Assembly (NCBI RefSeq): GCF_002074055.1
Contig: NZ_CP014619.1
Span: 434,001-498,000, forward strand
Origin: Frondihabitans sp. 762G35
Lineage (GTDB): Bacteria > Actinomycetota > Actinomycetes > Actinomycetales > Microbacteriaceae
Length of the DNA stretch: 64,000 bases
Direction of reading: 5' to 3'
Positions 1-64,000 of this stretch are shown piece after piece. The position numbers and the translations under genes were made by a program. The notes under the pieces were generated by a model. It did no database searches. It was given only the letters and a program-made list of their open reading frames with translations, and was not told the origin of the DNA. Position 1 is the first letter of the stretch; every line of letters starts with the position of its first letter.

Positions 1-284
1 TCGACGGCTCCGACAACGTCCTTCCTCCCCACGGCGCGCCCGTGTTCGCAGGAGGCCCTGGCGAGCGCCGCGAGATCGGTGCCATCACCTCCAGCGCCAC
101 GCACTTCGAGCTCGGGCCGATCGCCCTCGCGGTCGTGAAGCGCACCGCACCCGTCGACGAGTCGTTCGTCGTCGTCTGGGACGACACCGAGATCGCCGCC
201 GGCCAGGAGGTCGTCGTGCCCCCCGAGGCCGGCGCCGCCGCCGGTGTCCCGCGTCTGTCGCGGCTCGGTGCCGTCCGGCGCTGA
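1..284 (+). CDS. ygfZ: YgfZ/GcvT-family folate-binding protein, C-terminal end (partial)
   Basis: This is the 3' end of a gene that begins before the window; its reading frame is open from base 3. The roughly 93 visible residues match the C-terminal beta-barrel of the tetrahydrofolate-binding YgfZ/GcvT fold: a GAITSSATHFELGPIALAVVKR-like strand pair and an AAGQEVVVPPEAG-like end. YgfZ proteins take part in Fe-S enzyme maintenance and tRNA modification in the cytoplasm. The KGCYxGQE family signature would lie upstream and cannot be checked. The next gene starts 3 bases after the stop codon, so the two are probably co-transcribed. The family call is fairly sure; the exact function is not. Confidence 0.75.
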   Translation, partial: DGSDNVLPPHGAPVFAGGPGERREIGAITSSATHFELGPIALAVVKRTAPVDESFVVVWDDTEIAAGQEVVVPPEAGAAAGVPRLSRLGAVRR

Positions 285-287
285 CCC

Positions 288-1406
288 GTGTCGCCTCCCG
301 CCGGGGCTCGCGCGCCTCGCCCCGGTGGCGCCTCGCGCGTCCTCGGCGACTTCGACCCCCGGGCCGCCCTCGAGCGCGTCCGCTCGTCGCTGCCCGCGGT
401 GCTCCAGATCGTCGTCGCCGCCGGGGCCGCCTTCGCCATCGCCCACTTCGGCCTCGGCCACGCCATCCCCGTGCTCGCCGTCACCATCACCATCTCCTCG
501 CTCGGGTTCGCCCGCGACGCGAGGCCCCGGCGCGTCCTCGAGAACGCCGTTGGCGTCGTCATCGGGATCGCGCTCAGCGAGGTGCTCCTGCTCGCCGTCG
601 GCAAGGGGGTCTGGCAGTCCGGGGTCGTCCTGCTGGCCACGCTCCTCGTGGCGCGGTTCTTCTCGGCGAACAGCGCGTTCGCCGTCGCTGCGGCCACCCA
701 GTCGATGTTCGTCGCGCTCCTGCCCGACCCGGCCGGCGGCCCCTTCACCCGCTCCCTCGACGGCCTCGTGGGCGGAGCGATCGCCCTGGTGGTGACGGCG
801 ATCATCCCGCGCGACCCCGTCGGTCTGGCGCGTGCCGACGCCCGGCGGCTTTTCCGCGAGCTCGACGCGTCCTTCGCCGCTCTCGTCCTCGCCCTGCGCC
901 ACGGCGACGTGCGCCGGGCCGACGACGCGCTGGCCACCCTGCGGGCGACGCAGCCGCTCCTCGACGACTGGGCGCAGACGCTCGACACGGCGGTGTCGAT
1001 CGCGCGGATCTCGCCGTTCCTCCGCGGCCGGCTGCCGGCGCTCGAACGGGAGCAGCGGCTCCTGCGGTACCTCGATCTCGCGACGCGCAACCTGCGCGTG
1101 GTCGCCCGACGCATCGACACGTCGACGGGCGACGGCCGGAGACGCGGCGAGATCGCCGACCTCGTGGCGAGCATCGCCCGGGCCACCTCCGCCCTCGGCG
1201 ACTCGATCGAAGCCATCGAGCTGATCCCGGTCGCGCAGGATGCCCTGACCGCCGTCGCCCGGAGGCTCGACCCCCGCGCGGTCCTGCCCGGCGCTCCCGT
1301 CGGGGAGACCGTCGTCGTGGTGATGCTGCGGCCGCTCGTCATCGACCTGCTCATGGCGACGGGGCTCGACCACGAGGCGGCGCGGGAGCGGCTCGCGCCG
1401 GTGTGA
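288..1406 (+). CDS. FUSC-family / aromatic acid exporter-like membrane protein
   Basis: The 372-residue protein has about six hydrophobic segments packed into residues 37-180, followed by a cytoplasmic, Arg/Ala-rich alpha-helical region to the end. A half-size membrane domain plus a helical soluble domain is the layout of FUSC / aromatic-acid-exporter-like proteins, which are thought to pump organic acids out of the cell. The substrate cannot be read from sequence. The GTG start 3 bases after the ygfZ stop suggests translational coupling. No strict catalytic motif exists to test the call, so the family is moderately supported and the function is inferred. Confidence 0.65.
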   Translation: MSPPAGARAPRPGGASRVLGDFDPRAALERVRSSLPAVLQIVVAAGAAFAIAHFGLGHAIPVLAVTITISSLGFARDARPRRVLENAVGVVIGIALSEVLLLAVGKGVWQSGVVLLATLLVARFFSANSAFAVAAATQSMFVALLPDPAGGPFTRSLDGLVGGAIALVVTAIIPRDPVGLARADARRLFRELDASFAALVLALRHGDVRRADDALATLRATQPLLDDWAQTLDTAVSIARISPFLRGRLPALEREQRLLRYLDLATRNLRVVARRIDTSTGDGRRRGEIADLVASIARATSALGDSIEAIELIPVAQDALTAVARRLDPRAVLPGAPVGETVVVVMLRPLVIDLLMATGLDHEAARERLAPV

Positions 1407-1433
1407 GGTTTGGTGCGCTCCGCGGAGCGCGGG

Positions 1434-2219
1434 TCAGCGCGGCAGCGGAGCGACGGCCTCCCACGGCACGCTGATCTCCCCCAGGCGCCAGCGTGTGCGG
1501 CCGTGCAGCACGGGCCAGCCCTCGGCCCGGAGCGCCTCCACCGTGGCGACCCAGCGCTGCACGGGGGAGTAGACGGCGAGGGCCGCGTTGTAGCGCCAGT
1601 GCCGGTCGAGCGAGACGAGCAGATCGTGGATGCGTTCGCCCTCGACGTTGCGATGGATCAGGGCCTTCGGCAGGCGCTCGGCGACGACGAGAGGCGTCTC
1701 GAGCGACGCGAGGCGGAGGCTGGCGGTGAACGTCCGCGGTCCCTCCGCCGAGACGTCGATCCACGAGGCCACACGCCCGACCTCGTTGCAGGTCCCCTCG
1801 ACGAGCACCCCGTCGGGGGCGAGCCGGGAGGTCATGAGCGCCCACGCCTCTCCGACGTCGGCCTCGTCGTACTGCCGCAGGACGTTGAGGGCCCGGATGA
1901 CGGCCGGCCTCCGCCCGCCGTCGAGGGGGACCTCGAAGCCGCCCAACCGGAACGTCACCCCCGGCCGCGCCGAGAGGCTCGCCACCCGGACCCGCTCCGG
2001 ATCGATCTCGATGCCGACGACCTCGACGTCCGGCCGCACGCGGCTCAGCCGCTGGTGCAGCTCGAGCGGGGTCGTGGCGCTCGCCCCGTAGCCGAGGTCG
2101 ACCACGAGCGGGTCGGGCGCGTGACGGAACGCAGGATGCGCGGCGATCCACCGGTCGACCCGGCGGAGGCGGTTCGTGCCGGTCGTCCCGCGCGTGATCG
2201 ACCCGATTGGCATGGGCAC
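1434..2219 (-). CDS. class I SAM-dependent methyltransferase
   Basis: The 261-residue protein carries a Rossmann methyltransferase motif I (VVDLGYGASATTPLEL, about residues 39-54) and the acidic post-I loop (VVGIEIDPERV) that binds the ribose of S-adenosylmethionine. The C-terminal part, with RWRLGEISVPWEAV, resembles uncharacterised actinobacterial methyltransferases beside gpmA; I do not recognise the substrate. It is transcribed away from gpmA, with only 42 bases between the two start codons, so the promoters overlap or lie back to back. Its 3' end converges on the FUSC-type gene. Confidence 0.75.
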   Translation of the reverse strand: MPMPIGSITRGTTGTNRLRRVDRWIAAHPAFRHAPDPLVVDLGYGASATTPLELHQRLSRVRPDVEVVGIEIDPERVRVASLSARPGVTFRLGGFEVPLDGGRRPAVIRALNVLRQYDEADVGEAWALMTSRLAPDGVLVEGTCNEVGRVASWIDVSAEGPRTFTASLRLASLETPLVVAERLPKALIHRNVEGERIHDLLVSLDRHWRYNAALAVYSPVQRWVATVEALRAEGWPVLHGRTRWRLGEISVPWEAVAPLPR

Positions 2220-2249
2220 AAGTCAAGCATCCCGGCGAGGCACCTTCGA

Positions 2250-2255
2250 TAGGAT
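2250..2255 (+). promoter_or_regulatory. -10 element TAGGAT of gpmA (leaderless)
   Basis: TAGGAT is followed by exactly 6 bases and then the gpmA ATG. That places the transcription start on or next to the A of the start codon, and there is no Shine-Dalgarno sequence. The same layout recurs at several genes in this window. Confidence 0.6.
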
Positions 2256-2261
2256 TCCGAC

Positions 2262-3005
2262 ATGACTTCGACGCTCATCCTCCTCCGGCACGGCAACAGC
2301 GAATGGAACCAGAAGAACCTCTTCACGGGGTGGGTCGACGTGAGGCTGAGCGAGCAGGGCGTCGCCGAGGCGAAGCGCGCGGGCGAGCTGCTCCGCGACT
2401 CCGGCCTCAAGCCCGAGATCCTCTACACGTCGCGTCTGACCCGCGCCATCCAGACCGCCGACCTCGCGCTGGAGGCGGCCGACCGGCTCTGGATCGACGT
2501 CAAGCGCTCCTGGCGTCTCAACGAGCGCCACTACGGCGCGCTCCAGGGCAAAGACAAGGCAAAGACGCTCGAGGAGTACGGCCCCGAGCAGTTCCAGACC
2601 TGGCGTCGCTCGTTCGACGTGCCGCCGCCGCCCCTCGACGACGACAGCGAGTGGTCGCAGGCCCACGACGAGCGCTACCGCGACCTCGGCGTCGACGCCC
2701 CGCGCACGGAGTCGCTCAAGCTCGTGATCGACCGCATGCTCCCGTACTGGGAGAGCGACATCACCAAAGACCTGGCCGCCGGCAAGACGGTCCTCGTCAC
2801 GGCGCACGGCAACTCGCTGCGCGCCCTCGTGAAGCACCTCGACGACATCGGCGACGACGAGATCGCCGAGCTCAACATCCCCACGGGCATCCCGCTCGTC
2901 TACGAGCTCGACGACGACTTCCGTCCCACCGGGCCGGCCGCGTACCTCGACCCCGAGGCGGCTGCCGCCGGTGCCGCTGCCGTGGCGGCGCAGGGCAAGA
3001 AGTAG
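2262..3005 (+). CDS. gpmA: 2,3-bisphosphoglycerate-dependent phosphoglycerate mutase
   Basis: This enzyme interconverts 3-phosphoglycerate and 2-phosphoglycerate in glycolysis and gluconeogenesis. The 247-residue length is normal for the family. The N-terminal [20 protein letters not shown] block holds the phospho-histidine (RHG), the [11 protein letters not shown] segment is diagnostic, and the second catalytic histidine lies in [17 protein letters not shown]. The start is an ATG placed 6 bases after a -10 element, so translation is probably leaderless. In many actinobacteria gpmA lies beside senX3-regX3; here about 14 kb of other genes separate them. Confidence 0.95.
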
Positions 3006-3026
3006 GCTGCGCGTCGGCGTTGCCCC

Positions 3027-3098
3027 CGCTAGACCCTCGCGCTCGGCTGCGGCGGTGGTCCTAGGCGGGGTGCGGCGTCCGAGCGCGAGGGTCTAGCG
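3027..3098 (+). repeat. REP-like palindromic repeat, copy A
   Basis: A perfect 20-bp inverted repeat, CGCTAGACCCTCGCGCTCGG (3027-3046) and its complement (3079-3098), encloses a 32-base centre. The left arm plus centre to CCTAGG is shared in the same orientation with copy B at 19364-19425, with one difference over about 32 bases. It lies between convergent genes (gpmA and the gene ending at 3126), so it may act as a bidirectional terminator, but the shared centre is more than a terminator needs. Confidence 0.75.
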
Positions 3099-3125
3099 AC
3101 GGACGGGTAAAGGCCGCCGCCGACG

Positions 3126-3542
3126 TCACACGAAGAGCGCGCTGATCTCCTGCACGAGGGCGTCCATGTCGACGGTCGCGAGCGACCCGACCCGGACGAC
3201 GGGCCAGTCGCCGATCGCGGGCACGTCGGCGCAGCGGACCTCGACGAGGCGCGGCGCGCCGGCTGCGGCCAGCGGGGCCAGGACGGCGTCGGCGTCACCG
3301 GCGTCCCAGGTCGCGTCGATGACGACGCCGGCCTCGACGAGCGCGGCGGTGCGCCAGACGGTGTCGATGGCGAGGGCGCGGATGCCGGCGCGCGGCGCCA
3401 CCGGTCCGGTCTGCTGTGTCAGGGCATCCTGCAGTTTCGAGGGCTGGAGAACGGGACAGCCGAGCAGGATGCCCAGCGCCGACGCGATCTCCGTCTTGCG
3501 GGGGTCGGGGGAGCCGTTGACGAGAATCGCGACCTGAGCCAT
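3126..3542 (-). CDS. P-loop kinase-like hypothetical protein with degenerate Walker A
   Basis: The 138-residue protein starts MAQVAILVNGSPDPRKTEIA. This looks like the beta1/P-loop of small AAA or zeta-like kinases (normally GxPGSGKT), but the two glycines expected before the lysine are replaced by Asp-Pro-Arg. The rest (RALAIDTVWRTAALVEAGVVIDATW) keeps the order of strands seen in such ATP-binding proteins, with no clear Walker B. It may be a degenerate nucleotide-binding protein that no longer binds ATP normally. It converges on gpmA across a palindromic repeat and is divergent from the ArsR gene. No function is assigned. Confidence 0.6.
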   Translation of the reverse strand: MAQVAILVNGSPDPRKTEIASALGILLGCPVLQPSKLQDALTQQTGPVAPRAGIRALAIDTVWRTAALVEAGVVIDATWDAGDADAVLAPLAAAGAPRLVEVRCADVPAIGDWPVVRVGSLATVDMDALVQEISALFV

Positions 3543-3587
3543 GCGTCCATCCTGCCGGATCCGGGGCGACGCCTCGGCCGATGGCTC

Positions 3588-3617
3588 TTGACATTCAATC
3601 GATCGCTTGAATAAAGT
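3588..3617 (+). promoter_or_regulatory. arsR promoter with embedded palindromic operator
   Basis: A -35 TTGACA (3588-3593) and a -10 TAAAGT (3612-3617) are separated by 18 bases. The spacer is occupied by the palindrome ATTCAA-N8-TTGAAT (3593-3612), the kind of operator used by ArsR/SmtB-type repressors. A repressor bound here would block RNA polymerase directly. The GTG start follows the -10 by 7 bases, so the transcript is probably leaderless. Confidence 0.7.
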
Positions 3618-3624
3618 CGGCAGC

Positions 3625-4053
3625 GTGTCCACCACCGTCGCGTCCACCTTCGCCGCTCTGGGCGATCCGGTCCGCCGAACGATCGTCGACCGGCTGGCCG
3701 AGTCCGATGCGACCGTGGGCGAACTCGTGGCGCTCTTCGACATCTCGTTCCAGGCGGTCTCGCAGCACGTCGCCGTCCTGGAGCGCGCCACGCTGGTCAG
3801 TCGACACCGGGTCGGCCGCACCCGTCGCGTGCGGCTCGAGCCGCAGCCCCTCGACGAGGCGCTGACCTGGATGGAGTCGCGGCGACAGCGGCTCGAGGAG
3901 CGGTACCGCCGCCTGGACGCGGTCCTGGCGGACATGGCCGACGACGCCGGACCGGACACCACGGCGCGCCCGGACACCACGCCACTCCCCGACACCATGG
4001 GACGACCCGGTCGCGCATCGACAGCCACTTCGACGAAGGAGACGAAGAAATGA
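3625..4053 (+). CDS. ArsR-family winged-helix transcriptional regulator
   Basis: The N-terminal 95 residues are a winged-helix domain of the ArsR family: FAALGDPVRRTIVDRLAESDATVGELVALFDISFQAVSQHVAVLERATLVSR. No cysteine metal-binding motif is present, so it belongs to the non-metal branch (SdpR-like) that usually pairs with an SRPBCC protein. I chose GTG 3625, 7 bases after the -10 element, over the in-frame TTG at 3607, which lies inside the operator. The C-terminal tail (about 45 residues, Pro/Thr/Asp-rich with repeated PDT) is low complexity. It overlaps the next gene by ATGA. Autoregulation through the upstream palindrome is inferred. Confidence 0.85.
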   Translation: MSTTVASTFAALGDPVRRTIVDRLAESDATVGELVALFDISFQAVSQHVAVLERATLVSRHRVGRTRRVRLEPQPLDEALTWMESRRQRLEERYRRLDAVLADMADDAGPDTTARPDTTPLPDTMGRPGRASTATSTKETKK

Positions 4054-4589
4054 CCGACGACGACACCCGGCACGAGCACGACACCCCTGCCGAACCCGAC
4101 GCCCGACCCGGGCACGACGTAGCATCGCAGCGAGGCACGACCCACGTCAGGTCGGGCGCGCAGACGATCTCGCATCGGCGCGAATTCGACGCGCCGGCTT
4201 CTCGGGTGCAGCGGGCGCACACCGATCCGGCCCTCTTCCCGCGGTGGATGGGGCCGCGGGGGACGACCGTGCGGCTCGACAGGTTCGAGGCCGTGACGGG
4301 CGGCGCCTTCCGGTACAGCGTGGTGGGCGGGGACGGTGCCGCCTGGACGTTCTTCGGGAGCTATCACGAGGTCCGCGACGGACTCGTGACGCACACCTGG
4401 CAGTACGAGGGCGAGACGGACGTGTCGCTCGAGACCCTGCGTTTCCGCGACCTCGCCGGGGGCCGATCCGTGCTGGAGGTGACCTCGGCGTTCTCCTCGG
4501 AGGCCGCGTGCGAGGCGATGGTGGCGAGCGGGCTCGACGGCGGCATGGACGAGAATTTCGCCCGGCTCGACGAGGTCCTCGCCGGCTGA
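4050..4589 (+). CDS. SRPBCC (AHSA1/CalC-like) domain protein
   Basis: After a charged, Asp/His-rich N-terminal extension of about 38 residues comes a START-like AHSA1 domain: REFDAPASRVQRAHTDPALFPRWMGP, then GGAFRYSVVGGDG, FFGSYHEV and LEVTSAFSSEAACEAMVASGLDGGM. Such proteins form a ligand-binding helix-grip fold, and the exact ligands are mostly unknown. An AAGGAG ribosome-binding site lies upstream, and the ATG overlaps the arsR stop (ATGA), so the two genes are translationally coupled. The ArsR-SRPBCC pairing is a common bacterial arrangement; the physiological role here is not known. Confidence 0.8.
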   Translation: MTDDDTRHEHDTPAEPDARPGHDVASQRGTTHVRSGAQTISHRREFDAPASRVQRAHTDPALFPRWMGPRGTTVRLDRFEAVTGGAFRYSVVGGDGAAWTFFGSYHEVRDGLVTHTWQYEGETDVSLETLRFRDLAGGRSVLEVTSAFSSEAACEAMVASGLDGGMDENFARLDEVLAG

Positions 4590-4646
4590 CGCCGCCCCGA
4601 GGCTGATCCGGCACAGCCGGCTGACGCGGCCCGGCGTCACCGCACC

Positions 4647-4997
4647 TCAGAGCAGCGGCCGCACCTCGACGCGGCGGTTGCAGGCCTCCGACGCCTCTGC
4701 GGCGAGGGCCAGGGCGGCGTCGGCGTCCTGCGCCTCGATCACCCAGAAGCCGCCGACGTTCTCGGCGGAGTCCGACAGGGGCCCGGAGGAGGACTCCCCG
4801 CGCCCGCCCCGGTTGTCGAGCACGGTCGCCTCGCGGGGCGCGCTGAGGCCGCCCGCGAAGATCCAGTGGCCCTCCCGCACGAGGCGCTCGTTGTACTCGT
4901 GGATGGCCGCCGCCTCGGGCGGGGTCGCGGATCCGGCGTGGTCGCCGCGGACCCCTCCCGGGAGGAAGGTCTCGACGACCGAGAAGAGGAACTGCAC
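4647..4997 (-). CDS. YciI-family (YCII-related) protein
   Basis: The 116-residue ferredoxin-like alpha/beta protein starts MQFLFSVVET. It contains HEYNERLVREGHWIFAGGLSAPREATVL and a C-terminal GGFWVIEAQDADAALALAAEASEACNRRVEVRPL, the pattern of the YCII family common beside ECF sigma factors and regulators in actinobacteria. The family has a conserved His/Asp pair, but no settled reaction is known. The gene lies 12 bases downstream of the next one on the same strand and is probably co-transcribed with it. No sigma factor is found nearby. Confidence 0.75.
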   Translation of the reverse strand: MQFLFSVVETFLPGGVRGDHAGSATPPEAAAIHEYNERLVREGHWIFAGGLSAPREATVLDNRGGRGESSSGPLSDSAENVGGFWVIEAQDADAALALAAEASEACNRRVEVRPLL

Positions 4998-5009
4998 CGG
5001 TCGCCCCCG

Positions 5010-5426
5010 TCAGGCCCGCGGCAGGGCGCGGACGCTGTTGTTGCGGGCGTCGTGCGTCAGCTCGACGAGGCCCAGCTCCTCGAGCAGGGGCGGGAGGTAC
5101 ATGCCGAAGCGTCCGCGGTAGCCGTTCCGGAGCCCGTACCAGCCGCCGACGGGGTTCTCCTCGGAGCGGCCCCACGCCTCGACCGTGCCCTCCGCCGCCG
5201 GCTTCTTCTCGTCGGCCGCCCCGAGGGGGACCCAGTCGCCCCTCTCGAGGAGGAAGGCGTGCAGGTCGTCGATGGCGCGGGCGTCGTACTTCAGGGTCGT
5301 CGACCCGACCTGGCAGACGATCGTCGGCGGGGTGGCGGCGTCGTCGACGTACATCGTGTAGGCGGAGGTGCCCGGCGCGGTGGTGAGTGTCCAGGGGTCG
5401 TCTTCGACGCCTCGTCCGGGTGCCAT
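5010..5426 (-). CDS. small conserved hypothetical protein (DUF6855-like)
   Basis: The 138-residue soluble protein has a distinctive middle block (YMYVDD...IVCQVGSTTLKYDARAIDDLHAFLLERGDWVPLG) and a block ending GTVEAWGRSEENPVGGWYGLRNGYRGRFGMYLPPLLEELGLVEL. I associate this pattern, from memory, with the actinobacterial DUF6855 family; this is not verified. No membrane segment, signal peptide or catalytic signature is visible. It is the upstream partner of the YciI gene (12-base gap). The start is the ATG giving MAPGRGVEDD. No function is assigned. Confidence 0.65.
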   Translation of the reverse strand: MAPGRGVEDDPWTLTTAPGTSAYTMYVDDAATPPTIVCQVGSTTLKYDARAIDDLHAFLLERGDWVPLGAADEKKPAAEGTVEAWGRSEENPVGGWYGLRNGYRGRFGMYLPPLLEELGLVELTHDARNNSVRALPRA

Positions 5427-5545
5427 GGTTCGTCCTCTCGCGAGCGATCCGGGTCGCAGGATGCCCGGCCGTCCCCGCACGACCGCCCGGTGCCGCCGAG
5501 TCTGATCCTCCCGCCCCCGCCCGTCAAGGCCCCGCGTCGTCCCGG

Positions 5546-5604
5546 CCGAACCCCCGTCCGTCCCGGCCCGCACCCCCTTCCGTCCCCGCCGCACCCCCTT
5601 CCGT
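5546..5604 (+). repeat. three imperfect ~21-bp direct repeats
   Basis: The 16-mer CCGCACCCCCTTCCGT occurs at 5568-5583 and 5589-5604, with a related unit at 5546-5566. The tract is pyrimidine-rich on the + strand and lies in the 254-base gap between the DUF6855-like gene and the membrane protein gene. No gene is seen in the gap. Confidence 0.7.
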
Positions 5605-5680
5605 GCCGACGCACCCTCTCGCGGGAGGGTTCCTCGCCCGGAACGGGGGTGCACGTCTCCCGGCGGGGGCGCGCCCGCGG

Positions 5681-7234
5681 TCAGCGGCTCCAGCGGAACA
5701 GGAGGTAGCGCCCCGTCGGCGACACGGCGACGCGCGCGACTCCGGCCGAAAGCGTCCTCAGCCACGCCCGCGATCCCGCCGAATACGCGAGCGTGTCGAC
5801 CTCGACGGCGCACGCTCCCGTGCGATCGACCACGGCCGCGAATCGCGAGGGCGTCGTGGCGTCCTGCCACACGCGGAAGCCGCGCCTGCCGGTGACCGAG
5901 CCGAAGCTCCAGCGCAGGTGCCCGGGTGTCGTGTGGAGGAAGGGGAGCGCCTCGTCGTAGGAGCCGGCGGCACCGTGGCTCCTGCCGGGCAGGAGGTCGG
6001 TGACCGGCAGCTGCGCCACACCGCAGCCGTCGGGGAGGGCCGCATCGGCCCGGGCCACGAAGGTGCGCACGTCGGAGTCCGACACGGGATCGATCTTGAC
6101 CACGCGCGTCACGGCTCCGACCTGATCGACGAGAGCCGCGACGACGACGAGGCCGACGATCGCTCCCCGGACGAGGCGTCGCCCGGGAACGGCTTGCAGC
6201 GCGAGCCCGGCGATGCCGAGCCCGAGGAGGGCCAGCAGGATGCTCAGCCGCGCCCAGGCTCGGATCTCCGGCCCCGCCACGTAGGCAACGACGACGCCGA
6301 GGCCGCTCGAGACGAAGAAGAGCCCCACCCAGACGGTCGACGTCGCGAGGGTCGAGAGTCGCGGGTCGGCGAGGAACGCGCCGAGACCGGACGCCTCTCC
6401 CGTCGGCACCCGTCGAAGGCGCGATCCGAGGAGGACTGCCGCGATGCCCACGACGAGGCCGGCCGCGGCGAGGAGCGATACCCCGGGGCTCTCCGTCGTG
6501 TGGAGCGTGAAGGTCCCCGCCAGATACTTCGCGGTGATCCGCGGGAGCAGCGGGATCCCCGATCCCTGCCAGGGCAGGAGCACGGTGACGATCTTCCCGG
6601 CGTAGAGCTCCGATTCCCCGATCGTCCGGCCGGTGAAGTACGGGGCGAAGCGCTCGCCGAAGGAGCGGCCGAGCGTGAACAGTGCGAGGGCCACGAAGAG
6701 CGAGAGGAAGCCGATGGCTGCGGTCGGCGCGAGGCTCGATGACCGGCGGGGCCGCGCGAGGAGGTCCGGGAGCGTCCCGGCGAGCCAGGCTCCGCCGACC
6801 GCGATGACGGCGAAAACGAAGTAGTAGGGACCGGTCGTCGCCACGAGGAGGCCGAGCAGAGCGCTCGGTGCCGTGGACCGCAAGGTCCGGGATCGTCGCG
6901 ATCCTGCGGACTCGCTCCACCTCCGGAAGGGATCCGTCGATCGCCCGGCCGCGACGAGGATCAGGATCCCGATGAGAGGAACGGCCCAGAAGCCGGCGAG
7001 GAAGTAGTGCCCGTACCCGATTCGGAGGAAGTGGTACGGCATGAGGCTGAAGAGGACGGAGGCCAGGACGGACCGCAGCCGGAGCGCGCGGAAGAAGAGG
7101 TAGGCGGTTGCCGCCGCACCCGCGAAAGAGAGGAGCGCGAAGACGTTCAGGAGCACGATCCCGTCCGGGGTCAGCGGCGCGAAGAGCCGGAGACCGACGA
7201 CGGACGCGAGGTCGACCTGCCCCGTGAAGAACAC
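5681..7234 (-). CDS. polytopic membrane protein, GT-C/YfhO-like, apparently lacking its N-terminus
   Basis: The 517-residue protein has about ten hydrophobic segments (for example LNVFALLSFAGAAATAYLFFRAL, FLAGFWAVPLIGILILVAAG and LLGLLVATTGPYYFVFAVIAVGGAWL) and ends in a soluble beta-rich region (DGCGVAQLPVTDLLPG...). It resembles membrane glycosyltransferases or sugar-lipid modifying proteins of the GT-C type. The frame is open upstream of the GTG at 7234 and encodes NLGFPRGLD-like residues that look like a normal extracytoplasmic loop. A TGA stops that frame near 7385 before any start codon or first membrane helix appears. The gene is therefore probably 5'-truncated, frameshifted, or started at GTG 7234 as a shortened protein. 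Confidence 0.6.
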   Translation of the reverse strand: MFFTGQVDLASVVGLRLFAPLTPDGIVLLNVFALLSFAGAAATAYLFFRALRLRSVLASVLFSLMPYHFLRIGYGHYFLAGFWAVPLIGILILVAAGRSTDPFRRWSESAGSRRSRTLRSTAPSALLGLLVATTGPYYFVFAVIAVGGAWLAGTLPDLLARPRRSSSLAPTAAIGFLSLFVALALFTLGRSFGERFAPYFTGRTIGESELYAGKIVTVLLPWQGSGIPLLPRITAKYLAGTFTLHTTESPGVSLLAAAGLVVGIAAVLLGSRLRRVPTGEASGLGAFLADPRLSTLATSTVWVGLFFVSSGLGVVVAYVAGPEIRAWARLSILLALLGLGIAGLALQAVPGRRLVRGAIVGLVVVAALVDQVGAVTRVVKIDPVSDSDVRTFVARADAALPDGCGVAQLPVTDLLPGRSHGAAGSYDEALPFLHTTPGHLRWSFGSVTGRRGFRVWQDATTPSRFAAVVDRTGACAVEVDTLAYSAGSRAWLRTLSAGVARVAVSPTGRYLLFRWSR

Positions 7235-7411
7235 GTCGAGCCCCCGGGGGAACCCGAGGTTCCGGTTCGTCGCGTACGAGAGCGAGGGCTTCGCGCAGGA
7301 GCCGCGGTGCCCTTCGGCGGGACACCGGCGGCCGAGGCGTCGCGGGTCGGATCGTGGAGGTCTGGCTGGTCACGCGGCGTCCTGTTCCACCCCCGTCGTT
7401 CGCGGGCCGGA

Positions 7412-8590
7412 TCAGTTCAGCAGGGGACCCGTCTCTCGGGCGTTCGCGCTTTTCGAGATGTTTTCGAGAGGTCCCCCGCCGGGGAACACCACCTCGACGA
7501 CGAGGCCGTCCGGCCTGCCCGCCTGGAGCAGGAGCCGCGCGTCGTGTGTCTCGACGATGCTCTTGACGAGGGCGAGACCGAGGCCGTGCCCCCCGGTGGC
7601 GGCACCGCTCGCCGTGCGGAGCGCGGTGCGGTGGAACGCCTCGGTGAGAAGCGGAACCGTCGCCTCCTCGATCCTGGGTCCGCTGTTCGACACGCGCAGG
7701 ACGACTCCGCCCGGCTCGCGGCCGACGGCGACGTGCAGGTCGCCGCCTCGGCGGTTGTGGCGCACGGCGTTCTGAACCAGGTTCCTCACGAGGAGCTGGA
7801 GCAGGACGGGATGACCCACCACGGTGGCCGAACGGAGGACCTCCGTGACGACGAGGGCTTCGTCGTCGATCGTCTCGGACTGGTCGGCGAGCTCGCGGCG
7901 GGCGAGCTCCGCGAGGTCGACATTTTCCGCGTGGTCGATCCGGTTGCTGCCGGCGAGATCGAGGAGCGCGCGCGTGATGTCGATGGTCCGGTCGTTCGTG
8001 ATCGACAGGCGGTACAGGAGCTGCTCGACCTCCGGCGTCTGCTCGGATCGGCTCGCGACCTGGAGCAACGTCTTCGTCGTCGTGAGGGGTGTCCGGAGCT
8101 CGTGGCTGACGTTCGCGGCGAACCGGCCCTGAACGGCGAACGCCGCCTCGAGACGGTCGAGCATCCCGTCGATCGTGTCGGCGAGGACGCGGACCTCGTC
8201 TTCCGGGCCGTCGAGGGCGATCCGACGGTCGATGGACGCCCCGTCGAGGGTCCTGGCCGTTCGGACGATGTCGGTCAGGGGTTTCAGAGCCCGTCCCGCG
8301 ACGAACCAGCCGACAGCGGCCCCGATCCCGCCGACGAGGACGAGTACGGGCACGGCGACCACAGCGAGGAGCTCCAGCAGGTCCCGCTTGTTCGAGACCA
8401 TGATCGACGGCGTGCCCAGGACACCGCTCGGGTACTGACTCGACGTGAACGCGTAGCCGGGGATGAGGAGCAGGACGACGGCCACCGCCGCGAGCACGCT
8501 GAACCCGGTGAGCACGACGAGCACCGCGTAGGTGATGGTGAGGCGCAGCCTCAGAGTCACCCGGATCCGACGCCTCCGCTCACTAGGCAC
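7412..8590 (-). CDS. sensor histidine kinase (HAMP, HisKA, HATPase)
   Basis: The 392-residue protein has two membrane segments (about residues 15-46 and 72-96) flanking a very short external loop of about 25 residues. A HAMP linker follows, then the H-box FAANVSHELRTPLTTTK with phospho-acceptor His163, an N-box (LLQLLVRNLVQNAVRHNR) and a G-box (GGHGLGLALVKSIVETH). The tiny sensor loop suggests it senses a membrane or cell-envelope signal. Its start overlaps the response regulator stop by 8 bases on the same strand, so it is the second gene of a two-component operon. The cognate signal is unknown. Confidence 0.9.
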   Translation of the reverse strand: MPSERRRRIRVTLRLRLTITYAVLVVLTGFSVLAAVAVVLLLIPGYAFTSSQYPSGVLGTPSIMVSNKRDLLELLAVVAVPVLVLVGGIGAAVGWFVAGRALKPLTDIVRTARTLDGASIDRRIALDGPEDEVRVLADTIDGMLDRLEAAFAVQGRFAANVSHELRTPLTTTKTLLQVASRSEQTPEVEQLLYRLSITNDRTIDITRALLDLAGSNRIDHAENVDLAELARRELADQSETIDDEALVVTEVLRSATVVGHPVLLQLLVRNLVQNAVRHNRRGGDLHVAVGREPGGVVLRVSNSGPRIEEATVPLLTEAFHRTALRTASGAATGGHGLGLALVKSIVETHDARLLLQAGRPDGLVVEVVFPGGGPLENISKSANARETGPLLN

Positions 8591-9254
8591 GGTCCGCCTC
8601 CCGGATGCAGTAGCCGACTCCGGCGACGGTCACGATCGGCGAGGGCGGGCCGAGCTTCCTCCGGAGGTTCGACATCGTGATCCTCACGGCGTTCGTGAAC
8701 GGGTCGGCGTTCTCGTCCCACGCCTTCTCGAGGAGGGTCTCGGCGCTGACGACGCCGCCGTCGGCCCTCAGGAGGACCTCGAGGACGGCGAACTCTTTGC
8801 GACTCAGCCGCACGAAGCGCCCCTTCCGGTACACCTCGCGGCGGAAGACATCGACCGTCAGGTCGCCCGAGGTCAAGGTGGGTGGCACCGACTCCTTGGA
8901 CCGGCGGTTCAGGGCCCGGAGACGCGCGACCAGCTCCTCCAGGTCGAACGGCTTCGCGAGGTAGTCGTCGGCCCCGAGCTCCAGCCCGTCGACGCGGTCC
9001 CGGAGAGTCCCGGCGGCGGTCAGCATCAGGATGCGCGGGGGACGCTGGGACGCCACGAGGCGACGGCAGACCTCGTCGCCGTGGATCCCCGGCAGGTCAC
9101 GATCGAGGACCACCACGTCGTAGTCGTTCACCCAGGCCTTCTCGAGGGCCGAGGCGCCATCGAAGGCGAGGTCGGCCGCGATCGCCTCCAGCCGGAGCCC
9201 CGCCTGGATCGCCTCCGCGAGGAACACCTCGTCCTCCACGACCAGAGCGCGCAT
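8583..9254 (-). CDS. OmpR/PhoB-family response regulator
   Basis: The 223-residue protein has a receiver domain (MRALVVEDEVFLAEAI, phospho-acceptor Asp51 in VVVLDRDLPG, Lys in DYLAKPFDLEEL) followed by a winged-helix DNA-binding domain ending AVRITMSNLRRKLGPPSPIVTVAGVGYCI. It is the first gene of the operon with the kinase at 7412-8590. It is divergent from the acyltransferase gene, and an 8-bp inverted repeat between them is a candidate binding site. Regulation of the neighbouring envelope genes (acyltransferase, membrane protein) is plausible but inferred. Confidence 0.9.
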   Translation of the reverse strand: MRALVVEDEVFLAEAIQAGLRLEAIAADLAFDGASALEKAWVNDYDVVVLDRDLPGIHGDEVCRRLVASQRPPRILMLTAAGTLRDRVDGLELGADDYLAKPFDLEELVARLRALNRRSKESVPPTLTSGDLTVDVFRREVYRKGRFVRLSRKEFAVLEVLLRADGGVVSAETLLEKAWDENADPFTNAVRITMSNLRRKLGPPSPIVTVAGVGYCIREADRA

Positions 9255-9312
9255 TCGTCGGTCCCTCCCGTGGCCGGAGCGCGGCCACTCTCCGTCTAGT
9301 GGACCACGGACG

Positions 9313-9338
9313 CCCTTTCGAAAACGTCTGCGAAAGGG
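9313..9338 (+). promoter_or_regulatory. inverted repeat between response regulator and acyltransferase genes
   Basis: CCCTTTCG (9313-9320) and CGAAAGGG (9331-9338) form an 8-bp perfect inverted repeat with a 10-base AT-richer centre. It lies in the 156-base divergent region and is a candidate operator for the adjacent response regulator, though that family more often binds direct repeats. Confidence 0.4.
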
Positions 9339-9410
9339 AAGACGGCCCCGCAACGGCCGCCGGCGTGGGATGGCTCTCGGCGCTCGACCTCCGAGCCGGA
9401 AGGAAGCACC

Positions 9411-10538
9411 ATGTCGAACCCCACACGCGACTCGGGACGGTCGCTCCTGCCCTCCCTCACCGGGCTCCGCTTCCTCGCGGCGTTCGTGGTCTTCGCCTAT
9501 CACACCCGGAACATGGCCTATTTCTCGGGTCACGGGCAGGCCGCACTCGGCCTCGTCTTCGGCGCCGGCCCAACGGGTGTCTCCCTGTTCTTCGTCCTCT
9601 CGGGATTCGTGCTCGCCTGGTCGGACGACGGTTCGGGAACGTTCCGTGCATTCTGGCTGCGTCGTGCGGCGCGGATCGTGCCGACGCACCTCGTGGTCCT
9701 CGCTCTCGCCCTCCTGCTGGCGGCGACGATCCTGCCGAGCATCCGGACCGCCGACCCCTGGGCCGCTGTGGCAGACGGCCTCCTCGTGAGCAGCTGGAAC
9801 CCGGTCTGGTGGCAGGCCGGCAATCCGGTGAGCTGGTCCCTGGTCTGCGAGGCCTTCTTCTACGCGGTTTTCCCCCTCCTGATCCGTGCCCTCCGCCCAT
9901 TCGGGACCGGTCGGCTCCTGGCCGTCTTCGCGCTCGCCGTCGGAGGCGTCCTGGCGGTGGCGGCGGTCAACGACCACCTTCCGGCCGTGCTCGGGGCGAA
10001 CAGCTCTCCGCTGGCCCGACTGCCGGAATTCGTCGTCGGGATCGCCCTGGCGCGCCTGCTCCGCACGGGAGCGTGGCGGGGCCCCTCGCTCGCGGTCGGC
10101 GTGCTCGCCGCGCTCGCCGGATACGCCGGAGCGTCGCTGGCGCCGACGTCGGCGTTCACGAACGCAGGCTGGACGGTGATCGGTTACGCCCTCCTCATCG
10201 CCGCCCTGGCACGCTGCGACATCGAGGGGCGGCGGACGCTCCTCGCCTCCCGCCCGCTCGTGAGGCTCGGGGATCTCTCGTTCGCCTTCTACCTCGTCCA
10301 CGTGCTCGTCCTGCAAAGCATCGGTTCGCTCTGGCCGGGGCACCAGCCGACACTCGCCGCTGTGCCGGCCGCGCTGCTGACCCTCGCGGCCCTCGGCGTG
10401 GCGGTCACGGTGGCGCTGCTGCTGAACCGCGTCGTGGAGAGGCCGGGTCGGAGGCTCCTGCTGGCCCTTGCCGAGGGTCCGCGACCGGCGGTACGTCCAG
10501 ACGAGCGGCCGGTGCGAGCTCACCGCATCGGCACGTGA
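9411..10538 (+). CDS. acyltransferase family 3 (OafA-like) membrane protein
   Basis: The 375-residue integral membrane protein has about ten hydrophobic helices. The N-terminal LPSLTGLRFLAAFVVFAYHT carries the conserved catalytic histidine of acyltransferase-3 proteins. Further family signatures are GVSLFFVLSGFVLAW, FWLRRAARIVPTHLV, the WSLVCEAFFYAVFPLLI block and FAFYLVHVLVLQ near the C-terminus. These enzymes O-acetylate extracellular polysaccharides, peptidoglycan or lipids. No SGNH esterase domain is attached. A GGAAGGA ribosome-binding site precedes the ATG. The acceptor substrate cannot be read from the sequence. Confidence 0.88.
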   Translation: MSNPTRDSGRSLLPSLTGLRFLAAFVVFAYHTRNMAYFSGHGQAALGLVFGAGPTGVSLFFVLSGFVLAWSDDGSGTFRAFWLRRAARIVPTHLVVLALALLLAATILPSIRTADPWAAVADGLLVSSWNPVWWQAGNPVSWSLVCEAFFYAVFPLLIRALRPFGTGRLLAVFALAVGGVLAVAAVNDHLPAVLGANSSPLARLPEFVVGIALARLLRTGAWRGPSLAVGVLAALAGYAGASLAPTSAFTNAGWTVIGYALLIAALARCDIEGRRTLLASRPLVRLGDLSFAFYLVHVLVLQSIGSLWPGHQPTLAAVPAALLTLAALGVAVTVALLLNRVVERPGRRLLLALAEGPRPAVRPDERPVRAHRIGT

Positions 10539-10687
10539 CTCGCCGACCGCCTACCGACGGGCGACGAGCGCCATCGCGTCGCGCCGCATCGTCACCGGGT
10601 AGTCGACGGTCGCCGTCCCGATCCGCACGAGTCTCTGGATCGTCTGCCCGGGCCAACCTGCGTCACCGCGCCGGCGGACACCGCACC

Positions 10688-10747
10688 GGCGGCCGGTGCG
10701 CAGGCGGCCTGTGCGCAGGCGGCCGGTGCGAAGGCGGCCGCACCGCA
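10688..10747 (+). repeat. 15-bp tandem repeat, four units
   Basis: Four consecutive imperfect 15-base units of the type GGCGGCCGGTGCGCA lie head to tail (10688-10702, 10703-10717, 10718-10732, 10733-10747). The last unit abuts the stop codon of the short universal-stress-like remnant. A multiple of 3 keeps any reading frame, giving GRLRT repeats on the minus strand, but no convincing protein contains them. Confidence 0.8.
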
Positions 10748-10864
10748 TCAGGCGGCGTCGCGCTCCAGCACCGGCTCGCCGCGCGAGCCGTCGAAGCCGA
10801 CCACGATCTCGCTCGAGGCGGATCGCGGATCCTGCGTGCCGGGGGTCGGGCTGTCTGAGGTCAT
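10748..10864 (-). pseudogene. universal stress protein remnant (N-terminal ~38 residues only)
   Basis: An ATG at 10864 opens a 38-codon frame whose second half, EIVVGFDGSRGEPVLERDA, is the first beta strand and substrate loop of universal stress proteins (normally IVVGVDGS...AL.WA). The frame then ends at a TGA directly against the 15-bp tandem repeat, so the remaining roughly 100 residues of the domain are missing. Downstream to 10551 the minus strand is open in another frame but shows no USP features. A deletion or repeat-mediated truncation is the likely cause. A short functional peptide cannot be excluded. Confidence 0.5.
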
Positions 10865-10925
10865 GCCTCACGGTCGCAACGATCGACCCCGGTCGATAGG
10901 GCAGAAGGTCACTTGCGACGGGAAA

Positions 10926-10957
10926 GGCCCCGCCCGGACCGGAGTCCGAGCGGGGCC
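10926..10957 (-). terminator. terminator of the mmsA-mmsB-chvE operon
   Basis: On the minus strand GGCCCCGC pairs with GCGGGGCC around a 16-base loop and is followed by CTTTCCC. It sits 20 bases beyond the chvE stop. Confidence 0.65.
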
Positions 10958-10977
10958 GTGCGCCTCGGCGCGAGGTG

Positions 10978-12090
10978 TTACTGACCAGCCTTGGCGAGAG
11001 CCTCGAGCGTGGGGTTGTTCGCGTACTCCTTCACCGCGTTCTCCTTGGTGATGAGGATCGGGGTGAGCTCGACGGCCGGGACCGTCTTGACGCCGTTGTA
11101 GTTGTTCTTCTTGTCGAGGACCGTCTTGGGGGTCTGGCCCTTCGACAGCGTGGTGACCAGGTCGACCGCGGCCTGAGCCTCGACGTCGGTGTTCTTGTAG
11201 ATGGTCGAGTACTGCGTGCCGTCCATGATGAGCGGGATCGACGCGGTCTCGGAGTCCTGACCGGTGACGATCGGGACGGGCTTTCCCGCCGACTTCACGG
11301 CCTGGATGATGGCGCGACCCAGGGTGTCGTTGGGGGAGAGGACGCCGTCGAGCGCGGTCGAGCCCGAGTAGCTGGCCTGCAGGAGGTTGCTCATGCGGGT
11401 CTGGGCGTTCTGGGCGAGCCAGCCCTGGGTCGAGACCTGGGTGAACTTGGTCTGACCGGAGACGACCTTGAGGGTGCCGTCGTCGATCTTCGGCTGCAGG
11501 ATGCTCATGGCGCCGTTGAAGAAGACCGGAGCGTTGGCGTCGTCGGGCGATCCGGCGAACAGCTCGACGTTGTAGGGACCGGAGGACTTCTTGGCCTTCA
11601 TGCCGTCGAGGAGGGCCTGGCCCTGAAGCTCGCCGACCTTGAAGTTGTTGAACGCGACGTAGTAGTCGACGTTCGCGGTGCCGGTGAGGTTGCGGTCCCA
11701 GGCGATGACCGGGATGCCGGCGGCCTTGGCCTGCTTGACCTGCGTGCCGAGCTGCGAGCCGTCCTGAGCGGCGATGATGATCGCCTTGTCGCCCTTGGTG
11801 ACCATGCCGGAGATCTGGCTCTGCTGGTCGGTCACCGTGTTCGACGCAGCGGCGTACTGCACGTCGGCCTTGAAGCCGGCGGCGGCGAGCGACTTCTCGA
11901 ACGCGGCCTTGGCGAGGACCCAGTTCTGCGAGGTCTTGGCGGGGAGCGCGACGCCGATGGTCGAACCCTTCGGGATGGCGGCGGCGCCGCTGGATGCTCC
12001 CGAGCCACCGCGGGCCGTGCCGGAGCACGACGTCAGGGTGACGACGGTGAGGGCTGCGACGGCGACGCCGACGATGAGCTGTTTCTTCAT
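10978..12090 (-). CDS. chvE: multiple monosaccharide ABC transporter substrate-binding lipoprotein
   Basis: The 370-residue precursor has a lipoprotein signal peptide (MKKQLIVGVAVAALTVVTLTSC) with lipid-acceptor Cys22. The mature part is a periplasmic-binding-protein type I fold with KGSTIGVALPAKTSQNWVLAKAAFEKSL, IIIAAQDGSQLGTQVKQAKAAGIPVIAWDRNL and VDYYVAFNNFKVGELQGQALL, typical of ChvE/MmsE sugar-binding proteins. It is the third gene of the operon after the ATPase and permease genes. The gap to the permease contains a small hairpin, and a terminator follows. The sugar is unknown; this family binds galactose, glucose, arabinose, xylose and related sugars. Confidence 0.88.
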   Translation of the reverse strand: MKKQLIVGVAVAALTVVTLTSCSGTARGGSGASSGAAAIPKGSTIGVALPAKTSQNWVLAKAAFEKSLAAAGFKADVQYAAASNTVTDQQSQISGMVTKGDKAIIIAAQDGSQLGTQVKQAKAAGIPVIAWDRNLTGTANVDYYVAFNNFKVGELQGQALLDGMKAKKSSGPYNVELFAGSPDDANAPVFFNGAMSILQPKIDDGTLKVVSGQTKFTQVSTQGWLAQNAQTRMSNLLQASYSGSTALDGVLSPNDTLGRAIIQAVKSAGKPVPIVTGQDSETASIPLIMDGTQYSTIYKNTDVEAQAAVDLVTTLSKGQTPKTVLDKKNNYNGVKTVPAVELTPILITKENAVKEYANNPTLEALAKAGQ

Positions 12091-12190
12091 TGAAATGCTT
12101 CTTTCATTTCTGGTGGGATGTGAGTGCGGGGAACGCACCCGGTTGCTGTGGGATGACTGGTGCGCATCCCGTATTTCTGCTGCTGTCGGA

Positions 12191-12206
12191 CGCCCGCACG
12201 CGGGCG
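12191..12206 (-). other. small hairpin between mmsB and chvE
   Basis: CGCCCGC and GCGGGCG pair around a 2-base spacer directly 3' of the mmsB stop, 100 bases upstream of chvE. It may stabilise the upstream mRNA or mark processing, giving unequal expression of permease and binding protein. Confidence 0.45.
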
Positions 12207-12211
12207 GATCG

Positions 12212-13537
12212 TCAGGGCAGCAAAACCTGTGAGTCGCTGTCGATCGACTGCGGCTGGGCGCCCTGGCCCTTGAGGCCGCCGGAGGTGGGGCCGTCGTCCT
12301 GCTTGTTCTTGCGACCGAAGCCGCGGGTCAGGTAGCCGATGATCGACGGGCGGCCCTGCGTCTTGTTGTAGACGTCGAAGGCGACGGCGATGAGGAGGAC
12401 GAGGCCGCGGATGATCTGGACCAGGTTCGTGTCGATGCCCTTGAGCGAGAGGCCGTTGGCGAGGAACGCGAGGACGAGACCACCGATGATCGAGGCGATG
12501 ACGGTTCCGACACCACCGGCGACCGCCGCACCACCGACGAAGACGGCGGCGATGGCGTCGAGCTCCCAGCCCGTGCCGTCGGCGGGGCCGGAGGACCCCG
12601 AATAGCCGACGAAGACCATGCCGGCGACGGCGGCGAGGACGGACATGTTCATCATCACCAGGAAGTTGACGCGCTTCGAGTTGACACCCGACAGGACGGC
12701 GGCGTTGGAGTTGCCGCCGACGGCGTAGAGGTGGCGACCGAAGGTGGTCGTGTTGGTGACGAAGCCGTAGACGATGACGAGGACGCCGAGGATGATCGCG
12801 ACGATCGGGATGCTCGTGTTGGGGCGGCCCGAGGCGAAGAGGATCGTGGCGTAGGCCGTGATGCCGCCGAGGACGACGATGCGGACGATGCTGGTCCACA
12901 GCGGTGCCGGCTGGGCTCCCATGAGGACGCGGTTGCGGCGGCCGCGGAACTCGAAGACGACGATCGCGATGATCGTGACGACGCCGAGGATGAGCGTTCC
13001 GTTGCTGTAGCCGGAGTTGGGTCCGAAGTCGGGGATGTAGCCGCCGCCGACGTTCTGGAAGCTCTGGGGGACGGGGACCGCGGTCGAGTTGCCGATGATC
13101 TGGTTCGCACCGCGGAAGATGAGCTGGCCGGCCAGCGTCACGATGAACGCGGGGACCCGGACGTAGGCGACCCAGAAGCCCTGCCAGGCCCCGACGAGCG
13201 CGCCGACGACGAGGCCGAGGATGATCGCGAGCCACCAGGAGAAGTGCCAGACGGCCATCGCCTGGGCGACGATGATGCCGACGAACGCGGCGACCGAGCC
13301 GACCGAGAGGTCGATGTGGCCGGCGACGATCACCATGACCATGCCGATCGCGAGGATCAGGATGTAGGAGTACTGCTGGAAGACGTTGATCACGTTCGCG
13401 GGCTCGAGGGTGATGCCGCCGGTCCAGATCTGGAAGCCGATGATGATCACGATCAGCGCGATGATCATGCCGTACTGGCTGATCCCACCACCCTTGTTCC
13501 CCAGGATGCTGTCGATGTTCTTCTTGATGTTCGTCAT
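12212..13537 (-). CDS. mmsB: multiple monosaccharide ABC transporter permease
   Basis: The 441-residue protein has about ten membrane helices and the BPD_transp_2 motifs of sugar permeases: [65 protein letters not shown] and [31 protein letters not shown]. It is longer than XylH/AraH permeases and matches the MmsB/GguB type. The start ATG overlaps the mmsA stop (ATGA), so the two are translationally coupled. It forms the channel used with MmsA and ChvE. Confidence 0.9.
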
Positions 13538-15078
13538 CGAACCGTGGTCCTTTTCGAGGTCATGCTCACCATCAGCGACTCGGGGTTCGCTTCGGCTGCG
13601 GTCAATTCATTGGTGATGGAGCCCTCGAAGATCGTGTAGATCCGGTCGGAGAGACCCAGGAGCTCGGGGAGCTCGGAGGAGATGAGGATGATGCCCTTGC
13701 CCTGGGCGGCGAGGTCCTGGATGATCCCGTAGATCTCGAACTTCGCGCCCACGTCGATGCCGCGGGTGGGCTCGTCGAGGATGAGGAGGTCGGGGTCGGT
13801 GAACATCCACTTCGCCAGGACGACCTTCTGCTGGTTCCCGCCGGAGAGCTTGTTGACGCCCTGCTCGACCGAGTTCGCCTTGGTGCGGAGCGAGCGGCGG
13901 TAGCGCTCGGAGACCTCGTACTCCTCCACGGAGGAGACGACGCCGTTGTGCGTGATCTTCGGCAGGCCCGCCGCGACGGTGGAGCGCTTGATCGTGTCGA
14001 GGAGGTTGAGGCCGAGGGCCTTGCGGTCCTCGGAGACGTAGCCGATGCCGTTCTTGATGGCGCGGCCGACCGTGTCGGTGCGGATCTCGCGGCCGTCCTT
14101 GTAGACCTCGCCGGAGACCCAGGTGCCGTAGGAGTGGCCGAAGATGCTCATCGCGAGCTCGGTGCGACCGGCGCCCATGAGGCCGGCGAAGCCGACGATC
14201 TCGCCCTTGCGGACGAAGAAGTTCTCGTTCTTGCAGACCAGGCGCTCCGGGTCGAGCGGGTGGCGCACCGTCCAGTTGCGGACCTCGAAGAAGGTCTCGC
14301 CGATGTTCGGGGTGCGGTCGGGGAAGCGGCTCTCGAGCGAGCGGCCGACCATGCCGCGGATGATGCGGTCCTCGTTGACGCCGTCGTTCTTCACGTCGAG
14401 CGACTCGATCGTCTTGCCGTCGCGCAGGATGGTGATGGTGTCGGCGATCTGCTCGATCTCGTTCAGCTTGTGGCTGATCATGATCGACGTGATGCCGCGG
14501 CCCTTCAGGCCGACGATGAGGTCGAGGAGGTGCTGCGACTCCTGCTCGTTGAGCGCCGCGGTGGGCTCGTCGAGGATGAGCAGCTTGACCGACTTGTTGA
14601 GCGCCTTGGCGATCTCGACGAGCTGCTGCTTGCCCACGCCGAGCGACTTGATCTTGAGGTCGGGGTCCTCGGCGAGGCCGACGCGGGCGAGGAGGTCCTT
14701 CGCGCGCTTCTGAGCCTCGACCCAGTTGATGACCCCGCCGCGACCGGGCTCGTTGCCGAGGAAGATGTTCTCGGTGATCGAGAGCTCCGGCACGAGCGCG
14801 AGCTCCTGGTGGATGATCACGATGCCCGCGGTCTCGGACTGCTTGATGCCCGAGAACTGGGCGACCTGCGACTCGTAGACGATGTCGCCGGTGTACGTGC
14901 CGAACGGGTAGACACCCGAGAGCACCTTCATGAGAGTCGACTTGCCCGCACCGTTCTCGCCGCAGATCGCGTGGATCTCGCCGGCCTTCACGGTCAGGTT
15001 CACGTCGGAGAGGGCCTTCACACCGGGGAATTCCTTGGTGATCGAGCGCATCTCGAGGATGGTGGGTTCACCAGCCAT
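13534..15078 (-). CDS. mmsA: multiple monosaccharide ABC transporter ATP-binding protein
   Basis: The 514-residue protein carries two fused ABC domains, as in AraG/XylG/MmsA. The first has Walker [17 protein letters not shown], signature [16 protein letters not shown] and Walker [12 protein letters not shown]. The second has [35 protein letters not shown] and [14 protein letters not shown]. It is the first gene of the operon. The promoter region (15079-15315) carries an 18-bp site that is also found in front of the divergently placed ROK regulator gene, so repression by that regulator is likely. Confidence 0.93.
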
Positions 15079-15203
15079 TGTGCACCGCCATTTGTTTGCT
15101 AGACGTCGTTGTCGGGTTGGGCTTGAGTCCGCCCCGCTGGGCCGAGGGCCCGAAGAAGTGGGCTTCTCAGCCCGGGATCACATTAGGCCGAGAAGGGCCT
15201 GAG

Positions 15204-15221
15204 GTCAAAAGGTTAACGCAA
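15204..15221 (-). promoter_or_regulatory. putative ROK-regulator operator upstream of mmsA
   Basis: GTCAAAAGGTTAACGCAA on the + strand matches the site at 16558-16575 in 17 of 18 positions. It contains the palindromic hexamer GTTAAC. It lies 126 bases upstream of the mmsA start, within the 237-base intergenic region, which holds no gene. Confidence 0.65.
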
Positions 15222-15315
15222 CGAATTTGTAACGGCTTCAGGAGTCGGTCGTAAGAGAGCGCTCACATTTCGCGTGACCCTTGATTTTCCGGGCCTCGCG
15301 GGGGTGGTGACGCGG

Positions 15316-16527
15316 TCAGATGACGCGGACGGCGGCCTGGTGGTAGACGAGGGCCGCGGCGCCCAGGGCCTCGCCCCGATCGTCGAGGGTGGAGGCGACG
15401 ATGGCCGTGGCGTCCTTCACGAGGGGGAGGACGTGCCGCCCGAACGAGCGGTTGATGGGCTCCAGGATGAGGTCGCCGAGCGCGGCGAGCGGGCCGCCCA
15501 GCACGATCACCTCGGGGCTCAGGATGCTCGCGAGGTCGCCGACGACCCGGCCGATGAGGCGTCCGGCGTCCTCCACGACGCGCATGACGGCGACGTTCTC
15601 CTCGAGCGCCGCGGCGACGAGGTCCTCCGTCGTCGTGATCGGCGTCACGGAGCTCAACCGGTCGAGCATCGCGGTGATCGACGCCTCGGCCTCGAGGCAG
15701 CCCCGGTTGCCGCAGCGGCAGGCCGTGCCGTCGGGGACGACCTGCACGTGACCGACCTCGCCCGTGACTCCGATCGCCCCGTTGAAGGGCTGCCCGTTCA
15801 GGATCAGGCCAGCCCCGATCCCGCTGCCCACCTTGAGGTAGACGAGGTTGGTGACGCCTCCGTACGGCCCCCAGATCGTCTCGGCGACGCTCCCGAGGTT
15901 GGCGTCGTTGTCGAGCACGACGGGCACGCCGAGGCGGTCCTCCAGCTCGACGACCACGTCCACGAAGGCCCACTCGGCCCACACCGTGCCGATCACGGGC
16001 ATGAAGTCGCGGCGGTCGATCGACCCGGGGATCCCGACCCCGACACCGCTCAGGGCCTCCCAGGAGGTGCCGGTCTCGTCGAGAAGGCGGGTCAGCACGT
16101 CCTTGGCGAGGTCGAAGCCGTCGCGGGGGTCGTACTTCTGCGGGAGCACGATCGACTCCTCGGCGGCGATCGTGTAGTCCGGGTAGACGAGCACGACGCG
16201 CAGGTGCCGCCGACCGAAGCCGATGCCGGCGGCGACGGTGCCGTTGCTCGTCAGGAGCCGCACCGACACGGCGCGACGGCCGGAGCTGGTCGTCGGCGTG
16301 AGGCTGACGAGACCGTTCTTCGCCATGTGGCTGACGATGTTCGAGATCGTGGCGGTGCTGAGGCCCGTCCGGCGCGCCAGATCGGCCTGCGTGGAGGCGC
16401 CCACCTTGACGAGGGCCTCGACGACGCGCTGCTGGTTGCGCTTGCGGAGGGACGTTTGCGAACCGGGGCTCTGGCGAGCCACCGGACTCTGCCGTCGACC
16501 CGTCATTGGGTCTTGGAGATTTGACAC
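15316..16527 (-). CDS. ROK-family transcriptional repressor (XylR-like)
   Basis: The 403-residue protein has an N-terminal winged-helix DNA-binding domain (RVVEALVKVGASTQADLARRTGLSTATISNIVSHMAKNGLV, about residues 35-75). A ROK sugar-sensing domain follows, with the ATP-site-like GVGVGIPGSID, VVLDNDANLGSVAE, YLKVGSGIGAGLILNG, GEVGH and the zinc motif CRCGNRGCLE. It sits directly upstream of mmsA-mmsB-chvE on the same strand, separated by 237 bases. It is most likely the sugar-responsive repressor of that transporter and of itself. The annotated start is GTG 16527; ATG 16506, coupled to a short upstream ORF, is an alternative. Confidence 0.9.
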   Translation of the reverse strand: MSNLQDPMTGRRQSPVARQSPGSQTSLRKRNQQRVVEALVKVGASTQADLARRTGLSTATISNIVSHMAKNGLVSLTPTTSSGRRAVSVRLLTSNGTVAAGIGFGRRHLRVVLVYPDYTIAAEESIVLPQKYDPRDGFDLAKDVLTRLLDETGTSWEALSGVGVGIPGSIDRRDFMPVIGTVWAEWAFVDVVVELEDRLGVPVVLDNDANLGSVAETIWGPYGGVTNLVYLKVGSGIGAGLILNGQPFNGAIGVTGEVGHVQVVPDGTACRCGNRGCLEAEASITAMLDRLSSVTPITTTEDLVAAALEENVAVMRVVEDAGRLIGRVVGDLASILSPEVIVLGGPLAALGDLILEPINRSFGRHVLPLVKDATAIVASTLDDRGEALGAAALVYHQAAVRVI

Positions 16528-16538
16528 CGTCGAATCAT
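16503..16538 (-). other. 11-codon upstream ORF overlapping the ROK gene start
   Basis: An AGGGAGG ribosome-binding site lies 2 bases before an ATG (16538). It opens an 11-codon frame (MIRRCQISKTQ) whose TGA overlaps an in-frame ATG of the ROK gene (ATGA at 16503-16506). No comparable ribosome-binding site serves the GTG at 16527. Translation of the repressor could therefore be coupled to this leader peptide. Confidence 0.45.
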
Positions 16539-16557
16539 TGCCTCCCTGAAGTATGTC

Positions 16558-16575
16558 GTCAAGAGGTTAACGCAA
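16558..16575 (-). promoter_or_regulatory. putative ROK-regulator operator upstream of its own gene
   Basis: GTCAAGAGGTTAACGCAA on the + strand is the second copy of the 18-bp site found upstream of mmsA, with one mismatch. It lies 31 bases upstream of the ROK gene start, a position suited to autorepression. Confidence 0.65.
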
Positions 16576-16591
16576 AGCGTGATGCAACCGT

Positions 16592-16634
16592 GAAGGGCCC
16601 GGAAACACGCGCGAGGCGTGCGTCCGGGCCCTTC
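16592..16634 (-). terminator. terminator hairpin of phoU
   Basis: GAAGGGCCCGGA (16592-16603) and TCCGGGCCCTTC (16623-16634) form a perfect 12-bp stem, with a secondary CACGC/GCGTG stem in the loop. It begins 20 bases after the phoU stop on the minus strand. No long T run follows. Confidence 0.6.
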
Positions 16635-16654
16635 GACGGCAGGATGCGGGGCGC

Positions 16655-17308
16655 TCAGGCCTCCACGCCCACCCAGTCCCCCGTCGCCAGGTACTGGACC
16701 TTTTTGGCGATAGACACGGCGTGGTCGGCGAAGCGCTCGTGGTACCGGCTGGCCAGGGTGGCGTCCACCGTGTCGGCCGGCGCACCCTTCCAGGTCTCGC
16801 CGAGGACCTTGTCGAAGACGCTGAGGTGCAGCTCGTCGATCCGGTCGTCGTCGTTGCGGATCTCCTCGGCGAGGCTGACGTCCTCCGTTGTGAGGAGGAG
16901 CGTCAGCTTCTTCGCGATGGCCACGTCGAGCTCGCCGAGCTCGGTGAACGTCGGGCGGAGCGACTTCGGAACGACCTTCTCGGGGAAGCGGTAGCGGGCG
17001 AGCTGCGCGATGTGCTCGGACATGTCGCCCATGCGCTCGAGCGACGCGCTGATGCGGAGCGCGCTGACGACGATGCGCAGGTCGCGGGCCACCGGCTGCT
17101 GGCGGGCGAGGATGTCGATCGCGAGTTCGTCGAGGCTCACCGACAGCGAGTCGATCTTGTCGTCGTCGGCGATGACCTGCTCCGCGAGGCTCACGTTGGA
17201 GTCGTGGAACGCGCGCGTCGCGTTCTCGATCGAGACGGCCACCAGGGAGGCGATCTCGACGAGCCGCTCCTGGACCTCCTGGAGCTCTAGCTGGAATACC
17301 TCGCGCAT
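16655..17308 (-). CDS. phoU: phosphate signaling protein PhoU
   Basis: The 217-residue all-helical protein has two PhoU repeats. Each begins with the helix pattern that binds metal and the kinase (MREVFQLELQEVQERLVEIASLV...IADDDKIDSLSVSLDELAIDILARQQPVARDLRIVVSALRISASLERMGDMSEHIAQLA, then a second copy with RNDDDRIDELHLSVFDKVL...YHERFADHAVSIAKKVQYL). It restrains PhoR/SenX3 signalling when phosphate is plentiful and contacts the Pst transporter. It is divergent from senX3-regX3. I chose the ATG giving MREVFQL, the usual N-terminus in actinobacteria. Confidence 0.95.
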   Translation of the reverse strand: MREVFQLELQEVQERLVEIASLVAVSIENATRAFHDSNVSLAEQVIADDDKIDSLSVSLDELAIDILARQQPVARDLRIVVSALRISASLERMGDMSEHIAQLARYRFPEKVVPKSLRPTFTELGELDVAIAKKLTLLLTTEDVSLAEEIRNDDDRIDELHLSVFDKVLGETWKGAPADTVDATLASRYHERFADHAVSIAKKVQYLATGDWVGVEA

Positions 17309-17481
17309 TGTCTGTGTCGACCCTCTCGTCTCGGGACTCGCCTGCTCCGTGCAGGCCGCTGCCCGCGCAGTCCCGGCCACTGTCTCTCGCCGAGGTTAAC
17401 GTCCGGTGATGCGCAGGCGAACTCTGTCCAACCTACAGCGGCGGCCGCGGCCCGCGGATTCGCGGGACATCTGCCGTTCAC

Positions 17482-17487
17482 TACCCT
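17482..17487 (+). promoter_or_regulatory. -10 element TACCCT of senX3 (leaderless)
   Basis: TACCCT is followed by 7 bases and the senX3 ATG. No ribosome-binding site is present, which is consistent with a leaderless transcript. Confidence 0.55.
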
Positions 17488-17494
17488 GAACACT

Positions 17495-18652
17495 ATGTAC
17501 TCCCCCTGGCTGGTGCCGGTTTCCCTGGCACTCGGCATCGTGATCGGCGCGGGCCTCGTCCTCCTGATCGTCCTGGCCGTCGAGCGCGGGCGTCGCGCTC
17601 GCGCGCTCAGCGAGGTGACGCTGCCGGAGGGGGTGGGCGCCGTCCTCGACACCGTCGACTCCGTGGGGTTCGTGGTCGATCCGTCCAACAACGTCCTCAA
17701 GTCGTCCGCGCTGGCCCTGGCGACGGGCATCGTGGCCGCGCACCAGATCGCGCACCCGGAGGTCGTCGCCCTGGTCGAGCGGGCCCGCGACTCGGACGAG
17801 CCGCTCTCGGAGGAGCTCGTGCTTCCCCGGAGCCTCCGAGAGGAGACCAACCTCCGGATGCGCGTGCGCGCCTCGCGTCTCGGCAGCCGGTTCGTCCTGG
17901 TGCTCGCCGAGGACCACACGGAGACGCACCGGCTCGAGGAGGTCCGCCGCGACTTCGTGGCGAACATCAGCCACGAGCTGAAGACCCCCATCGGTGCCGT
18001 GGGTCTCCTCGCCGAGGCGCTCGAGTCGGCGTCCGACGACCCGGAGCAGGTCCGCTACTTCGCCAAGAGCCTCACGCGGGAGTCTTTGCGTCTCGGGCGC
18101 CTCACGCAGGACATCATCGAGCTCTCGCGCCTGCAGTCGGCCGACCCGCTGTCGGGCCCGTCCCTCGTGGACGTGCGCACCGTGATCCGGACCGCCGTCG
18201 AACGGAACCGCGTCGAGGCGGACGCGCGCGGGATCGAGATCGTCACCCGCGGCGGAAAGCACGCGTCGGTCGTCGGCGACGCCGACATGCTCGCCGTGGC
18301 CGTCCACAACCTCGTCGCGAACGCCGTCCACTACTCGCCGGACGGATCGCGCATCGGGATCGGCGCCACCGTGACCGACCAGGGCGTCGTCGAGATCGCG
18401 GTCACCGACCAGGGCGACGGCATCGCCGACGTCGAGAAGGAGCGCATCTTCGAGCGCTTCTACCGCATCGACCCGGCCCGGTCGCGCCGGACCGGCGGGA
18501 CCGGCCTCGGCCTCGCCATCGTCAAACACGTCGTGCAGAATCACGGGGGCGACATCCGCGTCTGGTCGCAGCTCGGATCCGGCTCCACCTTCACCATCCG
18601 ACTCCCCGAGGCCTCGACGGCTTCGGTCCCCGTCCGAGGAGAACCGCAATGA
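17495..18652 (+). CDS. senX3: phosphate-responsive sensor histidine kinase SenX3
   Basis: The 385-residue protein has one N-terminal membrane segment (residues 5-28), a degenerate PAS-like domain (VGAVLDTVDSVGFVVDPSNNVL...), the H-box DFVANISHELKTPIGAVGLLAE with phospho-acceptor His160, and a HATPase domain (VHNLVANAVHYSPDG, TDQGDGIADVEKERIFERFYRIDPARSRRTGGTGLGLAIVKHV). This is the SenX3/PhoR type that works with RegX3 and PhoU in the phosphate-starvation response. The stop overlaps the regX3 start by 4 bases (ATGA). Confidence 0.93.
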   Translation: MYSPWLVPVSLALGIVIGAGLVLLIVLAVERGRRARALSEVTLPEGVGAVLDTVDSVGFVVDPSNNVLKSSALALATGIVAAHQIAHPEVVALVERARDSDEPLSEELVLPRSLREETNLRMRVRASRLGSRFVLVLAEDHTETHRLEEVRRDFVANISHELKTPIGAVGLLAEALESASDDPEQVRYFAKSLTRESLRLGRLTQDIIELSRLQSADPLSGPSLVDVRTVIRTAVERNRVEADARGIEIVTRGGKHASVVGDADMLAVAVHNLVANAVHYSPDGSRIGIGATVTDQGVVEIAVTDQGDGIADVEKERIFERFYRIDPARSRRTGGTGLGLAIVKHVVQNHGGDIRVWSQLGSGSTFTIRLPEASTASVPVRGEPQ

Positions 18653-19329
18653 CCCACATCCTGATCGTCGAAGACGAAGAGAGCCTCAGCGAGCCGCTGG
18701 CCTTCATCCTGGAGCGCGAGGGCTACCAGGTCTCGGTCGCCGACGACGGACCCAAGGCCCTGGTCGCGTTCGACCGCGACGGCGCCGACCTCATCCTGCT
18801 CGACCTGATGCTGCCCGGGCTGCCCGGCACCGAGGTGTGCCGCGAGCTCCGCAACCGCTCGCAGGTGCCCATCGTCATGCTCACCGCCAAGGACAGCGAG
18901 GTGGACATCGTCGTCGGCCTCGAGCTCGGAGCCGACGACTACGTGACGAAGCCCTACTCGACCCGGGAGCTGCTCGCCCGGATCCGCGCCGTCCTCCGGC
19001 GCCGGGTCGACCTCGAGGAGCTGAACGACGCGATCCTCACCGCCGGCGACATCTCGATGGACGTCGAGCGCCACGTCGTGACCGTCCGCGGCCGCGACAT
19101 CGCCATGCCGCTCAAGGAGTTCGAACTGCTGGAGCTCCTGATGCGCAACGCCGGCCGCGTGCTCACCCGCGGACAGCTGATCGACCGGGTCTGGGGCTCC
19201 GACTACTTCGGCGACACGAAGACGCTCGACGTCCACATCAAGCGGATCCGATCGAAGATCGAGGCGACGCCGTCGGAGCCGGTGGCGCTCGTCACCGTCC
19301 GCGGCCTCGGCTACCGCATCGAGGCCTGA
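18649..19329 (+). CDS. regX3: phosphate-responsive DNA-binding response regulator RegX3
   Basis: The 226-residue OmpR/PhoB-type regulator has receiver residues Glu8-Asp9 in MTHILIVEDEE, phospho-acceptor Asp52 (LILLDLMLPGLPG) and a Lys in DYVTKPYSTRELLARIRAVLRRR. Its winged helix contains LKEFELLELLMRNAGRVLTRGQLIDRVWGSDYFGDTKTLDVHIKRIRSKIE. It is translationally coupled to senX3 and should activate phosphate-scavenging genes. A REP-like palindrome follows 35 bases after the stop. Confidence 0.95.
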   Translation: MTHILIVEDEESLSEPLAFILEREGYQVSVADDGPKALVAFDRDGADLILLDLMLPGLPGTEVCRELRNRSQVPIVMLTAKDSEVDIVVGLELGADDYVTKPYSTRELLARIRAVLRRRVDLEELNDAILTAGDISMDVERHVVTVRGRDIAMPLKEFELLELLMRNAGRVLTRGQLIDRVWGSDYFGDTKTLDVHIKRIRSKIEATPSEPVALVTVRGLGYRIEA

Positions 19330-19363
19330 CGCCTGCGCGCAATTAGCGCGGTACCACGCGCAA

Positions 19364-19425
19364 AACCCTCGCGTTCGGCTGCGGCGGTGGTCCTAGGACC
19401 ACCGCGACGGCCGAACACGAGGGTT
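19364..19425 (+). repeat. REP-like palindromic repeat, copy B
   Basis: Outer arms AACCCTCGCGTTCGGC (19364-19379) and its near-complement (19410-19425, one mismatch) enclose a perfect 22-bp palindrome at 19384-19405 centred on CCTAGG, so the whole element folds into one long hairpin. It shares about 32 bases with copy A at 3027-3098 in the same orientation. It lies between convergent genes (regX3 and the lipoprotein gene). Confidence 0.75.
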
Positions 19426-19447
19426 CAGCGGAGGAGGAGTGACCCGC

Positions 19448-19984
19448 TCAGCTCGTGGGAGCGGGGGAGGGCTCGGAGGACGGCACCTGCACGGGCACGC
19501 TCGACGGCGAGACGGAGGGCAGGAGCGTCTTGTACTGCGGCAGGGACCCGTCGAGCACCGGGATGTCGAAGTTCTTGCCCGACTGGGTGCCGTACTGGAC
19601 GAAGACCCGGAGCAGCGATCCGGGCTGCTCGCCGATGCCGTCGAGGATGACCTGCTCGTCGCCGCCGGCCGTGCCGCGGCTGACCGTGCTGTTCGCCGGC
19701 ACCGGGATCGTCGCCGTGGCCGTGCTGCCGAGCGACTTGTACTGGAACGAGACGTCCTGGTCGGTCGACGACGTGTTGATCAGCGTGACGCTGAGGCTGC
19801 CCTTGTCGCCGCTCTCGGTGAAGACGATGGCGTTGCGGATCTGGATGGCGCCGAGGTTCGTCTCGAAGCCGTCGCTCGGGGCGTACTGCTCGGTGGTGGT
19901 CTGAGGGCTGATGAAGTTGCACCCCGCTGTAAGGACCATCACGGCTCCGGCCAGAACGACGGTTGCCGTGGTACGTGCTCTCAC
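19448..19984 (-). CDS. secreted lipoprotein, unknown function
   Basis: The 178-residue precursor has a lipoprotein signal peptide (about residues 3-21, LTAGC) with lipid-acceptor Cys22. The mature domain is beta-rich and resembles bacterial copper-chaperone/DUF461-like exported proteins: SDGFETNLGAIQIRNAIVFTE, GSLSVTLINTSSTDQDVSFQ, TIPVPANSTVSRGT and GSLLRVFVQYG. It lacks an obvious His/Met metal cluster. A Pro/Ser/Val-rich tail follows. The GTG start is preceded by a good GGAGGA ribosome-binding site. It faces away from carD. The surface location is well supported, the role is not. Confidence 0.75.
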   Translation of the reverse strand: MRARTTATVVLAGAVMVLTAGCNFISPQTTTEQYAPSDGFETNLGAIQIRNAIVFTESGDKGSLSVTLINTSSTDQDVSFQYKSLGSTATATIPVPANSTVSRGTAGGDEQVILDGIGEQPGSLLRVFVQYGTQSGKNFDIPVLDGSLPQYKTLLPSVSPSSVPVQVPSSEPSPAPTS

Positions 19985-20122
19985 AGTTCCTCCAGATAGG
20001 GGTCTTCGTATGCCGTGCAAGCCTAGCCTAGAGCGGGGGAGCGCTCGGCGACCGGGCTCCTGGCCCCCATCCCGGAGGGGGTCCCCGTGGTAATCTGGCG
20101 GCCCCAGAAACGGAGCCCCAGC

Positions 20123-20605
20123 ATGCAGTTCGAGGTCGGCGAAACGGTGGTCTACCCGCACCACGGAGCGGCGGAGATCACGGCGGTGACGACGCGCGTC
20201 GTCAAGGGGACCGAGCGGCTCTACCTGACGCTCCGGGTGATGCACGGAGACCTCGAGATCCAGGTGCCCGCCGAGAACGTCGAGATGGTCGGCGTCCGCG
20301 ACGTCATCGGAGAAGACGGCATCCGGCAGGTCTTCGAGGTGCTCCGCACCCCCTTCACCGAGGAGCCGACCAACTGGTCGCGCCGCTACAAGGCCAACGT
20401 CGAGAAACTCGCCTCGGGCGACGTCATCAAGGTCTCGGAGGTCGTGCGCGACCTCTGGCGCCGCGACAACGACAAGGGCCTGTCGGCGGGGGAGAAGAGC
20501 ATGCTCGCCAAGGCCCGCCAGATCCTGGTGTCCGAGCTGGCGCTGGCCGAGCACACCGACGAGAAGAAGGCCGAGAGCGTTCTCGACGAGGTCCTCGCAT
20601 CGTAG
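20123..20605 (+). CDS. carD: CarD-family RNA polymerase-binding transcription factor
   Basis: The 160-residue protein has an N-terminal Tudor-like RNA-polymerase interaction domain ([25 protein letters not shown]...[28 protein letters not shown]). A helical DNA-binding domain follows, with the conserved Trp in [30 protein letters not shown]. CarD stabilises open complexes at rRNA and housekeeping promoters. The start is ATG 20123, preceded by GGAG. Its stop codon is immediately followed by, and may overlap, the ispDF reading frame. Confidence 0.95.
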
Positions 20606-21843
20606 GCGCGAGCGGCGAGCCGACGCGGGGGGTCGTCGTCGTCGCCGCCGGCAGCGGAACACGTCTGGCGCAGGGGCGCCCGAAGGCGTTCGTCGAGGTC
20701 GCGGGGCGGACCATCCTGGAGCGCTCGCTGGTCCCCATCCTGCGGTCGCCCGAGCCCTATCAGATCGTCGTCGTCGCTCCGCTCGACCTCCTCGCCGAGA
20801 CACGGTCCCTCGTCGCGACCGTCGCCGGCGCGGCCGCGGGCTCGGTCGACGTCGTCGCCGGAGGCTTGACGCGGCAGTCGTCCGTCGCCGCCGGCCTCGA
20901 GGCGCTCGCCCCCGCGATCGACACCGTGCTCGTGCACGACACGGCGCGCTGCTTCACCCCGACCGCGCAGTTCGAGGCGGTCGCCTCCGCGGTCGAGCGA
21001 CTCGGTCACGGCGTCGTCCCGGGTCTCCCGGTCAGCGACACGATCAAGCGCGTGGCCCCCGACGCGACCGTGGTCGAGACCGTCGACCGGTCGGAGCTCG
21101 TCGCCATGCAGACGCCGCAGGGCTTCCCGCGCCGGGCGCTCGCCGAGGCGTACGCCGCGGCCGGCGCCGAGCACACCGACGACGCCGCCCTCTTCGCCGC
21201 GGCGGGGCACCGCGTCACCGTGATCGCAGGAGACGCCTCGGCGTTCAAGATCACGACCCCGTGGGATCTCGGTCGGGCCGAACAGCTCGCGGTCGAGCAG
21301 GCAGGAGCCGCGCGGCTCGTGGCCGAGAATGCAGGAGCCGCGCGGGCCGGCACCGCCCGGCCTCGCCTCGAGCGCATCAGCACCGGGATCGGCATCGACG
21401 TCCACGCCTTCGACGACGGCCAGCCGCTCCGGCTCGGCCTGCTCGACTGGCCGGGCGAGGCGGGGCTCGCCGGCCACAGCGACGGCGACGCGGTCGCGCA
21501 CGCGATCGTCGACGCCCTCCTCTCCGCCGCCGCGCTGGGCGACATCGGCTCCCGCTTCGGCACCGACGACCCGCGCTACGCCGGTGCCTCGGGCGAGGTC
21601 TTCCTCCGGGCGACGCTGGCCCTGCTCGACGAGGCGGGCGCCCGCGTCGGCAACGTCGCGCTGCAGATCGTCGGCAACCGGCCGCGCCTCGCGAAGCGCC
21701 GGCTCGAGATGCAGGAGTCGCTGGCCGGCATCCTGCGCGCCCCCGTCTCGGTCTCGGCCACGACCACCGACGGCCTCGGGTTCACCGGCCGGACCGAGGG
21801 CGTGACCGTGGTGGCCACGGCGCTCGTGCACCTCCCCGCCTGA
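20599..21843 (+). CDS. ispDF: bifunctional IspD/IspF (MEP pathway)
   Basis: The N-terminal half is IspD (4-diphosphocytidyl-2-C-methyl-D-erythritol synthase: [59 protein letters not shown]). The C-terminal half is IspF (2,4-cyclodiphosphate synthase: [68 protein letters not shown]). Both act in cytosolic isoprenoid synthesis. No ATG, GTG or TTG lies in frame before the nucleotide-binding loop; the first is a TTG at 20866, inside the domain. I placed the start at ATC 20599, overlapping the carD stop, as the most plausible non-canonical start; it is uncertain. The 3' end is secure. Confidence 0.85.
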
Positions 21844-21875
21844 CGCGACGCCTCCGCACCCGCGCCCGCCCCGAT

Positions 21876-21881
21876 TAGGCT
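21876..21881 (+). promoter_or_regulatory. -10 element TAGGCT of cysS (leaderless)
   Basis: TAGGCT is followed by exactly 6 bases and the GTG at 21888. This favours that GTG over the in-frame GTG at 21882. Confidence 0.55.
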
Positions 21882-21887
21882 GTGGCG

Positions 21888-23321
21888 GTGACCATTCGCC
21901 TCTACGACTCCCGCGCGCAGGCCCTCGTCGACTTCGTCCCGCTCGTGGACGGCGAAGTGGGGCTCTACGTCTGCGGGCCGACGGTGCAGTCGTCGCCGCA
22001 CATCGGTCACCTCCGCTCGGCGCTCGTCTACGACCTCTGGCGGCGGTGGTTCTCGCACAGCGGCCTCCGCGTCACCCTGGTGCGGAACGTCACCGACATC
22101 GACGACAAGATCCTGGCCCTCGCCGCGGAGACGGTCTCGGAGAGCGGTGGCGAGGAGTGGTGGGCCCGCGCCTACCGGTACGAGCTCGAGTTCTCGGCGG
22201 GGTACCGGGCCCTGGGCATCCTGCCCCCCACCTACGAGCCCCGGGCGACCGCGAGCGTCACGGAGATGCAGACCATCATCGCCCGCCTGATCGAGCGCGG
22301 CCACGCCTACCCGGCCGCCGACTCCTCCGGCGACGTCTACTTCGACACGGCCGGCTGGCCCGCCTACGGCGCCCTCACGCGGCAGAGCCTCGACGACATG
22401 GCGAGCGCGCAGGACGCCGACCCGCGCGGCAAGCGCGATCCCCGCGACTTCGCCCTCTGGAAGGGCACGAAGGAGGGCGAGCCGGAGTCGGCGAGCTGGG
22501 AGTCGCCGTGGGGCCCCGGGCGTCCGGGCTGGCACATCGAGTGCTCGGCGATGTCGCGGCGCTACCTCGGCCCCGAGTTCGACATCCACGGCGGCGGCCT
22601 CGACCTGCGCTTCCCGCACCACGAGAACGAGCTCGCCCAGTCGACGGCCGTGGGTGACCCCTTCGCCCGGCACTGGCTGCACAACGGCCTCGTGAACGTC
22701 GAGGGCCAGAAGATGTCGAAGTCGCTCGGCAACTCCCTCTTCGCGTCGGAGTTCCTGGAGCGGGCGCGGCCGGTCGTGGTCCGCTACTTCCTCGGTGCCG
22801 CTCACTACCGCTCGACGATCGACTACCACGAGGGAGCCCTCGAGGAGGCCGAGGCCGCTCTCGACCGCATCGAGACGTTCCTCCAGCGGGCCTCGAGGCG
22901 CCTCCTCGACACCCGCTTCGCCGGGGTCGGTTCGCGCGTCGTCCCCGACGACTTCGCCGACGCCATGGACGACGACCTCAACGTGCCCCAGGCGCTCGGG
23001 GTGCTCCACGACTCGGTCCGTCGCGGCAACGCGGCCCTCGACGACGACGACCTCGACACCGCCGCGCGGGAGTGGCAGCACACGCTGGCCATGGTCGACG
23101 TCCTCGGCATCGACCCGCTCGCCCCCGAGTGGCGCGGCTCCGACGAGGGCGCCGCACACCTGGCGCTCGGTACGCTCGTGGACAGCCTCCTCGAAGCCCG
23201 GCAGAGCGCCCGCCTCGCGAAGGACTTCTCGAACGCCGACCGCATCCGGGCCGATCTGGCCGCCGCGGGCATCACCATCGAAGACACCTCGACCGGATCG
23301 CATTGGAGCCTCACACAGTGA
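21888..23321 (+). CDS. cysS: cysteinyl-tRNA synthetase
   Basis: The enzyme charges tRNA-Cys. It shows the zinc cysteine in YVCGPTVQ, the HIGH signature in [20 protein letters not shown], zinc ligands in HIECSAMS and [11 protein letters not shown], and the KMSKS loop in [13 protein letters not shown]. Its 477 residues are normal for the class I bacterial enzyme (not the MshC ligase). The start GTG 21888 gives [13 protein letters not shown], matching close homologues and the leaderless promoter. The stop overlaps the rlmB start (GTGA). Confidence 0.95.
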
Positions 23322-24337
23322 AGAACACCTCAGGAGAACGCAAGGGGCGCCCCGGGGCGGTCCGCCAGGGCGGCAAGGGCAAGCAGGTCGGTTCCGGCGG
23401 TCAGGGTCGCCAGGCCCTCGAGGGCAAGAAGCCCACGCCGCGCGCCGAGGACCGCCCGTACCACCCCGCGGGCAAGCGCAAGGCGGCTCAGGATCGTCTC
23501 GTCGCCGCTCGCGGCCGCGCCGGCACTTCCGCCGAGCGTCCGATCCGCCAGCAGCAGGTCGCCGGCCGGACGACGAAGCCCAAGGGCGACGAGAGCGAGA
23601 TGGTCACGGGCCGCAACTCCGTGCTCGAGGCCCTGCGCGCGCGCATCCCCGCGTCGACCCTCTACCTGGCGGCCCGCCTCGAGATGGACGACCGCGTCAA
23701 GGAGGTCCTGACGCTGGCCACCCGCCGCGGGATCCCCGTGCTCGAGGTCATGCGCCCGGAGCTCGACCGGCTGACCGGCCCCGACTCCGTGCACCAGGGT
23801 CTCGCGCTCAAGGTGCCGCCGTACGAGTACGCCCACCCGATCGAACTGCTCGACCAGATCGAGCGTCGCGGCCAGAAGCCGCTGATCGTGGCGCTCGACG
23901 GCATCACCGATCCCCGCAACCTCGGCGCGATCATCCGCTCGGTCGCCGCGTTCGGCGGCCAGGGCGTCGTCGTGCCGCAGCGTCGGTCCGTCGGCCTCAC
24001 GGCCTCCGCCTGGAAGACAAGCGCAGGAGCCGCGGCCCGCGTCCCCGTCGCGATGGCCGGCAACCTCACCCAGACCCTCAAGGCCTACAAGGAGCGCGGT
24101 CTCTTCGTGCTCGGTCTCGACGGCGGCGGCGACGTCAGCCTGCCCGGTCTCGAGCTCGCCGATCAGCCGCTCGTGATCGTCGTGGGCAGCGAGGGCAAGG
24201 GTCTGTCGCGCATCGTGACGGAGACCTGCGACGCCGTCGTCTCGATCCCGATCACGGCCTCGACGGAGAGCCTCAACGCCGGTATCGCGGCCAGCGTGAC
24301 CCTCTACGAGATCTCGAAGCTCCGCGCGACTCGCTAG
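23318..24337 (+). CDS. rlmB: 23S rRNA (guanosine-2'-O-)-methyltransferase RlmB
   Basis: This SpoU/TrmH-family methyltransferase is predicted to modify guanosine in the 23S rRNA peptidyl-transferase region. The 339-residue protein begins with a basic, disordered extension of about 85 residues ([14 protein letters not shown]...), common in actinobacterial members. A substrate-binding domain ([13 protein letters not shown]) follows, then the knotted catalytic domain with [35 protein letters not shown] and [22 protein letters not shown]. It is coupled to cysS by a 4-base overlap, the usual gene order. Confidence 0.92.
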
Positions 24338-24346
24338 CGGCTCCTG

Positions 24347-24378
24347 CCCCTCACCCCTCACCCCTCACCCCTCACCCC
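24347..24378 (+). repeat. CCCCTCA heptamer tandem repeat
   Basis: Four perfect copies of CCCCTCA (24347-24374) are followed by a partial copy, just after the rlmB stop. The period of 7 would shift any reading frame, and the tract is non-coding. Confidence 0.85.
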
Positions 24379-24385
24379 GAGGGTA

Positions 24386-24443
24386 CCGAGTGGACGGTTC
24401 TCGACGCGTTTCCCGCGGAAAACGTCGACACCTGTCCACTCGG
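24386..24443 (+). repeat. imperfect 58-bp inverted repeat
   Basis: Outer arms CCGAGTGGAC (24386-24395) and GTCCACTCGG (24434-24443) are perfect. The inner arms continue as TCGACG / CGTCGA with a TTTCC/GGAAA core, so nearly the whole element can fold into one hairpin. It lies in the 142-base gap between convergent rlmB and the DUF4032 gene and could be their shared terminator or a REP-type element unrelated to the one at 3 and 19 kb. Confidence 0.7.
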
Positions 24444-24479
24444 CGCCTGGGGCTGACGGGCCGAGGGAGCGCGCGCGGG

Positions 24480-25757
24480 CTAGACCTTCGAGCGCCAGTC
24501 CTCGTCGGCGTCGTCGGCGACGGGCAGCGTGATCGACTCCGTCGCGGGAGCGATGACCATCTGCTCGTCGCGACGGTGGCGCAGCACGTCGTTCACGTAC
24601 GAGGTCAACGCCTCGGCGATGGGCACGTCGCGCCCCTCGGCCTGCGACTGGTACCACCGGTGCTCGAGCAGCTGGTGGAAGACCTCCGCCGGCTCCAGCC
24701 GACCGCGGAGCTCGCGCGGGATCGACCGCACGACGGGCTCGAAGACCCGCGCCGCCCACTCGTGCGCCACCATCTCCTCGTCGAGGCCCGATCGGTCGTT
24801 CTTCATCCGGTAGGCGTCGAGGTCGTTCAGGAGGCGCCGGGCCTGGTTCTCCTGGGCGTCGAGCCCGGTGAGGCGCAGGAGCCGCCGCGAATGGTGCCCG
24901 GCGTCGACGACCTTCGGCTGGATGCGCACCTGCGTGCCGCCCTCGGTGGTCTTGATCGCGAGCTCCTCGATGTCGAATCCGAGGTCGTTGAGGCGCTCCA
25001 CGCGGTCGTTGATGCGCCAGCGCTCGGAGTCGGAGAACTCCTCCGTGCCCGTGAGCTCCTTCCAGAGGCTGCGGTACTTGGCGACGATGCCGTTGGAGAC
25101 GTCGACCGGGTCCATGTCCTCGTCGAGGCGTCCGCCGGCTTCCAGGTCGAGGAGCTCGCCTGCGATGTTGACCCGGGCGACCTCGAGGTCGTTCTCGCGC
25201 TGGCCGTTGGAGAGGCCGCCGGGGTAGAGCTTCCCGGTCTCGGCGTCGACGAGGTAGGCCGCGAAGGCTCCTGCGTCCCGTCGGAAGAGGGTGTTCGAGA
25301 GCGAGACGTCGCCCCAGTAGAAGCCGATGATGTGGAGGCGCACGAGGAGCAGGGCGAGGGCGTCGACGAGCCGTGCGGCCGTGTCGGGGCGCAGCGTCTG
25401 CGAGTAGAGGGCCCGGTAGGGGAGCGAGAACTTGAGGTGCCGGGTGACGAGGACGGGGTTGAGCTCGTTGCCGTCGTCGTCGCGGCGGTTCGTGATGACC
25501 GCGAGGGGGTCGACGCAGGGGATGTCCATGCGCTGGAGGGTGCGGAGCATCTCGTACTCGCCCTTGGCCATCTCGCCGGAGGTCTCCTTGATGGCGATGA
25601 CGTAGCCGCTCAGGTAGGCGAACCTCACCAGGTGGCGGGAGATGCCCTTCGGCAGCGTCGCGATGGAGTCCTCGGGCCACACGTCGAGGGGGAGGTCCCA
25701 CGGGAGGTCGAGGAGCGCGGGGTCCGCGGTGGCCGAGGTGATGTTGAGGGAGGTCAC
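24480..25757 (-). CDS. DUF4032 protein, kinase-like fold
   Basis: The 425-residue protein has an N-terminal half that resembles small-molecule or lipopolysaccharide kinases: a glycine-poor ATP site, AIKETSGEMAKGEYEMLRTLQ (Lys and Glu), a catalytic loop HIIGFYWGDVSLSNTLFRRD and a metal-binding YLVDAETG in place of DFG. The C-terminal half matches DUF4032 (EEMVAHEWAARVFEPVVRSIPRELRGRLEPAEVFHQLLEHRWYQSQAEGRDVPIAEALTSYV). Substrate and role are unknown. The GTG start follows a TAACAT -10-like element by 9 bases. It sits beside the sugar-importer ATPase gene, which suggests but does not prove a link to carbohydrate metabolism. Confidence 0.85.
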   Translation of the reverse strand: MTSLNITSATADPALLDLPWDLPLDVWPEDSIATLPKGISRHLVRFAYLSGYVIAIKETSGEMAKGEYEMLRTLQRMDIPCVDPLAVITNRRDDDGNELNPVLVTRHLKFSLPYRALYSQTLRPDTAARLVDALALLLVRLHIIGFYWGDVSLSNTLFRRDAGAFAAYLVDAETGKLYPGGLSNGQRENDLEVARVNIAGELLDLEAGGRLDEDMDPVDVSNGIVAKYRSLWKELTGTEEFSDSERWRINDRVERLNDLGFDIEELAIKTTEGGTQVRIQPKVVDAGHHSRRLLRLTGLDAQENQARRLLNDLDAYRMKNDRSGLDEEMVAHEWAARVFEPVVRSIPRELRGRLEPAEVFHQLLEHRWYQSQAEGRDVPIAEALTSYVNDVLRHRRDEQMVIAPATESITLPVADDADEDWRSKV

Positions 25758-25913
25758 GGTGCTCCGATGTTAGTGCCGACGCGATCGGTGGACGAATGAG
25801 CCCGGACAGAGAAATGGCCCGGACGCGTGAGATGCAAGGCGGAGGAGGAAGCCGATAGTGGAACTATCGGCGACGACGACAACGCCGCAGGTCGCGCGAC
25901 CGGGCCGTTTCGG

Positions 25914-27014
<1,101 letters not shown>

Positions 27015-27343
27015 GATGTTTCTCCTTCACCGGCAGGTACGTGCCGGACGATCCGTTGTGAATGGATGGCTGTCAACCAAGCGATGTCGCCGATGACCGC
27101 CTCGCTATTTCTAGCACACCGGACCGGTTGGTCGGGTCCTCTCACCCGGATGATCACCCCCGAACAGGGGTGACCCGATGCGGCCGCATCGATCTGCTTG
27201 GACTTTTCCCAGTGACTCCAAATACTGTTGACGAGGTTTCACACACGTGAATTCCCCTGACGCTGCGTTTCGACGCGGCGCGCGTTCCCGGAAGACAACG
27301 ACACGGCCCCTCGGCGGAGACCGCGTATCGGAGACCTCGTTCC
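27015..27343 (+). other. divergent regulatory region between msmK and the DsbA-like gene
   Basis: The 329 bases contain no gene. An imperfect 18-bp palindrome, CCGGCAGGTACGTGCCGG (27030-27047, two mismatched positions), lies between the msmK ribosome-binding site and its likely promoter and is a candidate operator. A stretch with TTGACG at about 27229 may be the -35 of the + strand gene. Otherwise nothing recognised. Confidence 0.5.
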
Positions 27344-28285
27344 ATGACTGACAGCGATTCTGACGACCAGCAGAACGGCGCACCCTCCGGTTCGTCCCGG
27401 GGCCAGCGCAGGGCCGCGGCCCGTGCGAAGGCCCAGGCCGCGCGTCAGCGCCAGAAGGCCCGCGCCAGGCGCGGTCGGTGGGCCATCCAGGGCGCTCTCG
27501 GCCTCGTGATCATCGCGGTCATCGTCGGGATCGTGCTCGTGGTCACCCAGTCCGTCCGTCCCGAGGGCCCCGGCCCGGCGAACATGGCCGGCGACGGCAT
27601 CACCATCGGCCGTGACTTCAAGGCCGTGCCCGCCGATGCGCAGAGCGCCTCGGCCGCCCCCAGCCCCACCACGACGGCCGCGGCCGCCGACACGGTCAAG
27701 ATCTCCGTCTACCTCGACTACCTCTGCCCGATCTGCGGCTCGTTCGGGGCGACGAACAACGAGTACATCAAGGGGCTCGTCGAGTCCGGCGCCGCGACGG
27801 TCGACTACCACCCCATCGCGATCCTGACCAACCAGTCGCTGGGCACGAAGTACAGCCAGCGCGCCGCCAACGCCGCGGCCTGCGTGGCCACGTACTCGCC
27901 CGACGCCTTCTTCGACTTCAACACGGCCATGTTCGCGAAGCAGCCGAAGGAGGGGACGGCCGGCCTGACCGATGCCGCGATCTTGACGCTGATCAAGGGC
28001 GTGCCGAAGATCACGCAGACCGACAGCATCGCGCGCTGCATCAGCGACAAGACGTACGTGCCCTGGGTCGTGAGCGCCACCCAGCGGGCGCTCGACGGTC
28101 CGATCGCGGGAAGTTCCATCGGCAAGGTGCAGGGCACGCCGACGGTCCTCGTCAACGGCCAGGAGTACAAGGCGACGACGCCCTTCACGACCGCGGAGTT
28201 CAGCAACTTCGTCGTCACGGCGGCCGGCAACAGCTACTCCGACACGGCGACCTCGAGCGCGACGCCCACGCCGACGAAGAAGTAG
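27344..28285 (+). CDS. membrane-anchored DsbA-family thiol-disulfide protein
   Basis: The 313-residue protein has a basic cytoplasmic N-terminus, one membrane anchor (about residues 47-68), a Pro/Ala/Thr linker and an extracytoplasmic thioredoxin-like DsbA domain with redox motif CPIC (128-131, in VYLDYLCPICGSFG) and the cis-proline loop GTPTVLVNG. Such proteins introduce or isomerise disulfides in exported proteins. Two further cysteines (in NAAACVATY and IARCISDK) may form a second pair. A short Ser/Thr/Pro tail ends the protein. It is transcribed away from msmK, and the AI-2E-family gene follows 66 bases later. Confidence 0.88.
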   Translation: MTDSDSDDQQNGAPSGSSRGQRRAAARAKAQAARQRQKARARRGRWAIQGALGLVIIAVIVGIVLVVTQSVRPEGPGPANMAGDGITIGRDFKAVPADAQSASAAPSPTTTAAAADTVKISVYLDYLCPICGSFGATNNEYIKGLVESGAATVDYHPIAILTNQSLGTKYSQRAANAAACVATYSPDAFFDFNTAMFAKQPKEGTAGLTDAAILTLIKGVPKITQTDSIARCISDKTYVPWVVSATQRALDGPIAGSSIGKVQGTPTVLVNGQEYKATTPFTTAEFSNFVVTAAGNSYSDTATSSATPTPTKK

Positions 28286-28351
28286 CGGCGACCGCCCCGA
28301 CGCCTCGCCCGGTACGGTGGAGATCGAACCGCCGACGAAAGCAGACGATCC

Positions 28352-29530
28352 ATGGGCCTCTTCCGCCGTACGAACGACCGTGACACCGCAGATCCTGCGG
28401 TCACGGCCGGAGCCCCGGGGCAGCGCCCGCCGCTGACCTGGAGTGCTCAGCGCACCATCTGGTCGGACGCCTTCGGGCGCCTCGCCACCCGCTGCCTCCA
28501 GATCATCCTCGTCCTCCTCGTGGCCATCGGCCTCGTCTTCGCGATGACGCAGCTCAGCCTCGTGGTGATCCCCGTCGTGCTGGCGCTGATCTTCGCCTCG
28601 GCGATGTACCCGTTCCTCGAGCTCCTCCGCCGCAAGGGCGTGCCCTCGATCCTCGCGACCTGGATCTCCCTCGTCGCGATCATCGTGATCCTCGGCCTGG
28701 TGGTGTTCCTCATCGTGGAGGCGGTGCAGAACCAGATCGGCTCCCTCGTCTCGCAGGCGTCGAAGGGCCTCGACCAGCTGCAGTCGTTCGTGAAGGACGG
28801 CCCGTTCCAGATCGGCGACGACCAGGTCCAGAGCGCCATCGACTCCGGCGTCAAGTTCCTGCAGAGCAGCTCGTTCTCGTCCGGCGCCCTTGCGGGCGTC
28901 TCCGCCGCCTCGAGCTTCGTCGCGGGTCTCGCGCTCTTCCTCGTCGTCCTCTTCTTCTTCATGAAGGACGGCCCGAAGATCTGGGCGTTCCTGCTCCGAC
29001 CGTTCTCCGGAGACCAGTTCTCCCGGGCCGAGCGTGTCGGGGCCAAGACGGTCTCGACCCTGGGCGGCTACGTCCGCGGAACCGCGACGGTCGCTCTCGT
29101 CGACGCTCTCGGCATCGGGATCGGGCTCTTCGCCCTCGGGGTCCCGTTGGCGCTCCCGCTGGCGGTCATCGTCTTCATCTCGGCCTTCGTCCCGCTCGTC
29201 GGAGCGACGGTGGCGGGCATCCTGGCGGCCCTCGTCGCCCTCGTGGCGAACGGCCCCGTCGCCGCGATCATCGTCGTGGCCATCGTGGTCGTGGTCAACC
29301 AGCTCGAGGGCAACTTCCTGCAGCCGGTCGTCATGGCGCGGTCCCTCAAGCTCCACCCCCTCGTGGTGCTGATCGCGCTGACGGCGGGCACCATCATCGG
29401 CGGCATCGTCGGAGCGATCCTCTCCGTCCCGATCGCCGCCGTCGCCTGGGGCATCGTCACGATCTGGAACGGCGACGACACCCCCGCCGAGTTCGCGCGG
29501 CAGAAGCGTCCCGAGCGGCAGATGAAGTAG
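28352..29530 (+). CDS. AI-2E family transporter (TqsA/PerM-like permease)
   Basis: The 392-residue membrane protein has about eight helices: a helix pair near residues 50-85 (LVAIGLVFAMTQLSLVVIPVVLALIFASAMYPFLELLRRKGV), a soluble central region, FVAGLALFLVVLFFFMKDGPKIW, and a C-terminal block VALVDALGIGIGLFALGVPLALPLAVIVFISAFVPLVGATVAGILAALVAL typical of the family, ending LKLHPLVVLIALTAGTIIGGIVGAILSVPIAA. Family members export AI-2 or small ions and solutes; the substrate is not known. A terminator palindrome follows. Confidence 0.9.
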   Translation: MGLFRRTNDRDTADPAVTAGAPGQRPPLTWSAQRTIWSDAFGRLATRCLQIILVLLVAIGLVFAMTQLSLVVIPVVLALIFASAMYPFLELLRRKGVPSILATWISLVAIIVILGLVVFLIVEAVQNQIGSLVSQASKGLDQLQSFVKDGPFQIGDDQVQSAIDSGVKFLQSSSFSSGALAGVSAASSFVAGLALFLVVLFFFMKDGPKIWAFLLRPFSGDQFSRAERVGAKTVSTLGGYVRGTATVALVDALGIGIGLFALGVPLALPLAVIVFISAFVPLVGATVAGILAALVALVANGPVAAIIVVAIVVVVNQLEGNFLQPVVMARSLKLHPLVVLIALTAGTIIGGIVGAILSVPIAAVAWGIVTIWNGDDTPAEFARQKRPERQMK

Positions 29531-29540
29531 ATCCCGAGCA

Positions 29541-29580
29541 CGACGAAGCCCCCCGGAGGATCCTCCGGGGGGCTTCGTCG
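29541..29580 (+). terminator. perfect 40-bp palindrome, bidirectional terminator
   Basis: Twenty bases starting CGACGAAGCC are followed directly by their exact complement. The hairpin lies between two convergent genes, 10 bases after the AI-2E-family stop and 15 bases before the ADH stop. It is G/C-rich and has no strong U tract. Confidence 0.75.
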
Positions 29581-29595
29581 TGTCGCGGTCGGAAC

Positions 29596-30648
29596 CTAGA
29601 TCGTCGCGGTGTCGATCACGAAGCGGTAGCGGACCTTGCTGCCGACGACGCGCTCGTAGGCCTCGTCGATCGTCGTGGTGTCGCTCGCGTCGAGGACCTC
29701 GATCTCGGCGCCGATGTGGTGCTCGGCGCAGAAGTCGAGCATCTCCTGGGTCTCGCGGATGCCGCCGATGTTGGAGCCGGCGAGGCTGCGGCGGCCCATG
29801 ATCAGCGATCCGGCGCTGAAGCTCTGCGGCTTCTCGGGCAGTCCGACGAACACCATGGTGCCGTTGAGGCGCAGGGTGCGGGCGTAGGCGTCGATGTCCA
29901 TGTCGGCCGAGATCGTGTTGATGATCAGGTCGAAGGTCGAACGGAGGTCCTTGAAGGTCGACGGGTCGCTGGAGGCGTAGTAGTGGTCGGCTCCGAGCTT
30001 CAGGCCGTCCTCCTTCTTGGAGAGCGTCTGGCTGATGACGGTCACCTCGGCGCCGAGGGCGTGCGCGATCTTGACGGCCATGTGGCCGAGTCCGCCCATT
30101 CCGACGACGGCGACCTTCTTGCCGGGGCCGGCACCCCAGTGCTTCAGGGGCGAGTAGGTCGTGATGCCGGCGCAGAGGAGGGGCGCGGCCTCGTCGAGCG
30201 CGATGCCCTCGGGGATCGAGAGCACGTAGTTCTCGTCGGCGACGATCTGCTTGCTGTAGCCGCCGTAGGTGTCCTCACCCGTGTACTCGCGGCCGTTGTA
30301 GGTGGGCACGTTGCCCTTGACGCAGAACTGCTCCTCGCCGGCGAGGCAGTTCTCGCACTCGCGGCAGGAGTCGACGAAGCAGCCGATGCCGACGCGGTCG
30401 CCGACCTTGTGCTTCGTGACCTCGGCTCCGACCTCGGTGACGATTCCGGCGATCTCGTGGCCGGGGACCATCGGGAAGATCGCGGAGCCCCACTCCTCGC
30501 GAGCCTGGTGGATGTCGGAGTGGCATATGCCGGCGAAGGCGATGTCGATCTGGACGTCGTGGGCGCCGACGTCGCGGCGCTCGATGGTGGTGCGCTCGAA
30601 TGCGGCACCCGCGGTGCGGGCGACGAGAGCGGGAACGGTGGTGGTCAT
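29596..30648 (-). CDS. zinc-dependent NAD(P) alcohol dehydrogenase (cinnamyl-alcohol/YahK type)
   Basis: The 350-residue medium-chain dehydrogenase has catalytic zinc residues in GICHSDIHQAREEW and GHEIAGIVTEVG, four structural-zinc cysteines (CRECENCLAGEEQFC), and a nucleotide-binding GMGGLGHMAVKIAHALGA. The TYNGREYTGEDTYGGYS and PLLCAGITTYSPLKHWGAGPGKKVAVVG blocks place it with broad-specificity aldehyde reductases (YahK, AdhC-like), usually NADPH-dependent. I chose ATG 30648 because it has a strong GGAGGTAA ribosome-binding site. Confidence 0.92.
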   Translation of the reverse strand: MTTTVPALVARTAGAAFERTTIERRDVGAHDVQIDIAFAGICHSDIHQAREEWGSAIFPMVPGHEIAGIVTEVGAEVTKHKVGDRVGIGCFVDSCRECENCLAGEEQFCVKGNVPTYNGREYTGEDTYGGYSKQIVADENYVLSIPEGIALDEAAPLLCAGITTYSPLKHWGAGPGKKVAVVGMGGLGHMAVKIAHALGAEVTVISQTLSKKEDGLKLGADHYYASSDPSTFKDLRSTFDLIINTISADMDIDAYARTLRLNGTMVFVGLPEKPQSFSAGSLIMGRRSLAGSNIGGIRETQEMLDFCAEHHIGAEIEVLDASDTTTIDEAYERVVGSKVRYRFVIDTATI

Positions 30649-30670
30649 GATTACCTCCGGGCAGACGGAA

Positions 30671-30698
30671 CGGCCGGACGCAGGATGCACGCCGGCCG
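30671..30698 (-). terminator. hairpin upstream of the ADH gene with GCAGGATGC in its loop
   Basis: CGGCCGG and CCGGCCG (7 bp) enclose a 14-base loop that contains GCAGGATGC (30680-30688). It lies between the ROK kinase stop and the ADH start on the same strand and may terminate or attenuate the ROK kinase transcript. Confidence 0.5.
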
Positions 30699-30754
30699 CC
30701 ATTGGGGTGTTCGACAAGCCTACGACCGACGTGCAGTCGCCGCCCGGCGGTCTT

Positions 30755-31696
30755 TCAGCCCAGCAGGTGCGACTGGTGTACGAGCGCGGCGGCGCCGACG
30801 AGGGGGCTCTCGTCCGACAGGCCGGATCGGACGACCCGGACGCGCTTGGCGTAGCCGTTGTACGCGGCCTCCTCGATCACGGCGCGGACGAGGTCGAGGT
30901 AGTCGGCGCTCACCCGCGAGAATCCGCCGCCCACGGCGACGACGTCGAGGTCGAGGAGCGTCGTCACGGAGGTGATGGCCTCGCCGAGGGCCGTTGCCGA
31001 CCGGCGGACGGCTGCCACGGCCAGGGGGTCGCCGGAGGCGTAGCCGGCGGCGAGGTCCTCGCCCCGCTCGCCCTGCCAGCCCTGCTCCCGAGCCCACGCG
31101 ACCGTGTGAGGACCCGAACAAAGCACCTCGAGGGTCACCCGCTCCGAGGTCTCTCCCGGGGTCCGCGTCGCGATCTGGATCTGGCCGATATGGCCGGCGT
31201 TGCCGGTGCCGCCCGACAGGAGGCGCCCGTTGACGATGAGCCCGCCGCCGACACCGGTCGAGACGGTGACCGCGAGGGCGTTGTCGACGCCCTGCGTGGC
31301 CCCGACCCAGTGCTCGGCGAGGGCCAGGCTCACGCCGTCGAGCCGCAGGGTCACGGGTGCCGTGTCGGGCAGCGACTCGCCGACGAGGCCCGCGACGAGC
31401 TCGCGCAGCGGGTACTCGCGCCAGGCGGGGAGGTTGATGGGGGAGACGGTGCCGAGCCCGAGATCGACGGGACCGGCGCTGCCGATGCCGACCCCGATGA
31501 TCCTGCCGTCTCCGGGCAGGACGCCCAGGGCGTGCACGACGACCGCGCGAACGGCCTCGGCCAGGTCGTCTGAGGAGGCGTCGGGCCCTGTCGGTTGCCG
31601 GTCGCGACTTCCCGCGAGGAGGAGCCCGGAGGCATCGACGAGGGCGGCTTCGACCTTGGTCCCGCCGAGATCGACGGCGAGCGCGAATTCAGTCAC
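30755..31696 (-). CDS. ROK-family sugar kinase (glucokinase-like), zinc motif absent
   Basis: The 313-residue protein has the phosphate-binding loop FALAVDLGGTKVEAALVD, GVGIGSAGPVDL, INLPAWREYPLRELV, the adenosine motif TVSTGVGGGLIVNGRLL and VVAVGGGFSRV. It has no helix-turn-helix domain and so is a kinase rather than a regulator. The usual GxxGExGH segment is replaced by NAGHIGQIQI, and the CxCGxxGCxE zinc motif is missing, with a single Cys in LCSGPHT. The substrate is therefore open: glucose, N-acetylmannosamine or another hexose. The leaderless GTG start lies 6 bases after a TAGCCT element. Confidence 0.8.
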   Translation of the reverse strand: MTEFALAVDLGGTKVEAALVDASGLLLAGSRDRQPTGPDASSDDLAEAVRAVVVHALGVLPGDGRIIGVGIGSAGPVDLGLGTVSPINLPAWREYPLRELVAGLVGESLPDTAPVTLRLDGVSLALAEHWVGATQGVDNALAVTVSTGVGGGLIVNGRLLSGGTGNAGHIGQIQIATRTPGETSERVTLEVLCSGPHTVAWAREQGWQGERGEDLAAGYASGDPLAVAAVRRSATALGEAITSVTTLLDLDVVAVGGGFSRVSADYLDLVRAVIEEAAYNGYAKRVRVVRSGLSDESPLVGAAALVHQSHLLG

Positions 31697-31702
31697 GGCG
31701 CC

Positions 31703-31708
31703 AGGCTA
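31703..31708 (-). promoter_or_regulatory. -10 element TAGCCT of the ROK kinase gene (leaderless)
   Basis: On the minus strand TAGCCT is followed by 6 bases and the GTG start at 31696. Confidence 0.55.
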
Positions 31709-31719
31709 CCGGCCCGCGG

Positions 31720-32163
31720 TCAGCGGCCTTCGGCGGCGCGCTTCGCGGCGCGCTCGGCGTTGCGCTCCTTGACGCGGAGCTCCTCGTCGCGGACCTGGGC
31801 GAGGTTGTACCGCTCCTGCGAGAGCCACCACGGCATCTCCTCGAGCAGCGCCGTGATCTCGTCGGTCGTGAGCGCCTCCTCGACGCCGCCGCGGGCGAGA
31901 CCCGAGATGGTGACGCCGAGCTTGCGCGCCACCTCGGGGCGCGGGTGCGGGCCGGTGCGGCGGAGCTCCTGCAGCCACTCGGGCGGATTGTCGGACAGCT
32001 CGGCGAAGGCCTCGCGCGTGAGGGGCGTGTTCTGGAACTCCTCGGGCGTCGCGGGCAGGTGGATGCCGAGCTTCTTCGCCGCGGTGAACGGCTTCATGGT
32101 CTGCGACGTCTTGGTCGGCTTCGCGCGCGGCGTCTCCGGCTGGTCGCTGTTCTCGGTCGTCAT
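31720..32163 (-). CDS. DUF5997 family protein
   Basis: The 147-residue soluble protein has the core MKPFTAAKKLGIHLPATPEEFQNTPLTREAFAELSDNPPEWLQELRRTGPHPRPEVARKLGVTISGLARGGV, followed by TDEITALLEEMPWWLSQERYNLAQVRDEE and a basic end. This matches the actinobacterial DUF5997 family. The GLARGG segment and the LGVTISGLARG helix may bind nucleic acid; that is inference. It is divergently paired with the HTH-less LysR-domain gene. The leaderless ATG lies 6 bases after TACCCT. Confidence 0.82.
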   Translation of the reverse strand: MTTENSDQPETPRAKPTKTSQTMKPFTAAKKLGIHLPATPEEFQNTPLTREAFAELSDNPPEWLQELRRTGPHPRPEVARKLGVTISGLARGGVEEALTTDEITALLEEMPWWLSQERYNLAQVRDEELRVKERNAERAAKRAAEGR

Positions 32164-32169
32164 CTGCCC

Positions 32170-32175
32170 AGGGTA
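32170..32175 (-). promoter_or_regulatory. -10 element TACCCT of the DUF5997 gene (leaderless)
   Basis: On the minus strand TACCCT is followed by 6 bases and the ATG at 32163. Confidence 0.55.
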
Positions 32176-32246
32176 GCGGCCCGGCCCCGGTAACCTGGCG
32201 TCTCGTCGGCGAACCGCCCGGCGTTCGAGCCACCGGCAGGGGAATC

Positions 32247-32978
32247 GTGAGCGATCAGAGAGCGGCCGGCGCCTTCCGCGTCGGCTTCGTGCCGGGCGTG
32301 ACCCTGACGAAGTGGTCGCGCGTGTGGGAGGAGCGTCACCCGCGCGTGCCGCTCGAGATCTTCCACGTCGACGCCGCCGATCCCGCGCTGGCTCTCCGCG
32401 AGGGCCGGGCCGACGTCGTCTTCGCGCGGCTGCCGATCGAGGCCGACGGGTTCAGCGTCATCCCGCTCTACGACGAGCAGCCCGTCGCCGTCCTTCCGAA
32501 GGAGCACCCCCTCGCCGAGGCGGAGAGCGTCGTGCTCGCCGATCTCGCCGGCGAGAGGCGGTTCGACCAGGATCCGACCCTCGACCTCGTCGCGGCCGTG
32601 GAGGTCGTCGAGACGGGCGCCGGGGTCGCGGTCATGCCGCAGTCGCTCGGGCGCCTCTACGCGCGGAAGGGTGTCGTCTCCCGCTTCGTCACGGATCTGC
32701 CCGCGACGACGATCGCCCTCGTCTGGCCGGAGGAGGCGACGACCCCCGAGGTGGAGGACTTCATCGGGGTGGTGCGGGGCCGGACCGCGAACAGTTCGAG
32801 GGCGCGGCGCGACGAGTCCGAGGCTCCTGCCGCCTCGAAGACGGCGAAGAAGGGGGCCGCGGACCGCTCCGGCGGCAAGCCCGGATCCGCCGCCCGACCC
32901 GCTCGCGCTCGAGGCCCGCAGCGGGGCTCGGGGCGCGGGGGGAACCCGCGCGGCGGCACCCGCGGTAGACGGTCGTGA
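32247..32978 (+). CDS. LysR-type effector-binding domain without HTH, with basic RG-rich tail
   Basis: The 243-residue protein starts directly with a LysR substrate-binding fold (FRVGFVPGVTLTKWSRVWEERHPRVPLEIFHVDAADPALALREGRADVVFARLPIEADGFSVIPLYDEQPVAVLPKEHPLAE), about residues 10-178. The N-terminal DNA-binding helix-turn-helix is absent. Residues 179-243 are a disordered basic tail with RGSGRGGNPRGGTRGRR, the kind of sequence that binds nucleic acid non-specifically. The start is GTG 32247; upstream there is no room for a lost HTH before the divergent DUF5997 gene. The effector and target are unknown. Confidence 0.8.
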   Translation: MSDQRAAGAFRVGFVPGVTLTKWSRVWEERHPRVPLEIFHVDAADPALALREGRADVVFARLPIEADGFSVIPLYDEQPVAVLPKEHPLAEAESVVLADLAGERRFDQDPTLDLVAAVEVVETGAGVAVMPQSLGRLYARKGVVSRFVTDLPATTIALVWPEEATTPEVEDFIGVVRGRTANSSRARRDESEAPAASKTAKKGAADRSGGKPGSAARPARARGPQRGSGRGGNPRGGTRGRRS

Positions 32979-32981
32979 CGC

Positions 32982-34217
32982 TCAGCCGAGGGCGGCGTCG
33001 GCGTTCCGCACGCGTCGGCTGAGCCCGACGACGGCCGAAGCGGCCACGATGAGCACCGCCATGCCGACGAGGGTGGCGGAGGAGCCGACGAGCCGTGCGA
33101 CGGGCCCGACGACGATCTCGCCCAGTGGCATCCCGGCGAGGGAGGCCAGGGTGAGGCTCGCGTAGACGCGGGCCAGGTAGCTCCGCGGCACCTGGAGCTG
33201 CACCGTCACGTCGAGGGGGATCGTGAAGATCTCGAGCCCGACGCTGGCCGCGAACAGCGCGAGGCTCAGCCAGAAGAACCAGTGCAGCGGATCCACGCCG
33301 AGCGGTTCGACGAGCAGGATCAGGGCGAGGACTCCCAGGGGCAGCGCCATCGCCATCGTCCCGGTCGTCGCGACCGCGAGCCGCAGCCGCCCGCGCAGCG
33401 ACCCCGCCACGACGGCGCCGACGACGAGCCCGAGGGTCTGCACCGCTCCGGCGAACCCCCAGAGGGCGGGGCCGAACGTCTCGCGGGCCGCGATCGGGCC
33501 CAGCACCTGGACGGCGCCCGCGAAGACGAACTGCGCGAGGAACGACAGGATCAGCGTCGAGAGCAGCCACCGCGTGCGGAGGACGAACGCGAGGCCCTCG
33601 AGCAGGTCCCGAGCGAAGGAGCCGCCGCGCACCGCCCCGATGGCGTTCCTCGGGAGGCCGGCGAACGCCACGAGGGCGCTGGTGAACAGGAGGGACCCGA
33701 CGGCGAGCGCGATCTGCGACGAGAAGGCCGCGACGAGGGCCCCACCGATCGCCGTCCCCACGATGAGGCCGATGTTCATGCTGACCCGGTTGAGCACGGT
33801 GGCGTCGCGGATCAGCTGGTCGCCGACGAGCTCGCGGAGCAGAGCGCTGGTCGACGGCGAGAAGTACGCGGCGCCGACGCCGTTGAGCGCGCCGAGGACG
33901 GCCAGGAGCGGGAGCGTCCCGAGTCCGCCCGCCAGGAGCAGGGCGCCCACGGCGAGCGACAGCGCCGAGACGACCGAGGAGCCCACGGCGATCAGCCGCT
34001 TCGGCAGCCGGTCGGCGAGGACCCCGCCGAAGAGGATCAGCAGGAGGTTCGGAAGAGACCTCGCCGCCACGACCAGGCCGAGCTGCACGGCGTCCGCTCC
34101 GAGGTCGAGCGCCGCGAACGCGAGGGCGACCGGGCCGATCCCGCTGCCGACCCAGGAGAACAGGCGGCCGAGCCAGAGCGCCCGGAACGCGGGCAGCCGG
34201 AGCAGCGACCAGTTCAT
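32982..34217 (-). CDS. MFS transporter (EntS-like exporter)
   Basis: The 411-residue major facilitator protein has about 12 membrane helices. It begins MNWSLLRLPAFRALWLGRLFSWVGSGIGPVALAFAALDLG and contains the loop-2 motif (FGGVLADRLPKRLIAVGS). It matches the MFS_3/EntS-type exporters of actinobacteria. The stop codon lies 4 bases from that of the convergent LysR-domain gene. The exported compound is unknown; the neighbouring TetR gene, divergently transcribed, might regulate it. Confidence 0.88.
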   Translation of the reverse strand: MNWSLLRLPAFRALWLGRLFSWVGSGIGPVALAFAALDLGADAVQLGLVVAARSLPNLLLILFGGVLADRLPKRLIAVGSSVVSALSLAVGALLLAGGLGTLPLLAVLGALNGVGAAYFSPSTSALLRELVGDQLIRDATVLNRVSMNIGLIVGTAIGGALVAAFSSQIALAVGSLLFTSALVAFAGLPRNAIGAVRGGSFARDLLEGLAFVLRTRWLLSTLILSFLAQFVFAGAVQVLGPIAARETFGPALWGFAGAVQTLGLVVGAVVAGSLRGRLRLAVATTGTMAMALPLGVLALILLVEPLGVDPLHWFFWLSLALFAASVGLEIFTIPLDVTVQLQVPRSYLARVYASLTLASLAGMPLGEIVVGPVARLVGSSATLVGMAVLIVAASAVVGLSRRVRNADAALG

Positions 34218-34327
34218 CGCGCACCCGTGATCGCAGATCCCGGTTCACGCGGCGGCAGAGGCACGAGGGTGAGCCTACCGACGGCGCTCGCGACGGGGCC
34301 GGGCACCGCGACGGGGCGCCGGTCCCG

Positions 34328-34333
34328 TATCGT
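34328..34333 (+). promoter_or_regulatory. -10 element TATCGT of the tetR-type gene (leaderless)
   Basis: TATCGT is followed by 7 bases and the GTG at 34341. Confidence 0.5.
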
Positions 34334-34340
34334 CGACCGC

Positions 34341-35033
34341 GTGACGACCGACGGAACCGCCCCCGCGACGGGCCGGACAGCGTCGCCCGGGCACTACGCG
34401 AAGGGCCTCGCGAAGCGCGAGAGCATTCTGGACGCGGCGCTCGAGGTCTTCGGGCAGTCCGGCTTCCACGGCGCTTCGCTCCGCGAGATCGCCCGGCAGT
34501 GCGGCGTCTCCCACCAGTCGCTCATGCACTACTTCCCGACCAAGGAGGAGCTCCTCCTGGCCGTCCTGAGGCGCCGCGACGAGCGCCTCCGGCGGCACTT
34601 CGACGACGTCGGCGGGATGCGGCTCGGCGAACTGGTCGACCTGGCGGAGTACAACGTCGACGTGCCGGGCGTCATCCAGCTGTTCAACACCGCGTCGGCG
34701 GAGTCCACCTCGCCCGAGCATCCTGCCCACGACTACTACGCCGACTTCTACGAGCGCATCGTCGCCTCCACCACCCGCTACCTCGACGTGGCGGGCGCTC
34801 GCGGATGGTTGGCGCCCGGCTACACGGCGGAGACGGCGGCCCGCGTCGTGCTCGCGGTCCAGGACGGCCTGCAGCTCCAGTGGCTCTACGACCGCGGCCG
34901 GGTGCGCGTCGCCGAGACCATGCGGCTCGTGATCTCGTCGATCGTCGCGGTCCCGCTGGCGGAGCTCGATGACGCCGTGCGCGAGGCGACGGCAGGAGCC
35001 GCGGCTCCCGCGGACGACGTCAGCGCGAGCTGA
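34341..35033 (+). CDS. TetR/AcrR-family transcriptional regulator
   Basis: The 230-residue protein has a TetR DNA-binding domain (KRESILDAALEVFGQSGFHGASLREIARQCGVSHQSLMHYFPTKEELLLAVL, about residues 30-80) and a helical ligand-binding C-terminal domain (RYLDVAGARGWLAPGYTAETAARVVLAVQDGLQLQWLYDRGRV). GTG 34341 was chosen because it lies 7 bases after a -10 element and gives the normal N-terminal length. Its 3' end overlaps the ABC permease gene by 14 bases in convergent orientation. It may control the MFS exporter behind it or the ABC exporter ahead of it. Confidence 0.9.
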   Translation: MTTDGTAPATGRTASPGHYAKGLAKRESILDAALEVFGQSGFHGASLREIARQCGVSHQSLMHYFPTKEELLLAVLRRRDERLRRHFDDVGGMRLGELVDLAEYNVDVPGVIQLFNTASAESTSPEHPAHDYYADFYERIVASTTRYLDVAGARGWLAPGYTAETAARVVLAVQDGLQLQWLYDRGRVRVAETMRLVISSIVAVPLAELDDAVREATAGAAAPADDVSAS

Positions 35034-35862
35034 TCGACGCGAACTTCCGCACCGACCAGGGGACGAAGACCACCAGCATCACGGCGATCCCGATCAGGAC
35101 GGTCGCCAGGGCGTTCTGCTGCGTCCAGACGTCGGGCACGGGCGTCGTCCCCTCGTTGCCGAACAGTTTCCGCGCCGACTGGACGAGCGACGAGACCGGG
35201 TTCCACTCCGCGAAGATCCGCAGCGGCGTCGGCAGGGTGTCGCTCGGCACGAAGGCGTTCGACACGAAGGTCAGCGGGAACAGGATCATGAACGACGCGT
35301 TCTGGATCGTCTCCGGGGTCTTCACGCTCATGCCGAGCAGCGCCATGACCCAGCTGAAGGCGTAGCTGAACAGCAGGAGCAGTCCGACCCCGGCGAGGAA
35401 CGACAGCGGCGAGGCGTTCACCCGCCACCCGACCGCGAATCCCGTCGCCATCATGATCACCATCGAGATGCCGTTGAGCACGAGGTCGGAGTTGGTCCGC
35501 CCGATCAGCACGGCCGAGGTCGACATCGGGAGGGTCCGGAACCGGTCGATGATCCCCGCCTTGAGGTCCTGCGCCATGGCGGAGCCCGAGAACGTCGCGC
35601 CGAAGACGACGGTCTGGGCGAAGATGCCGGCCATGAGGAACTGCGTGTAGTCGGTGCCCTTCACGGAGATCGCTCCGCCGTAGACCTGGCTGAACAGCAG
35701 GACGAACATGATCGGCTGCAGCACCGCGAAGATGAGCATGTCGGGGGAGCGCTTGATCTTGATGAGGTTGCGCTTGGTGACGGCCCAGCCGTCCGAGAAC
35801 CAGGTGCCGAGGGTGGCCGAGGAGGCCCCGACCGGGCGACCTCGCGCCGCGAGCGTGGTCAT
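35020..35862 (-). CDS. ABC-2 type exporter permease (DrrB-like)
   Basis: The 280-residue protein has six membrane helices and the ABC-2 permease pattern: KRNLIKIKRSPDMLIFAVLQPIMFVLLFSQVYGGAI, MAQDLKAGIIDRFRTLPMSTSAVLIGR and FPLTFVSNAFVPSDTLPTPLRIFAEWNPVSSLVQSARKLFG. It is the membrane partner of the ATPase gene that overlaps it by 4 bases (ATGA). The pair resembles the DrrAB daunorubicin exporter; the actual substrate is unknown. Its end overlaps the convergent TetR gene by 14 bases, unusual for highly expressed genes. Confidence 0.92.
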   Translation of the reverse strand: MTTLAARGRPVGASSATLGTWFSDGWAVTKRNLIKIKRSPDMLIFAVLQPIMFVLLFSQVYGGAISVKGTDYTQFLMAGIFAQTVVFGATFSGSAMAQDLKAGIIDRFRTLPMSTSAVLIGRTNSDLVLNGISMVIMMATGFAVGWRVNASPLSFLAGVGLLLLFSYAFSWVMALLGMSVKTPETIQNASFMILFPLTFVSNAFVPSDTLPTPLRIFAEWNPVSSLVQSARKLFGNEGTTPVPDVWTQQNALATVLIGIAVMLVVFVPWSVRKFASISSR

Positions 35863-36860
35863 GCCGCCGCCTTCTTCCGTTTCGTCGCCGGAGCGTCGTC
35901 GGCGGCCTCGACCTCGGTGCTCCGGCCGGTGAGGGTGAGGAAGACGTCGTCGAGCGTGGGGCGCCGCATGCCGGCGTCGTGGAGGTCGATCCCGTCGGCG
36001 TCGAGGTCGCCGAGCACCCGCTGGAGCGACTCGGGGCCGTTGGTGACGGCCACGTCGATCGTGCGGCCGTCGGAGGAGATCACGGGCTCCGAATCGCCGT
36101 GGCGGCGCAGGATGCCCGTGGCCGCGTCTCGATCGGCGGCGTCGGTCAGCGACACGACCACCCGGTGGCCGCCGACCTGCGCCTTCAGCTCGTCGGAGGT
36201 CCCCTCCGCGATGACCCGGCCGTCGTCGATGACCGAGATGTCGTCGGCCAGCTGGTCCGCCTCCTCGAGGTACTGCGTGGTCAGGAGGACGGTCGTGCCG
36301 CCCTTCACGAGACTCGTGATGACGTCCCACAGCGCCAGGCGCGATCGCGGGTCGAGCCCCGTGGTCGGCTCGTCGAGGAAGAGGACGCGCGGGTCGGTCA
36401 CCAGCGCCCCGGCGAGGTCGATCCGCCGCCGCATGCCTCCCGAGAAGCCCTTGACGGGTCGGTCGCCCGCGGCGGTGAGCTCGAAGAGGTCGATCAGCTC
36501 GTGCGCCCGCCGCTGCGACTCGCGTCGGCCGAGGTGGTAGAGGCGGCCGATCATGTCGAGGTTCTCGAAGCCGGTGAGGTTCTCGTCGACGGCGGCGTAC
36601 TGGCCGGAGACGCCGATCACGCGTCGGGTGGCCCGCGGGTCGGCGAGCACGTCGATGCCCGCGATCCGGGCCGTCCCCTCGTCGGGGCGAGTGAGCGTCG
36701 TGAGGACCTTCACGGTCGTGGTCTTGCCGGCGCCGTTCGGACCGAGCAGGGCCTTCACGGTGCCCTCGGGCACGGTCAGGTCGAGGCCGGCGAGAGCGTG
36801 GACGGGCCCGGATTTCGACCGGTAGGTCTTCGTCAGACCGTGAGCTTCGATGATCGCCAT
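35859..36860 (-). CDS. ABC exporter ATP-binding protein (DrrA-like)
   Basis: The 333-residue protein has Walker A LLGPNGAGKTTTVKVLTTL, Q-loop GQYAAVDENLTGFENL, signature VKGFSGGMRRRIDLAGALV, Walker B VLFLDEPTTGLDPRSR and switch histidine replaced by Gln in LLTTQYLEEAD, which is common in the DrrA group. A C-terminal regulatory domain and a Lys-rich end follow. It is translationally coupled with the downstream permease gene. Confidence 0.92.
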   Translation of the reverse strand: MAIIEAHGLTKTYRSKSGPVHALAGLDLTVPEGTVKALLGPNGAGKTTTVKVLTTLTRPDEGTARIAGIDVLADPRATRRVIGVSGQYAAVDENLTGFENLDMIGRLYHLGRRESQRRAHELIDLFELTAAGDRPVKGFSGGMRRRIDLAGALVTDPRVLFLDEPTTGLDPRSRLALWDVITSLVKGGTTVLLTTQYLEEADQLADDISVIDDGRVIAEGTSDELKAQVGGHRVVVSLTDAADRDAATGILRRHGDSEPVISSDGRTIDVAVTNGPESLQRVLGDLDADGIDLHDAGMRRPTLDDVFLTLTGRSTEVEAADDAPATKRKKAAA

Positions 36861-37017
36861 GACACTGCCCTTCCGCGGGGTTCGGGCGTCCTTGGCCCCG
36901 AAAGTAGCAGCTTCTCGGCTCGCGGTCGACCGTCGATCGATCCGGGTCGTCCTGCCGTCCGCGGGCGAGGCGCCCGGGTCGCGAATCCAATCCTTGCCAC
37001 GCGGCAAGTTCTCGACG

Positions 37018-37023
37018 TACTGT
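37018..37023 (+). promoter_or_regulatory. -10 element TACTGT of putA (leaderless)
   Basis: TACTGT is followed by 6 bases and the putA ATG. A TTGCCA 18 bases upstream may be the -35. Confidence 0.55.
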
Positions 37024-37029
37024 GAGCGC

Positions 37030-40000
37030 ATGGCGAACATCGAGGTGGCCCCCGAGGCCGCGAGCACCGCAGCCGACACCCGCACGGGAGCGCCGGAGGT
37101 CTTCCCGCCCGGGCTCGCAGACGAGGCGGTCGCCCTGGCCCGGCGCTGGGCGCACGAGGCCACGAAGGCGCCGAGCACGAGGTCCGCGGAGCTCCTGGCG
37201 CACGTCCTCGAGGACGAGTCCGGGCTGGCCTTCACCATCGGGTTCGTCGACCGTGTGGTCCGCCCGGAAGACCTGTCGGTCGCGGCCCGCAACCTGGCCG
37301 GCCTCGCCGCCTCCGTCCCGTCGTTCCTGCCCCTCCCGATGCGCGCGGCCGTCCGCCTCGGCGGCGCTCTCGCTCCCACGTTCCCCGGCATCGTCGTCCC
37401 GCTCGCCCGGCGCGTCCTCCGCGGGATGGTGTCGCACCTCATCGTCGACTCCCGGCCCGACCGCCTCGGCCGCGCTCTCGAGACCCTCAAGAAGGACGGC
37501 ACCCGGCTGAACCTCAACCTCCTCGGCGAGGCCGTCCTCGGCGACGCGGAGGCCGACCACCGCCTGCGCGGCACGAGGGAGCTCCTCGAGCGCGACGACG
37601 TCGACTACGTCTCCATCAAGGTCTCCTCGATCGTGAGCCAGCTGTCGATGTGGGCCTTCGACGAGACGGTCGAGCGCGTTGCCGAGAAGCTGATCCCGCT
37701 GTACGAGATCGCGGCGCGCTCGCCGAAGCCGAAGTTCATCAACCTCGACATGGAGGAGTACCGCGACCTCGACCTCACGATCGCCGTCTTCACCCGCGTG
37801 CTCGACGAGGAGCAGCTCTCGTCGCTCGAGGCCGGCATCGTGCTCCAGACCTATCTCCCCGACGCCCTCGGCGCCCTGCAGCGTCTGAACGCCTGGGCCA
37901 CGAGGCGGATCGAAGCGGGCGGCTCGCCCGTCAAGGTCCGGGTCGTCAAGGGCGCCAACCTCGCCATGGAGCACGTCGACGCGGCCCTCCACGACTGGCC
38001 TCTCGCCACCTACGACACCAAGCTCGACAGCGACACCAACTACAAGCGCGTCCTCGAGTGGGCCATGACCCCCGAGCGGACCGCCGCGATCCGCCTCGGC
38101 GTCGCGGGCCACAACCTCTTCGACATCGCGTTCGCCCACCTGCTGTCGGTGCGACGCGGCGTGGCGGACCGGGTCGAGTTCGAGATGCTGTTGGGGATGG
38201 CCGAGGGGCAGGCCGACCTCGTCAAGGCGGAGGTCGGCGGGCTCCTGCTCTACACGCCCGTCGTCCACCCGCGCGAGTTCGACGTCGCGATCAGCTACCT
38301 CATCCGCCGGCTCGAGGAGAACGCCTCCAGCGAGAACTTCATGTCGGCCGTCTTCGAGCTCGCGCGGAACGAGGCGCTGTTCGAGAGGGAGAGAGGCCGC
38401 TTCCTCGACTCCCTCGCGCGCGTCACCACCGGTGCTCCCGCTCCCCACCGCACGCAGTCGCGCCTCGACGAGACGCCGGCCGTCCGCGAGGGTGCCTTCG
38501 AGAACACCCCGGACACCGACCCGGCGCTCGGAGCCAACCGCGAGTGGGGGCGCAGGATCCTCGGCCGAGTCCCGACCTCCGACCTCGGTGTCGCGACGAT
38601 CCGCGCCGCTCGGATCGACGACGCGCAGGCGCTCGACGACGTCGTGCGGCGAGCCGTCCTGGCCGCTCCCGCCTGGGCGGCGCTCGGTGGCACGGGCCGC
38701 GCCACGATCCTGCGCCGCGCCGCCGCCTCCCTCGCCCGCCGCCGCGCCGACCTCATCGAGGTCGCCGCGTCCGAGACGGGCAAGACGATCGCCGAGGGCG
38801 ACGTCGAGGTGAGCGAGGCGATCGACTTCGCCACCTACTACGCCGAACTCGCCGAGGAACTCGACCGGGTCGACGGGGCGCGATTCGTCCCCTCCACGCT
38901 CACGGTCGTGACGCCGCCATGGAACTTCCCGGTCGCCATCCCCACGGGCTCGACCGTCGCCGCGCTCGCCGCCGGGTCGAGCGTCGTCGTGAAGCCCGCC
39001 GGCCAGGCGAAACGCTCGGGAGCCGTCCTGGTCGAGGCGCTCTGGGACGCCGGCGTCCCGCGCGAGGTCCTCCACCTCGTCGACGTCGACGAGGGCGATC
39101 TGGGGCGTCGCCTCGTCTCGCACCCCGAGGTCGACCGGGTCATCCTCACCGGCGCGTTCGAGACCGCCGAGCTGTTCCGCTCCTGGCGGCCCGACCTGCC
39201 CCTGCTCGCCGAGACGAGCGGCAAGAACGCCATCATCGTCACGCCGAGCGCCGATCTCGACCTGGCGGCAGGCGACGTCATCCGCTCCGCCTTCGGTCAC
39301 GCCGGGCAGAAGTGCTCCGCGGCCAGCCTCGTGATCCTCGTCGGATCCGTGGCCACGTCCGACCGCTTCCGCCGGCAGCTCGTCGACGCCGCCTCCAGCA
39401 TGCGCGTCGGCCTCCCGTCCGACCCGACGACTCAGATGGGGCCGCTCGTCGAGCCGGCGTCGGGCAAGCTCCTCGGCGCTCTGACGACCCTCGAGGCGGG
39501 GGAGTCCTGGCTGGTCGAGCCCCGGAGGCTCGACGACAGCGGCCGGCTCTGGTCGCCGGGCATCCGCGCCGGGGTCGCCCCGGGCAGCGCCTTCCACCGC
39601 ACCGAGTACTTCGGCCCCGTCCTCGGCGTCATGACGGCCGCGACGCTCGACGAGGCGATCGCCCTCCAGAACGCCACCGACTTCGGCCTCACCGCCGGGA
39701 TCCACACCCTCGACCGCCGTGAGCTCGCGACCTGGCTCGACCGTATCGAGGCGGGGAACCTCTACGTCAACCGCGGCATCACCGGCGCCATCGTCCGCCG
39801 GCAGCCCTTCGGCGGGTGGAAGCGCTCCGCAGTGGGGGCGGGGGGCAAGGCGGGTGGGCCCAACTACCTGGTGCACCTCGGGTCGTGGCGGGGGGAGCCC
39901 CTCTCCGGGCATCCTGCCGCTGCGCCCCTTCCCGCGGTGACGGCACTCCTCGAGGCCTCCCGTGATCTCGTGACGGACCTCGACGCGCTGCGCGCAGCGG

Positions 40001-40515
40001 TGTCGGGCGACCAGGAGTCGTGGGTCGCCACCTTCGGAGCGGCTCCGGACGTCTCGGGCCTCGGCCTCGAGCGCAACGTCTTCCGGTACCGCCCGCTCCC
40101 CGTCACGGTGCGCCTCGCCGAGGGCGGATCGACGTCCGACCTCGTCCGCGTGCTCGCCGCGGGTCTCCGATCGGGGGCGCCATTTTCGGTGTCGTCCGCC
40201 GTCCCCCTGCCGGAGCGGGTCGTCTCCGTGCTGCGCTCCGCGGGAGCCGACGTGCGCGTGGCCGATGACGCCCGCTTCCACGCCGACGGCGTCACGACGC
40301 CCCGGGTGCGACTCGTCGGTCCCGAGTCGGCGGCCGTCGCGCTCGCGGTGGCCCTGCACGGTGATCCCGCCGTCGCGGTGTTCGCCGGCGCCGTCACTCC
40401 GGCCTCTCGACTGGAGCTGCTGCCCTTCCTCCGCGAGCAGGCCGTCACGGTGACGGCTCACCGCTTCGGCAACCCGGACGCCGCGTTCCTCGACGTCCCG
40501 GGCCTCGACTCCTAG
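37030..40515 (+). CDS. putA: bifunctional proline dehydrogenase / L-glutamate-gamma-semialdehyde dehydrogenase
   Basis: The 1161-residue enzyme oxidises proline to glutamate in two steps. Residues about 30-490 are the FAD-dependent proline dehydrogenase barrel (LNLNLLGEAVLGDAEADHRL, KFINLDMEEYRDLDLT, GIVLQTYLPDA, VRVVKGANLAMEHVDA, RVEFEMLLGMAEGQ). Residues about 520-985 are the aldehyde dehydrogenase (PPWNFPVAIPTGSTVAALAAGSSVVVKPAGQA, AETSGKNAIIV, catalytic Cys in FGHAGQKCSAASLVIL). About 170 C-terminal residues (RNVFRYRPLPVTVRL onward) form the degenerate ALDH-like domain seen in long PutA proteins. There is no N-terminal ribbon-helix-helix DNA-binding domain, so it is not self-regulating. 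The start is a leaderless ATG. Confidence 0.95.
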   Translation: MANIEVAPEAASTAADTRTGAPEVFPPGLADEAVALARRWAHEATKAPSTRSAELLAHVLEDESGLAFTIGFVDRVVRPEDLSVAARNLAGLAASVPSFLPLPMRAAVRLGGALAPTFPGIVVPLARRVLRGMVSHLIVDSRPDRLGRALETLKKDGTRLNLNLLGEAVLGDAEADHRLRGTRELLERDDVDYVSIKVSSIVSQLSMWAFDETVERVAEKLIPLYEIAARSPKPKFINLDMEEYRDLDLTIAVFTRVLDEEQLSSLEAGIVLQTYLPDALGALQRLNAWATRRIEAGGSPVKVRVVKGANLAMEHVDAALHDWPLATYDTKLDSDTNYKRVLEWAMTPERTAAIRLGVAGHNLFDIAFAHLLSVRRGVADRVEFEMLLGMAEGQADLVKAEVGGLLLYTPVVHPREFDVAISYLIRRLEENASSENFMSAVFELARNEALFERERGRFLDSLARVTTGAPAPHRTQSRLDETPAVREGAFENTPDTDPALGANREWGRRILGRVPTSDLGVATIRAARIDDAQALDDVVRRAVLAAPAWAALGGTGRATILRRAAASLARRRADLIEVAASETGKTIAEGDVEVSEAIDFATYYAELAEELDRVDGARFVPSTLTVVTPPWNFPVAIPTGSTVAALAAGSSVVVKPAGQAKRSGAVLVEALWDAGVPREVLHLVDVDEGDLGRRLVSHPEVDRVILTGAFETAELFRSWRPDLPLLAETSGKNAIIVTPSADLDLAAGDVIRSAFGHAGQKCSAASLVILVGSVATSDRFRRQLVDAASSMRVGLPSDPTTQMGPLVEPASGKLLGALTTLEAGESWLVEPRRLDDSGRLWSPGIRAGVAPGSAFHRTEYFGPVLGVMTAATLDEAIALQNATDFGLTAGIHTLDRRELATWLDRIEAGNLYVNRGITGAIVRRQPFGGWKRSAVGAGGKAGGPNYLVHLGSWRGEPLSGHPAAAPLPAVTALLEASRDLVTDLDALRAAVSGDQESWVATFGAAPDVSGLGLERNVFRYRPLPVTVRLAEGGSTSDLVRVLAAGLRSGAPFSVSSAVPLPERVVSVLRSAGADVRVADDARFHADGVTTPRVRLVGPESAAVALAVALHGDPAVAVFAGAVTPASRLELLPFLREQAVTVTAHRFGNPDAAFLDVPGLDS

Positions 40516-40561
40516 ACCTGTGGCGCGCAGGATGCCCGGAGCACGGCCCCACCCGGGCCGA

Positions 40562-40567
40562 TAGTCT
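40562..40567 (+). promoter_or_regulatory. -10 element TAGTCT of the FAH-fold gene (leaderless)
   Basis: TAGTCT is followed by 6 bases and the GTG start at 40574. Confidence 0.55.
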
Positions 40568-40573
40568 CGACCC

Positions 40574-41344
40574 GTGAAGATCGCGCGTTTCTCGAGTCCT
40601 GGTGAAGATCCCCGTTTCGGCGTCGTCGACGGCGAAGACCTCGTCGTCCTCGCGGGCGATCCGATGTACAGCGGGTACCAGACCACGGGGGAGCGCGTGC
40701 CGCTCCGCACGAGTCGAGTCCTCGCGCCGGTGATCCCGCGATCCAAGGTCGTCGGCGTCGGGCTGAATTACTACAGCGAGTCCGACGGCGCGGGCACGGA
40801 CACCCCGGAGTTCCCCGTCCTCTTCGTCAAGCCGAACACCACCGTGGTCGGCCTGGGCGATCCCATCGTCCTGCCTCCTGTGGAGGGGTCCATCCTCATG
40901 GGCGCCTCCCTGGCCATCGTCATCGGGGGGATCGCGAAGCGCGTCTCCGCGGAGAACTACGGCGACGTCGTCTTCGGCTACACGATCGCGAACGACGTCA
41001 CGGCCCAGGGCGTGCAGGAGGCGGACGGCCAGTGGACCCGCGCCAAGAGCTACGACACGTTCTGCCCGCTCGGTCCCTACATCGAGACCGAGTTGGACTG
41101 GAGCGACCTCCGCGTGCAGACGCGGGTGGAGGGCGAGCTCATCCAGAGCGAGACCACCGAGCAGATGATCCGCAAGATCCCGGAGCTCATCGAGTTCGTG
41201 AGCGATGTCTTCACGCTCCTTCCCGGCGACGTGATCCTGACGGGTACGCCCTCGGGCGCCGTTCCGTTCACCGCAGGCCAGACCGTGGAGGTCGGGATCG
41301 AGGGGCTCGGGTCCCTGATCAACCCCACGCGGTCGCGGGACTGA
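40574..41344 (+). CDS. fumarylacetoacetase-fold protein with catalytic residues replaced (probable pseudoenzyme)
   Basis: The 256-residue protein keeps the FAH fold (FVKPNTTVVG, GYTIANDVTAQ, DGQWTRAKSYDTFCPLGPYIET, LLPGDVILTGTPSGA). Compared with active members such as the Mycobacterium homologue (from memory), the ExE metal ligands of the FEGELAIVIG strand are replaced by Gly110 and Ser112 (LMGASLAIVIG). The GKNYADH active-site loop has become GLNYYSE (Leu64, Glu69 for Lys, His), and ARD has become AQG. It is probably not a metal-dependent hydrolase. In many actinobacteria an FAH gene lies directly before gltX; here the rrn operon lies between them. Confidence 0.85.
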   Translation: MKIARFSSPGEDPRFGVVDGEDLVVLAGDPMYSGYQTTGERVPLRTSRVLAPVIPRSKVVGVGLNYYSESDGAGTDTPEFPVLFVKPNTTVVGLGDPIVLPPVEGSILMGASLAIVIGGIAKRVSAENYGDVVFGYTIANDVTAQGVQEADGQWTRAKSYDTFCPLGPYIETELDWSDLRVQTRVEGELIQSETTEQMIRKIPELIEFVSDVFTLLPGDVILTGTPSGAVPFTAGQTVEVGIEGLGSLINPTRSRD

Positions 41345-41924
41345 CGCCGCGACACGCCCGGGATGCAGCCGAGATTTGGCAGACCCCCGATCGACACGTA
41401 TTGTTTTCTCTTGTCACCCCAAAGGTTCGAAACGGGCCGCTGAGATCACATCTCGCGGTCAACGGCCTCAAGCGGGGACATCCTTCCACCAGATCGGCTC
41501 TTGCAGCCACTGTCTAGTGTGGTTAGGATTGCAACTCCCACCTTCCAGATCCTGATCGTCTCGATCACATCCGGATGCGGCAAGCTCGAAAGACATGCCG
41601 AAGTCGCGTCGCCTGGTCTCCAGGAGTGTTGCGGCCCGAAAAGGTGGTTTAGGTTCTGATTTGCTTTCGTGCTGTCTGGTCTTTGTGGCTGGGTGGGCGG
41701 GGTGCGTTTGGTCCTTGAGAACTCAACAGCGTGCACATTGTCAAATGCCAAAGTTTTACCTCGGCATCTGCTTGTCCTTTCATCGCGTTCGTGGTGGGGG
41801 GTTGGTGGGTGTTGGGTTTCTTTGAGATTGAAATGGACAACAATCGTCAGATTGTTTTTGTTCTTTTGGTCAGCATCAAACTTGCTGCGATCGGCCTTTT
41901 TCCGGTTGGTTGTGGTGTTTTTCT
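41345..41924 (+). other. rrn upstream and leader region
   Basis: The 580 bases have no gene and are more AT-rich than the surrounding DNA. They carry the rrn promoter at 41501-41529 and an actinobacterial leader element (CTTGAGAACTCAACAGCGTG at about 41713-41732) related to the TTGAGAACTACACAGTGGAC sequence in the 16S-23S spacer. The CACATTGTCAAATG just after it can pair with CATTGACAGTG downstream of 16S (about 43545), probably part of the 16S processing stem. Confidence 0.7.
41501..41529 (+). promoter_or_regulatory. rrn operon promoter
   Basis: A -35 TTGCAG (41501-41506) and a -10 TAGGAT (41524-41529) are separated by 17 bases, about 400 bases upstream of 16S. Additional promoters further upstream are possible. 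Confidence 0.6.
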
Positions 41925-47090
<5,166 letters not shown>

Positions 47091-47300
47091 CCCACCACCA
47101 CGTACAGGTAACTGTGTGTGGCAGGGGCGGTGATGCTCGCGTCCACTATGTGGTTCCCGAAACACGGTCGATACGACCCTGTTCCGTGAAACCAGTACCC
47201 CGCTTGGCGGGGTGCGAAGCTAACTCAATAGCACGAAGCATTGACTTCGGAACACGACTTCACACCACACCCACACCACGTGGGGTGGTGTGGCATGAAT

Positions 47301-47418
47301 GTTTCGGCGGCCATAGCGAGAGGGAAACGCCCGGTCACATTCCGAACCCGGAAGCTAAGACTCTCAGCGCCGATGGTACTGCAAGGGGGACCTTGTGGGA
47401 GAGTAGGACACCGCCGGA
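47301..47418 (+). rRNA. rrf: 5S ribosomal RNA
   Basis: The GTTTCGGCGGCCATAGCG start and ACACCGCCGGAC end pair to form the terminal stem. The interior has the conserved CCCGGTCACATTCCGAACCCGGAAGCTAAG. Ends are approximate. Confidence 0.95.
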
Positions 47419-47435
47419 CTTAACGTTGCACCACC

Positions 47436-47470
47436 AGAAGAGCCATCCCACACACCGGGATGGCTCTTCT
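47436..47470 (+). terminator. rrn operon terminator
   Basis: AGAAGAGCCATCCC (47436-47449) pairs perfectly with GGGATGGCTCTTCT (47457-47470) around a 7-base loop, 18 bases after 5S. Confidence 0.85.
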
Positions 47471-47560
47471 GCGTTAACCGGCGGGCACGACGCTGAGCAG
47501 CAGCGCAAGACGTCCAGGCCGGTGCTCCCGGCAGGCACGGGCTCGTGCGGTCGGCGACGG

Positions 47561-47566
47561 TAGGAT
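47561..47566 (+). promoter_or_regulatory. -10 element TAGGAT of gltX (leaderless)
   Basis: TAGGAT is followed by 8 bases and the ATG at 47575. No ribosome-binding site is present. Confidence 0.55.
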
Positions 47567-47574
47567 TGGCCACG

Positions 47575-49065
47575 ATGTCTGCTTCCTTCACCACCGCCTC
47601 CGGTTCCGATGTCCGCGTGCGCTTCTGCCCCTCTCCGACGGGCACGCCGCACGTCGGACTGATCCGCACGGCCTTGTTCAACTGGGCCTACGCGCGTCAC
47701 ACCGGCGGCAAGCTGATCTTCCGCATCGAGGACACCGATGCCGCTCGCGACAGCGAGGAGAGCTACCTGCAGCTGATCGAGGCTCTCCGGTGGCTCAGGA
47801 TCGACTGGGACGAGGGTGTCGAGGTCGGCGGCCCGCACGCGCCCTACCGGCAGTCGCAGCGCCACGACATCTACACGGAGGTCATCGCGCAGCTCACCGA
47901 GCGTGGGCTCCTCTACGAGAGCTTCGCCACCGCCGAGGAGATCGAGGCGCGCAACCGCGACAACGGTCGTGACCCCAAGCAGGGATACGACAACTTCGAG
48001 CGCGACCTGACGACGGAGCAGCGGGAGGCTTACCGCGCCGAGGGCCGGAAGCCGGCCCTGCGGCTCCGGGTCCCCGATCGCGACCTGAGCTTCGACGACC
48101 TCGTCCGCGGCGAGATCACGTTCCCCGCCGGATCCTTCACCGACTTCGTCGTCGTGCGTCCGAACGGCATTCCGCTCTACACGTTCGTCAACCCCGTGGA
48201 CGACGCTCTGATGGGCATCACGCACGTCTTGCGCGGGGAGGACCTCCTCTCGTCGACACCTCGTCAGATCGCGCTCTACGAGGCGCTCGTCGAGGTCGGC
48301 GTCGCGTCGTTCATCCCCAGGTTCGGCCACCTCCCCTACGTCATGGGCGAGGGGAACAAGAAGCTCTCGAAGCGCGACCCGGAGGCGGATCTCTTCCTCC
48401 ACCGCACGCACGGCTTCATCCCGGAGGGGCTCGTCAACTATCTGGCGCTCCTCGGCTGGTCGCTCTCGCACGACCGCGACGTCTTCTCGCTCGAGGAGAT
48501 GGTCGCCGCGTTCGACGTCGAGGACGTCAACCCGAACCCTGCCCGCTTCGATCACAAGAAGGCGGAGTCGATCAACGGCGACCACATCCGGCTTCTGGAG
48601 GCGGGCGACTTCGCCACGAGGCTCCTGCCGTACCTCGAGGGCTTCGTGCAGGAGCCGCCGACGGCCGAGCAGCAGCGGATCCTCGACGCGGCAGCACCTC
48701 TCGTGCAGGAACGCATGCAGGTGCTGGGGGAGGCCCCCGGACTCCTCGGGTTCCTCTTCACGGAGGATGACGAGCTCGACTACGCCGACGACGCCCTGAA
48801 GACGCTCGGCGAGGGATCGGGCGACGTGCTGCGTGCTGCCACGGAAGCGCTCGCCGGTCTCGACGACTGGACGACGCCGGCCCTCGAAGCCGCCCTCAGG
48901 GCATCGCTCGTGGACGGCCTCGGGTTGAAGCCGCGCAATGCCTTCGGGCCCCTGCGCGTCGCCGTGTCAGGGCGCCGGATCAGTCCGCCGTTGTTCGAGT
49001 CGATGGAGATCCTCGGGCGCGAGTCCACTCTCTCGCGCCTCGAGCGTCTGTCGGCGCGACTCTGA
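47575..49065 (+). CDS. gltX: glutamyl-tRNA synthetase
   Basis: The 496-residue class I synthetase has the HIGH-type signature in [38 protein letters not shown], and the KMSKS-type loop [16 protein letters not shown], followed by the helical anticodon-binding domain. Because the next gene is tRNA-Gln and most actinobacteria lack GlnRS, this enzyme is probably non-discriminating and relies on GatCAB for Gln-tRNA; that is inferred. ATG 47575 was chosen over the upstream GTG-type start at 47545 because it fits the leaderless promoter and the family N-terminus. Confidence 0.95.
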
Positions 49066-49075
49066 CCGGGGCGGC

Positions 49076-49103
49076 TTGAGAGGCCGCCGGCATGCTGTAG
49101 AGT
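49076..49103 (+). promoter_or_regulatory. tRNA-Gln promoter
   Basis: TTGAGA (49076-49081) and TAGAGT (49098-49103) are separated by 16 bases, 56 bases upstream of the tRNA. Confidence 0.55.
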
Positions 49104-49159
49104 AGTGACTCGGTTCGGGTAACGAGCCGCCTGGTCAGCCTCTTTCGAGGGCTGTGCCT

Positions 49160-49231
49160 TGGGGTATGGTGTAATTGGCAACACGACTGATTCTGGTTCA
49201 GTTGTTCTTGGTTCGAGTCCAGGTACCCCAG
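49160..49231 (+). tRNA. tRNA-Gln (anticodon CTG)
   Basis: The acceptor stem TGGGGTA/TACCCCA, anticodon stem ACTGA/TCAGT with loop TTCTGGT (anticodon CTG) and T-loop TTCGAGT form a complete cloverleaf. The CCA end is not encoded. A terminator follows 17 bases later. Confidence 0.95.
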
Positions 49232-49247
49232 CAAATGGTTTTTCCGT

Positions 49248-49272
49248 GCTCCTCTCTTCGAGAGGGGCTTTT
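49248..49272 (+). terminator. Rho-independent terminator of tRNA-Gln
   Basis: GCTCCTCTC and GAGAGGGGC form a 9-bp stem with a TTC loop (one T-G pair) and are followed by TTTT. Confidence 0.8.
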
Positions 49273-49567
49273 CCATTTTCTGGATGCTTTTTCCACGACG
49301 CTGAAGGGCGGTGCGCGTCCGCGCACCGCGGCTGGGGGAGCGAGCGCGCTGAGCGCGCCGCTGGAGGCGGGGGGACGTCGGAACCGTCCACATCCGGGTG
49401 GGTGCCGTTCGCGACTCCACGACATGCCACTCACTTTTGGCGGGCGTCGTAAAACGTGGAGTCTCGGTAGCGGATCGGGCGGGAGCCTTGCGGGCGGGGC
49501 GGTGCGGGCGTACGACGGAACGGCCGCCCCCGAGGGGGCGGCCGTTCGGCGGGGAGCGTGCGCGAGG
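49273..49567 (+). other. intergenic region, no gene seen
   Basis: Apart from GC-rich short palindromes near 49310-49370 and the hairpin at 49518-49547, I see nothing recognisable in these 295 bases. Confidence 0.5.
49518..49547 (-). terminator. terminator hairpin of the sugar importer operon
   Basis: GAACGGCCGCCCC (49518-49530) and GGGGCGGCCGTTC (49535-49547) form a perfect 13-bp stem 20 bases beyond the permease stop on the minus strand, without a U tract. Confidence 0.65.
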
Positions 49568-50518
49568 CTACTTGACGGAGCCGGCGGTGAGGCCGCGGAC
49601 GAAGAATCGCTGCAGCGACAGGAAGACGATGAACGGCACGATCATGACGATGAACGAGCCGGCCGCCACGAGGTTCCACCCCTGGTTGTACTGGCCGAGC
49701 AGACCGAGCAGGCCCTGCTGGAGCACGGGGTTCGCGTTTCCGATGAAGATGTAGGCGACCAGGTAGTCGTTCCACACCCAGAGGAACTGGAAGATCGCGA
49801 ACGACGCCAGTGCCGGCACCGACATGGGCACCACGAGCCGCCAGAAGATCTGGAAGTGCGAGGCGCCGTCGACGCGGGCGGCTTCGATGAGGGCGTTGGG
49901 GAGCGTCGACATGTAGTTGCGCAGGATGAAGATGCACAGCGGCAGCGCGAAGGCGGAGTGGACGATCCAGGCCGCCGGGAACGTCCCGGTGATCTGGATG
50001 CCCGTCGCCTGCGTGATCGCCTTGTAGGTCTGCAGGATGGGGATGAGCGCGATCTGCACCGGCACGACGAGCAGACCGACGATGAGGGCGAAGTAGATCT
50101 CCTTGCCGCGGAACTCCAGGAACGTGAACGCGTACGCGGCGAACGCCGCGAACATGATCGGCAGGACGGTGGCCGGCACGGCGACCGCGACGCTGTTGAG
50201 GAACTCGCCGGCGAGGCTCTGGCCCGTTCCGCTGCTCGCGCCCGACAGGGCGTTGGAGTAGTTGTCGAGGGTCCACGCCGTTCCGAAGAACTTCGCGAAC
50301 ACCGTCCACCAGCCGGTCGACTGCGCGTCGGTGGTGGTGCGGAAGCTCGTGATGAAGAGGCCGATCACCGGGATGAGCCACAGGACAGCGACCACGCCGA
50401 GGATGATCGTCAGCGCGGGGCGCCGCTTCGGGGCGCCCGTCTTGGTGATCGCCTCCGGCTTGACCCTGGCCTTCGTCGAGGTCTTCGTCGTCGCGATGGT
50501 GGGGACGATTTCGGTCAT
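49568..50518 (-). CDS. carbohydrate ABC transporter permease (MalG type)
   Basis: The 316-residue protein starts with a basic cytoplasmic segment of about 33 residues, followed by six membrane helices. The EAA loop is NALIEAARVDGASHFQIFWRLVVPMSVPAL, the site that docks onto the ATPase. The ending VFLSLQRFFVRGLTAGSVK is the standard MalG/LacG C-terminus. It overlaps the upstream MalF-type gene by 4 bases. The operon has no ATPase gene, so MsmK at 25.9 kb is the likely motor. Confidence 0.93.
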   Translation of the reverse strand: MTEIVPTIATTKTSTKARVKPEAITKTGAPKRRPALTIILGVVAVLWLIPVIGLFITSFRTTTDAQSTGWWTVFAKFFGTAWTLDNYSNALSGASSGTGQSLAGEFLNSVAVAVPATVLPIMFAAFAAYAFTFLEFRGKEIYFALIVGLLVVPVQIALIPILQTYKAITQATGIQITGTFPAAWIVHSAFALPLCIFILRNYMSTLPNALIEAARVDGASHFQIFWRLVVPMSVPALASFAIFQFLWVWNDYLVAYIFIGNANPVLQQGLLGLLGQYNQGWNLVAAGSFIVMIVPFIVFLSLQRFFVRGLTAGSVK

Positions 50519-51522
50519 CGGAGTGCCTCCTGCTGACGGTAGGTGCGGACTTGGTAGATGACGACGGGGATCACGGCGATGATCAGGATGACCACGACCG
50601 CGGACGCCTTGCCGGGGTTGTTGAACGAGAAGAACTGGTTGTAGAACTCCATGCCCAGCACGTTCGTGTTGAACGCACCGCTCGTCATCGCGAATACGAT
50701 GTCGAAGATCTTCATGACCGTGATGAGCACCGTGATGAAGACCGCGATGATCGTTCCGCGGATCTGCGGGGCGATGATCTGGAAGAACGCCTGGCGCTCG
50801 CTCGCGCCGTCGATCCTGGCGGCCTCGATGGTCTCCTCCGGCACGGCTTTGATGGCTGCGGAGAGGAGGACCATGGCGTAGCCGGCGTTGAGCCAGATGA
50901 CGACGGCCATGATGAGGAAGCTGTTCGCGTGCGCCGTGCTGTTCTGCAGCCAGGCGATCGGGTCGGCGTGCGTGATGCCGGTCCAGATGCCGTTCAGCAG
51001 GCCCACCTGGGGCTGGCCGGGAGCCACGTAGTAGTAGACGAACGACCAGATGGTCGCTGCGGCGATGAAGCTGATGGCCATCGGCAGGAAGATGATCGAC
51101 TTGAACGTCTTCTCGCGCTTCGGGCCGAGGCGGTCGGCGAGGGTCGCGACGGCGAGGCCGATGATCACGGTCACGGCCGGCACCACGATGATCCAGAGCA
51201 GGTTGTTGAGGAGCGTCTGCAGGAACGACGGCGTCGTGAAGAGCGACACGTAGTTCGACAGGCCGCCGAACGACTGCAGGCCGTACTGGTCGGTCTTGAG
51301 GAGGCTCTGGTACACGGTGAGCAGCGTCGGTCCGATGAGGAACACCAGGATCAGCAGGAGCACCGGCCCGATGAACACGTAGGGCAGGAGCCGCCTGTTC
51401 CACGCGGTGTTCGTCTTGGCGACGATGAAGTTCAGGCCCAGATAGATGAGGAAGGACACGGCCAAGCCGCCGATGACGGACGAGAGAACGGAGATGATCT
51501 GCACGGGTAACCACCTGACCAC
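50515..51522 (-). CDS. carbohydrate ABC transporter permease (MalF type)
   Basis: The 335-residue permease has an additional N-terminal helix (IISVLSSVIGGLAVSFLIYLGLNFIV), then the usual six. The EAA loop is EETIEAARIDGASERQAFFQIIAPQIRGTI. It pairs with the MalG-type protein encoded downstream. The start is GTG 51522. A strong hairpin separates it from the binding-protein gene upstream, which probably lowers permease expression relative to the binding protein. Confidence 0.92.
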   Translation of the reverse strand: MVRWLPVQIISVLSSVIGGLAVSFLIYLGLNFIVAKTNTAWNRRLLPYVFIGPVLLLILVFLIGPTLLTVYQSLLKTDQYGLQSFGGLSNYVSLFTTPSFLQTLLNNLLWIIVVPAVTVIIGLAVATLADRLGPKREKTFKSIIFLPMAISFIAAATIWSFVYYYVAPGQPQVGLLNGIWTGITHADPIAWLQNSTAHANSFLIMAVVIWLNAGYAMVLLSAAIKAVPEETIEAARIDGASERQAFFQIIAPQIRGTIIAVFITVLITVMKIFDIVFAMTSGAFNTNVLGMEFYNQFFSFNNPGKASAVVVILIIAVIPVVIYQVRTYRQQEALR

Positions 51523-51587
51523 GTTGTGAGGGGATGTCGGGGAAATACTAGGGCGGGGGAGGTCCCCACCGGTAGGGGTGATGCTGC

Positions 51588-51634
51588 GTGTGCCGGTGGC
51601 CGTGCATCCTGCGGGAGGACGGCCACCGGCACAC
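51588..51634 (-). terminator. attenuating hairpin between binding protein and permease genes
   Basis: GTGTGCCGGTGGCCGT (51588-51603) and its exact complement (51619-51634) form a 16-bp stem. The 15-base loop opens with GCATCCTGC, the complement of the recurrent 9-mer. Such hairpins often protect the binding-protein mRNA or terminate part of the transcripts. Confidence 0.7.
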
Positions 51635-51686
51635 GGTGGAGCGGGTGGAGCTGGTGGAACGGGTGGAGCGGGTGGAGCGGGTGGTG

Positions 51687-53006
51687 TCAGTTACTCGGCC
51701 ACGAGGCGTCGATGGCCTTCAGAGCGTCGTCGAGACTCTCCTGGCCGGCCGTCCACTGCGTGAGGTTCGTCCACTCCGTGCCGGCGCCGACGGCACCGGG
51801 CATCTGGTCGGAGGCGTCGAATCCGAAGACCTTGCCGTCGGCGACGGTCTTCTGGGCGATCGCCTGGAACGGGCTGGCGTACGACGACGTCGGGAAGGAG
51901 CTGTGGGCCGAGAGGTACGACGACCACTCCTTCGAGTAGCCGTTGGTGCCGTAGTCCTTGCCCACGAGGTAGGCCATGACCTTCTTGACGTCGGCGTTGT
52001 TCTTGAAGGCGCCCACGAGGTCGCCGCCGCCGAGGGTTCCGGAGGTGGTGGCGTCGGACGGCGTCGGGAGCGGGAACGCGTTGACGTTCGTCGTGTCGCC
52101 CTTCGCGATCTCGGCCTGGATGTCCTTCGGGAAGAAGCCGGTGATGAACGTGCCCTGGCGCATCATGAAGCACTGTCCGGCCGACTTGCCGCTGACGAAC
52201 AGGTTGTTGCCCGCCGCGCCGAAGTCGGTCGAGGCCATCGCCTTGCCGCCGCCGTTGACGGAACCGTCGGCGAAGATCAGCGATTCGACCTTGGTCGCGG
52301 CCTGCTTGACGAGCGGGGAGTCGAACTTGACCTTGTGCGTGATCCAGTCGTTGTACTGGTTGAGCCCGCCGTAGCGCAGCACGTACTCCTCGAGCCAGTC
52401 GGTCATCGGCCAGCCGTTGGAACCCGAGGAGGCGATACCGACGCACCACGGGTAGCCCTTGCCGGAGGCGATGATCTTGCTCTGGAGCGCGGTCAGCTCG
52501 GCGTCGGTCGTCGGAACGGTGTAGCCGGCGGCCTTGAAGGCGGCCGGGTTGTACCAGACGAGCGACTTGACGTTGATCGAGTAGGGCAGACCGTAGGTCT
52601 TGCCGTTGACCTTGGCGATGTCGGGGAGGCCCGAGGCCTCGTCGGCGGTGACCGACTTGACGTCGACGAGGTCGTCGAGGGGGACCATCTGCTGGCTGAT
52701 GAGCGACTTCAGGACGCCGGGCTGCGGGAAGATCGCGATGTCGGGAGCCTGGCCGCCCTTGACCTGCGTGATGATGCCGGTCTGGAAGCTGTTGCTGCCG
52801 TTGTACTTGACGGTGATGCCCTTGCCCTTGGCCCAGGCGTTGAGGTCGTTCTGGAAGGCCGTGGCCTGAGCGCCGGTGAAGGCACCCGAGATGTTGACGG
52901 TGCCTCCGGACGAGGCGCCGCCGCCTCCGGCGGAGCATCCCGAGAGCACCACCGCGGCGGACGCCGTCAGGGCAACCGCCAGGGCGAGTCGTTTGCGAAG
53001 CATCAT
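51687..53006 (-). CDS. sugar ABC transporter substrate-binding lipoprotein
   Basis: The 439-residue precursor has a lipoprotein signal (MMLRKRLALAVALTASAAVVLSGC, Cys24). The mature protein is a family 1 solute-binding fold (VNISGAFTGAQATAFQNDLNAWAKGKGITVKYNGSNSFQTGIITQVKGGQAPDIAIFPQPG, then GLPYSINVKSLVWYNPAAFKAAGYTVP), resembling alpha-glucoside or oligosaccharide binders. It is cotranscribed between lacI and the two permease genes. A candidate LacI operator lies 35 bases before the start, overlapping the end of lacI. Confidence 0.92.
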   Translation of the reverse strand: MMLRKRLALAVALTASAAVVLSGCSAGGGGASSGGTVNISGAFTGAQATAFQNDLNAWAKGKGITVKYNGSNSFQTGIITQVKGGQAPDIAIFPQPGVLKSLISQQMVPLDDLVDVKSVTADEASGLPDIAKVNGKTYGLPYSINVKSLVWYNPAAFKAAGYTVPTTDAELTALQSKIIASGKGYPWCVGIASSGSNGWPMTDWLEEYVLRYGGLNQYNDWITHKVKFDSPLVKQAATKVESLIFADGSVNGGGKAMASTDFGAAGNNLFVSGKSAGQCFMMRQGTFITGFFPKDIQAEIAKGDTTNVNAFPLPTPSDATTSGTLGGGDLVGAFKNNADVKKVMAYLVGKDYGTNGYSKEWSSYLSAHSSFPTSSYASPFQAIAQKTVADGKVFGFDASDQMPGAVGAGTEWTNLTQWTAGQESLDDALKAIDASWPSN

Positions 53007-53040
53007 TACTTCGAACCTTTCGTCGTTGAAAGAGCAGAAC

Positions 53041-53051
53041 CCAAAACGATT
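53041..53051 (-). promoter_or_regulatory. putative LacI operator 1
   Basis: CCAAAACGATT on the + strand, followed by TAG, gives the CG-centred near-palindrome AAAACGATTT typical of LacI-family operators. It overlaps the lacI stop codon and lies 35 bases upstream of the binding-protein gene. Confidence 0.55.
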
Positions 53052-54133
53052 TAGCTCACCGTGACGGTAGCACCCGCTGAGGGATTCTCGCCACCACCCG
53101 AGGCGTCACGGATCGGTAACGATCCCAGCTGCCGGATCGACTCCCGCTCGATGAGTCGGCCGGGCAGGCGGAGCACCTGATCCCGGCGCGGCTTGGCGAG
53201 GGGGAGCCGCGAGGCCAGCTCGACGGCGCGGCGGCCCATCTCGGCGTGCGGCAGCGCCACGGTCGAGAGTCCGGGGCGGAGGGCGTCGGCGATCAGCCGG
53301 AGGTCGTCGACCCCGACCACGGACAGGTCGCGGGGGATCGACAGGTCGCGATCCGGCCCCACGGCCTGGTACACGCCCATGGCCATCTGGTCATTGAACG
53401 CGAAGATGCCGGTGAGGTCGCCGTCGGTCTCGAGCGCGCGGCCGATCGCCGTGTAGCCGGCGCCGGCGGTGGCGGGCCCGGGGACGCGGACGACCACGGG
53501 CGGGCATCCTGCCTCGTCCATCGCCTCGAGGTAGCCGCGTTCGCGGCCGTCGACGGCCGGGACGTCCTCGTCGACGGTGAGGTGCACGATCCTGCGATGC
53601 CCGGCCTCCAGGAGCCGCCGCGTCGCGAGCAGGCCGATGCCGAGCTCGTCGGGCACGACGGCGGGGCTCGTGATCGCGGGATCGTAGGCGTCGACGAGCA
53701 CGGTCCTCGCCGGATCGAGCTTCGGCGGGACGCGGATGACCCGGTGCGACGACGAGGCGTAGATCATCGCGTCGACCTGCTGGGCGACGAGGGCGTCGAT
53801 CTGGGGGTCGTCGATCGTGCCGCGCTTTACGTTGACGATCATGAGCATCAGACCGAGCTCGGCCGCCGCCTCCTGCGCCCCCACGAGGATCTGGCCGGCG
53901 TAGGGGGTCGTGGCGATCTCCTCGCTCACGAACCCGAGGAGGTTCGAGCGCTGCGATCGGAGGGCCCTGGCGATGCGGTTCGGGGCGTAGCCGAGACTGT
54001 CCGCGGCGGCCTTGACGCGCCGCTTGGTCTCGTCGCTGACCTGGCCGCGACCGCTGAGCGCGTGCGAGACCGTGGTGACGGAGACCCCGGCGGCGGCGGC
54101 CACCTCGCGGATCCCGGCGTTCTCCCGCGCCAT
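53051..54133 (-). CDS. LacI-family transcriptional regulator
   Basis: The 360-residue protein has an N-terminal HTH plus hinge (IREVAAAAGVSVTTVSHALSGRGQVSDETKRRVKAAADSLGYAPNRIARALRSQRS). A sugar-binding domain follows (LLGFVSEEIATTPYAGQILVGAQEAAAELGLMLMIVN, VVPDELGIGLLATRRLLEAGHRRIVHLT, FAFNDQMAMGVYQA, LSVVGVDDLRLIADALRPGLSTVALP). It heads the sugar importer operon and is probably its repressor. I used the ATG giving MARENAG, preceded by AGGAG, not the upstream GTG at 54214. Confidence 0.92.
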   Translation of the reverse strand: MARENAGIREVAAAAGVSVTTVSHALSGRGQVSDETKRRVKAAADSLGYAPNRIARALRSQRSNLLGFVSEEIATTPYAGQILVGAQEAAAELGLMLMIVNVKRGTIDDPQIDALVAQQVDAMIYASSSHRVIRVPPKLDPARTVLVDAYDPAITSPAVVPDELGIGLLATRRLLEAGHRRIVHLTVDEDVPAVDGRERGYLEAMDEAGCPPVVVRVPGPATAGAGYTAIGRALETDGDLTGIFAFNDQMAMGVYQAVGPDRDLSIPRDLSVVGVDDLRLIADALRPGLSTVALPHAEMGRRAVELASRLPLAKPRRDQVLRLPGRLIERESIRQLGSLPIRDASGGGENPSAGATVTVS

Positions 54134-54221
54134 CGCGTCTCCTCGCCTCGATCGTGGCAGTGCCGATCGTCCCGGTGAGGAGTGTCGCGTCGCTGCGTGC
54201 CTCGATGATGGCACAGACCGG

Positions 54222-54232
54222 AATCGTTTTGG
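54222..54232 (-). promoter_or_regulatory. putative LacI operator 2
   Basis: On the minus strand CCAAAACGATT is identical over 11 bases to operator 1. It lies 89 bases upstream of the lacI start, in the 153-base gap behind oleD. Confidence 0.55.
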
Positions 54233-54286
54233 TACTCCCGCCGACCTTCGGGCTGCGGTCGATGCCCCTGCCCCGGCGCTGCGGCG

Positions 54287-55276
54287 CTAGGACCGCAGGA
54301 TGCCCGAACGCGCGCCGTACCAGGCCGCCAGCCGCGCGAACCCCTCCTCGAGCGACACCGCCGGGACCCAGTCGAGATCGCGGCGCGTCCGGCGCTGGTC
54401 GAACCAGTGCGCCGTCGACAGCTGCTCGGCGAGGAAGCGCGTCATCGGCGGCTCGTCGACGCCCGGCCGGAGGCGCCAGACGGCTTCCACGACCGAGCCG
54501 AGAGTCGTGGCCAGACCGGCGGGGACGCTCCGGACCGGTTCGCGGACCCCCGCGGCGCGGCAGATCCCGGCGAGGAGCTCGGCCACCGGACGGGGCTCGC
54601 CGTTCGTCAGGACGTATGCGTTGCCGTGGACGGCCTCGGCCCGCTCGAGCGCCTGCGCGATCCCCGTCGCGGCGTTGTCCACGAAGAGCGAGTCGATCAG
54701 GGCGGTGCCGTGCGCGAGCAGGGGCAGCCGGCCGGACCTCGACCGGTCGACGATCCGCTCCACGAGCTGCGTGTCGCCCGGGCCCCAGACGAGGTGCGGC
54801 CGGACGGCGACCACGGCGAAACCGTCGCGGTCGGCGCCGAGGGCCAGGAGCTCCGCGCTCGCCTTCGTGCGGGCGTAGTCGCCCCGCGCCGCCGCCGGGT
54901 CGGCGGGCAGCGCGTCGTCGCCGACGATCGACGTGCCCGCGTGCGCGACGGAGGGCGAGGAGACGTTCACGAAGCGCTCGACGCCGGCGCGGCGGGCCTC
55001 CTCGAGCAGGAGGGCGGTGCCCTGCACGTTGACGCGGTCGAACTCCGCGGGGTCGCCGGCGAGGGAGACGCGCGCGGCGAGGTGCACGACGGCGTGGACG
55101 CCCGCGGTGGCGGTGCGGACGTCGTCGCGGTCGGTGAGGGAGCCCCGGGCATCCTGCGCGCCCTCGACGCCGGAGGCGCGACGCTGGAAGGTGCGCACCT
55201 CGTGGCCCCGGGCGATCAGTTCGGCGGCGACGGCACCGCCGAGGAGGCCGCTCGCCCCCGTCACCAGGACGCGCAC
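54287..55276 (-). CDS. oleD: OleD-like NAD(P)-dependent beta-ketoacid reductase (olefin synthesis)
   Basis: The 329-residue extended short-chain dehydrogenase has the nucleotide-binding VRVLVTGASGLLGGAVAAELIARGHEV, VVHLAARVSLAGDPAEFDRVNVQGTALLLEEA, a catalytic Tyr-x3-Lys (DYARTKASAELL) and a C-terminal region like 3-beta-hydroxysteroid dehydrogenases. In the Ole pathway OleD reduces the 2-alkyl-3-ketoacid made by OleA to a 2-alkyl-3-hydroxyacid. The gene starts with GTG 8 bases after the oleBC stop and is the last gene of the operon. Its end faces the LacI promoter region. Confidence 0.88.
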   Translation of the reverse strand: MRVLVTGASGLLGGAVAAELIARGHEVRTFQRRASGVEGAQDARGSLTDRDDVRTATAGVHAVVHLAARVSLAGDPAEFDRVNVQGTALLLEEARRAGVERFVNVSSPSVAHAGTSIVGDDALPADPAAARGDYARTKASAELLALGADRDGFAVVAVRPHLVWGPGDTQLVERIVDRSRSGRLPLLAHGTALIDSLFVDNAATGIAQALERAEAVHGNAYVLTNGEPRPVAELLAGICRAAGVREPVRSVPAGLATTLGSVVEAVWRLRPGVDEPPMTRFLAEQLSTAHWFDQRRTRRDLDWVPAVSLEEGFARLAAWYGARSGILRS

Positions 55277-55284
55277 GCCGCGCC

Positions 55285-57987
55285 TCAGCGGGGAGCGACC
55301 AGGGCGCCGCCCGCGAGGACGTCGGCCGCCCACGAGGAGAGCGCACTCCGGTCGATCTTGGAGTTGTGGCGGACGTCGGTCGGGAGCTGGGCGACGACGA
55401 GCACCGCGGCGATCGGCACGCCGGCGATCCGGCGCACCTCGGCGGCGAGATCCGCGTCGGCCAGGGCCGGCCGATCGGTCGGCGTGGTCGTCTCGGCGAC
55501 GACGACGATCTGCTGCGTCCCGGCGGGGCCGACGCCGACGACGGCGGCGCGCGCCACCTCGGCGAGGAGCTCGACGCGCTGCTCGGGGCCGACGGGCGTG
55601 ACGACTCCGTCGGCGGTGGTGATGACGTGCGGGAGGCGGCCCTCGACGAAGACTCTCCCGGCGGCGTCGAGGTGGCCGACGTCGCCCGTCCGGTGCCAGC
55701 GCTCGCCGGCGAGAGCTCCCCGGCGGGCGGCGCGGTCGGTCGACCACAGCCGGTCGTAGTGGTCGAAGAGGTGGGGCGCCGAGACGCAGATCTCGCCGGT
55801 CCGACCCGCGTCGGTCGTCTCCGCGAGATCGAGGGCAGGATGCCCGGAGTCGTCGAGCGCCGCGATCCGCACCCGCACGCCCGCGACCGGGGTCCCCACG
55901 CAGACGCCGCCCACGGAGGAGGCGTCTCCCGCCTCGCGGATCGCGTCGAGCGTCACGTCGGTGAGCAGGAGCCCCTCCGTCATGCCGTAGGGCGTGTGAG
56001 CCGTCGCCCCGGGCAGCAGCGCGGAAGCCCGCTCGAGGAGCCCCTCGGAGACGGGGGCGCCGGCCGAGAGGAACGTCGTGACGGTGCCCAGGGCCGCCCG
56101 CTCGTCGGCGTCGAGGTCGTCGGCGGTCGCGACGACGTTGGCGAGGGCGGCGGGCGAGAGGAACAGGACCGTCGCGTCGACCTCGCGAGCGGCCTCGGCC
56201 ACGGCGCGGGCCGTCAACGTCTTCGGCGAGGTGACGTCCATGTCGGGTGTGACCGATCGGGCGCCGATGGCGGGGCCGAGCAGGGCGAAGGGAGCGAATC
56301 CCGCGACGAGCCCGGTGCCGGGGCCGACGCCGTAGGTCTCGGTGAGGACCCCGCAGATCGCCGCCAGCTGCGCGTGCGTGTAGGAGACGCCCTTGGCAGG
56401 ACCGGTGGAGCCCGAGGTGAAGAGGATCGCGGCCTCGTCGTCGGCCCCGGGCTCGACGGGGAGGCCCTGCAGACGGGCGGCGCCGAGGGAGGCGAGCTCG
56501 GGAAGCGAGTGGTCGACCCCGAGGGCCTTCGCGGCGGCGGCCGGCAGGACCTCCGTCGAGATCCGCTTGCCGGGCCAGCCGAGCGCCCGGGCCGCGGTGA
56601 GCCCGGGGAGGGCGCCGATCAGATGATGGGGCCAGGCGCCTCGGACGGCGCGGGTCAGGCCCTTCACCCCGAGGCCCGAGTCGGCCACGACGACGACCGC
56701 GCCGATCCGGAGGCAGGCGTAGAGGACCGCGGTGAGGTCCGCTCCCGGGGGGACGAGCAGCGAGACGCGGTCGCCCTTCGTCACGCCGCTCGCCGCGAGC
56801 CCCGCGGACAGGCGGGAGACGCGGCGCGAGAGAGCGCGCCAGGAGACGACGGTGGGCGACGCGCCCGCCATCTGCACGAGGGCGGTGTCGTCGCTGTCGC
56901 GGCGCTCGTCGAGCCACGCCCACAGGGGACGGTGGGGCGGCGGAGCGGACGGGGAGGGATCGGCGGGGGCATCCTGCGGGCCGACGGGACGGGGCCGGGC
57001 GGAGTCGGCGGCGACCGCGGGCTCCGTCGCGAACCGGTCGTCGAGCCAGGTCAGGGCGGCGGACGCGAAGTCCACGTCTTCGGCGACGAGGTGACCCGCC
57101 CCTTCGTAGCGGTGCACGTCCGGGCGGACGAGCCGTGCGAGGAGGTCGTCGAGGTAGCGGTCGCTGAAGATCGGGTCGCGCGGCCCCCAGAGCAGGAGCG
57201 ACGGCACGTCGAGGGTCCGGATCGACTCGGCCACGCGCCTCCGCTCGGCCTCGCTCGGGTGCGTCTCGTCGACGGGGATGTCGGCCACGAAGGCGCCGAT
57301 GCCGCCGCGGCGGTCGGCCCCGCGGTAGGGGGCGCGGTACGCCTCCTTGACCTCGGTCGGGAGAGCAGGATGCGCGAGCGCGAGGGTGGTCTCGAGGAAC
57401 GCGGTCGTCGTGACCGTCGCGCGGCCGAGCACGCCCTTGCCCAGCGCGAGGCGCAGCGGCGCGGGGATCTTCGACGTCTCGGGCTGGTGGACGGCCGTGT
57501 TGAGGAGCATGACCGCGTCGACCTGGTCGGCGTGGTCGACCGCCCAGCCGAGCGAGATGACACCGCCCCAGTCGTGGCCGAAGGTGACGACGCGGCCGTC
57601 GAGGCCGAGGGCGTCGGTGAGGTCGGCGAGGTCGCCCACCCGGAGCGTCAGATCGCGCTCGACACCGGTGCGCTCGGAGAAGCCCATGTCGAGCTGGTCG
57701 ACGGCGACGACGCGCCAGGCCGTGCCTCCGGCGAGGGCCTGCTCCGTGGCCGCGCGGACGAGGGAGCGCCAGAGGAACGACCAGGTCGGGTTGCCGTGCA
57801 CGCAGAGGATCGTGCCGCGGGGCTCGATCCCGGCGGCGTCGAGCGTCGGGCCGGAGTCGAGGACGTGCCAGGTGCGTCCCGCCGCGGGGACGAGCCGGGA
57901 GAACGACGGGTCGAGACCGGGCAGACCGTGGGGCGGGAGCGAGGCCGGAGCCGTCCGCTGAGCCGCGCGGGGAAGCCGGGAGGTCAC
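55285..57987 (-). CDS. oleBC: OleBC fusion: beta-lactone decarboxylase plus beta-lactone synthetase
   Basis: The 900-residue protein joins two enzymes. Residues about 20-330 are an alpha/beta hydrolase like haloalkane dehalogenases (HGNPTWSFLWRSLV, nucleophile Asp139 in TFGHDWGGVISLG, late His in EGAGHLVAEDVDF), matching OleB. Residues about 345-900 are an AMP-dependent ligase-type domain (ILFTSGSTGPAKGVSYTHAQ, TPYGMTEGLLL, RWHRTGDVGHLDAAGRVFVEGR, LPTDVRHNSKIDRSALSSW), matching OleC. OleC closes 2-alkyl-3-hydroxyacids to beta-lactones, and OleB decarboxylates them to cis-olefins. OleBC fusions are known in actinobacteria such as Micrococcus. The GTG start overlaps the oleA stop. Confidence 0.9.
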   Translation of the reverse strand: MTSRLPRAAQRTAPASLPPHGLPGLDPSFSRLVPAAGRTWHVLDSGPTLDAAGIEPRGTILCVHGNPTWSFLWRSLVRAATEQALAGGTAWRVVAVDQLDMGFSERTGVERDLTLRVGDLADLTDALGLDGRVVTFGHDWGGVISLGWAVDHADQVDAVMLLNTAVHQPETSKIPAPLRLALGKGVLGRATVTTTAFLETTLALAHPALPTEVKEAYRAPYRGADRRGGIGAFVADIPVDETHPSEAERRRVAESIRTLDVPSLLLWGPRDPIFSDRYLDDLLARLVRPDVHRYEGAGHLVAEDVDFASAALTWLDDRFATEPAVAADSARPRPVGPQDAPADPSPSAPPPHRPLWAWLDERRDSDDTALVQMAGASPTVVSWRALSRRVSRLSAGLAASGVTKGDRVSLLVPPGADLTAVLYACLRIGAVVVVADSGLGVKGLTRAVRGAWPHHLIGALPGLTAARALGWPGKRISTEVLPAAAAKALGVDHSLPELASLGAARLQGLPVEPGADDEAAILFTSGSTGPAKGVSYTHAQLAAICGVLTETYGVGPGTGLVAGFAPFALLGPAIGARSVTPDMDVTSPKTLTARAVAEAAREVDATVLFLSPAALANVVATADDLDADERAALGTVTTFLSAGAPVSEGLLERASALLPGATAHTPYGMTEGLLLTDVTLDAIREAGDASSVGGVCVGTPVAGVRVRIAALDDSGHPALDLAETTDAGRTGEICVSAPHLFDHYDRLWSTDRAARRGALAGERWHRTGDVGHLDAAGRVFVEGRLPHVITTADGVVTPVGPEQRVELLAEVARAAVVGVGPAGTQQIVVVAETTTPTDRPALADADLAAEVRRIAGVPIAAVLVVAQLPTDVRHNSKIDRSALSSWAADVLAGGALVAPR

Positions 57988-59006
57988 CAAGCCAGCTCGG
58001 TCATCGCGGTGTTGATGCCGGATCCGACGCCCATGAGGAGCACGCGGTCGCCCTTCGAGAGCGACTCCTTCTCGCTCGCCAGGGTGATCGGGATCGACGC
58101 CGAGCCGACGTTGCCGAGGGTGGGGTAGGTGAGGGGGACGAGGTTGCGGTCGATCCCGGCGGACTTCACGAAGTCGGCGGTGTGGATGTCGGAGACCTGG
58201 TGCATCACGTAGCGATCCATGTCGGCCCAGTTCCACTCCGCCTTCGCGTCGCTCCAGGCCTGCACGACGAGCTCCATGCCGTGCTTGAGCAGGCCCTTGG
58301 CGTCGGTGAACATGCCGTTGACGGTGCCGACGCAGAGGTCGTTGTACTGGCTGGCCGAGCGGGTGATGCCGCCGACGATGCGGTGACCCTCGGGGTGGAG
58401 ATCGGCGCGGCCCAGCACCGCGGCCGCGGCACCGGAGCCGAGGGTGAGGCTGGCGAACTCGCTCATGAAGTCTTTTCGGGCGATGTCGCCGTTGAGGAGA
58501 CGGTCGACCGTGTTGGTCTGGACGTCGTCGAAGTCCTCGCCGTCGATGATGATCGCGTAGTCGACCTGGCCGGCGTCGATCAGCGACGCGGCGAGGTTCA
58601 TGCCGTTCACGAAGCCGAGGCACGCGTTGGCGATGTCGAAGTTCAGGGCGGCCGACCCGAGGCCGAGGCCGTCGTGGAGGTGGACGGCCACGCTCGGCTC
58701 GAGGTTGCGCCGCGTGATCGACGTGTTGATGAGGAGGCCGATCTGGTCGGCGCGGACGCCGGCCTCGTCGAGGGCGCGCTTGCCCGCCTCGATCGCCGCC
58801 TTCTCGAACGTCTGGTTCTCGCTCCAGTTGCGACGCTCGAAGACTCCGGCGACCCGCTGGAGAAGGCCCTTGGGGAGTTTGAGACGGCGGAGGACCGGCT
58901 GCAGGATCCTGTCGAGATCGTCGGAGGTCGTCACGCGGTCGGCCAGCGTGCTCGTGACCGAGAGAAGAGCCACGTTCCTGTGCCTCGTCGTTGCATTTCC
59001 GTCCAA
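57984..59006 (-). CDS. oleA: OleA, head-to-head fatty acyl-CoA condensing thiolase
   Basis: The 340-residue ketosynthase III-type thiolase has catalytic Cys129 in LNFDIANACLGFVNGMNLAASLI, a catalytic His in RYVMHQVSDIHTADF, and an Asn in TYPTLGNVGSASIPI. The NLEPSVAVHLHDGLGLG segment and the N-terminal RHRNVALLSV are those of OleA rather than FabH. OleA condenses two fatty acyl-CoAs to a 2-alkyl-3-ketoacid, the first step of long-chain olefin synthesis. The start is a TTG with an AGGGAG ribosome-binding site 5 bases upstream. First gene of oleA-oleBC-oleD. Confidence 0.9.
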   Translation of the reverse strand: MDGNATTRHRNVALLSVTSTLADRVTTSDDLDRILQPVLRRLKLPKGLLQRVAGVFERRNWSENQTFEKAAIEAGKRALDEAGVRADQIGLLINTSITRRNLEPSVAVHLHDGLGLGSAALNFDIANACLGFVNGMNLAASLIDAGQVDYAIIIDGEDFDDVQTNTVDRLLNGDIARKDFMSEFASLTLGSGAAAAVLGRADLHPEGHRIVGGITRSASQYNDLCVGTVNGMFTDAKGLLKHGMELVVQAWSDAKAEWNWADMDRYVMHQVSDIHTADFVKSAGIDRNLVPLTYPTLGNVGSASIPITLASEKESLSKGDRVLLMGVGSGINTAMTELAW

Positions 59007-59117
59007 CGGAACTCCCTATCGAGTTGTACGTGTCCCTGACTGACTCCCCGAGTTTACGACCGGTTCAACTGGATAAGTGCCTGATAGCCTCTCGGGTCCT
59101 ATACCCCTGGAGGCATA

Positions 59118-59783
59118 TTATTTCTTCTTCGCGGGTGCCGTGTACTCGAAGTGCCAGGGTTCGCCCCACGCATTCCCGACGGGGTACCAGCCGTAGGCGG
59201 GGCCGTTCGCGTCGGCCCACTTCTTCTGCGGGCTGCCCGCCACGTTGACTCCGGAGAAGATGTCGTCCGCGAGAGCCCACCCGTGGACGGACGTCCCCGG
59301 GACGGCTGCGACCGCGACCTTGGGCTTCTTGGTCCAGTACCGGCCGCTCCAGAAGATGCCGGGGCGCGTGCGGCTGGGGGTGTAGCGATCGACGAAGATC
59401 TTCTGCTGCGTCGCGAAGTCGCGGTACCCCTCCGAGAGGGCGAGCGTCTTGCCGAACTTCGCGCTGTAGGCCTTCGACATCGAGGCGAACGCGGCGGCGG
59501 CGTCCGGGCGGAGGTACCCGCTCGACGCCTTCTTGAGCGAGCTGACCGGGATCTTTCCGTTGGCGTAGCCGCCCCAGGCGATCGAGCGGGGTGCGGCCTT
59601 GGCCTCGGCGCTCGGGCTCGCAGGATGCGCGGGGCCCGCGGCGTCGGCCGGCGCCACGGCCGCGGAGGCGACGAGCGCCACGGCGAGGAGGGCGGTGGCC
59701 GCGGCTCCGGCGCCGCCGCGTCGCCTCGCGGGGCGCCGCGACGGCCGGGGGGAAGTGGGTGGAGTCTGTGCGGTGGGGAGCAT
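59118..59783 (-). CDS. exported D-alanyl-D-alanine carboxypeptidase-like protein (VanY/M15B)
   Basis: The 221-residue precursor has a long Arg-rich N-region and a hydrophobic export segment (about residues 22-49, ending APADAAG). The mature domain matches VanY-type peptidases: LSEGYRDFATQQKIFVDRY (Arg that positions substrate), GTSVHGWALADDIF (zinc His and Asp, HxxxxxxD) and GEPWHFEYTA (catalytic Glu and zinc His, ExxH). It would trim peptidoglycan stem peptides outside the membrane. It is upstream of the ole operon on the same strand but separated by 111 bases, so it is probably independent. Confidence 0.85.
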   Translation of the reverse strand: MLPTAQTPPTSPRPSRRPARRRGGAGAAATALLAVALVASAAVAPADAAGPAHPASPSAEAKAAPRSIAWGGYANGKIPVSSLKKASSGYLRPDAAAAFASMSKAYSAKFGKTLALSEGYRDFATQQKIFVDRYTPSRTRPGIFWSGRYWTKKPKVAVAAVPGTSVHGWALADDIFSGVNVAGSPQKKWADANGPAYGWYPVGNAWGEPWHFEYTAPAKKK

Positions 59784-60019
59784 TCCTCGACCCTCGCATC
59801 CGAGGACGGACTCGTCTTCCCCCCAGTGCGGGTCGCCCCACTCCGGGGTACACGTCGGCGTGTCGCCTTGCCACGCCCCCGTGGCGCCTCTTTTTCATCG
59901 AGATCGCGCTCTGCGTCGTGTGTCGCGTTCGGGCCCGACGTCAACTGCGATCTCGAGGATCCTCAGTCCGTGGCGGTCGCCCGAAGGGCCGACTGCTTTG
60001 CCGTGTGATCTGTACCCCG
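59784..60019 (+). other. intergenic region between the VanY-like gene and the tRNA-Thr fragment
   Basis: No gene or RNA is recognised in these 236 bases. Minus-strand frames that cross it (for example one starting MKKRRHGGVARRH at 59898) are shadows of the VanY-like gene's frame and have no family features. Confidence 0.5.
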
Positions 60020-60044
60020 GGGCCGACTGCGGGACTTGAACCCG
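60020..60044 (-). repeat. duplicated 3' end of tRNA-Thr (possible attachment-site remnant)
   Basis: The 25 bases are identical to 60102-60126, the 3' part of the tRNA-Thr gene (acceptor 3' strand, T stem and T loop). The copy lies 82 bases downstream of the original in the same orientation. Direct duplication of a tRNA 3' end is the footprint left by tyrosine-recombinase integrative elements, but no integrase gene is present here. Confidence 0.75.
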
Positions 60045-60062
60045 GCGGAGCGCAGCTCCGCC
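60044..60062 (-). other. GC-rich hairpin between tRNA-Thr terminator and the tRNA fragment
   Basis: GGCGGAGC (60044-60051) and GCTCCGCC (60055-60062) form a perfect 8-bp stem with a 3-base GCA loop, directly against the duplicated tRNA end. Confidence 0.6.
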
Positions 60063-60083
60063 AAAAAGGGGGCTTCAAGCCCC
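60063..60083 (-). terminator. Rho-independent terminator of tRNA-Thr
   Basis: On the minus strand GGGGCTT/AAGCCCC forms a compact stem and is followed by CTTTTTGG, 20 bases beyond the tRNA 3' end. Confidence 0.8.
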
Positions 60084-60103
60084 GCATTCGGGCCTCCATG
60101 AGG

Positions 60104-60175
60104 GCCGACTGCGGGACTTGAACCCGCAACCTGCTGTTTACAAGACAGCTGCGCTACCAATTGCGCCAAGTCGGC
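60104..60175 (-). tRNA. tRNA-Thr (anticodon TGT)
   Basis: On the minus strand the acceptor GCCGACT/AGTCGGC, D arm GCGC...GCGC, anticodon stem GCTGT/ACAGC with loop CTTGTAA (anticodon TGT) and T loop TTCAAGT form a complete cloverleaf. The CCA is not encoded. Its last 25 bases are duplicated at 60020-60044. Confidence 0.93.
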
Positions 60176-60274
60176 AAGATGCTCTTCAGTGTAGGGGACC
60201 GGCCCCGGGGAGCGACGAGGCTCTCGGAGGGCGTACCCTTGAGCTAGCGTTTCCCTTTGCAGAGGAGTCTGAAG

Positions 60275-60460
60275 TTGTCCAACATCGTCATCGCCGTGAT
60301 CTCGATCGCGCTGTTCATCTTCGGCATGCTCTGCTTCGGTTTCGCATTCCAGGTGCCGGAGGCGTGGGCGTACCTGACGTTCCTCGGCGGCATCATCGCC
60401 TGCACGGTCTCCCTCTTCGTCCCGATGACGTTCATCGGTCGCAGCGACCGCAGCTGGTAG
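60275..60460 (+). CDS. small two-helix membrane protein
   Basis: The 61-residue protein MSNIVIAVISIALFIFGMLC... has two hydrophobic helices (about residues 3-24 and 31-52) linked by FQVPEAWAY and a basic end GRSDRSW. I chose TTG 60275 because an AGAGGAG ribosome-binding site lies 7 bases before it; the TTG at 60257 lies upstream of that site. It is typical of uncharacterised actinobacterial small membrane proteins. No partner is evident; it is divergent from tRNA-Thr and converges on the nitroreductase gene. Confidence 0.65.
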   Translation: MSNIVIAVISIALFIFGMLCFGFAFQVPEAWAYLTFLGGIIACTVSLFVPMTFIGRSDRSW

Positions 60461-60530
60461 TCCGCAGCCTGATCGCCCGAGACGCCCCGGCGACACCGGG
60501 CGCGTCATTTGATCAGGCAGCGCCGAACGA

Positions 60531-61088
60531 CTAGAGCGTTTTGACGTACTGCGCCGCGTCGAACGTCTTCCGCGGCTCCACCTCGTGATACGGGTCGATC
60601 CCGCCGACGTAGAGCCAGCCGAGCAGCTTCTCGCCGCTCTCGAGGCCGTGGGCCGCGTGCACCTCGGCCGATCTCGTCCAGATGCCGGTGCGCCACATGA
60701 CGCCCCAGCCGGCCTCGTCGAGGAGGAGCGACAGGACGTGCGCGACTCCCGACGCCACCGACTCCTGCTCCCACTCCGGAACCTTGCGGCTCTCGCGCGG
60801 CGAGAGGACGACGCCGACGAGCAGGGGCGCTCGCAGCGGCTTCTGCGCCAGGAGCTCCGCCGCCTCGCCGGTGGCTCCGCCGGCCGCGGCGATGGCCCGG
60901 CCGACGACCGAGCGCGACTCGCCCCGGATCTCGATGAGCCGCCACGGTCGGAGACCGGAGTGGTCGGCCACGGTCGCGGCCGCCTCGACGAGCGAGAGCA
61001 GCTCGTCGCTCGACGGCGCCTCCGCGGTCACCCTGGCCCGCGACCGGCGCCGCAGCACCGCGTCGCGGGCCGGGTAGGCGAGCGTCAC
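60531..61088 (-). CDS. nitroreductase family protein
   Basis: The 185-residue FMN-dependent oxidoreductase-type protein has RRRSRARVT near the N-terminus (FMN phosphate), VADHSGLRPWRLIEIRGE, a helical middle, and GWGVMWRTGIWTRSAEVHAAHGLESGEKLLGWLYVGG, as in the compact YdjA-like group. It should use NAD(P)H to reduce quinones or nitro compounds; the natural substrate is unknown. The GTG start overlaps the msrB stop (GTGA), which suggests co-expression with oxidative-damage repair. Confidence 0.85.
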   Translation of the reverse strand: MTLAYPARDAVLRRRSRARVTAEAPSSDELLSLVEAAATVADHSGLRPWRLIEIRGESRSVVGRAIAAAGGATGEAAELLAQKPLRAPLLVGVVLSPRESRKVPEWEQESVASGVAHVLSLLLDEAGWGVMWRTGIWTRSAEVHAAHGLESGEKLLGWLYVGGIDPYHEVEPRKTFDAAQYVKTL

Positions 61089-61489
61089 TCGCCCTCGGCC
61101 TTGAAGTTCAGCGAGATGCTGTTCATGCAGTAGCGGTCACCCGTCGGCGTGCCGAAGCCGTCGTCGAAGACGTGGCCGAGGTGCGATCCGCAGGTCGCGC
61201 AGCGGACCTCGGTGCGGACCGTGCCGAGCGAGCGGTCCTCGAGGAGCTGGACCGCCTCGGGGCGGACCGACTCGTAGAACGACGGCCAGCCGCAGCCGGA
61301 GTCGAACTTGGTGCCGCTCTTGAAGAGCTCGGCGTTGCATGCGGCGCAGGTGTAGAGGCCGGAGCGGCTCTCGTCGAGCAGCTCGCCGGTCCACGGGCGC
61401 TCGGTCGCGGCCTGCCTGAGCACCTGGAACTCCTCCGGGCTCAGCTCTTCGCGCCACTCGGCGTCGGTCTTCTCGATCTTGTAGTCCAT
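61085..61489 (-). CDS. msrB: peptide-methionine (R)-S-oxide reductase
   Basis: The 134-residue MsrB reduces methionine-R-sulfoxide in proteins. It has both zinc CxxC pairs (CAACNAEL and CATCGSHLGHVF), the FDSGCGWPSFYESV block with the recycling Cys, and the catalytic Cys in DRYCMNSISLNF. An AGGAG ribosome-binding site precedes the ATG. It is the first gene of a two-gene operon with the nitroreductase. Confidence 0.95.
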   Translation of the reverse strand: MDYKIEKTDAEWREELSPEEFQVLRQAATERPWTGELLDESRSGLYTCAACNAELFKSGTKFDSGCGWPSFYESVRPEAVQLLEDRSLGTVRTEVRCATCGSHLGHVFDDGFGTPTGDRYCMNSISLNFKAEGE

Positions 61490-61579
61490 CAGGGCTCCTC
61501 ACTCGTCTGCCGGGTCGGCGGTCACGCCTCCGGCCCACCCCATTCAACACTGGGCTTCCCACGATGATTCCGTGAGCGC

Positions 61580-61602
61580 GCAGGATGCCCGCTGCATCCT
61601 GC
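61580..61602 (+). repeat. inverted pair of the GCAGGATGC 9-mer
   Basis: GCAGGATGC (61580-61588) is followed, after 5 bases, by its complement GCATCCTGC (61594-61602). The result is a perfect 9-bp hairpin directly upstream of the -10 element of the DUF2332 gene. Confidence 0.85.
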
Positions 61603-61605
61603 CCG

Positions 61606-61611
61606 TAGGCT
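61606..61611 (+). promoter_or_regulatory. -10 element TAGGCT of the DUF2332 gene (leaderless)
   Basis: TAGGCT is followed by 6 bases and the GTG at 61618. Confidence 0.55.
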
Positions 61612-61617
61612 CGCCTC

Positions 61618-62586
61618 GTGACCACGGCCGACCGCTTCGCCGCCTTCGCCCGGTCGGCGGAGGCCGGCGGTTCCCCGCTCTACGCCGATTGGGCCGACGG
61701 ATTCGCGCTCGACGAGGGCCTCCTCGCGCTCGTCGACCGGGCGCGGGAGTCGCAGCGTCAGCCCGTCCTCGTGTTCGCCGTCTGCCGGATCCTCGGGGCC
61801 CCGCTCGCCCCCTTCGTCACGCTGCGCGCGTGGCTGCTCGCTCACGCCGACGTGGTCCTCCCGGAGCTCGACCGGCGGCGCACCCAGACGAACGACGTCC
61901 GCCGTGCCGCGCCCGTGGCGGCGGCTCTCGCCCGGATCGACGGACCGGTCGCGCTGCTCGAGGTCGGAGCCGCCGCCGGGTTGGGGCTCCGGCCCGATCT
62001 GTTCCGCATCGACGTGCGCGACGGCGACGGCTCCCGGATCCTCGGCGATCCATCGGGAGATGTTCGCCTTCGCCTCGATGTCGGCGGCTCGCTCGGGCTG
62101 CCCGGCGATGCGTCCCTGCCCGCGGTCGTCGACCGCCGCGGACTCGACCTCAGCCCCCTCGATCCGGCCTCGGACGACGACGCCCTTTGGCTCGAGACGC
62201 TCCTCTGGCCGGGTCAGGACGACCGCGTCGATCTCCTGCGTCGGGCCGTCGCCATCGCGCGGCAGGAGCCGGCCACCGTCACCCGGGGCGACGCCGTCGA
62301 CGGCCTGGACGCCCTCGTCCGCGCCGCACCCGCGGGAGCCGTCCCCGTGGTGATCACCTCCGGCACGCTGGTCTACCTCCCGGGGGCGCGGCGGCAGGCC
62401 TTCGTCGACCGGGTGGGGGCGCTCGGCGTGCGGTGGATCTCGTACGAGAAGACGGGACTGCTGGAGGGGGTCCAGGCGACCCTCCCGGATCCTGCGATCG
62501 CCGACGGCTGGTTCGCGACCCTCGCTCTCGACGGGCGCGCGATCGCCGTCGGCGACGCGCACGGGACGCGGCTCCGCGCCCTCTGA
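61618..62586 (+). CDS. DUF2332 domain protein
   Basis: The 322-residue protein has the family pattern RFAAFARSAEAGGSPLYADWADGFALDEGLLALVDRA near the N-terminus. A methyltransferase-like core follows (VALLEVGAAAGLGLRPDLF), then RRGLDLSPLDPASDDDALWLETLLWPGQDDRVDLLRRAV and a C-terminal VPVVITSGTLVYLPGARRQAFVDRVGALGVRWISYE. The LLEVGAAAGLG segment looks like a SAM-binding motif I, but activity has not been shown to my knowledge. Its promoter sits directly behind the inverted 9-mer pair. It is divergent from msrB. Confidence 0.82.
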   Translation: MTTADRFAAFARSAEAGGSPLYADWADGFALDEGLLALVDRARESQRQPVLVFAVCRILGAPLAPFVTLRAWLLAHADVVLPELDRRRTQTNDVRRAAPVAAALARIDGPVALLEVGAAAGLGLRPDLFRIDVRDGDGSRILGDPSGDVRLRLDVGGSLGLPGDASLPAVVDRRGLDLSPLDPASDDDALWLETLLWPGQDDRVDLLRRAVAIARQEPATVTRGDAVDGLDALVRAAPAGAVPVVITSGTLVYLPGARRQAFVDRVGALGVRWISYEKTGLLEGVQATLPDPAIADGWFATLALDGRAIAVGDAHGTRLRAL

Positions 62587-62690
62587 GCGGCCACCGACCC
62601 CGACCGGGCGGCAAGTCGCGCGACGTGCGCCCGTCCTCCGTCGGCGAGCGGCCTCGCCGCCCTAGGATGTGCGGGACCGAAGGGCGATCG

Positions 62691-62963
62691 ATGCGAGACG
62701 AGCAGGCGGGTGGACTCACCGAGCGTGAGCGCCGCATCCTCGATTTCGAGCAGGATGCCCCGGCCCTTCCCGCCCGGAAGGCCGTCGCCATCCGGAGCGA
62801 GCTGGGCCTCACGCCGCCTCGATACCAGCAACTCCTCGGTTCCCTCATAGAAAAACCCGATGCACTGGCGTACGCCCCGATGCTCGTCGGACGACTCCTC
62901 CGTCTCCGCGAGACCCGGGCGGACGCCCGACGGGCCCGTACCTTCGGGCACTCGACCCGCTGA
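62691..62963 (+). CDS. DUF3263 family protein
   Basis: The 90-residue protein has the family core LTERERRILDFEQDAPALPARKAVAIRSELGLTPPRYQQLLGSLIEKPDALAYAPMLVGRLLRLRETR, a compact HTH-like helical bundle. It is normally found just upstream of a LytR_C protein gene in actinobacteria, as here (22-base gap). The start is ATG 62691. It may bind DNA, but no target is known. One GCAGGATGC copy falls inside the gene and encodes the Gln-Asp-Ala of FEQDAPA. Confidence 0.85.
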   Translation: MRDEQAGGLTERERRILDFEQDAPALPARKAVAIRSELGLTPPRYQQLLGSLIEKPDALAYAPMLVGRLLRLRETRADARRARTFGHSTR

Positions 62964-62984
62964 CCCACGGAAGACCGCACACCC

Positions 62985-63611
62985 ATGGCCAAGTTCCCGC
63001 CCGATCGTTTCGACGGGGTCCCCGACTCCCTGCAGCGCGTCGGTGCGCACCGGTCCGGGAGGCGCTCGCACCACGGCCTCATCGTCTTCGCCTGGGCCGC
63101 TCTCGCCACGGGCCTGCTCGTGGGTGCGGGAGTGCTCGCCCTCAACGTGCTGAACAACGGCACGCAGTTCACCGCTGGCGGCGGCACCACGACCGGCGTC
63201 ACCTCGCCGAAGCCGTCGGCCTCGGCGTCCACGCCCTCGTCGTCCTCCCCCTCCGCGTCGTCGCCCGCCGCCTCCTCGGCGCCGACGCCCTCGGTCACCC
63301 CGCTGACCGACCCGACCCAGATCGACTCGACCGTGACGAAGATCACCGTCCTCAACGGCACGACGACCAGGGGCCTCGCCGCCAACGCCGCGACGACGCT
63401 GCGGAACGGCGGCTGGGTCGTCGCCAGCCAGGGCAACACCACCTCGACGGCTCCGTCGTCGGTCGTCTACTACTCGACCACGGCGCCCGCGAACCAGTCG
63501 ATCGCGCTCGGCATCGCGCAGAAGCTCGGGATCGCCAGCGTCCAGCCGAGCACGGCGTTCCCGAACGCGGCGGTCGCCGTCGTGCTGGGGCCCGACTACA
63601 CGCTGAAGTAA
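62985..63611 (+). CDS. LytR C-terminal domain protein, membrane-anchored
   Basis: The 208-residue protein has one membrane segment (about residues 32-55), a Ser/Pro/Thr-rich linker of about 45 residues, and a C-terminal LytR_C domain (ITVLNGTTTRGLAANAATTLRNGGWVVASQGNTTSTAPSSVVYYSTTAPANQSIALGIAQKLGI...VAVVLGPDYT). It is predicted to sit outside the membrane, possibly contacting cell-wall polymers. It lacks the catalytic LytR-CpsA-Psr domain. It forms an operon with DUF3263, and a terminator follows. Confidence 0.88.
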   Translation: MAKFPPDRFDGVPDSLQRVGAHRSGRRSHHGLIVFAWAALATGLLVGAGVLALNVLNNGTQFTAGGGTTTGVTSPKPSASASTPSSSSPSASSPAASSAPTPSVTPLTDPTQIDSTVTKITVLNGTTTRGLAANAATTLRNGGWVVASQGNTTSTAPSSVVYYSTTAPANQSIALGIAQKLGIASVQPSTAFPNAAVAVVLGPDYTLK

Positions 63612-63678
63612 GAGGCTCAGCCGGCCGGGTGTCGGGCCGCACGTGACGGTCAGGGGCGCGCCAGGTTACGGCCGTGTT

Positions 63679-63716
63679 AAAACCTGGCCCCGGGCATCCT
63701 GCGGGCCCGGTTTTTT
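63679..63716 (+). terminator. Rho-independent terminator with GCATCCTGC in its loop
   Basis: AAAACCTGGCCC (63679-63690) pairs with GGGCCCGGTTTT (63703-63714, one mismatch) and is followed by more T residues. The 12-base loop contains GCATCCTGC (63694-63702). Confidence 0.8.
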
Positions 63717-63818
63717 CGTGACGGGGTACAGTTTTCGCCCCTCCGTGTCATTACTATCTGGAACCAGTCGCCTCAGCACCAGGGCTGGCGCCGCACGGAA
63801 CACAGCAGGGAGTACGCA

Positions 63819-64000
63819 ATGGCCAACGGAACCGTGAAGTGGTTCAACGCTGAAAAAGGCTACGGTTTCATCACCGTCGAGGGGGGCGGGCAGGATGTCT
63901 TCGTCCACTACTCGGCGATCGACATGAGCGGGTACAAGGTCCTCGAGGAGGGTCAGGCCGTCGTGTTCGAGGTCGGGACCGGCAACAAGGGGCCGCAGGC
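63819..64000 (+). CDS. cspA: cold-shock protein, CspA family (3' end outside window)
   Basis: The 60 visible residues show the OB-fold RNA-binding motifs RNP1 (KGYGFI) and RNP2 (VFVHYSAI): [20 protein letters not shown]... This is the actinobacterial cold-shock/RNA-chaperone family. A CAGGGAG ribosome-binding site lies upstream, after an untranslated leader of about 65 bases from a TACTAT -10-like element. Only the last few residues are missing. Confidence 0.93.

What the first reader, a model, noticed from the sequence alone, without database searches (positions are those of the whole stretch)
1235..63702. A 9-mer, GCAGGATGC, is massively over-represented (27 copies)
Reading both strands I find 27 exact copies. 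At about 70 percent GC and independent bases, roughly 0.8 copies would be expected in 64 kb counted on both strands. Inside genes the motif is read in different frames and as different peptides (Gln-Asp-Ala, His-Pro-Ala, Gly-Ile-Leu, Ala-Gly-Cys), so selection on proteins cannot explain it. Eight of the 27 lie between genes although intergenic DNA is a small part of the window, and none lies in the rRNA genes. Its outer GCA/TGC triplets are complementary. It behaves like cyanobacterial HIP1 or a Chi/uptake-type signal, but I do not know a described equivalent here. Candidate explanations are a methylation or repair target, an architectural protein site, or a motif spread by mutation and gene conversion.
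Basis: partly seen in the sequence, partly recalled or inferred. Interest (0 to 1): 0.85.

Follow-up and report, generated by a model that had tools for sequence, protein, structure and literature searches.

The report
Lineage-specific genome-wide DNA tag words
The chromosome of one actinobacterium carries about nine hundred copies of one nine-letter DNA word, and its relatives carry related but different words, a pattern that so far is best known from bacteria that use such words to recognise their own kind's DNA when they take it up.

Summary
GCAGGATGC occurs 27 times in the window (0.65 expected) and 903 times in the 3.41-Mb genome, against 23 for the reversed word. The genome is a Frondihabitans (Microbacteriaceae). 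Proteins and codon usage do not explain it: 190 coding copies in the sample against 26.6 after synonymous shuffling.

The nine-mer is one dialect of a larger signal. The same genome over-uses GCAGGAGCC and GCAGGATCC. In each of six Frondihabitans sampled, CAGGA/GCAGGA words with species-specific ends lead the over-used coding 9-mers (first in five; in G002 second and third). Frigoribacterium uses AGGAGGCGCGG, one Leifsonia GGATGCG, many other genera (A)CGGATGCC. All share GGA. Copies show no strand polarity, are about 20 times rarer on parts of one plasmid, and turn over quickly.

Best explanation (about 0.5): an uptake-sequence-like self tag, comparable to Neisseriaceae DUS and Pasteurellaceae USS. 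comEC and ComEA-type matches occur in every genome tested. Against it: presence does not follow PilT (p = 0.38), no receptor was found, methylases were not surveyed. No function has been shown.

The parts
1235..1243 (+). GCAGGATGC in a gene (288-1406 +)
2131..2139 (+). GCAGGATGC in a gene (1434-2219 -)
3424..3432 (-). GCAGGATGC in a called gene (3126-3542 -)
3464..3472 (+). GCAGGATGC in a called gene (3126-3542 -)
5456..5464 (+). GCAGGATGC, noncoding
6235..6243 (+). GCAGGATGC in a gene (5681-7234 -)
11496..11504 (+). GCAGGATGC in a periplasmic-binding-protein gene
16639..16647 (+). GCAGGATGC, noncoding
21728..21736 (-). GCAGGATGC in the ispDF gene
22216..22224 (-). GCAGGATGC in the cysS gene
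30680..30688 (+). GCAGGATGC, noncoding (one search placed it at the edge of a dehydrogenase ORF)
34718..34726 (-). GCAGGATGC in a called gene (34341-35033 +)
36107..36115 (+). GCAGGATGC in a called gene (35859-36860 -)
39909..39917 (-). GCAGGATGC in the proline/aldehyde dehydrogenase gene
40527..40535 (+). GCAGGATGC, noncoding
51604..51612 (-). GCAGGATGC, noncoding, in the apical part of a strong predicted hairpin
53504..53512 (-). GCAGGATGC in a LacI-family regulator gene
54295..54303 (+). GCAGGATGC in a called gene (54287-55276 -)
55149..55157 (-). GCAGGATGC in a called gene (54287-55276 -)
55835..55843 (+). GCAGGATGC in a gene (55285-58623 -)
56969..56977 (-). GCAGGATGC in the same gene
57365..57373 (+). 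GCAGGATGC in the same gene
59620..59628 (+). GCAGGATGC in a VanY-domain gene
61580..61588 (+). GCAGGATGC, noncoding, first half of an inverted pair (9-bp stem, 5-nt loop)
61594..61602 (-). GCAGGATGC, noncoding, second half of the inverted pair
62750..62758 (+). GCAGGATGC, noncoding
63694..63702 (-). GCAGGATGC, noncoding, within a terminator-like hairpin followed by a T run on the + strand
1057..1065 (-). GCAGGAGCC (second over-used word)
5977..5985 (-). GCAGGAGCC
7295..7303 (+). GCAGGAGCC
7528..7536 (+). GCAGGAGCC
10453..10461 (-). GCAGGAGCC
21301..21309 (+). GCAGGAGCC
21331..21339 (+). GCAGGAGCC
24023..24031 (+). GCAGGAGCC
24339..24347 (-). GCAGGAGCC
24875..24883 (+). GCAGGAGCC
25266..25274 (-). 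GCAGGAGCC
32822..32830 (-). GCAGGAGCC
34992..35000 (+). GCAGGAGCC
38240..38248 (-). GCAGGAGCC
48620..48628 (-). GCAGGAGCC, inverted pair with the next
48648..48656 (+). GCAGGAGCC
51384..51392 (+). GCAGGAGCC
55965..55973 (+). GCAGGAGCC
62262..62270 (+). GCAGGAGCC
10827..10835 (-). GCAGGATCC (third over-used word)
38552..38560 (+). GCAGGATCC
58901..58909 (+). GCAGGATCC
62487..62495 (-). GCAGGATCC

Best explanation
GCAGGATGC is one dialect of a self-recognition DNA word that many Microbacteriaceae scatter through their chromosomes. Most likely it works like the uptake sequences of Neisseriaceae and Pasteurellaceae: a DNA-binding protein of the competence machinery prefers DNA bearing the word, recombination of such DNA back into the chromosome makes the word accumulate at many tolerated positions, and when the receptor's taste drifts the word drifts with it, leaving a fixed inner core (GGA across the family, GCAGGA in Frondihabitans) and lineage-specific ends. 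Shown here: the over-use, its independence of protein sequence and codon usage, the dialects, the lack of strand polarity, fast turnover, scarcity on parts of one plasmid, and comEC/ComEA matches in every genome tested. Inferred: that the words of different genera are one evolving signal. Not shown: that any cell takes up tagged DNA preferentially, or what the receptor is.
For: Counts: 903 vs 23 for the reversed word. Coding copies vs synonymous shuffle: GCAGGATGC 190 vs 26.6, GCAGGAGCC 201 vs 26.4, GCAGGATCC 91 vs 14.5; near neighbours are enriched less or not at all (GCAGGAGCG 82 vs 32.1, GCCGGATGC 32 vs 17.2, GCAGGAGGC 76 vs 43.9, GCAGGATGG 17 vs 11.0, GCAGGACGC 34 vs 50.5). Dialects in the genus: and whole-genome counts of GCAGGATGC / GCAGGAGCC / GCAGGATC / GCAGGAAC: G000 903/870/1013/207, G001 241/941/2135/304, G002 717/135/2092/199, G003 108/119/844/1394, G004 63/66/919/173, G005 278/117/2980/289, G006 483/118/3208/278. 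Frigoribacterium AGGAGGCGCGG 383-1152 in 8 of 8 genomes (reversed word 4-27), at most 40 in the 20 others searched. ACGGATGCC 915-1300 in 6 of 6 Agromyces (reversed word 1-13) and 501-1011 in 5 of 5 Cryobacterium. Leifsonia Root227 TGGATGCG 71 vs 10.1. Word classes cluster on an IspDF tree of 48 rows: 8 changes, shuffled mean 18.3, 0 of 200 as low. No replichore polarity. GCAGGATC on a plasmid 6 in 175 kb, chromosome of the same strain 184 in 260 kb. Two dialects in one genome, and a dialect made by a T insertion, are both reported for Neisseriaceae DUS (passages of PMC3630211). Natural transformation is published for two Microbacteriaceae (passages of PMC11577799). comEC matches in 49 of 49 genomes; ComEA-type matches in 51 of 51, 30 of them over the curated cut-off.
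Against: PilT does not track the word: word present in 22 of 32 PilT-positive and 10 of 18 PilT-negative named genomes (p = 0.38); the threshold of 130 copies was chosen after seeing the counts, and genomes with an unknown word count as negative. The strongest carriers, six Agromyces, have no PilT over the cut-off; of two checked, neither has a PilB-like match, and the one locus read is Tad/Flp. comEC and ComEA are universal, so they do not discriminate. Close inverted pairs are only weakly in excess. Noncoding enrichment is seen in G000 but not in G005 (0.70 vs 0.72 per kb between co-directional genes and in genes) and is small in G006. Reversed control words are themselves common for two dialects: 106-471 for GCAGGAGCC and 66-200 for GCAGGAAC, so those whole-genome controls are weak. 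GCAGGATGC is also moderately common outside the genus (6-276 in 30 family genomes, 14-166 in 23 of the order). comEC of congener G002 reads as two abutting fragments, yet its genome carries the word. No receptor identified; no methylase survey.
Confidence: 0.5

Rival explanations
1. HIP-like motif: a modification enzyme or other DNA-template enzyme acts at the word, and its action (mutation bias or selection for modified sites) makes the word accumulate; dialects reflect changes of enzyme specificity.
For: Alternate HIPs in cyanobacteria come with a methyltransferase specific for each word (abstract and passages of PMC4390886). Several Frondihabitans words contain GATC.
Against: HIPs and their reported extensions are palindromic in the passages read; these words are not. 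The two main words of G000 lack GATC. Plasmid copies are below chance (6 vs 11.1 by order-3 Markov). Methylases were not surveyed, so this rival is not excluded.
Confidence: 0.2
2. Binding site of a chromosome-wide recombination, repair, segregation or nucleoid protein other than an uptake receptor (a non-polar Chi-like or architectural site).
For: Even spread: enrichment 6.2-7.8 fold in all five codon-typicality quintiles of genes; one of the three words per 1.5 kb in G000 (593 in 864 kb).
Against: No strand polarity, which Chi- or KOPS-guided machines need. Words change between species of one genus, and individual sites are poorly conserved: identical in 10 of 65, 3 of 70 and 3 of 22 aligned cases for the three words, against 720 of 3000 and 864 of 5039 for anagram controls.
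Confidence: 0.15
3. Neutral drive: biased mutation or gene conversion towards the word, with no benefit.
For: Sites turn over fast and sit in poorly conserved positions; uniform enrichment over gene classes.
Against: Does not by itself explain a fixed core with switching ends, the scarcity on a plasmid in the same cell, or the fall with lower GC (Spearman 0.58 of site sum with block GC). A 9-base target is long for any mutational context that I recall.
Confidence: 0.1
4. Statistical by-product of protein content and codon usage, or of a repeat family.
For: The commonest coding frames read ATC-CTG (Ile-Leu) and CAG-GAT (Gln-Asp) (frames); order-7 Markov comes near the count (223 vs 251).
Against: Synonymous shuffling keeps proteins and each gene's codon counts yet gives 7 times fewer; flanks beyond about 5 bases carry little information, so no long repeat; noncoding copies exist. 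Codon-pair preference was not modelled.
Confidence: 0.03

Closest known systems
DNA uptake sequences (DUS) of Neisseriaceae
   Same: Short non-palindromic word, hundreds to thousands of copies, dialects by lineage with an invariant inner core, two dialects in one genome, one dialect made by a one-base insertion (passages of PMC3630211 and PMC12616744).
   Different: Different phylum and cell envelope; word unrelated; no ComP-like receptor identified; effect on transformation untested; only a weak excess of inverted pairs.
Uptake signal sequences (USS) of Pasteurellaceae
   Same: 9-base words, two types in the family sharing an inner core (passages of PMC12616744).
   Different: Different word and core; no functional test here.
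HIP1 and alternate HIPs of cyanobacteria
   Same: Chromosome-wide over-used short word, replaced by another word in some lineages (abstract and passages of PMC4390886).
   Different: HIPs are palindromic and tied to methyltransferases; these words are not palindromes and methylases were not examined.
Chi and KOPS sites
   Same: Short over-used non-palindromic words (recalled).
   Different: No polarity along the replichores; words change between congeners.

Membership tests
DUS/USS uptake sequences | 9-12 base word strongly over-used in the chromosome beyond protein and codon needs | tested here: met
   903 vs 23; 190 vs 26.6 by synonymous shuffle
DUS/USS uptake sequences | Lineage dialects sharing an inner core | tested here: met
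   that the words of different genera are one signal is inference
DUS/USS uptake sequences | No strand polarity | tested here: met
   largest imbalance 41 of 593 for any origin/terminus pair on the grid; 200 strand shuffles gave mean maximum 46
DUS/USS uptake sequences | Scarce on mobile DNA | tested here: met
   one plasmid only, 175 of 450 kb: GCAGGATC 6 vs 184 in 260 kb of chromosome; prophages not tested
DUS/USS uptake sequences | Frequent inverted pairs in hairpins at gene ends | tested here: inconclusive
   GCAGGATGC: 2 close pairs in the +- order vs 0.55 expected; three words together 9 vs 3.05, three of them overlapping palindromes; three window examples fold
DUS/USS uptake sequences | Competence DNA-import genes present | tested here: met
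   comEC 49 of 49; ComEA type 51 of 51, 30 over the cut-off; not discriminating; dprA not searched
DUS/USS uptake sequences | Word tied to a type IV pilus with a word-specific minor pilin | tested here: not met
   PilT does not follow the word in 50 genomes; one Agromyces locus is Tad/Flp; a receptor as such was not tested
DUS/USS uptake sequences | DNA with the word is taken up and transforms better | not testable with these tools
   needs an experiment
HIP1-type iterated palindrome | Palindromic word | tested here: not met
   none of the main words equals its own reverse complement (words)
HIP1-type iterated palindrome | Cognate DNA methyltransferase | not tested
   no methylase search was run
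Chi or KOPS | Orientation bias relative to replication | tested here: not met
REP/BIME repeats | Intergenic palindromic element | tested here: not met
   190 of 251 copies in coding sequence

The most novel reading that the evidence does not exclude
Microbacteriaceae have a family-wide uptake-sequence system with at least four genus-level dialects around a GGA core. It would be the first in Actinomycetota and in single-membrane bacteria, working with type IV pili in some genera and Tad/Flp pili in Agromyces, and would act as a sexual-isolation barrier between close species.
Probability: 0.42. Interest if true: 0.95.

Novelty: new variant of a known kind. Interest (0 to 1): 0.82.

Why it matters
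[quoted passage not shown] If this is a third, independent case in Actinomycetota, it shows convergent evolution of self-recognition in bacterial sex, offers a genus where words differ between close species so that receptor and word can be matched, and gives practical advice for transforming these bacteria. If it is not uptake, a chromosome-wide signal that changes its word between species of one genus still needs an explanation.

Tried and rejected
Chi/KOPS: rejected, no polarity. Repeat family: rejected, flanks carry little information beyond about five bases. Mosaic of donor blocks with different dialects in G000: not seen, GCAGGATGC and GCAGGAGCC are not heterogeneous over 20-kb blocks (p = 0.27). 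T4aP as the determinant: suggested by 14 genomes, not borne out in 50 (p = 0.38); within Mycetocola/Okibacterium the two do go together (3 with both, 3 with neither), which may be one event. ComEA and ComEC profiles: universal, uninformative. Low-GC freshwater relatives: not analysed; the G010 stretches did not exist and one 20-kb G032 stretch gave no usable genes. Okibacterium alone gave no gene calls, so that row says nothing. The pooled loci are orthologous and not independent; single-genome samples and whole-genome counts carry the claim. In one search, 64 of the 80 loci were used. The tree holds 47 of the 50 genomes counted plus the window; three Curtobacterium with low counts were left out, and its class 'other word' lumps different words. 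G004: no stretches, only word counts. No clear word found in Naasia aerilata or Plantibacter; none recognised in the pooled Curtobacterium loci; a weak GGAGTCG-type word in Rathayibacter. Papers: the searches listed no paper that, from title and abstract start, describes an uptake word in Microbacteriaceae or Actinomycetota; the library holds only open-licence papers. One search found 354 papers holding the letters GCAGGATGC, 20 listed; one on Actinomycetota (PMC13136126) was opened at those passages and they are primers.

Full report
OBSERVATION. GCAGGATGC occurs 27 times in the window, 16 on + and 11 on -, against 0.65 expected from dinucleotide shuffles. The window is G000:C1:434001-498000 of a single 3,409,251-base contig in which the word occurs 903 times; the word read backwards occurs 23 times. 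I took 40 further stretches of 20 kb, giving with the window an 864-kb sample with 251 copies. Order-4 Markov expects 27; orders 6 and 7 expect 171 and 223, but these orders contain most of the word itself. A fairer null permutes synonymous codons inside each gene, which keeps every protein and each gene's codon counts: 190 coding copies against 26.6, largest of 40 shuffles 39. Codon-pair preference was not modelled.

SHAPE. The word has a soft consensus after it: the second base is C in 78% and the third G in 62% of 251 copies, with little beyond. GCAGGATGCCCGG has 24 coding copies against 0.7 expected. The same genome over-uses GCAGGAGCC (201 vs 26.4) and GCAGGATCC (91 vs 14.5). Neighbours are enriched less (GCAGGAGCG 82 vs 32.1, GCCGGATGC 32 vs 17.2, GCAGGAGGC 76 vs 43.9) or not (GCAGGACGC 34 vs 50.5). 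GCAGGATGCC and GCAGGAGCC differ by one T. Whole-genome counts are 903 GCAGGATGC, 870 GCAGGAGCC and 1013 GCAGGATC; for GCAGGAGCC the reversed control is itself high in this genome (471), so the shuffle is the better test there.

PLACEMENT. 190 of 251 copies are in genes and the rest noncoding or at edges; density per kb is 0.26 in genes, 0.86 between co-directional genes, 0.73 between divergent genes, 0.24 between convergent genes, 0.04 in long stretches without a called gene. Control words show no such rise (0.12-0.24). In congeners the noncoding rise varies and is absent in G005. Strands are balanced in both halves of the chromosome, and no pair of origin and terminus on the grid gives more imbalance than shuffled strands (41 against mean 46). 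Enrichment is 6.2-7.8 fold in every fifth of genes ranked by codon typicality. Site density rises with local GC (Spearman 0.58), and the low-GC block L005 (62.8% GC) has none of the first word. Three noncoding window features that hold the word fold as hairpins, one being an exact inverted pair.

ORGANISM. Genus mates G005 and G003 match Frondihabitans sucicola NBRC 108728 (contig length 4,230,729 and equal word counts) and Frondihabitans sp. PhB188 (equal word counts). The window's IspDF is 75% identical to that of F. sucicola over 302 columns and groups with Frondihabitans and Frigoribacterium. So the window is from a Frondihabitans in the sense of the genome library's genus.

DIALECTS IN THE GENUS. 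Samples of 180-864 kb from six of the seven genomes were tested with the synonymous-shuffle null. Leading words: G000 GCAGGAGCC and GCAGGATGC; G001 CGCAGGATC, GCAGGATCC and CGCAGGAGC; G003 CGCAGGAAC (66 vs 7.5) and GCAGGAACT (58 vs 9.7); G005 GCAGGATCC, CGCAGGATC and GCAGGATCG; G006 CGCAGGATC (77 vs 3.8) and GCAGGATCG (84 vs 8.5); G002 AGGATGCGA first, then GGCAGGATC and GCAGGATGC. Whole-genome counts agree: GCAGGAAC 1394 in G003 and 173-304 in the other six (reversed word 66-200); GCAGGAGCC 941 and 870 in G001 and G000 and 66-135 in the other five (reversed word 126-471); GCAGGATC 844-3208 in the genus (reversed word 10-27) against 41-686 in the 30 other family genomes and up to 871 in one larger genome of the order, which overlaps the lowest genus members. 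GCAGGATGC itself is 6-276 in the 30 other family genomes and 14-166 in the 23 of the order. G004 could not be sampled.

DIALECTS IN THE FAMILY. Pooled orthologous loci pointed to CGGATGCC in Agromyces and several other genera. Whole-genome counts of ACGGATGCC in 50 named genomes: Agromyces 915-1300 (6 of 6; reversed word 1-13), Cryobacterium 501-1011 (5 of 5), Mycetocola manganoxydans 840 and zhadangensis 591, Lacisediminihabitans 609 and 247, Microterricola 556, Okibacterium 531, others between; 22-83 in two Frondihabitans, two Frigoribacterium, three Rathayibacter, six Curtobacterium, Plantibacter, two Naasia, three Leifsonia and three Mycetocola. Single-genome samples of about 94-101 kb found TGGATGCG and GGATGCGC in Leifsonia Root227, GACGGATGC in Agromyces, CGGATGCCG in Cryobacterium, AGGAGGCGC and GGAGGCGCG in Frigoribacterium, weak words in Planctomonas and Rathayibacter, and no clear word in Naasia or Plantibacter, which serve as negative controls for the method. 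On an IspDF tree of 48 rows three word classes need 8 changes against a shuffled mean of 18.3; the cut at 130 copies was mine and made after seeing the counts.

TURNOVER. In blastn alignments with five congeners (mean identity 79%), GCAGGATGC sites are identical in 10 of 65 cases, GCAGGAGCC in 3 of 70 and GCAGGATCC in 3 of 22, against 720 of 3000 and 864 of 5039 for anagram controls. The first six bases are kept less often than in controls (34 of 131 against 2039 of 5121), but where they are kept the last three differ more often (18 of 34 against 653 of 2039, p = 0.015). Sites thus come and go, and ends seem to change in place. On plasmid pNBRC108728a of F. sucicola GCAGGATC occurs 6 times in 175 kb, below its own Markov expectation of 11, against 184 in 260 kb of that strain's chromosome (expectation 39) (a duplicated end of the plasmid record was left out; GC 67.0% and 69.1%).

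MACHINERY. comEC matches are found in 49 of 49 genomes, in G002 as two fragments, and a ComEA-type match in 51 of 51, 30 over the cut-off. G000 has a type IV pilus locus: a PilB-type ATPase (L210:4551-6218), a second, PilT-like ATPase (6257-7990), a PilC-type protein (7990-9216) and four genes with an N-methyl pilin start (9245-12707; two of the four below the Pfam cut-off). Fourteen genomes suggested that pilB/pilT follow the word, but among 50 named genomes PilT is over the cut-off in 32, with word present/absent 22/10 when PilT is present and 10/8 when absent, p = 0.38. One Agromyces locus carries Tad/Flp genes; Tad/Flp pili serve transformation in Micrococcus luteus (passages of PMC6370729).

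MECHANISM. The best fit is an uptake-sequence-like self tag. The arguments are the non-palindromic, non-polar word, coexisting and lineage-specific dialects with a fixed core, uniform spread over genes with rapid turnover, and scarcity on a plasmid. The same features were read in DUS papers: eight dialects, a three-base core, a dialect differing by a T insertion, two dialects in one genome (passages of PMC3630211; PMC12616744). What is missing is any experiment, any receptor, and a correlation with one pilus type. A HIP-like modification role is the main rival and could not be tested. I put the uptake reading at about one half.

Noticed in passing
window 49456; L007, L012, L016, L018, L020, L025, L037 and others: A separate intergenic element of about 54 bases, GAGACTCCACGA...TCGTGGAGTCTCG, often in tandem runs; its GTGGAGTCTC end occurs 62 times in 864 kb of G000 (61 fully noncoding) but 0-1 times in samples of five congeners.
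   Followed up: partly
G005 stretches: F. sucicola has its own repeat around CGAAGGGGATT (18 hits in 260 kb, none in samples of the five other genomes).
   Followed up: no
G002:C1:2981383-2982173: The comEC match of this congener is split into two abutting pieces with different open frames; either a recent break or a sequencing error.
   Followed up: no
L213:21948-27780 (plasmid pNBRC108728a): The plasmid carries a second type IV pilus set (PilT/PilU-type ATPase, GspE/PulE-type ATPase, type II F protein, pilM) although it nearly lacks the chromosomal word.
   Followed up: partly
L212 and L215 from about 25 kb: The plasmid record seems to repeat its first part near its end (same protein accessions), probably an untrimmed circular overlap; that part was left out of counts.
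   Followed up: partly
G079 and G081 (Curtobacterium), places: AGGAGGCGCGG occurs in eight listed inverted pairs exactly 23 bases apart, suggesting a short hairpin element in Curtobacterium.
   Followed up: no
window 27016-27074 (-): msiK RNA leader (Rfam RF01747, 67.2 bits).
   Followed up: no
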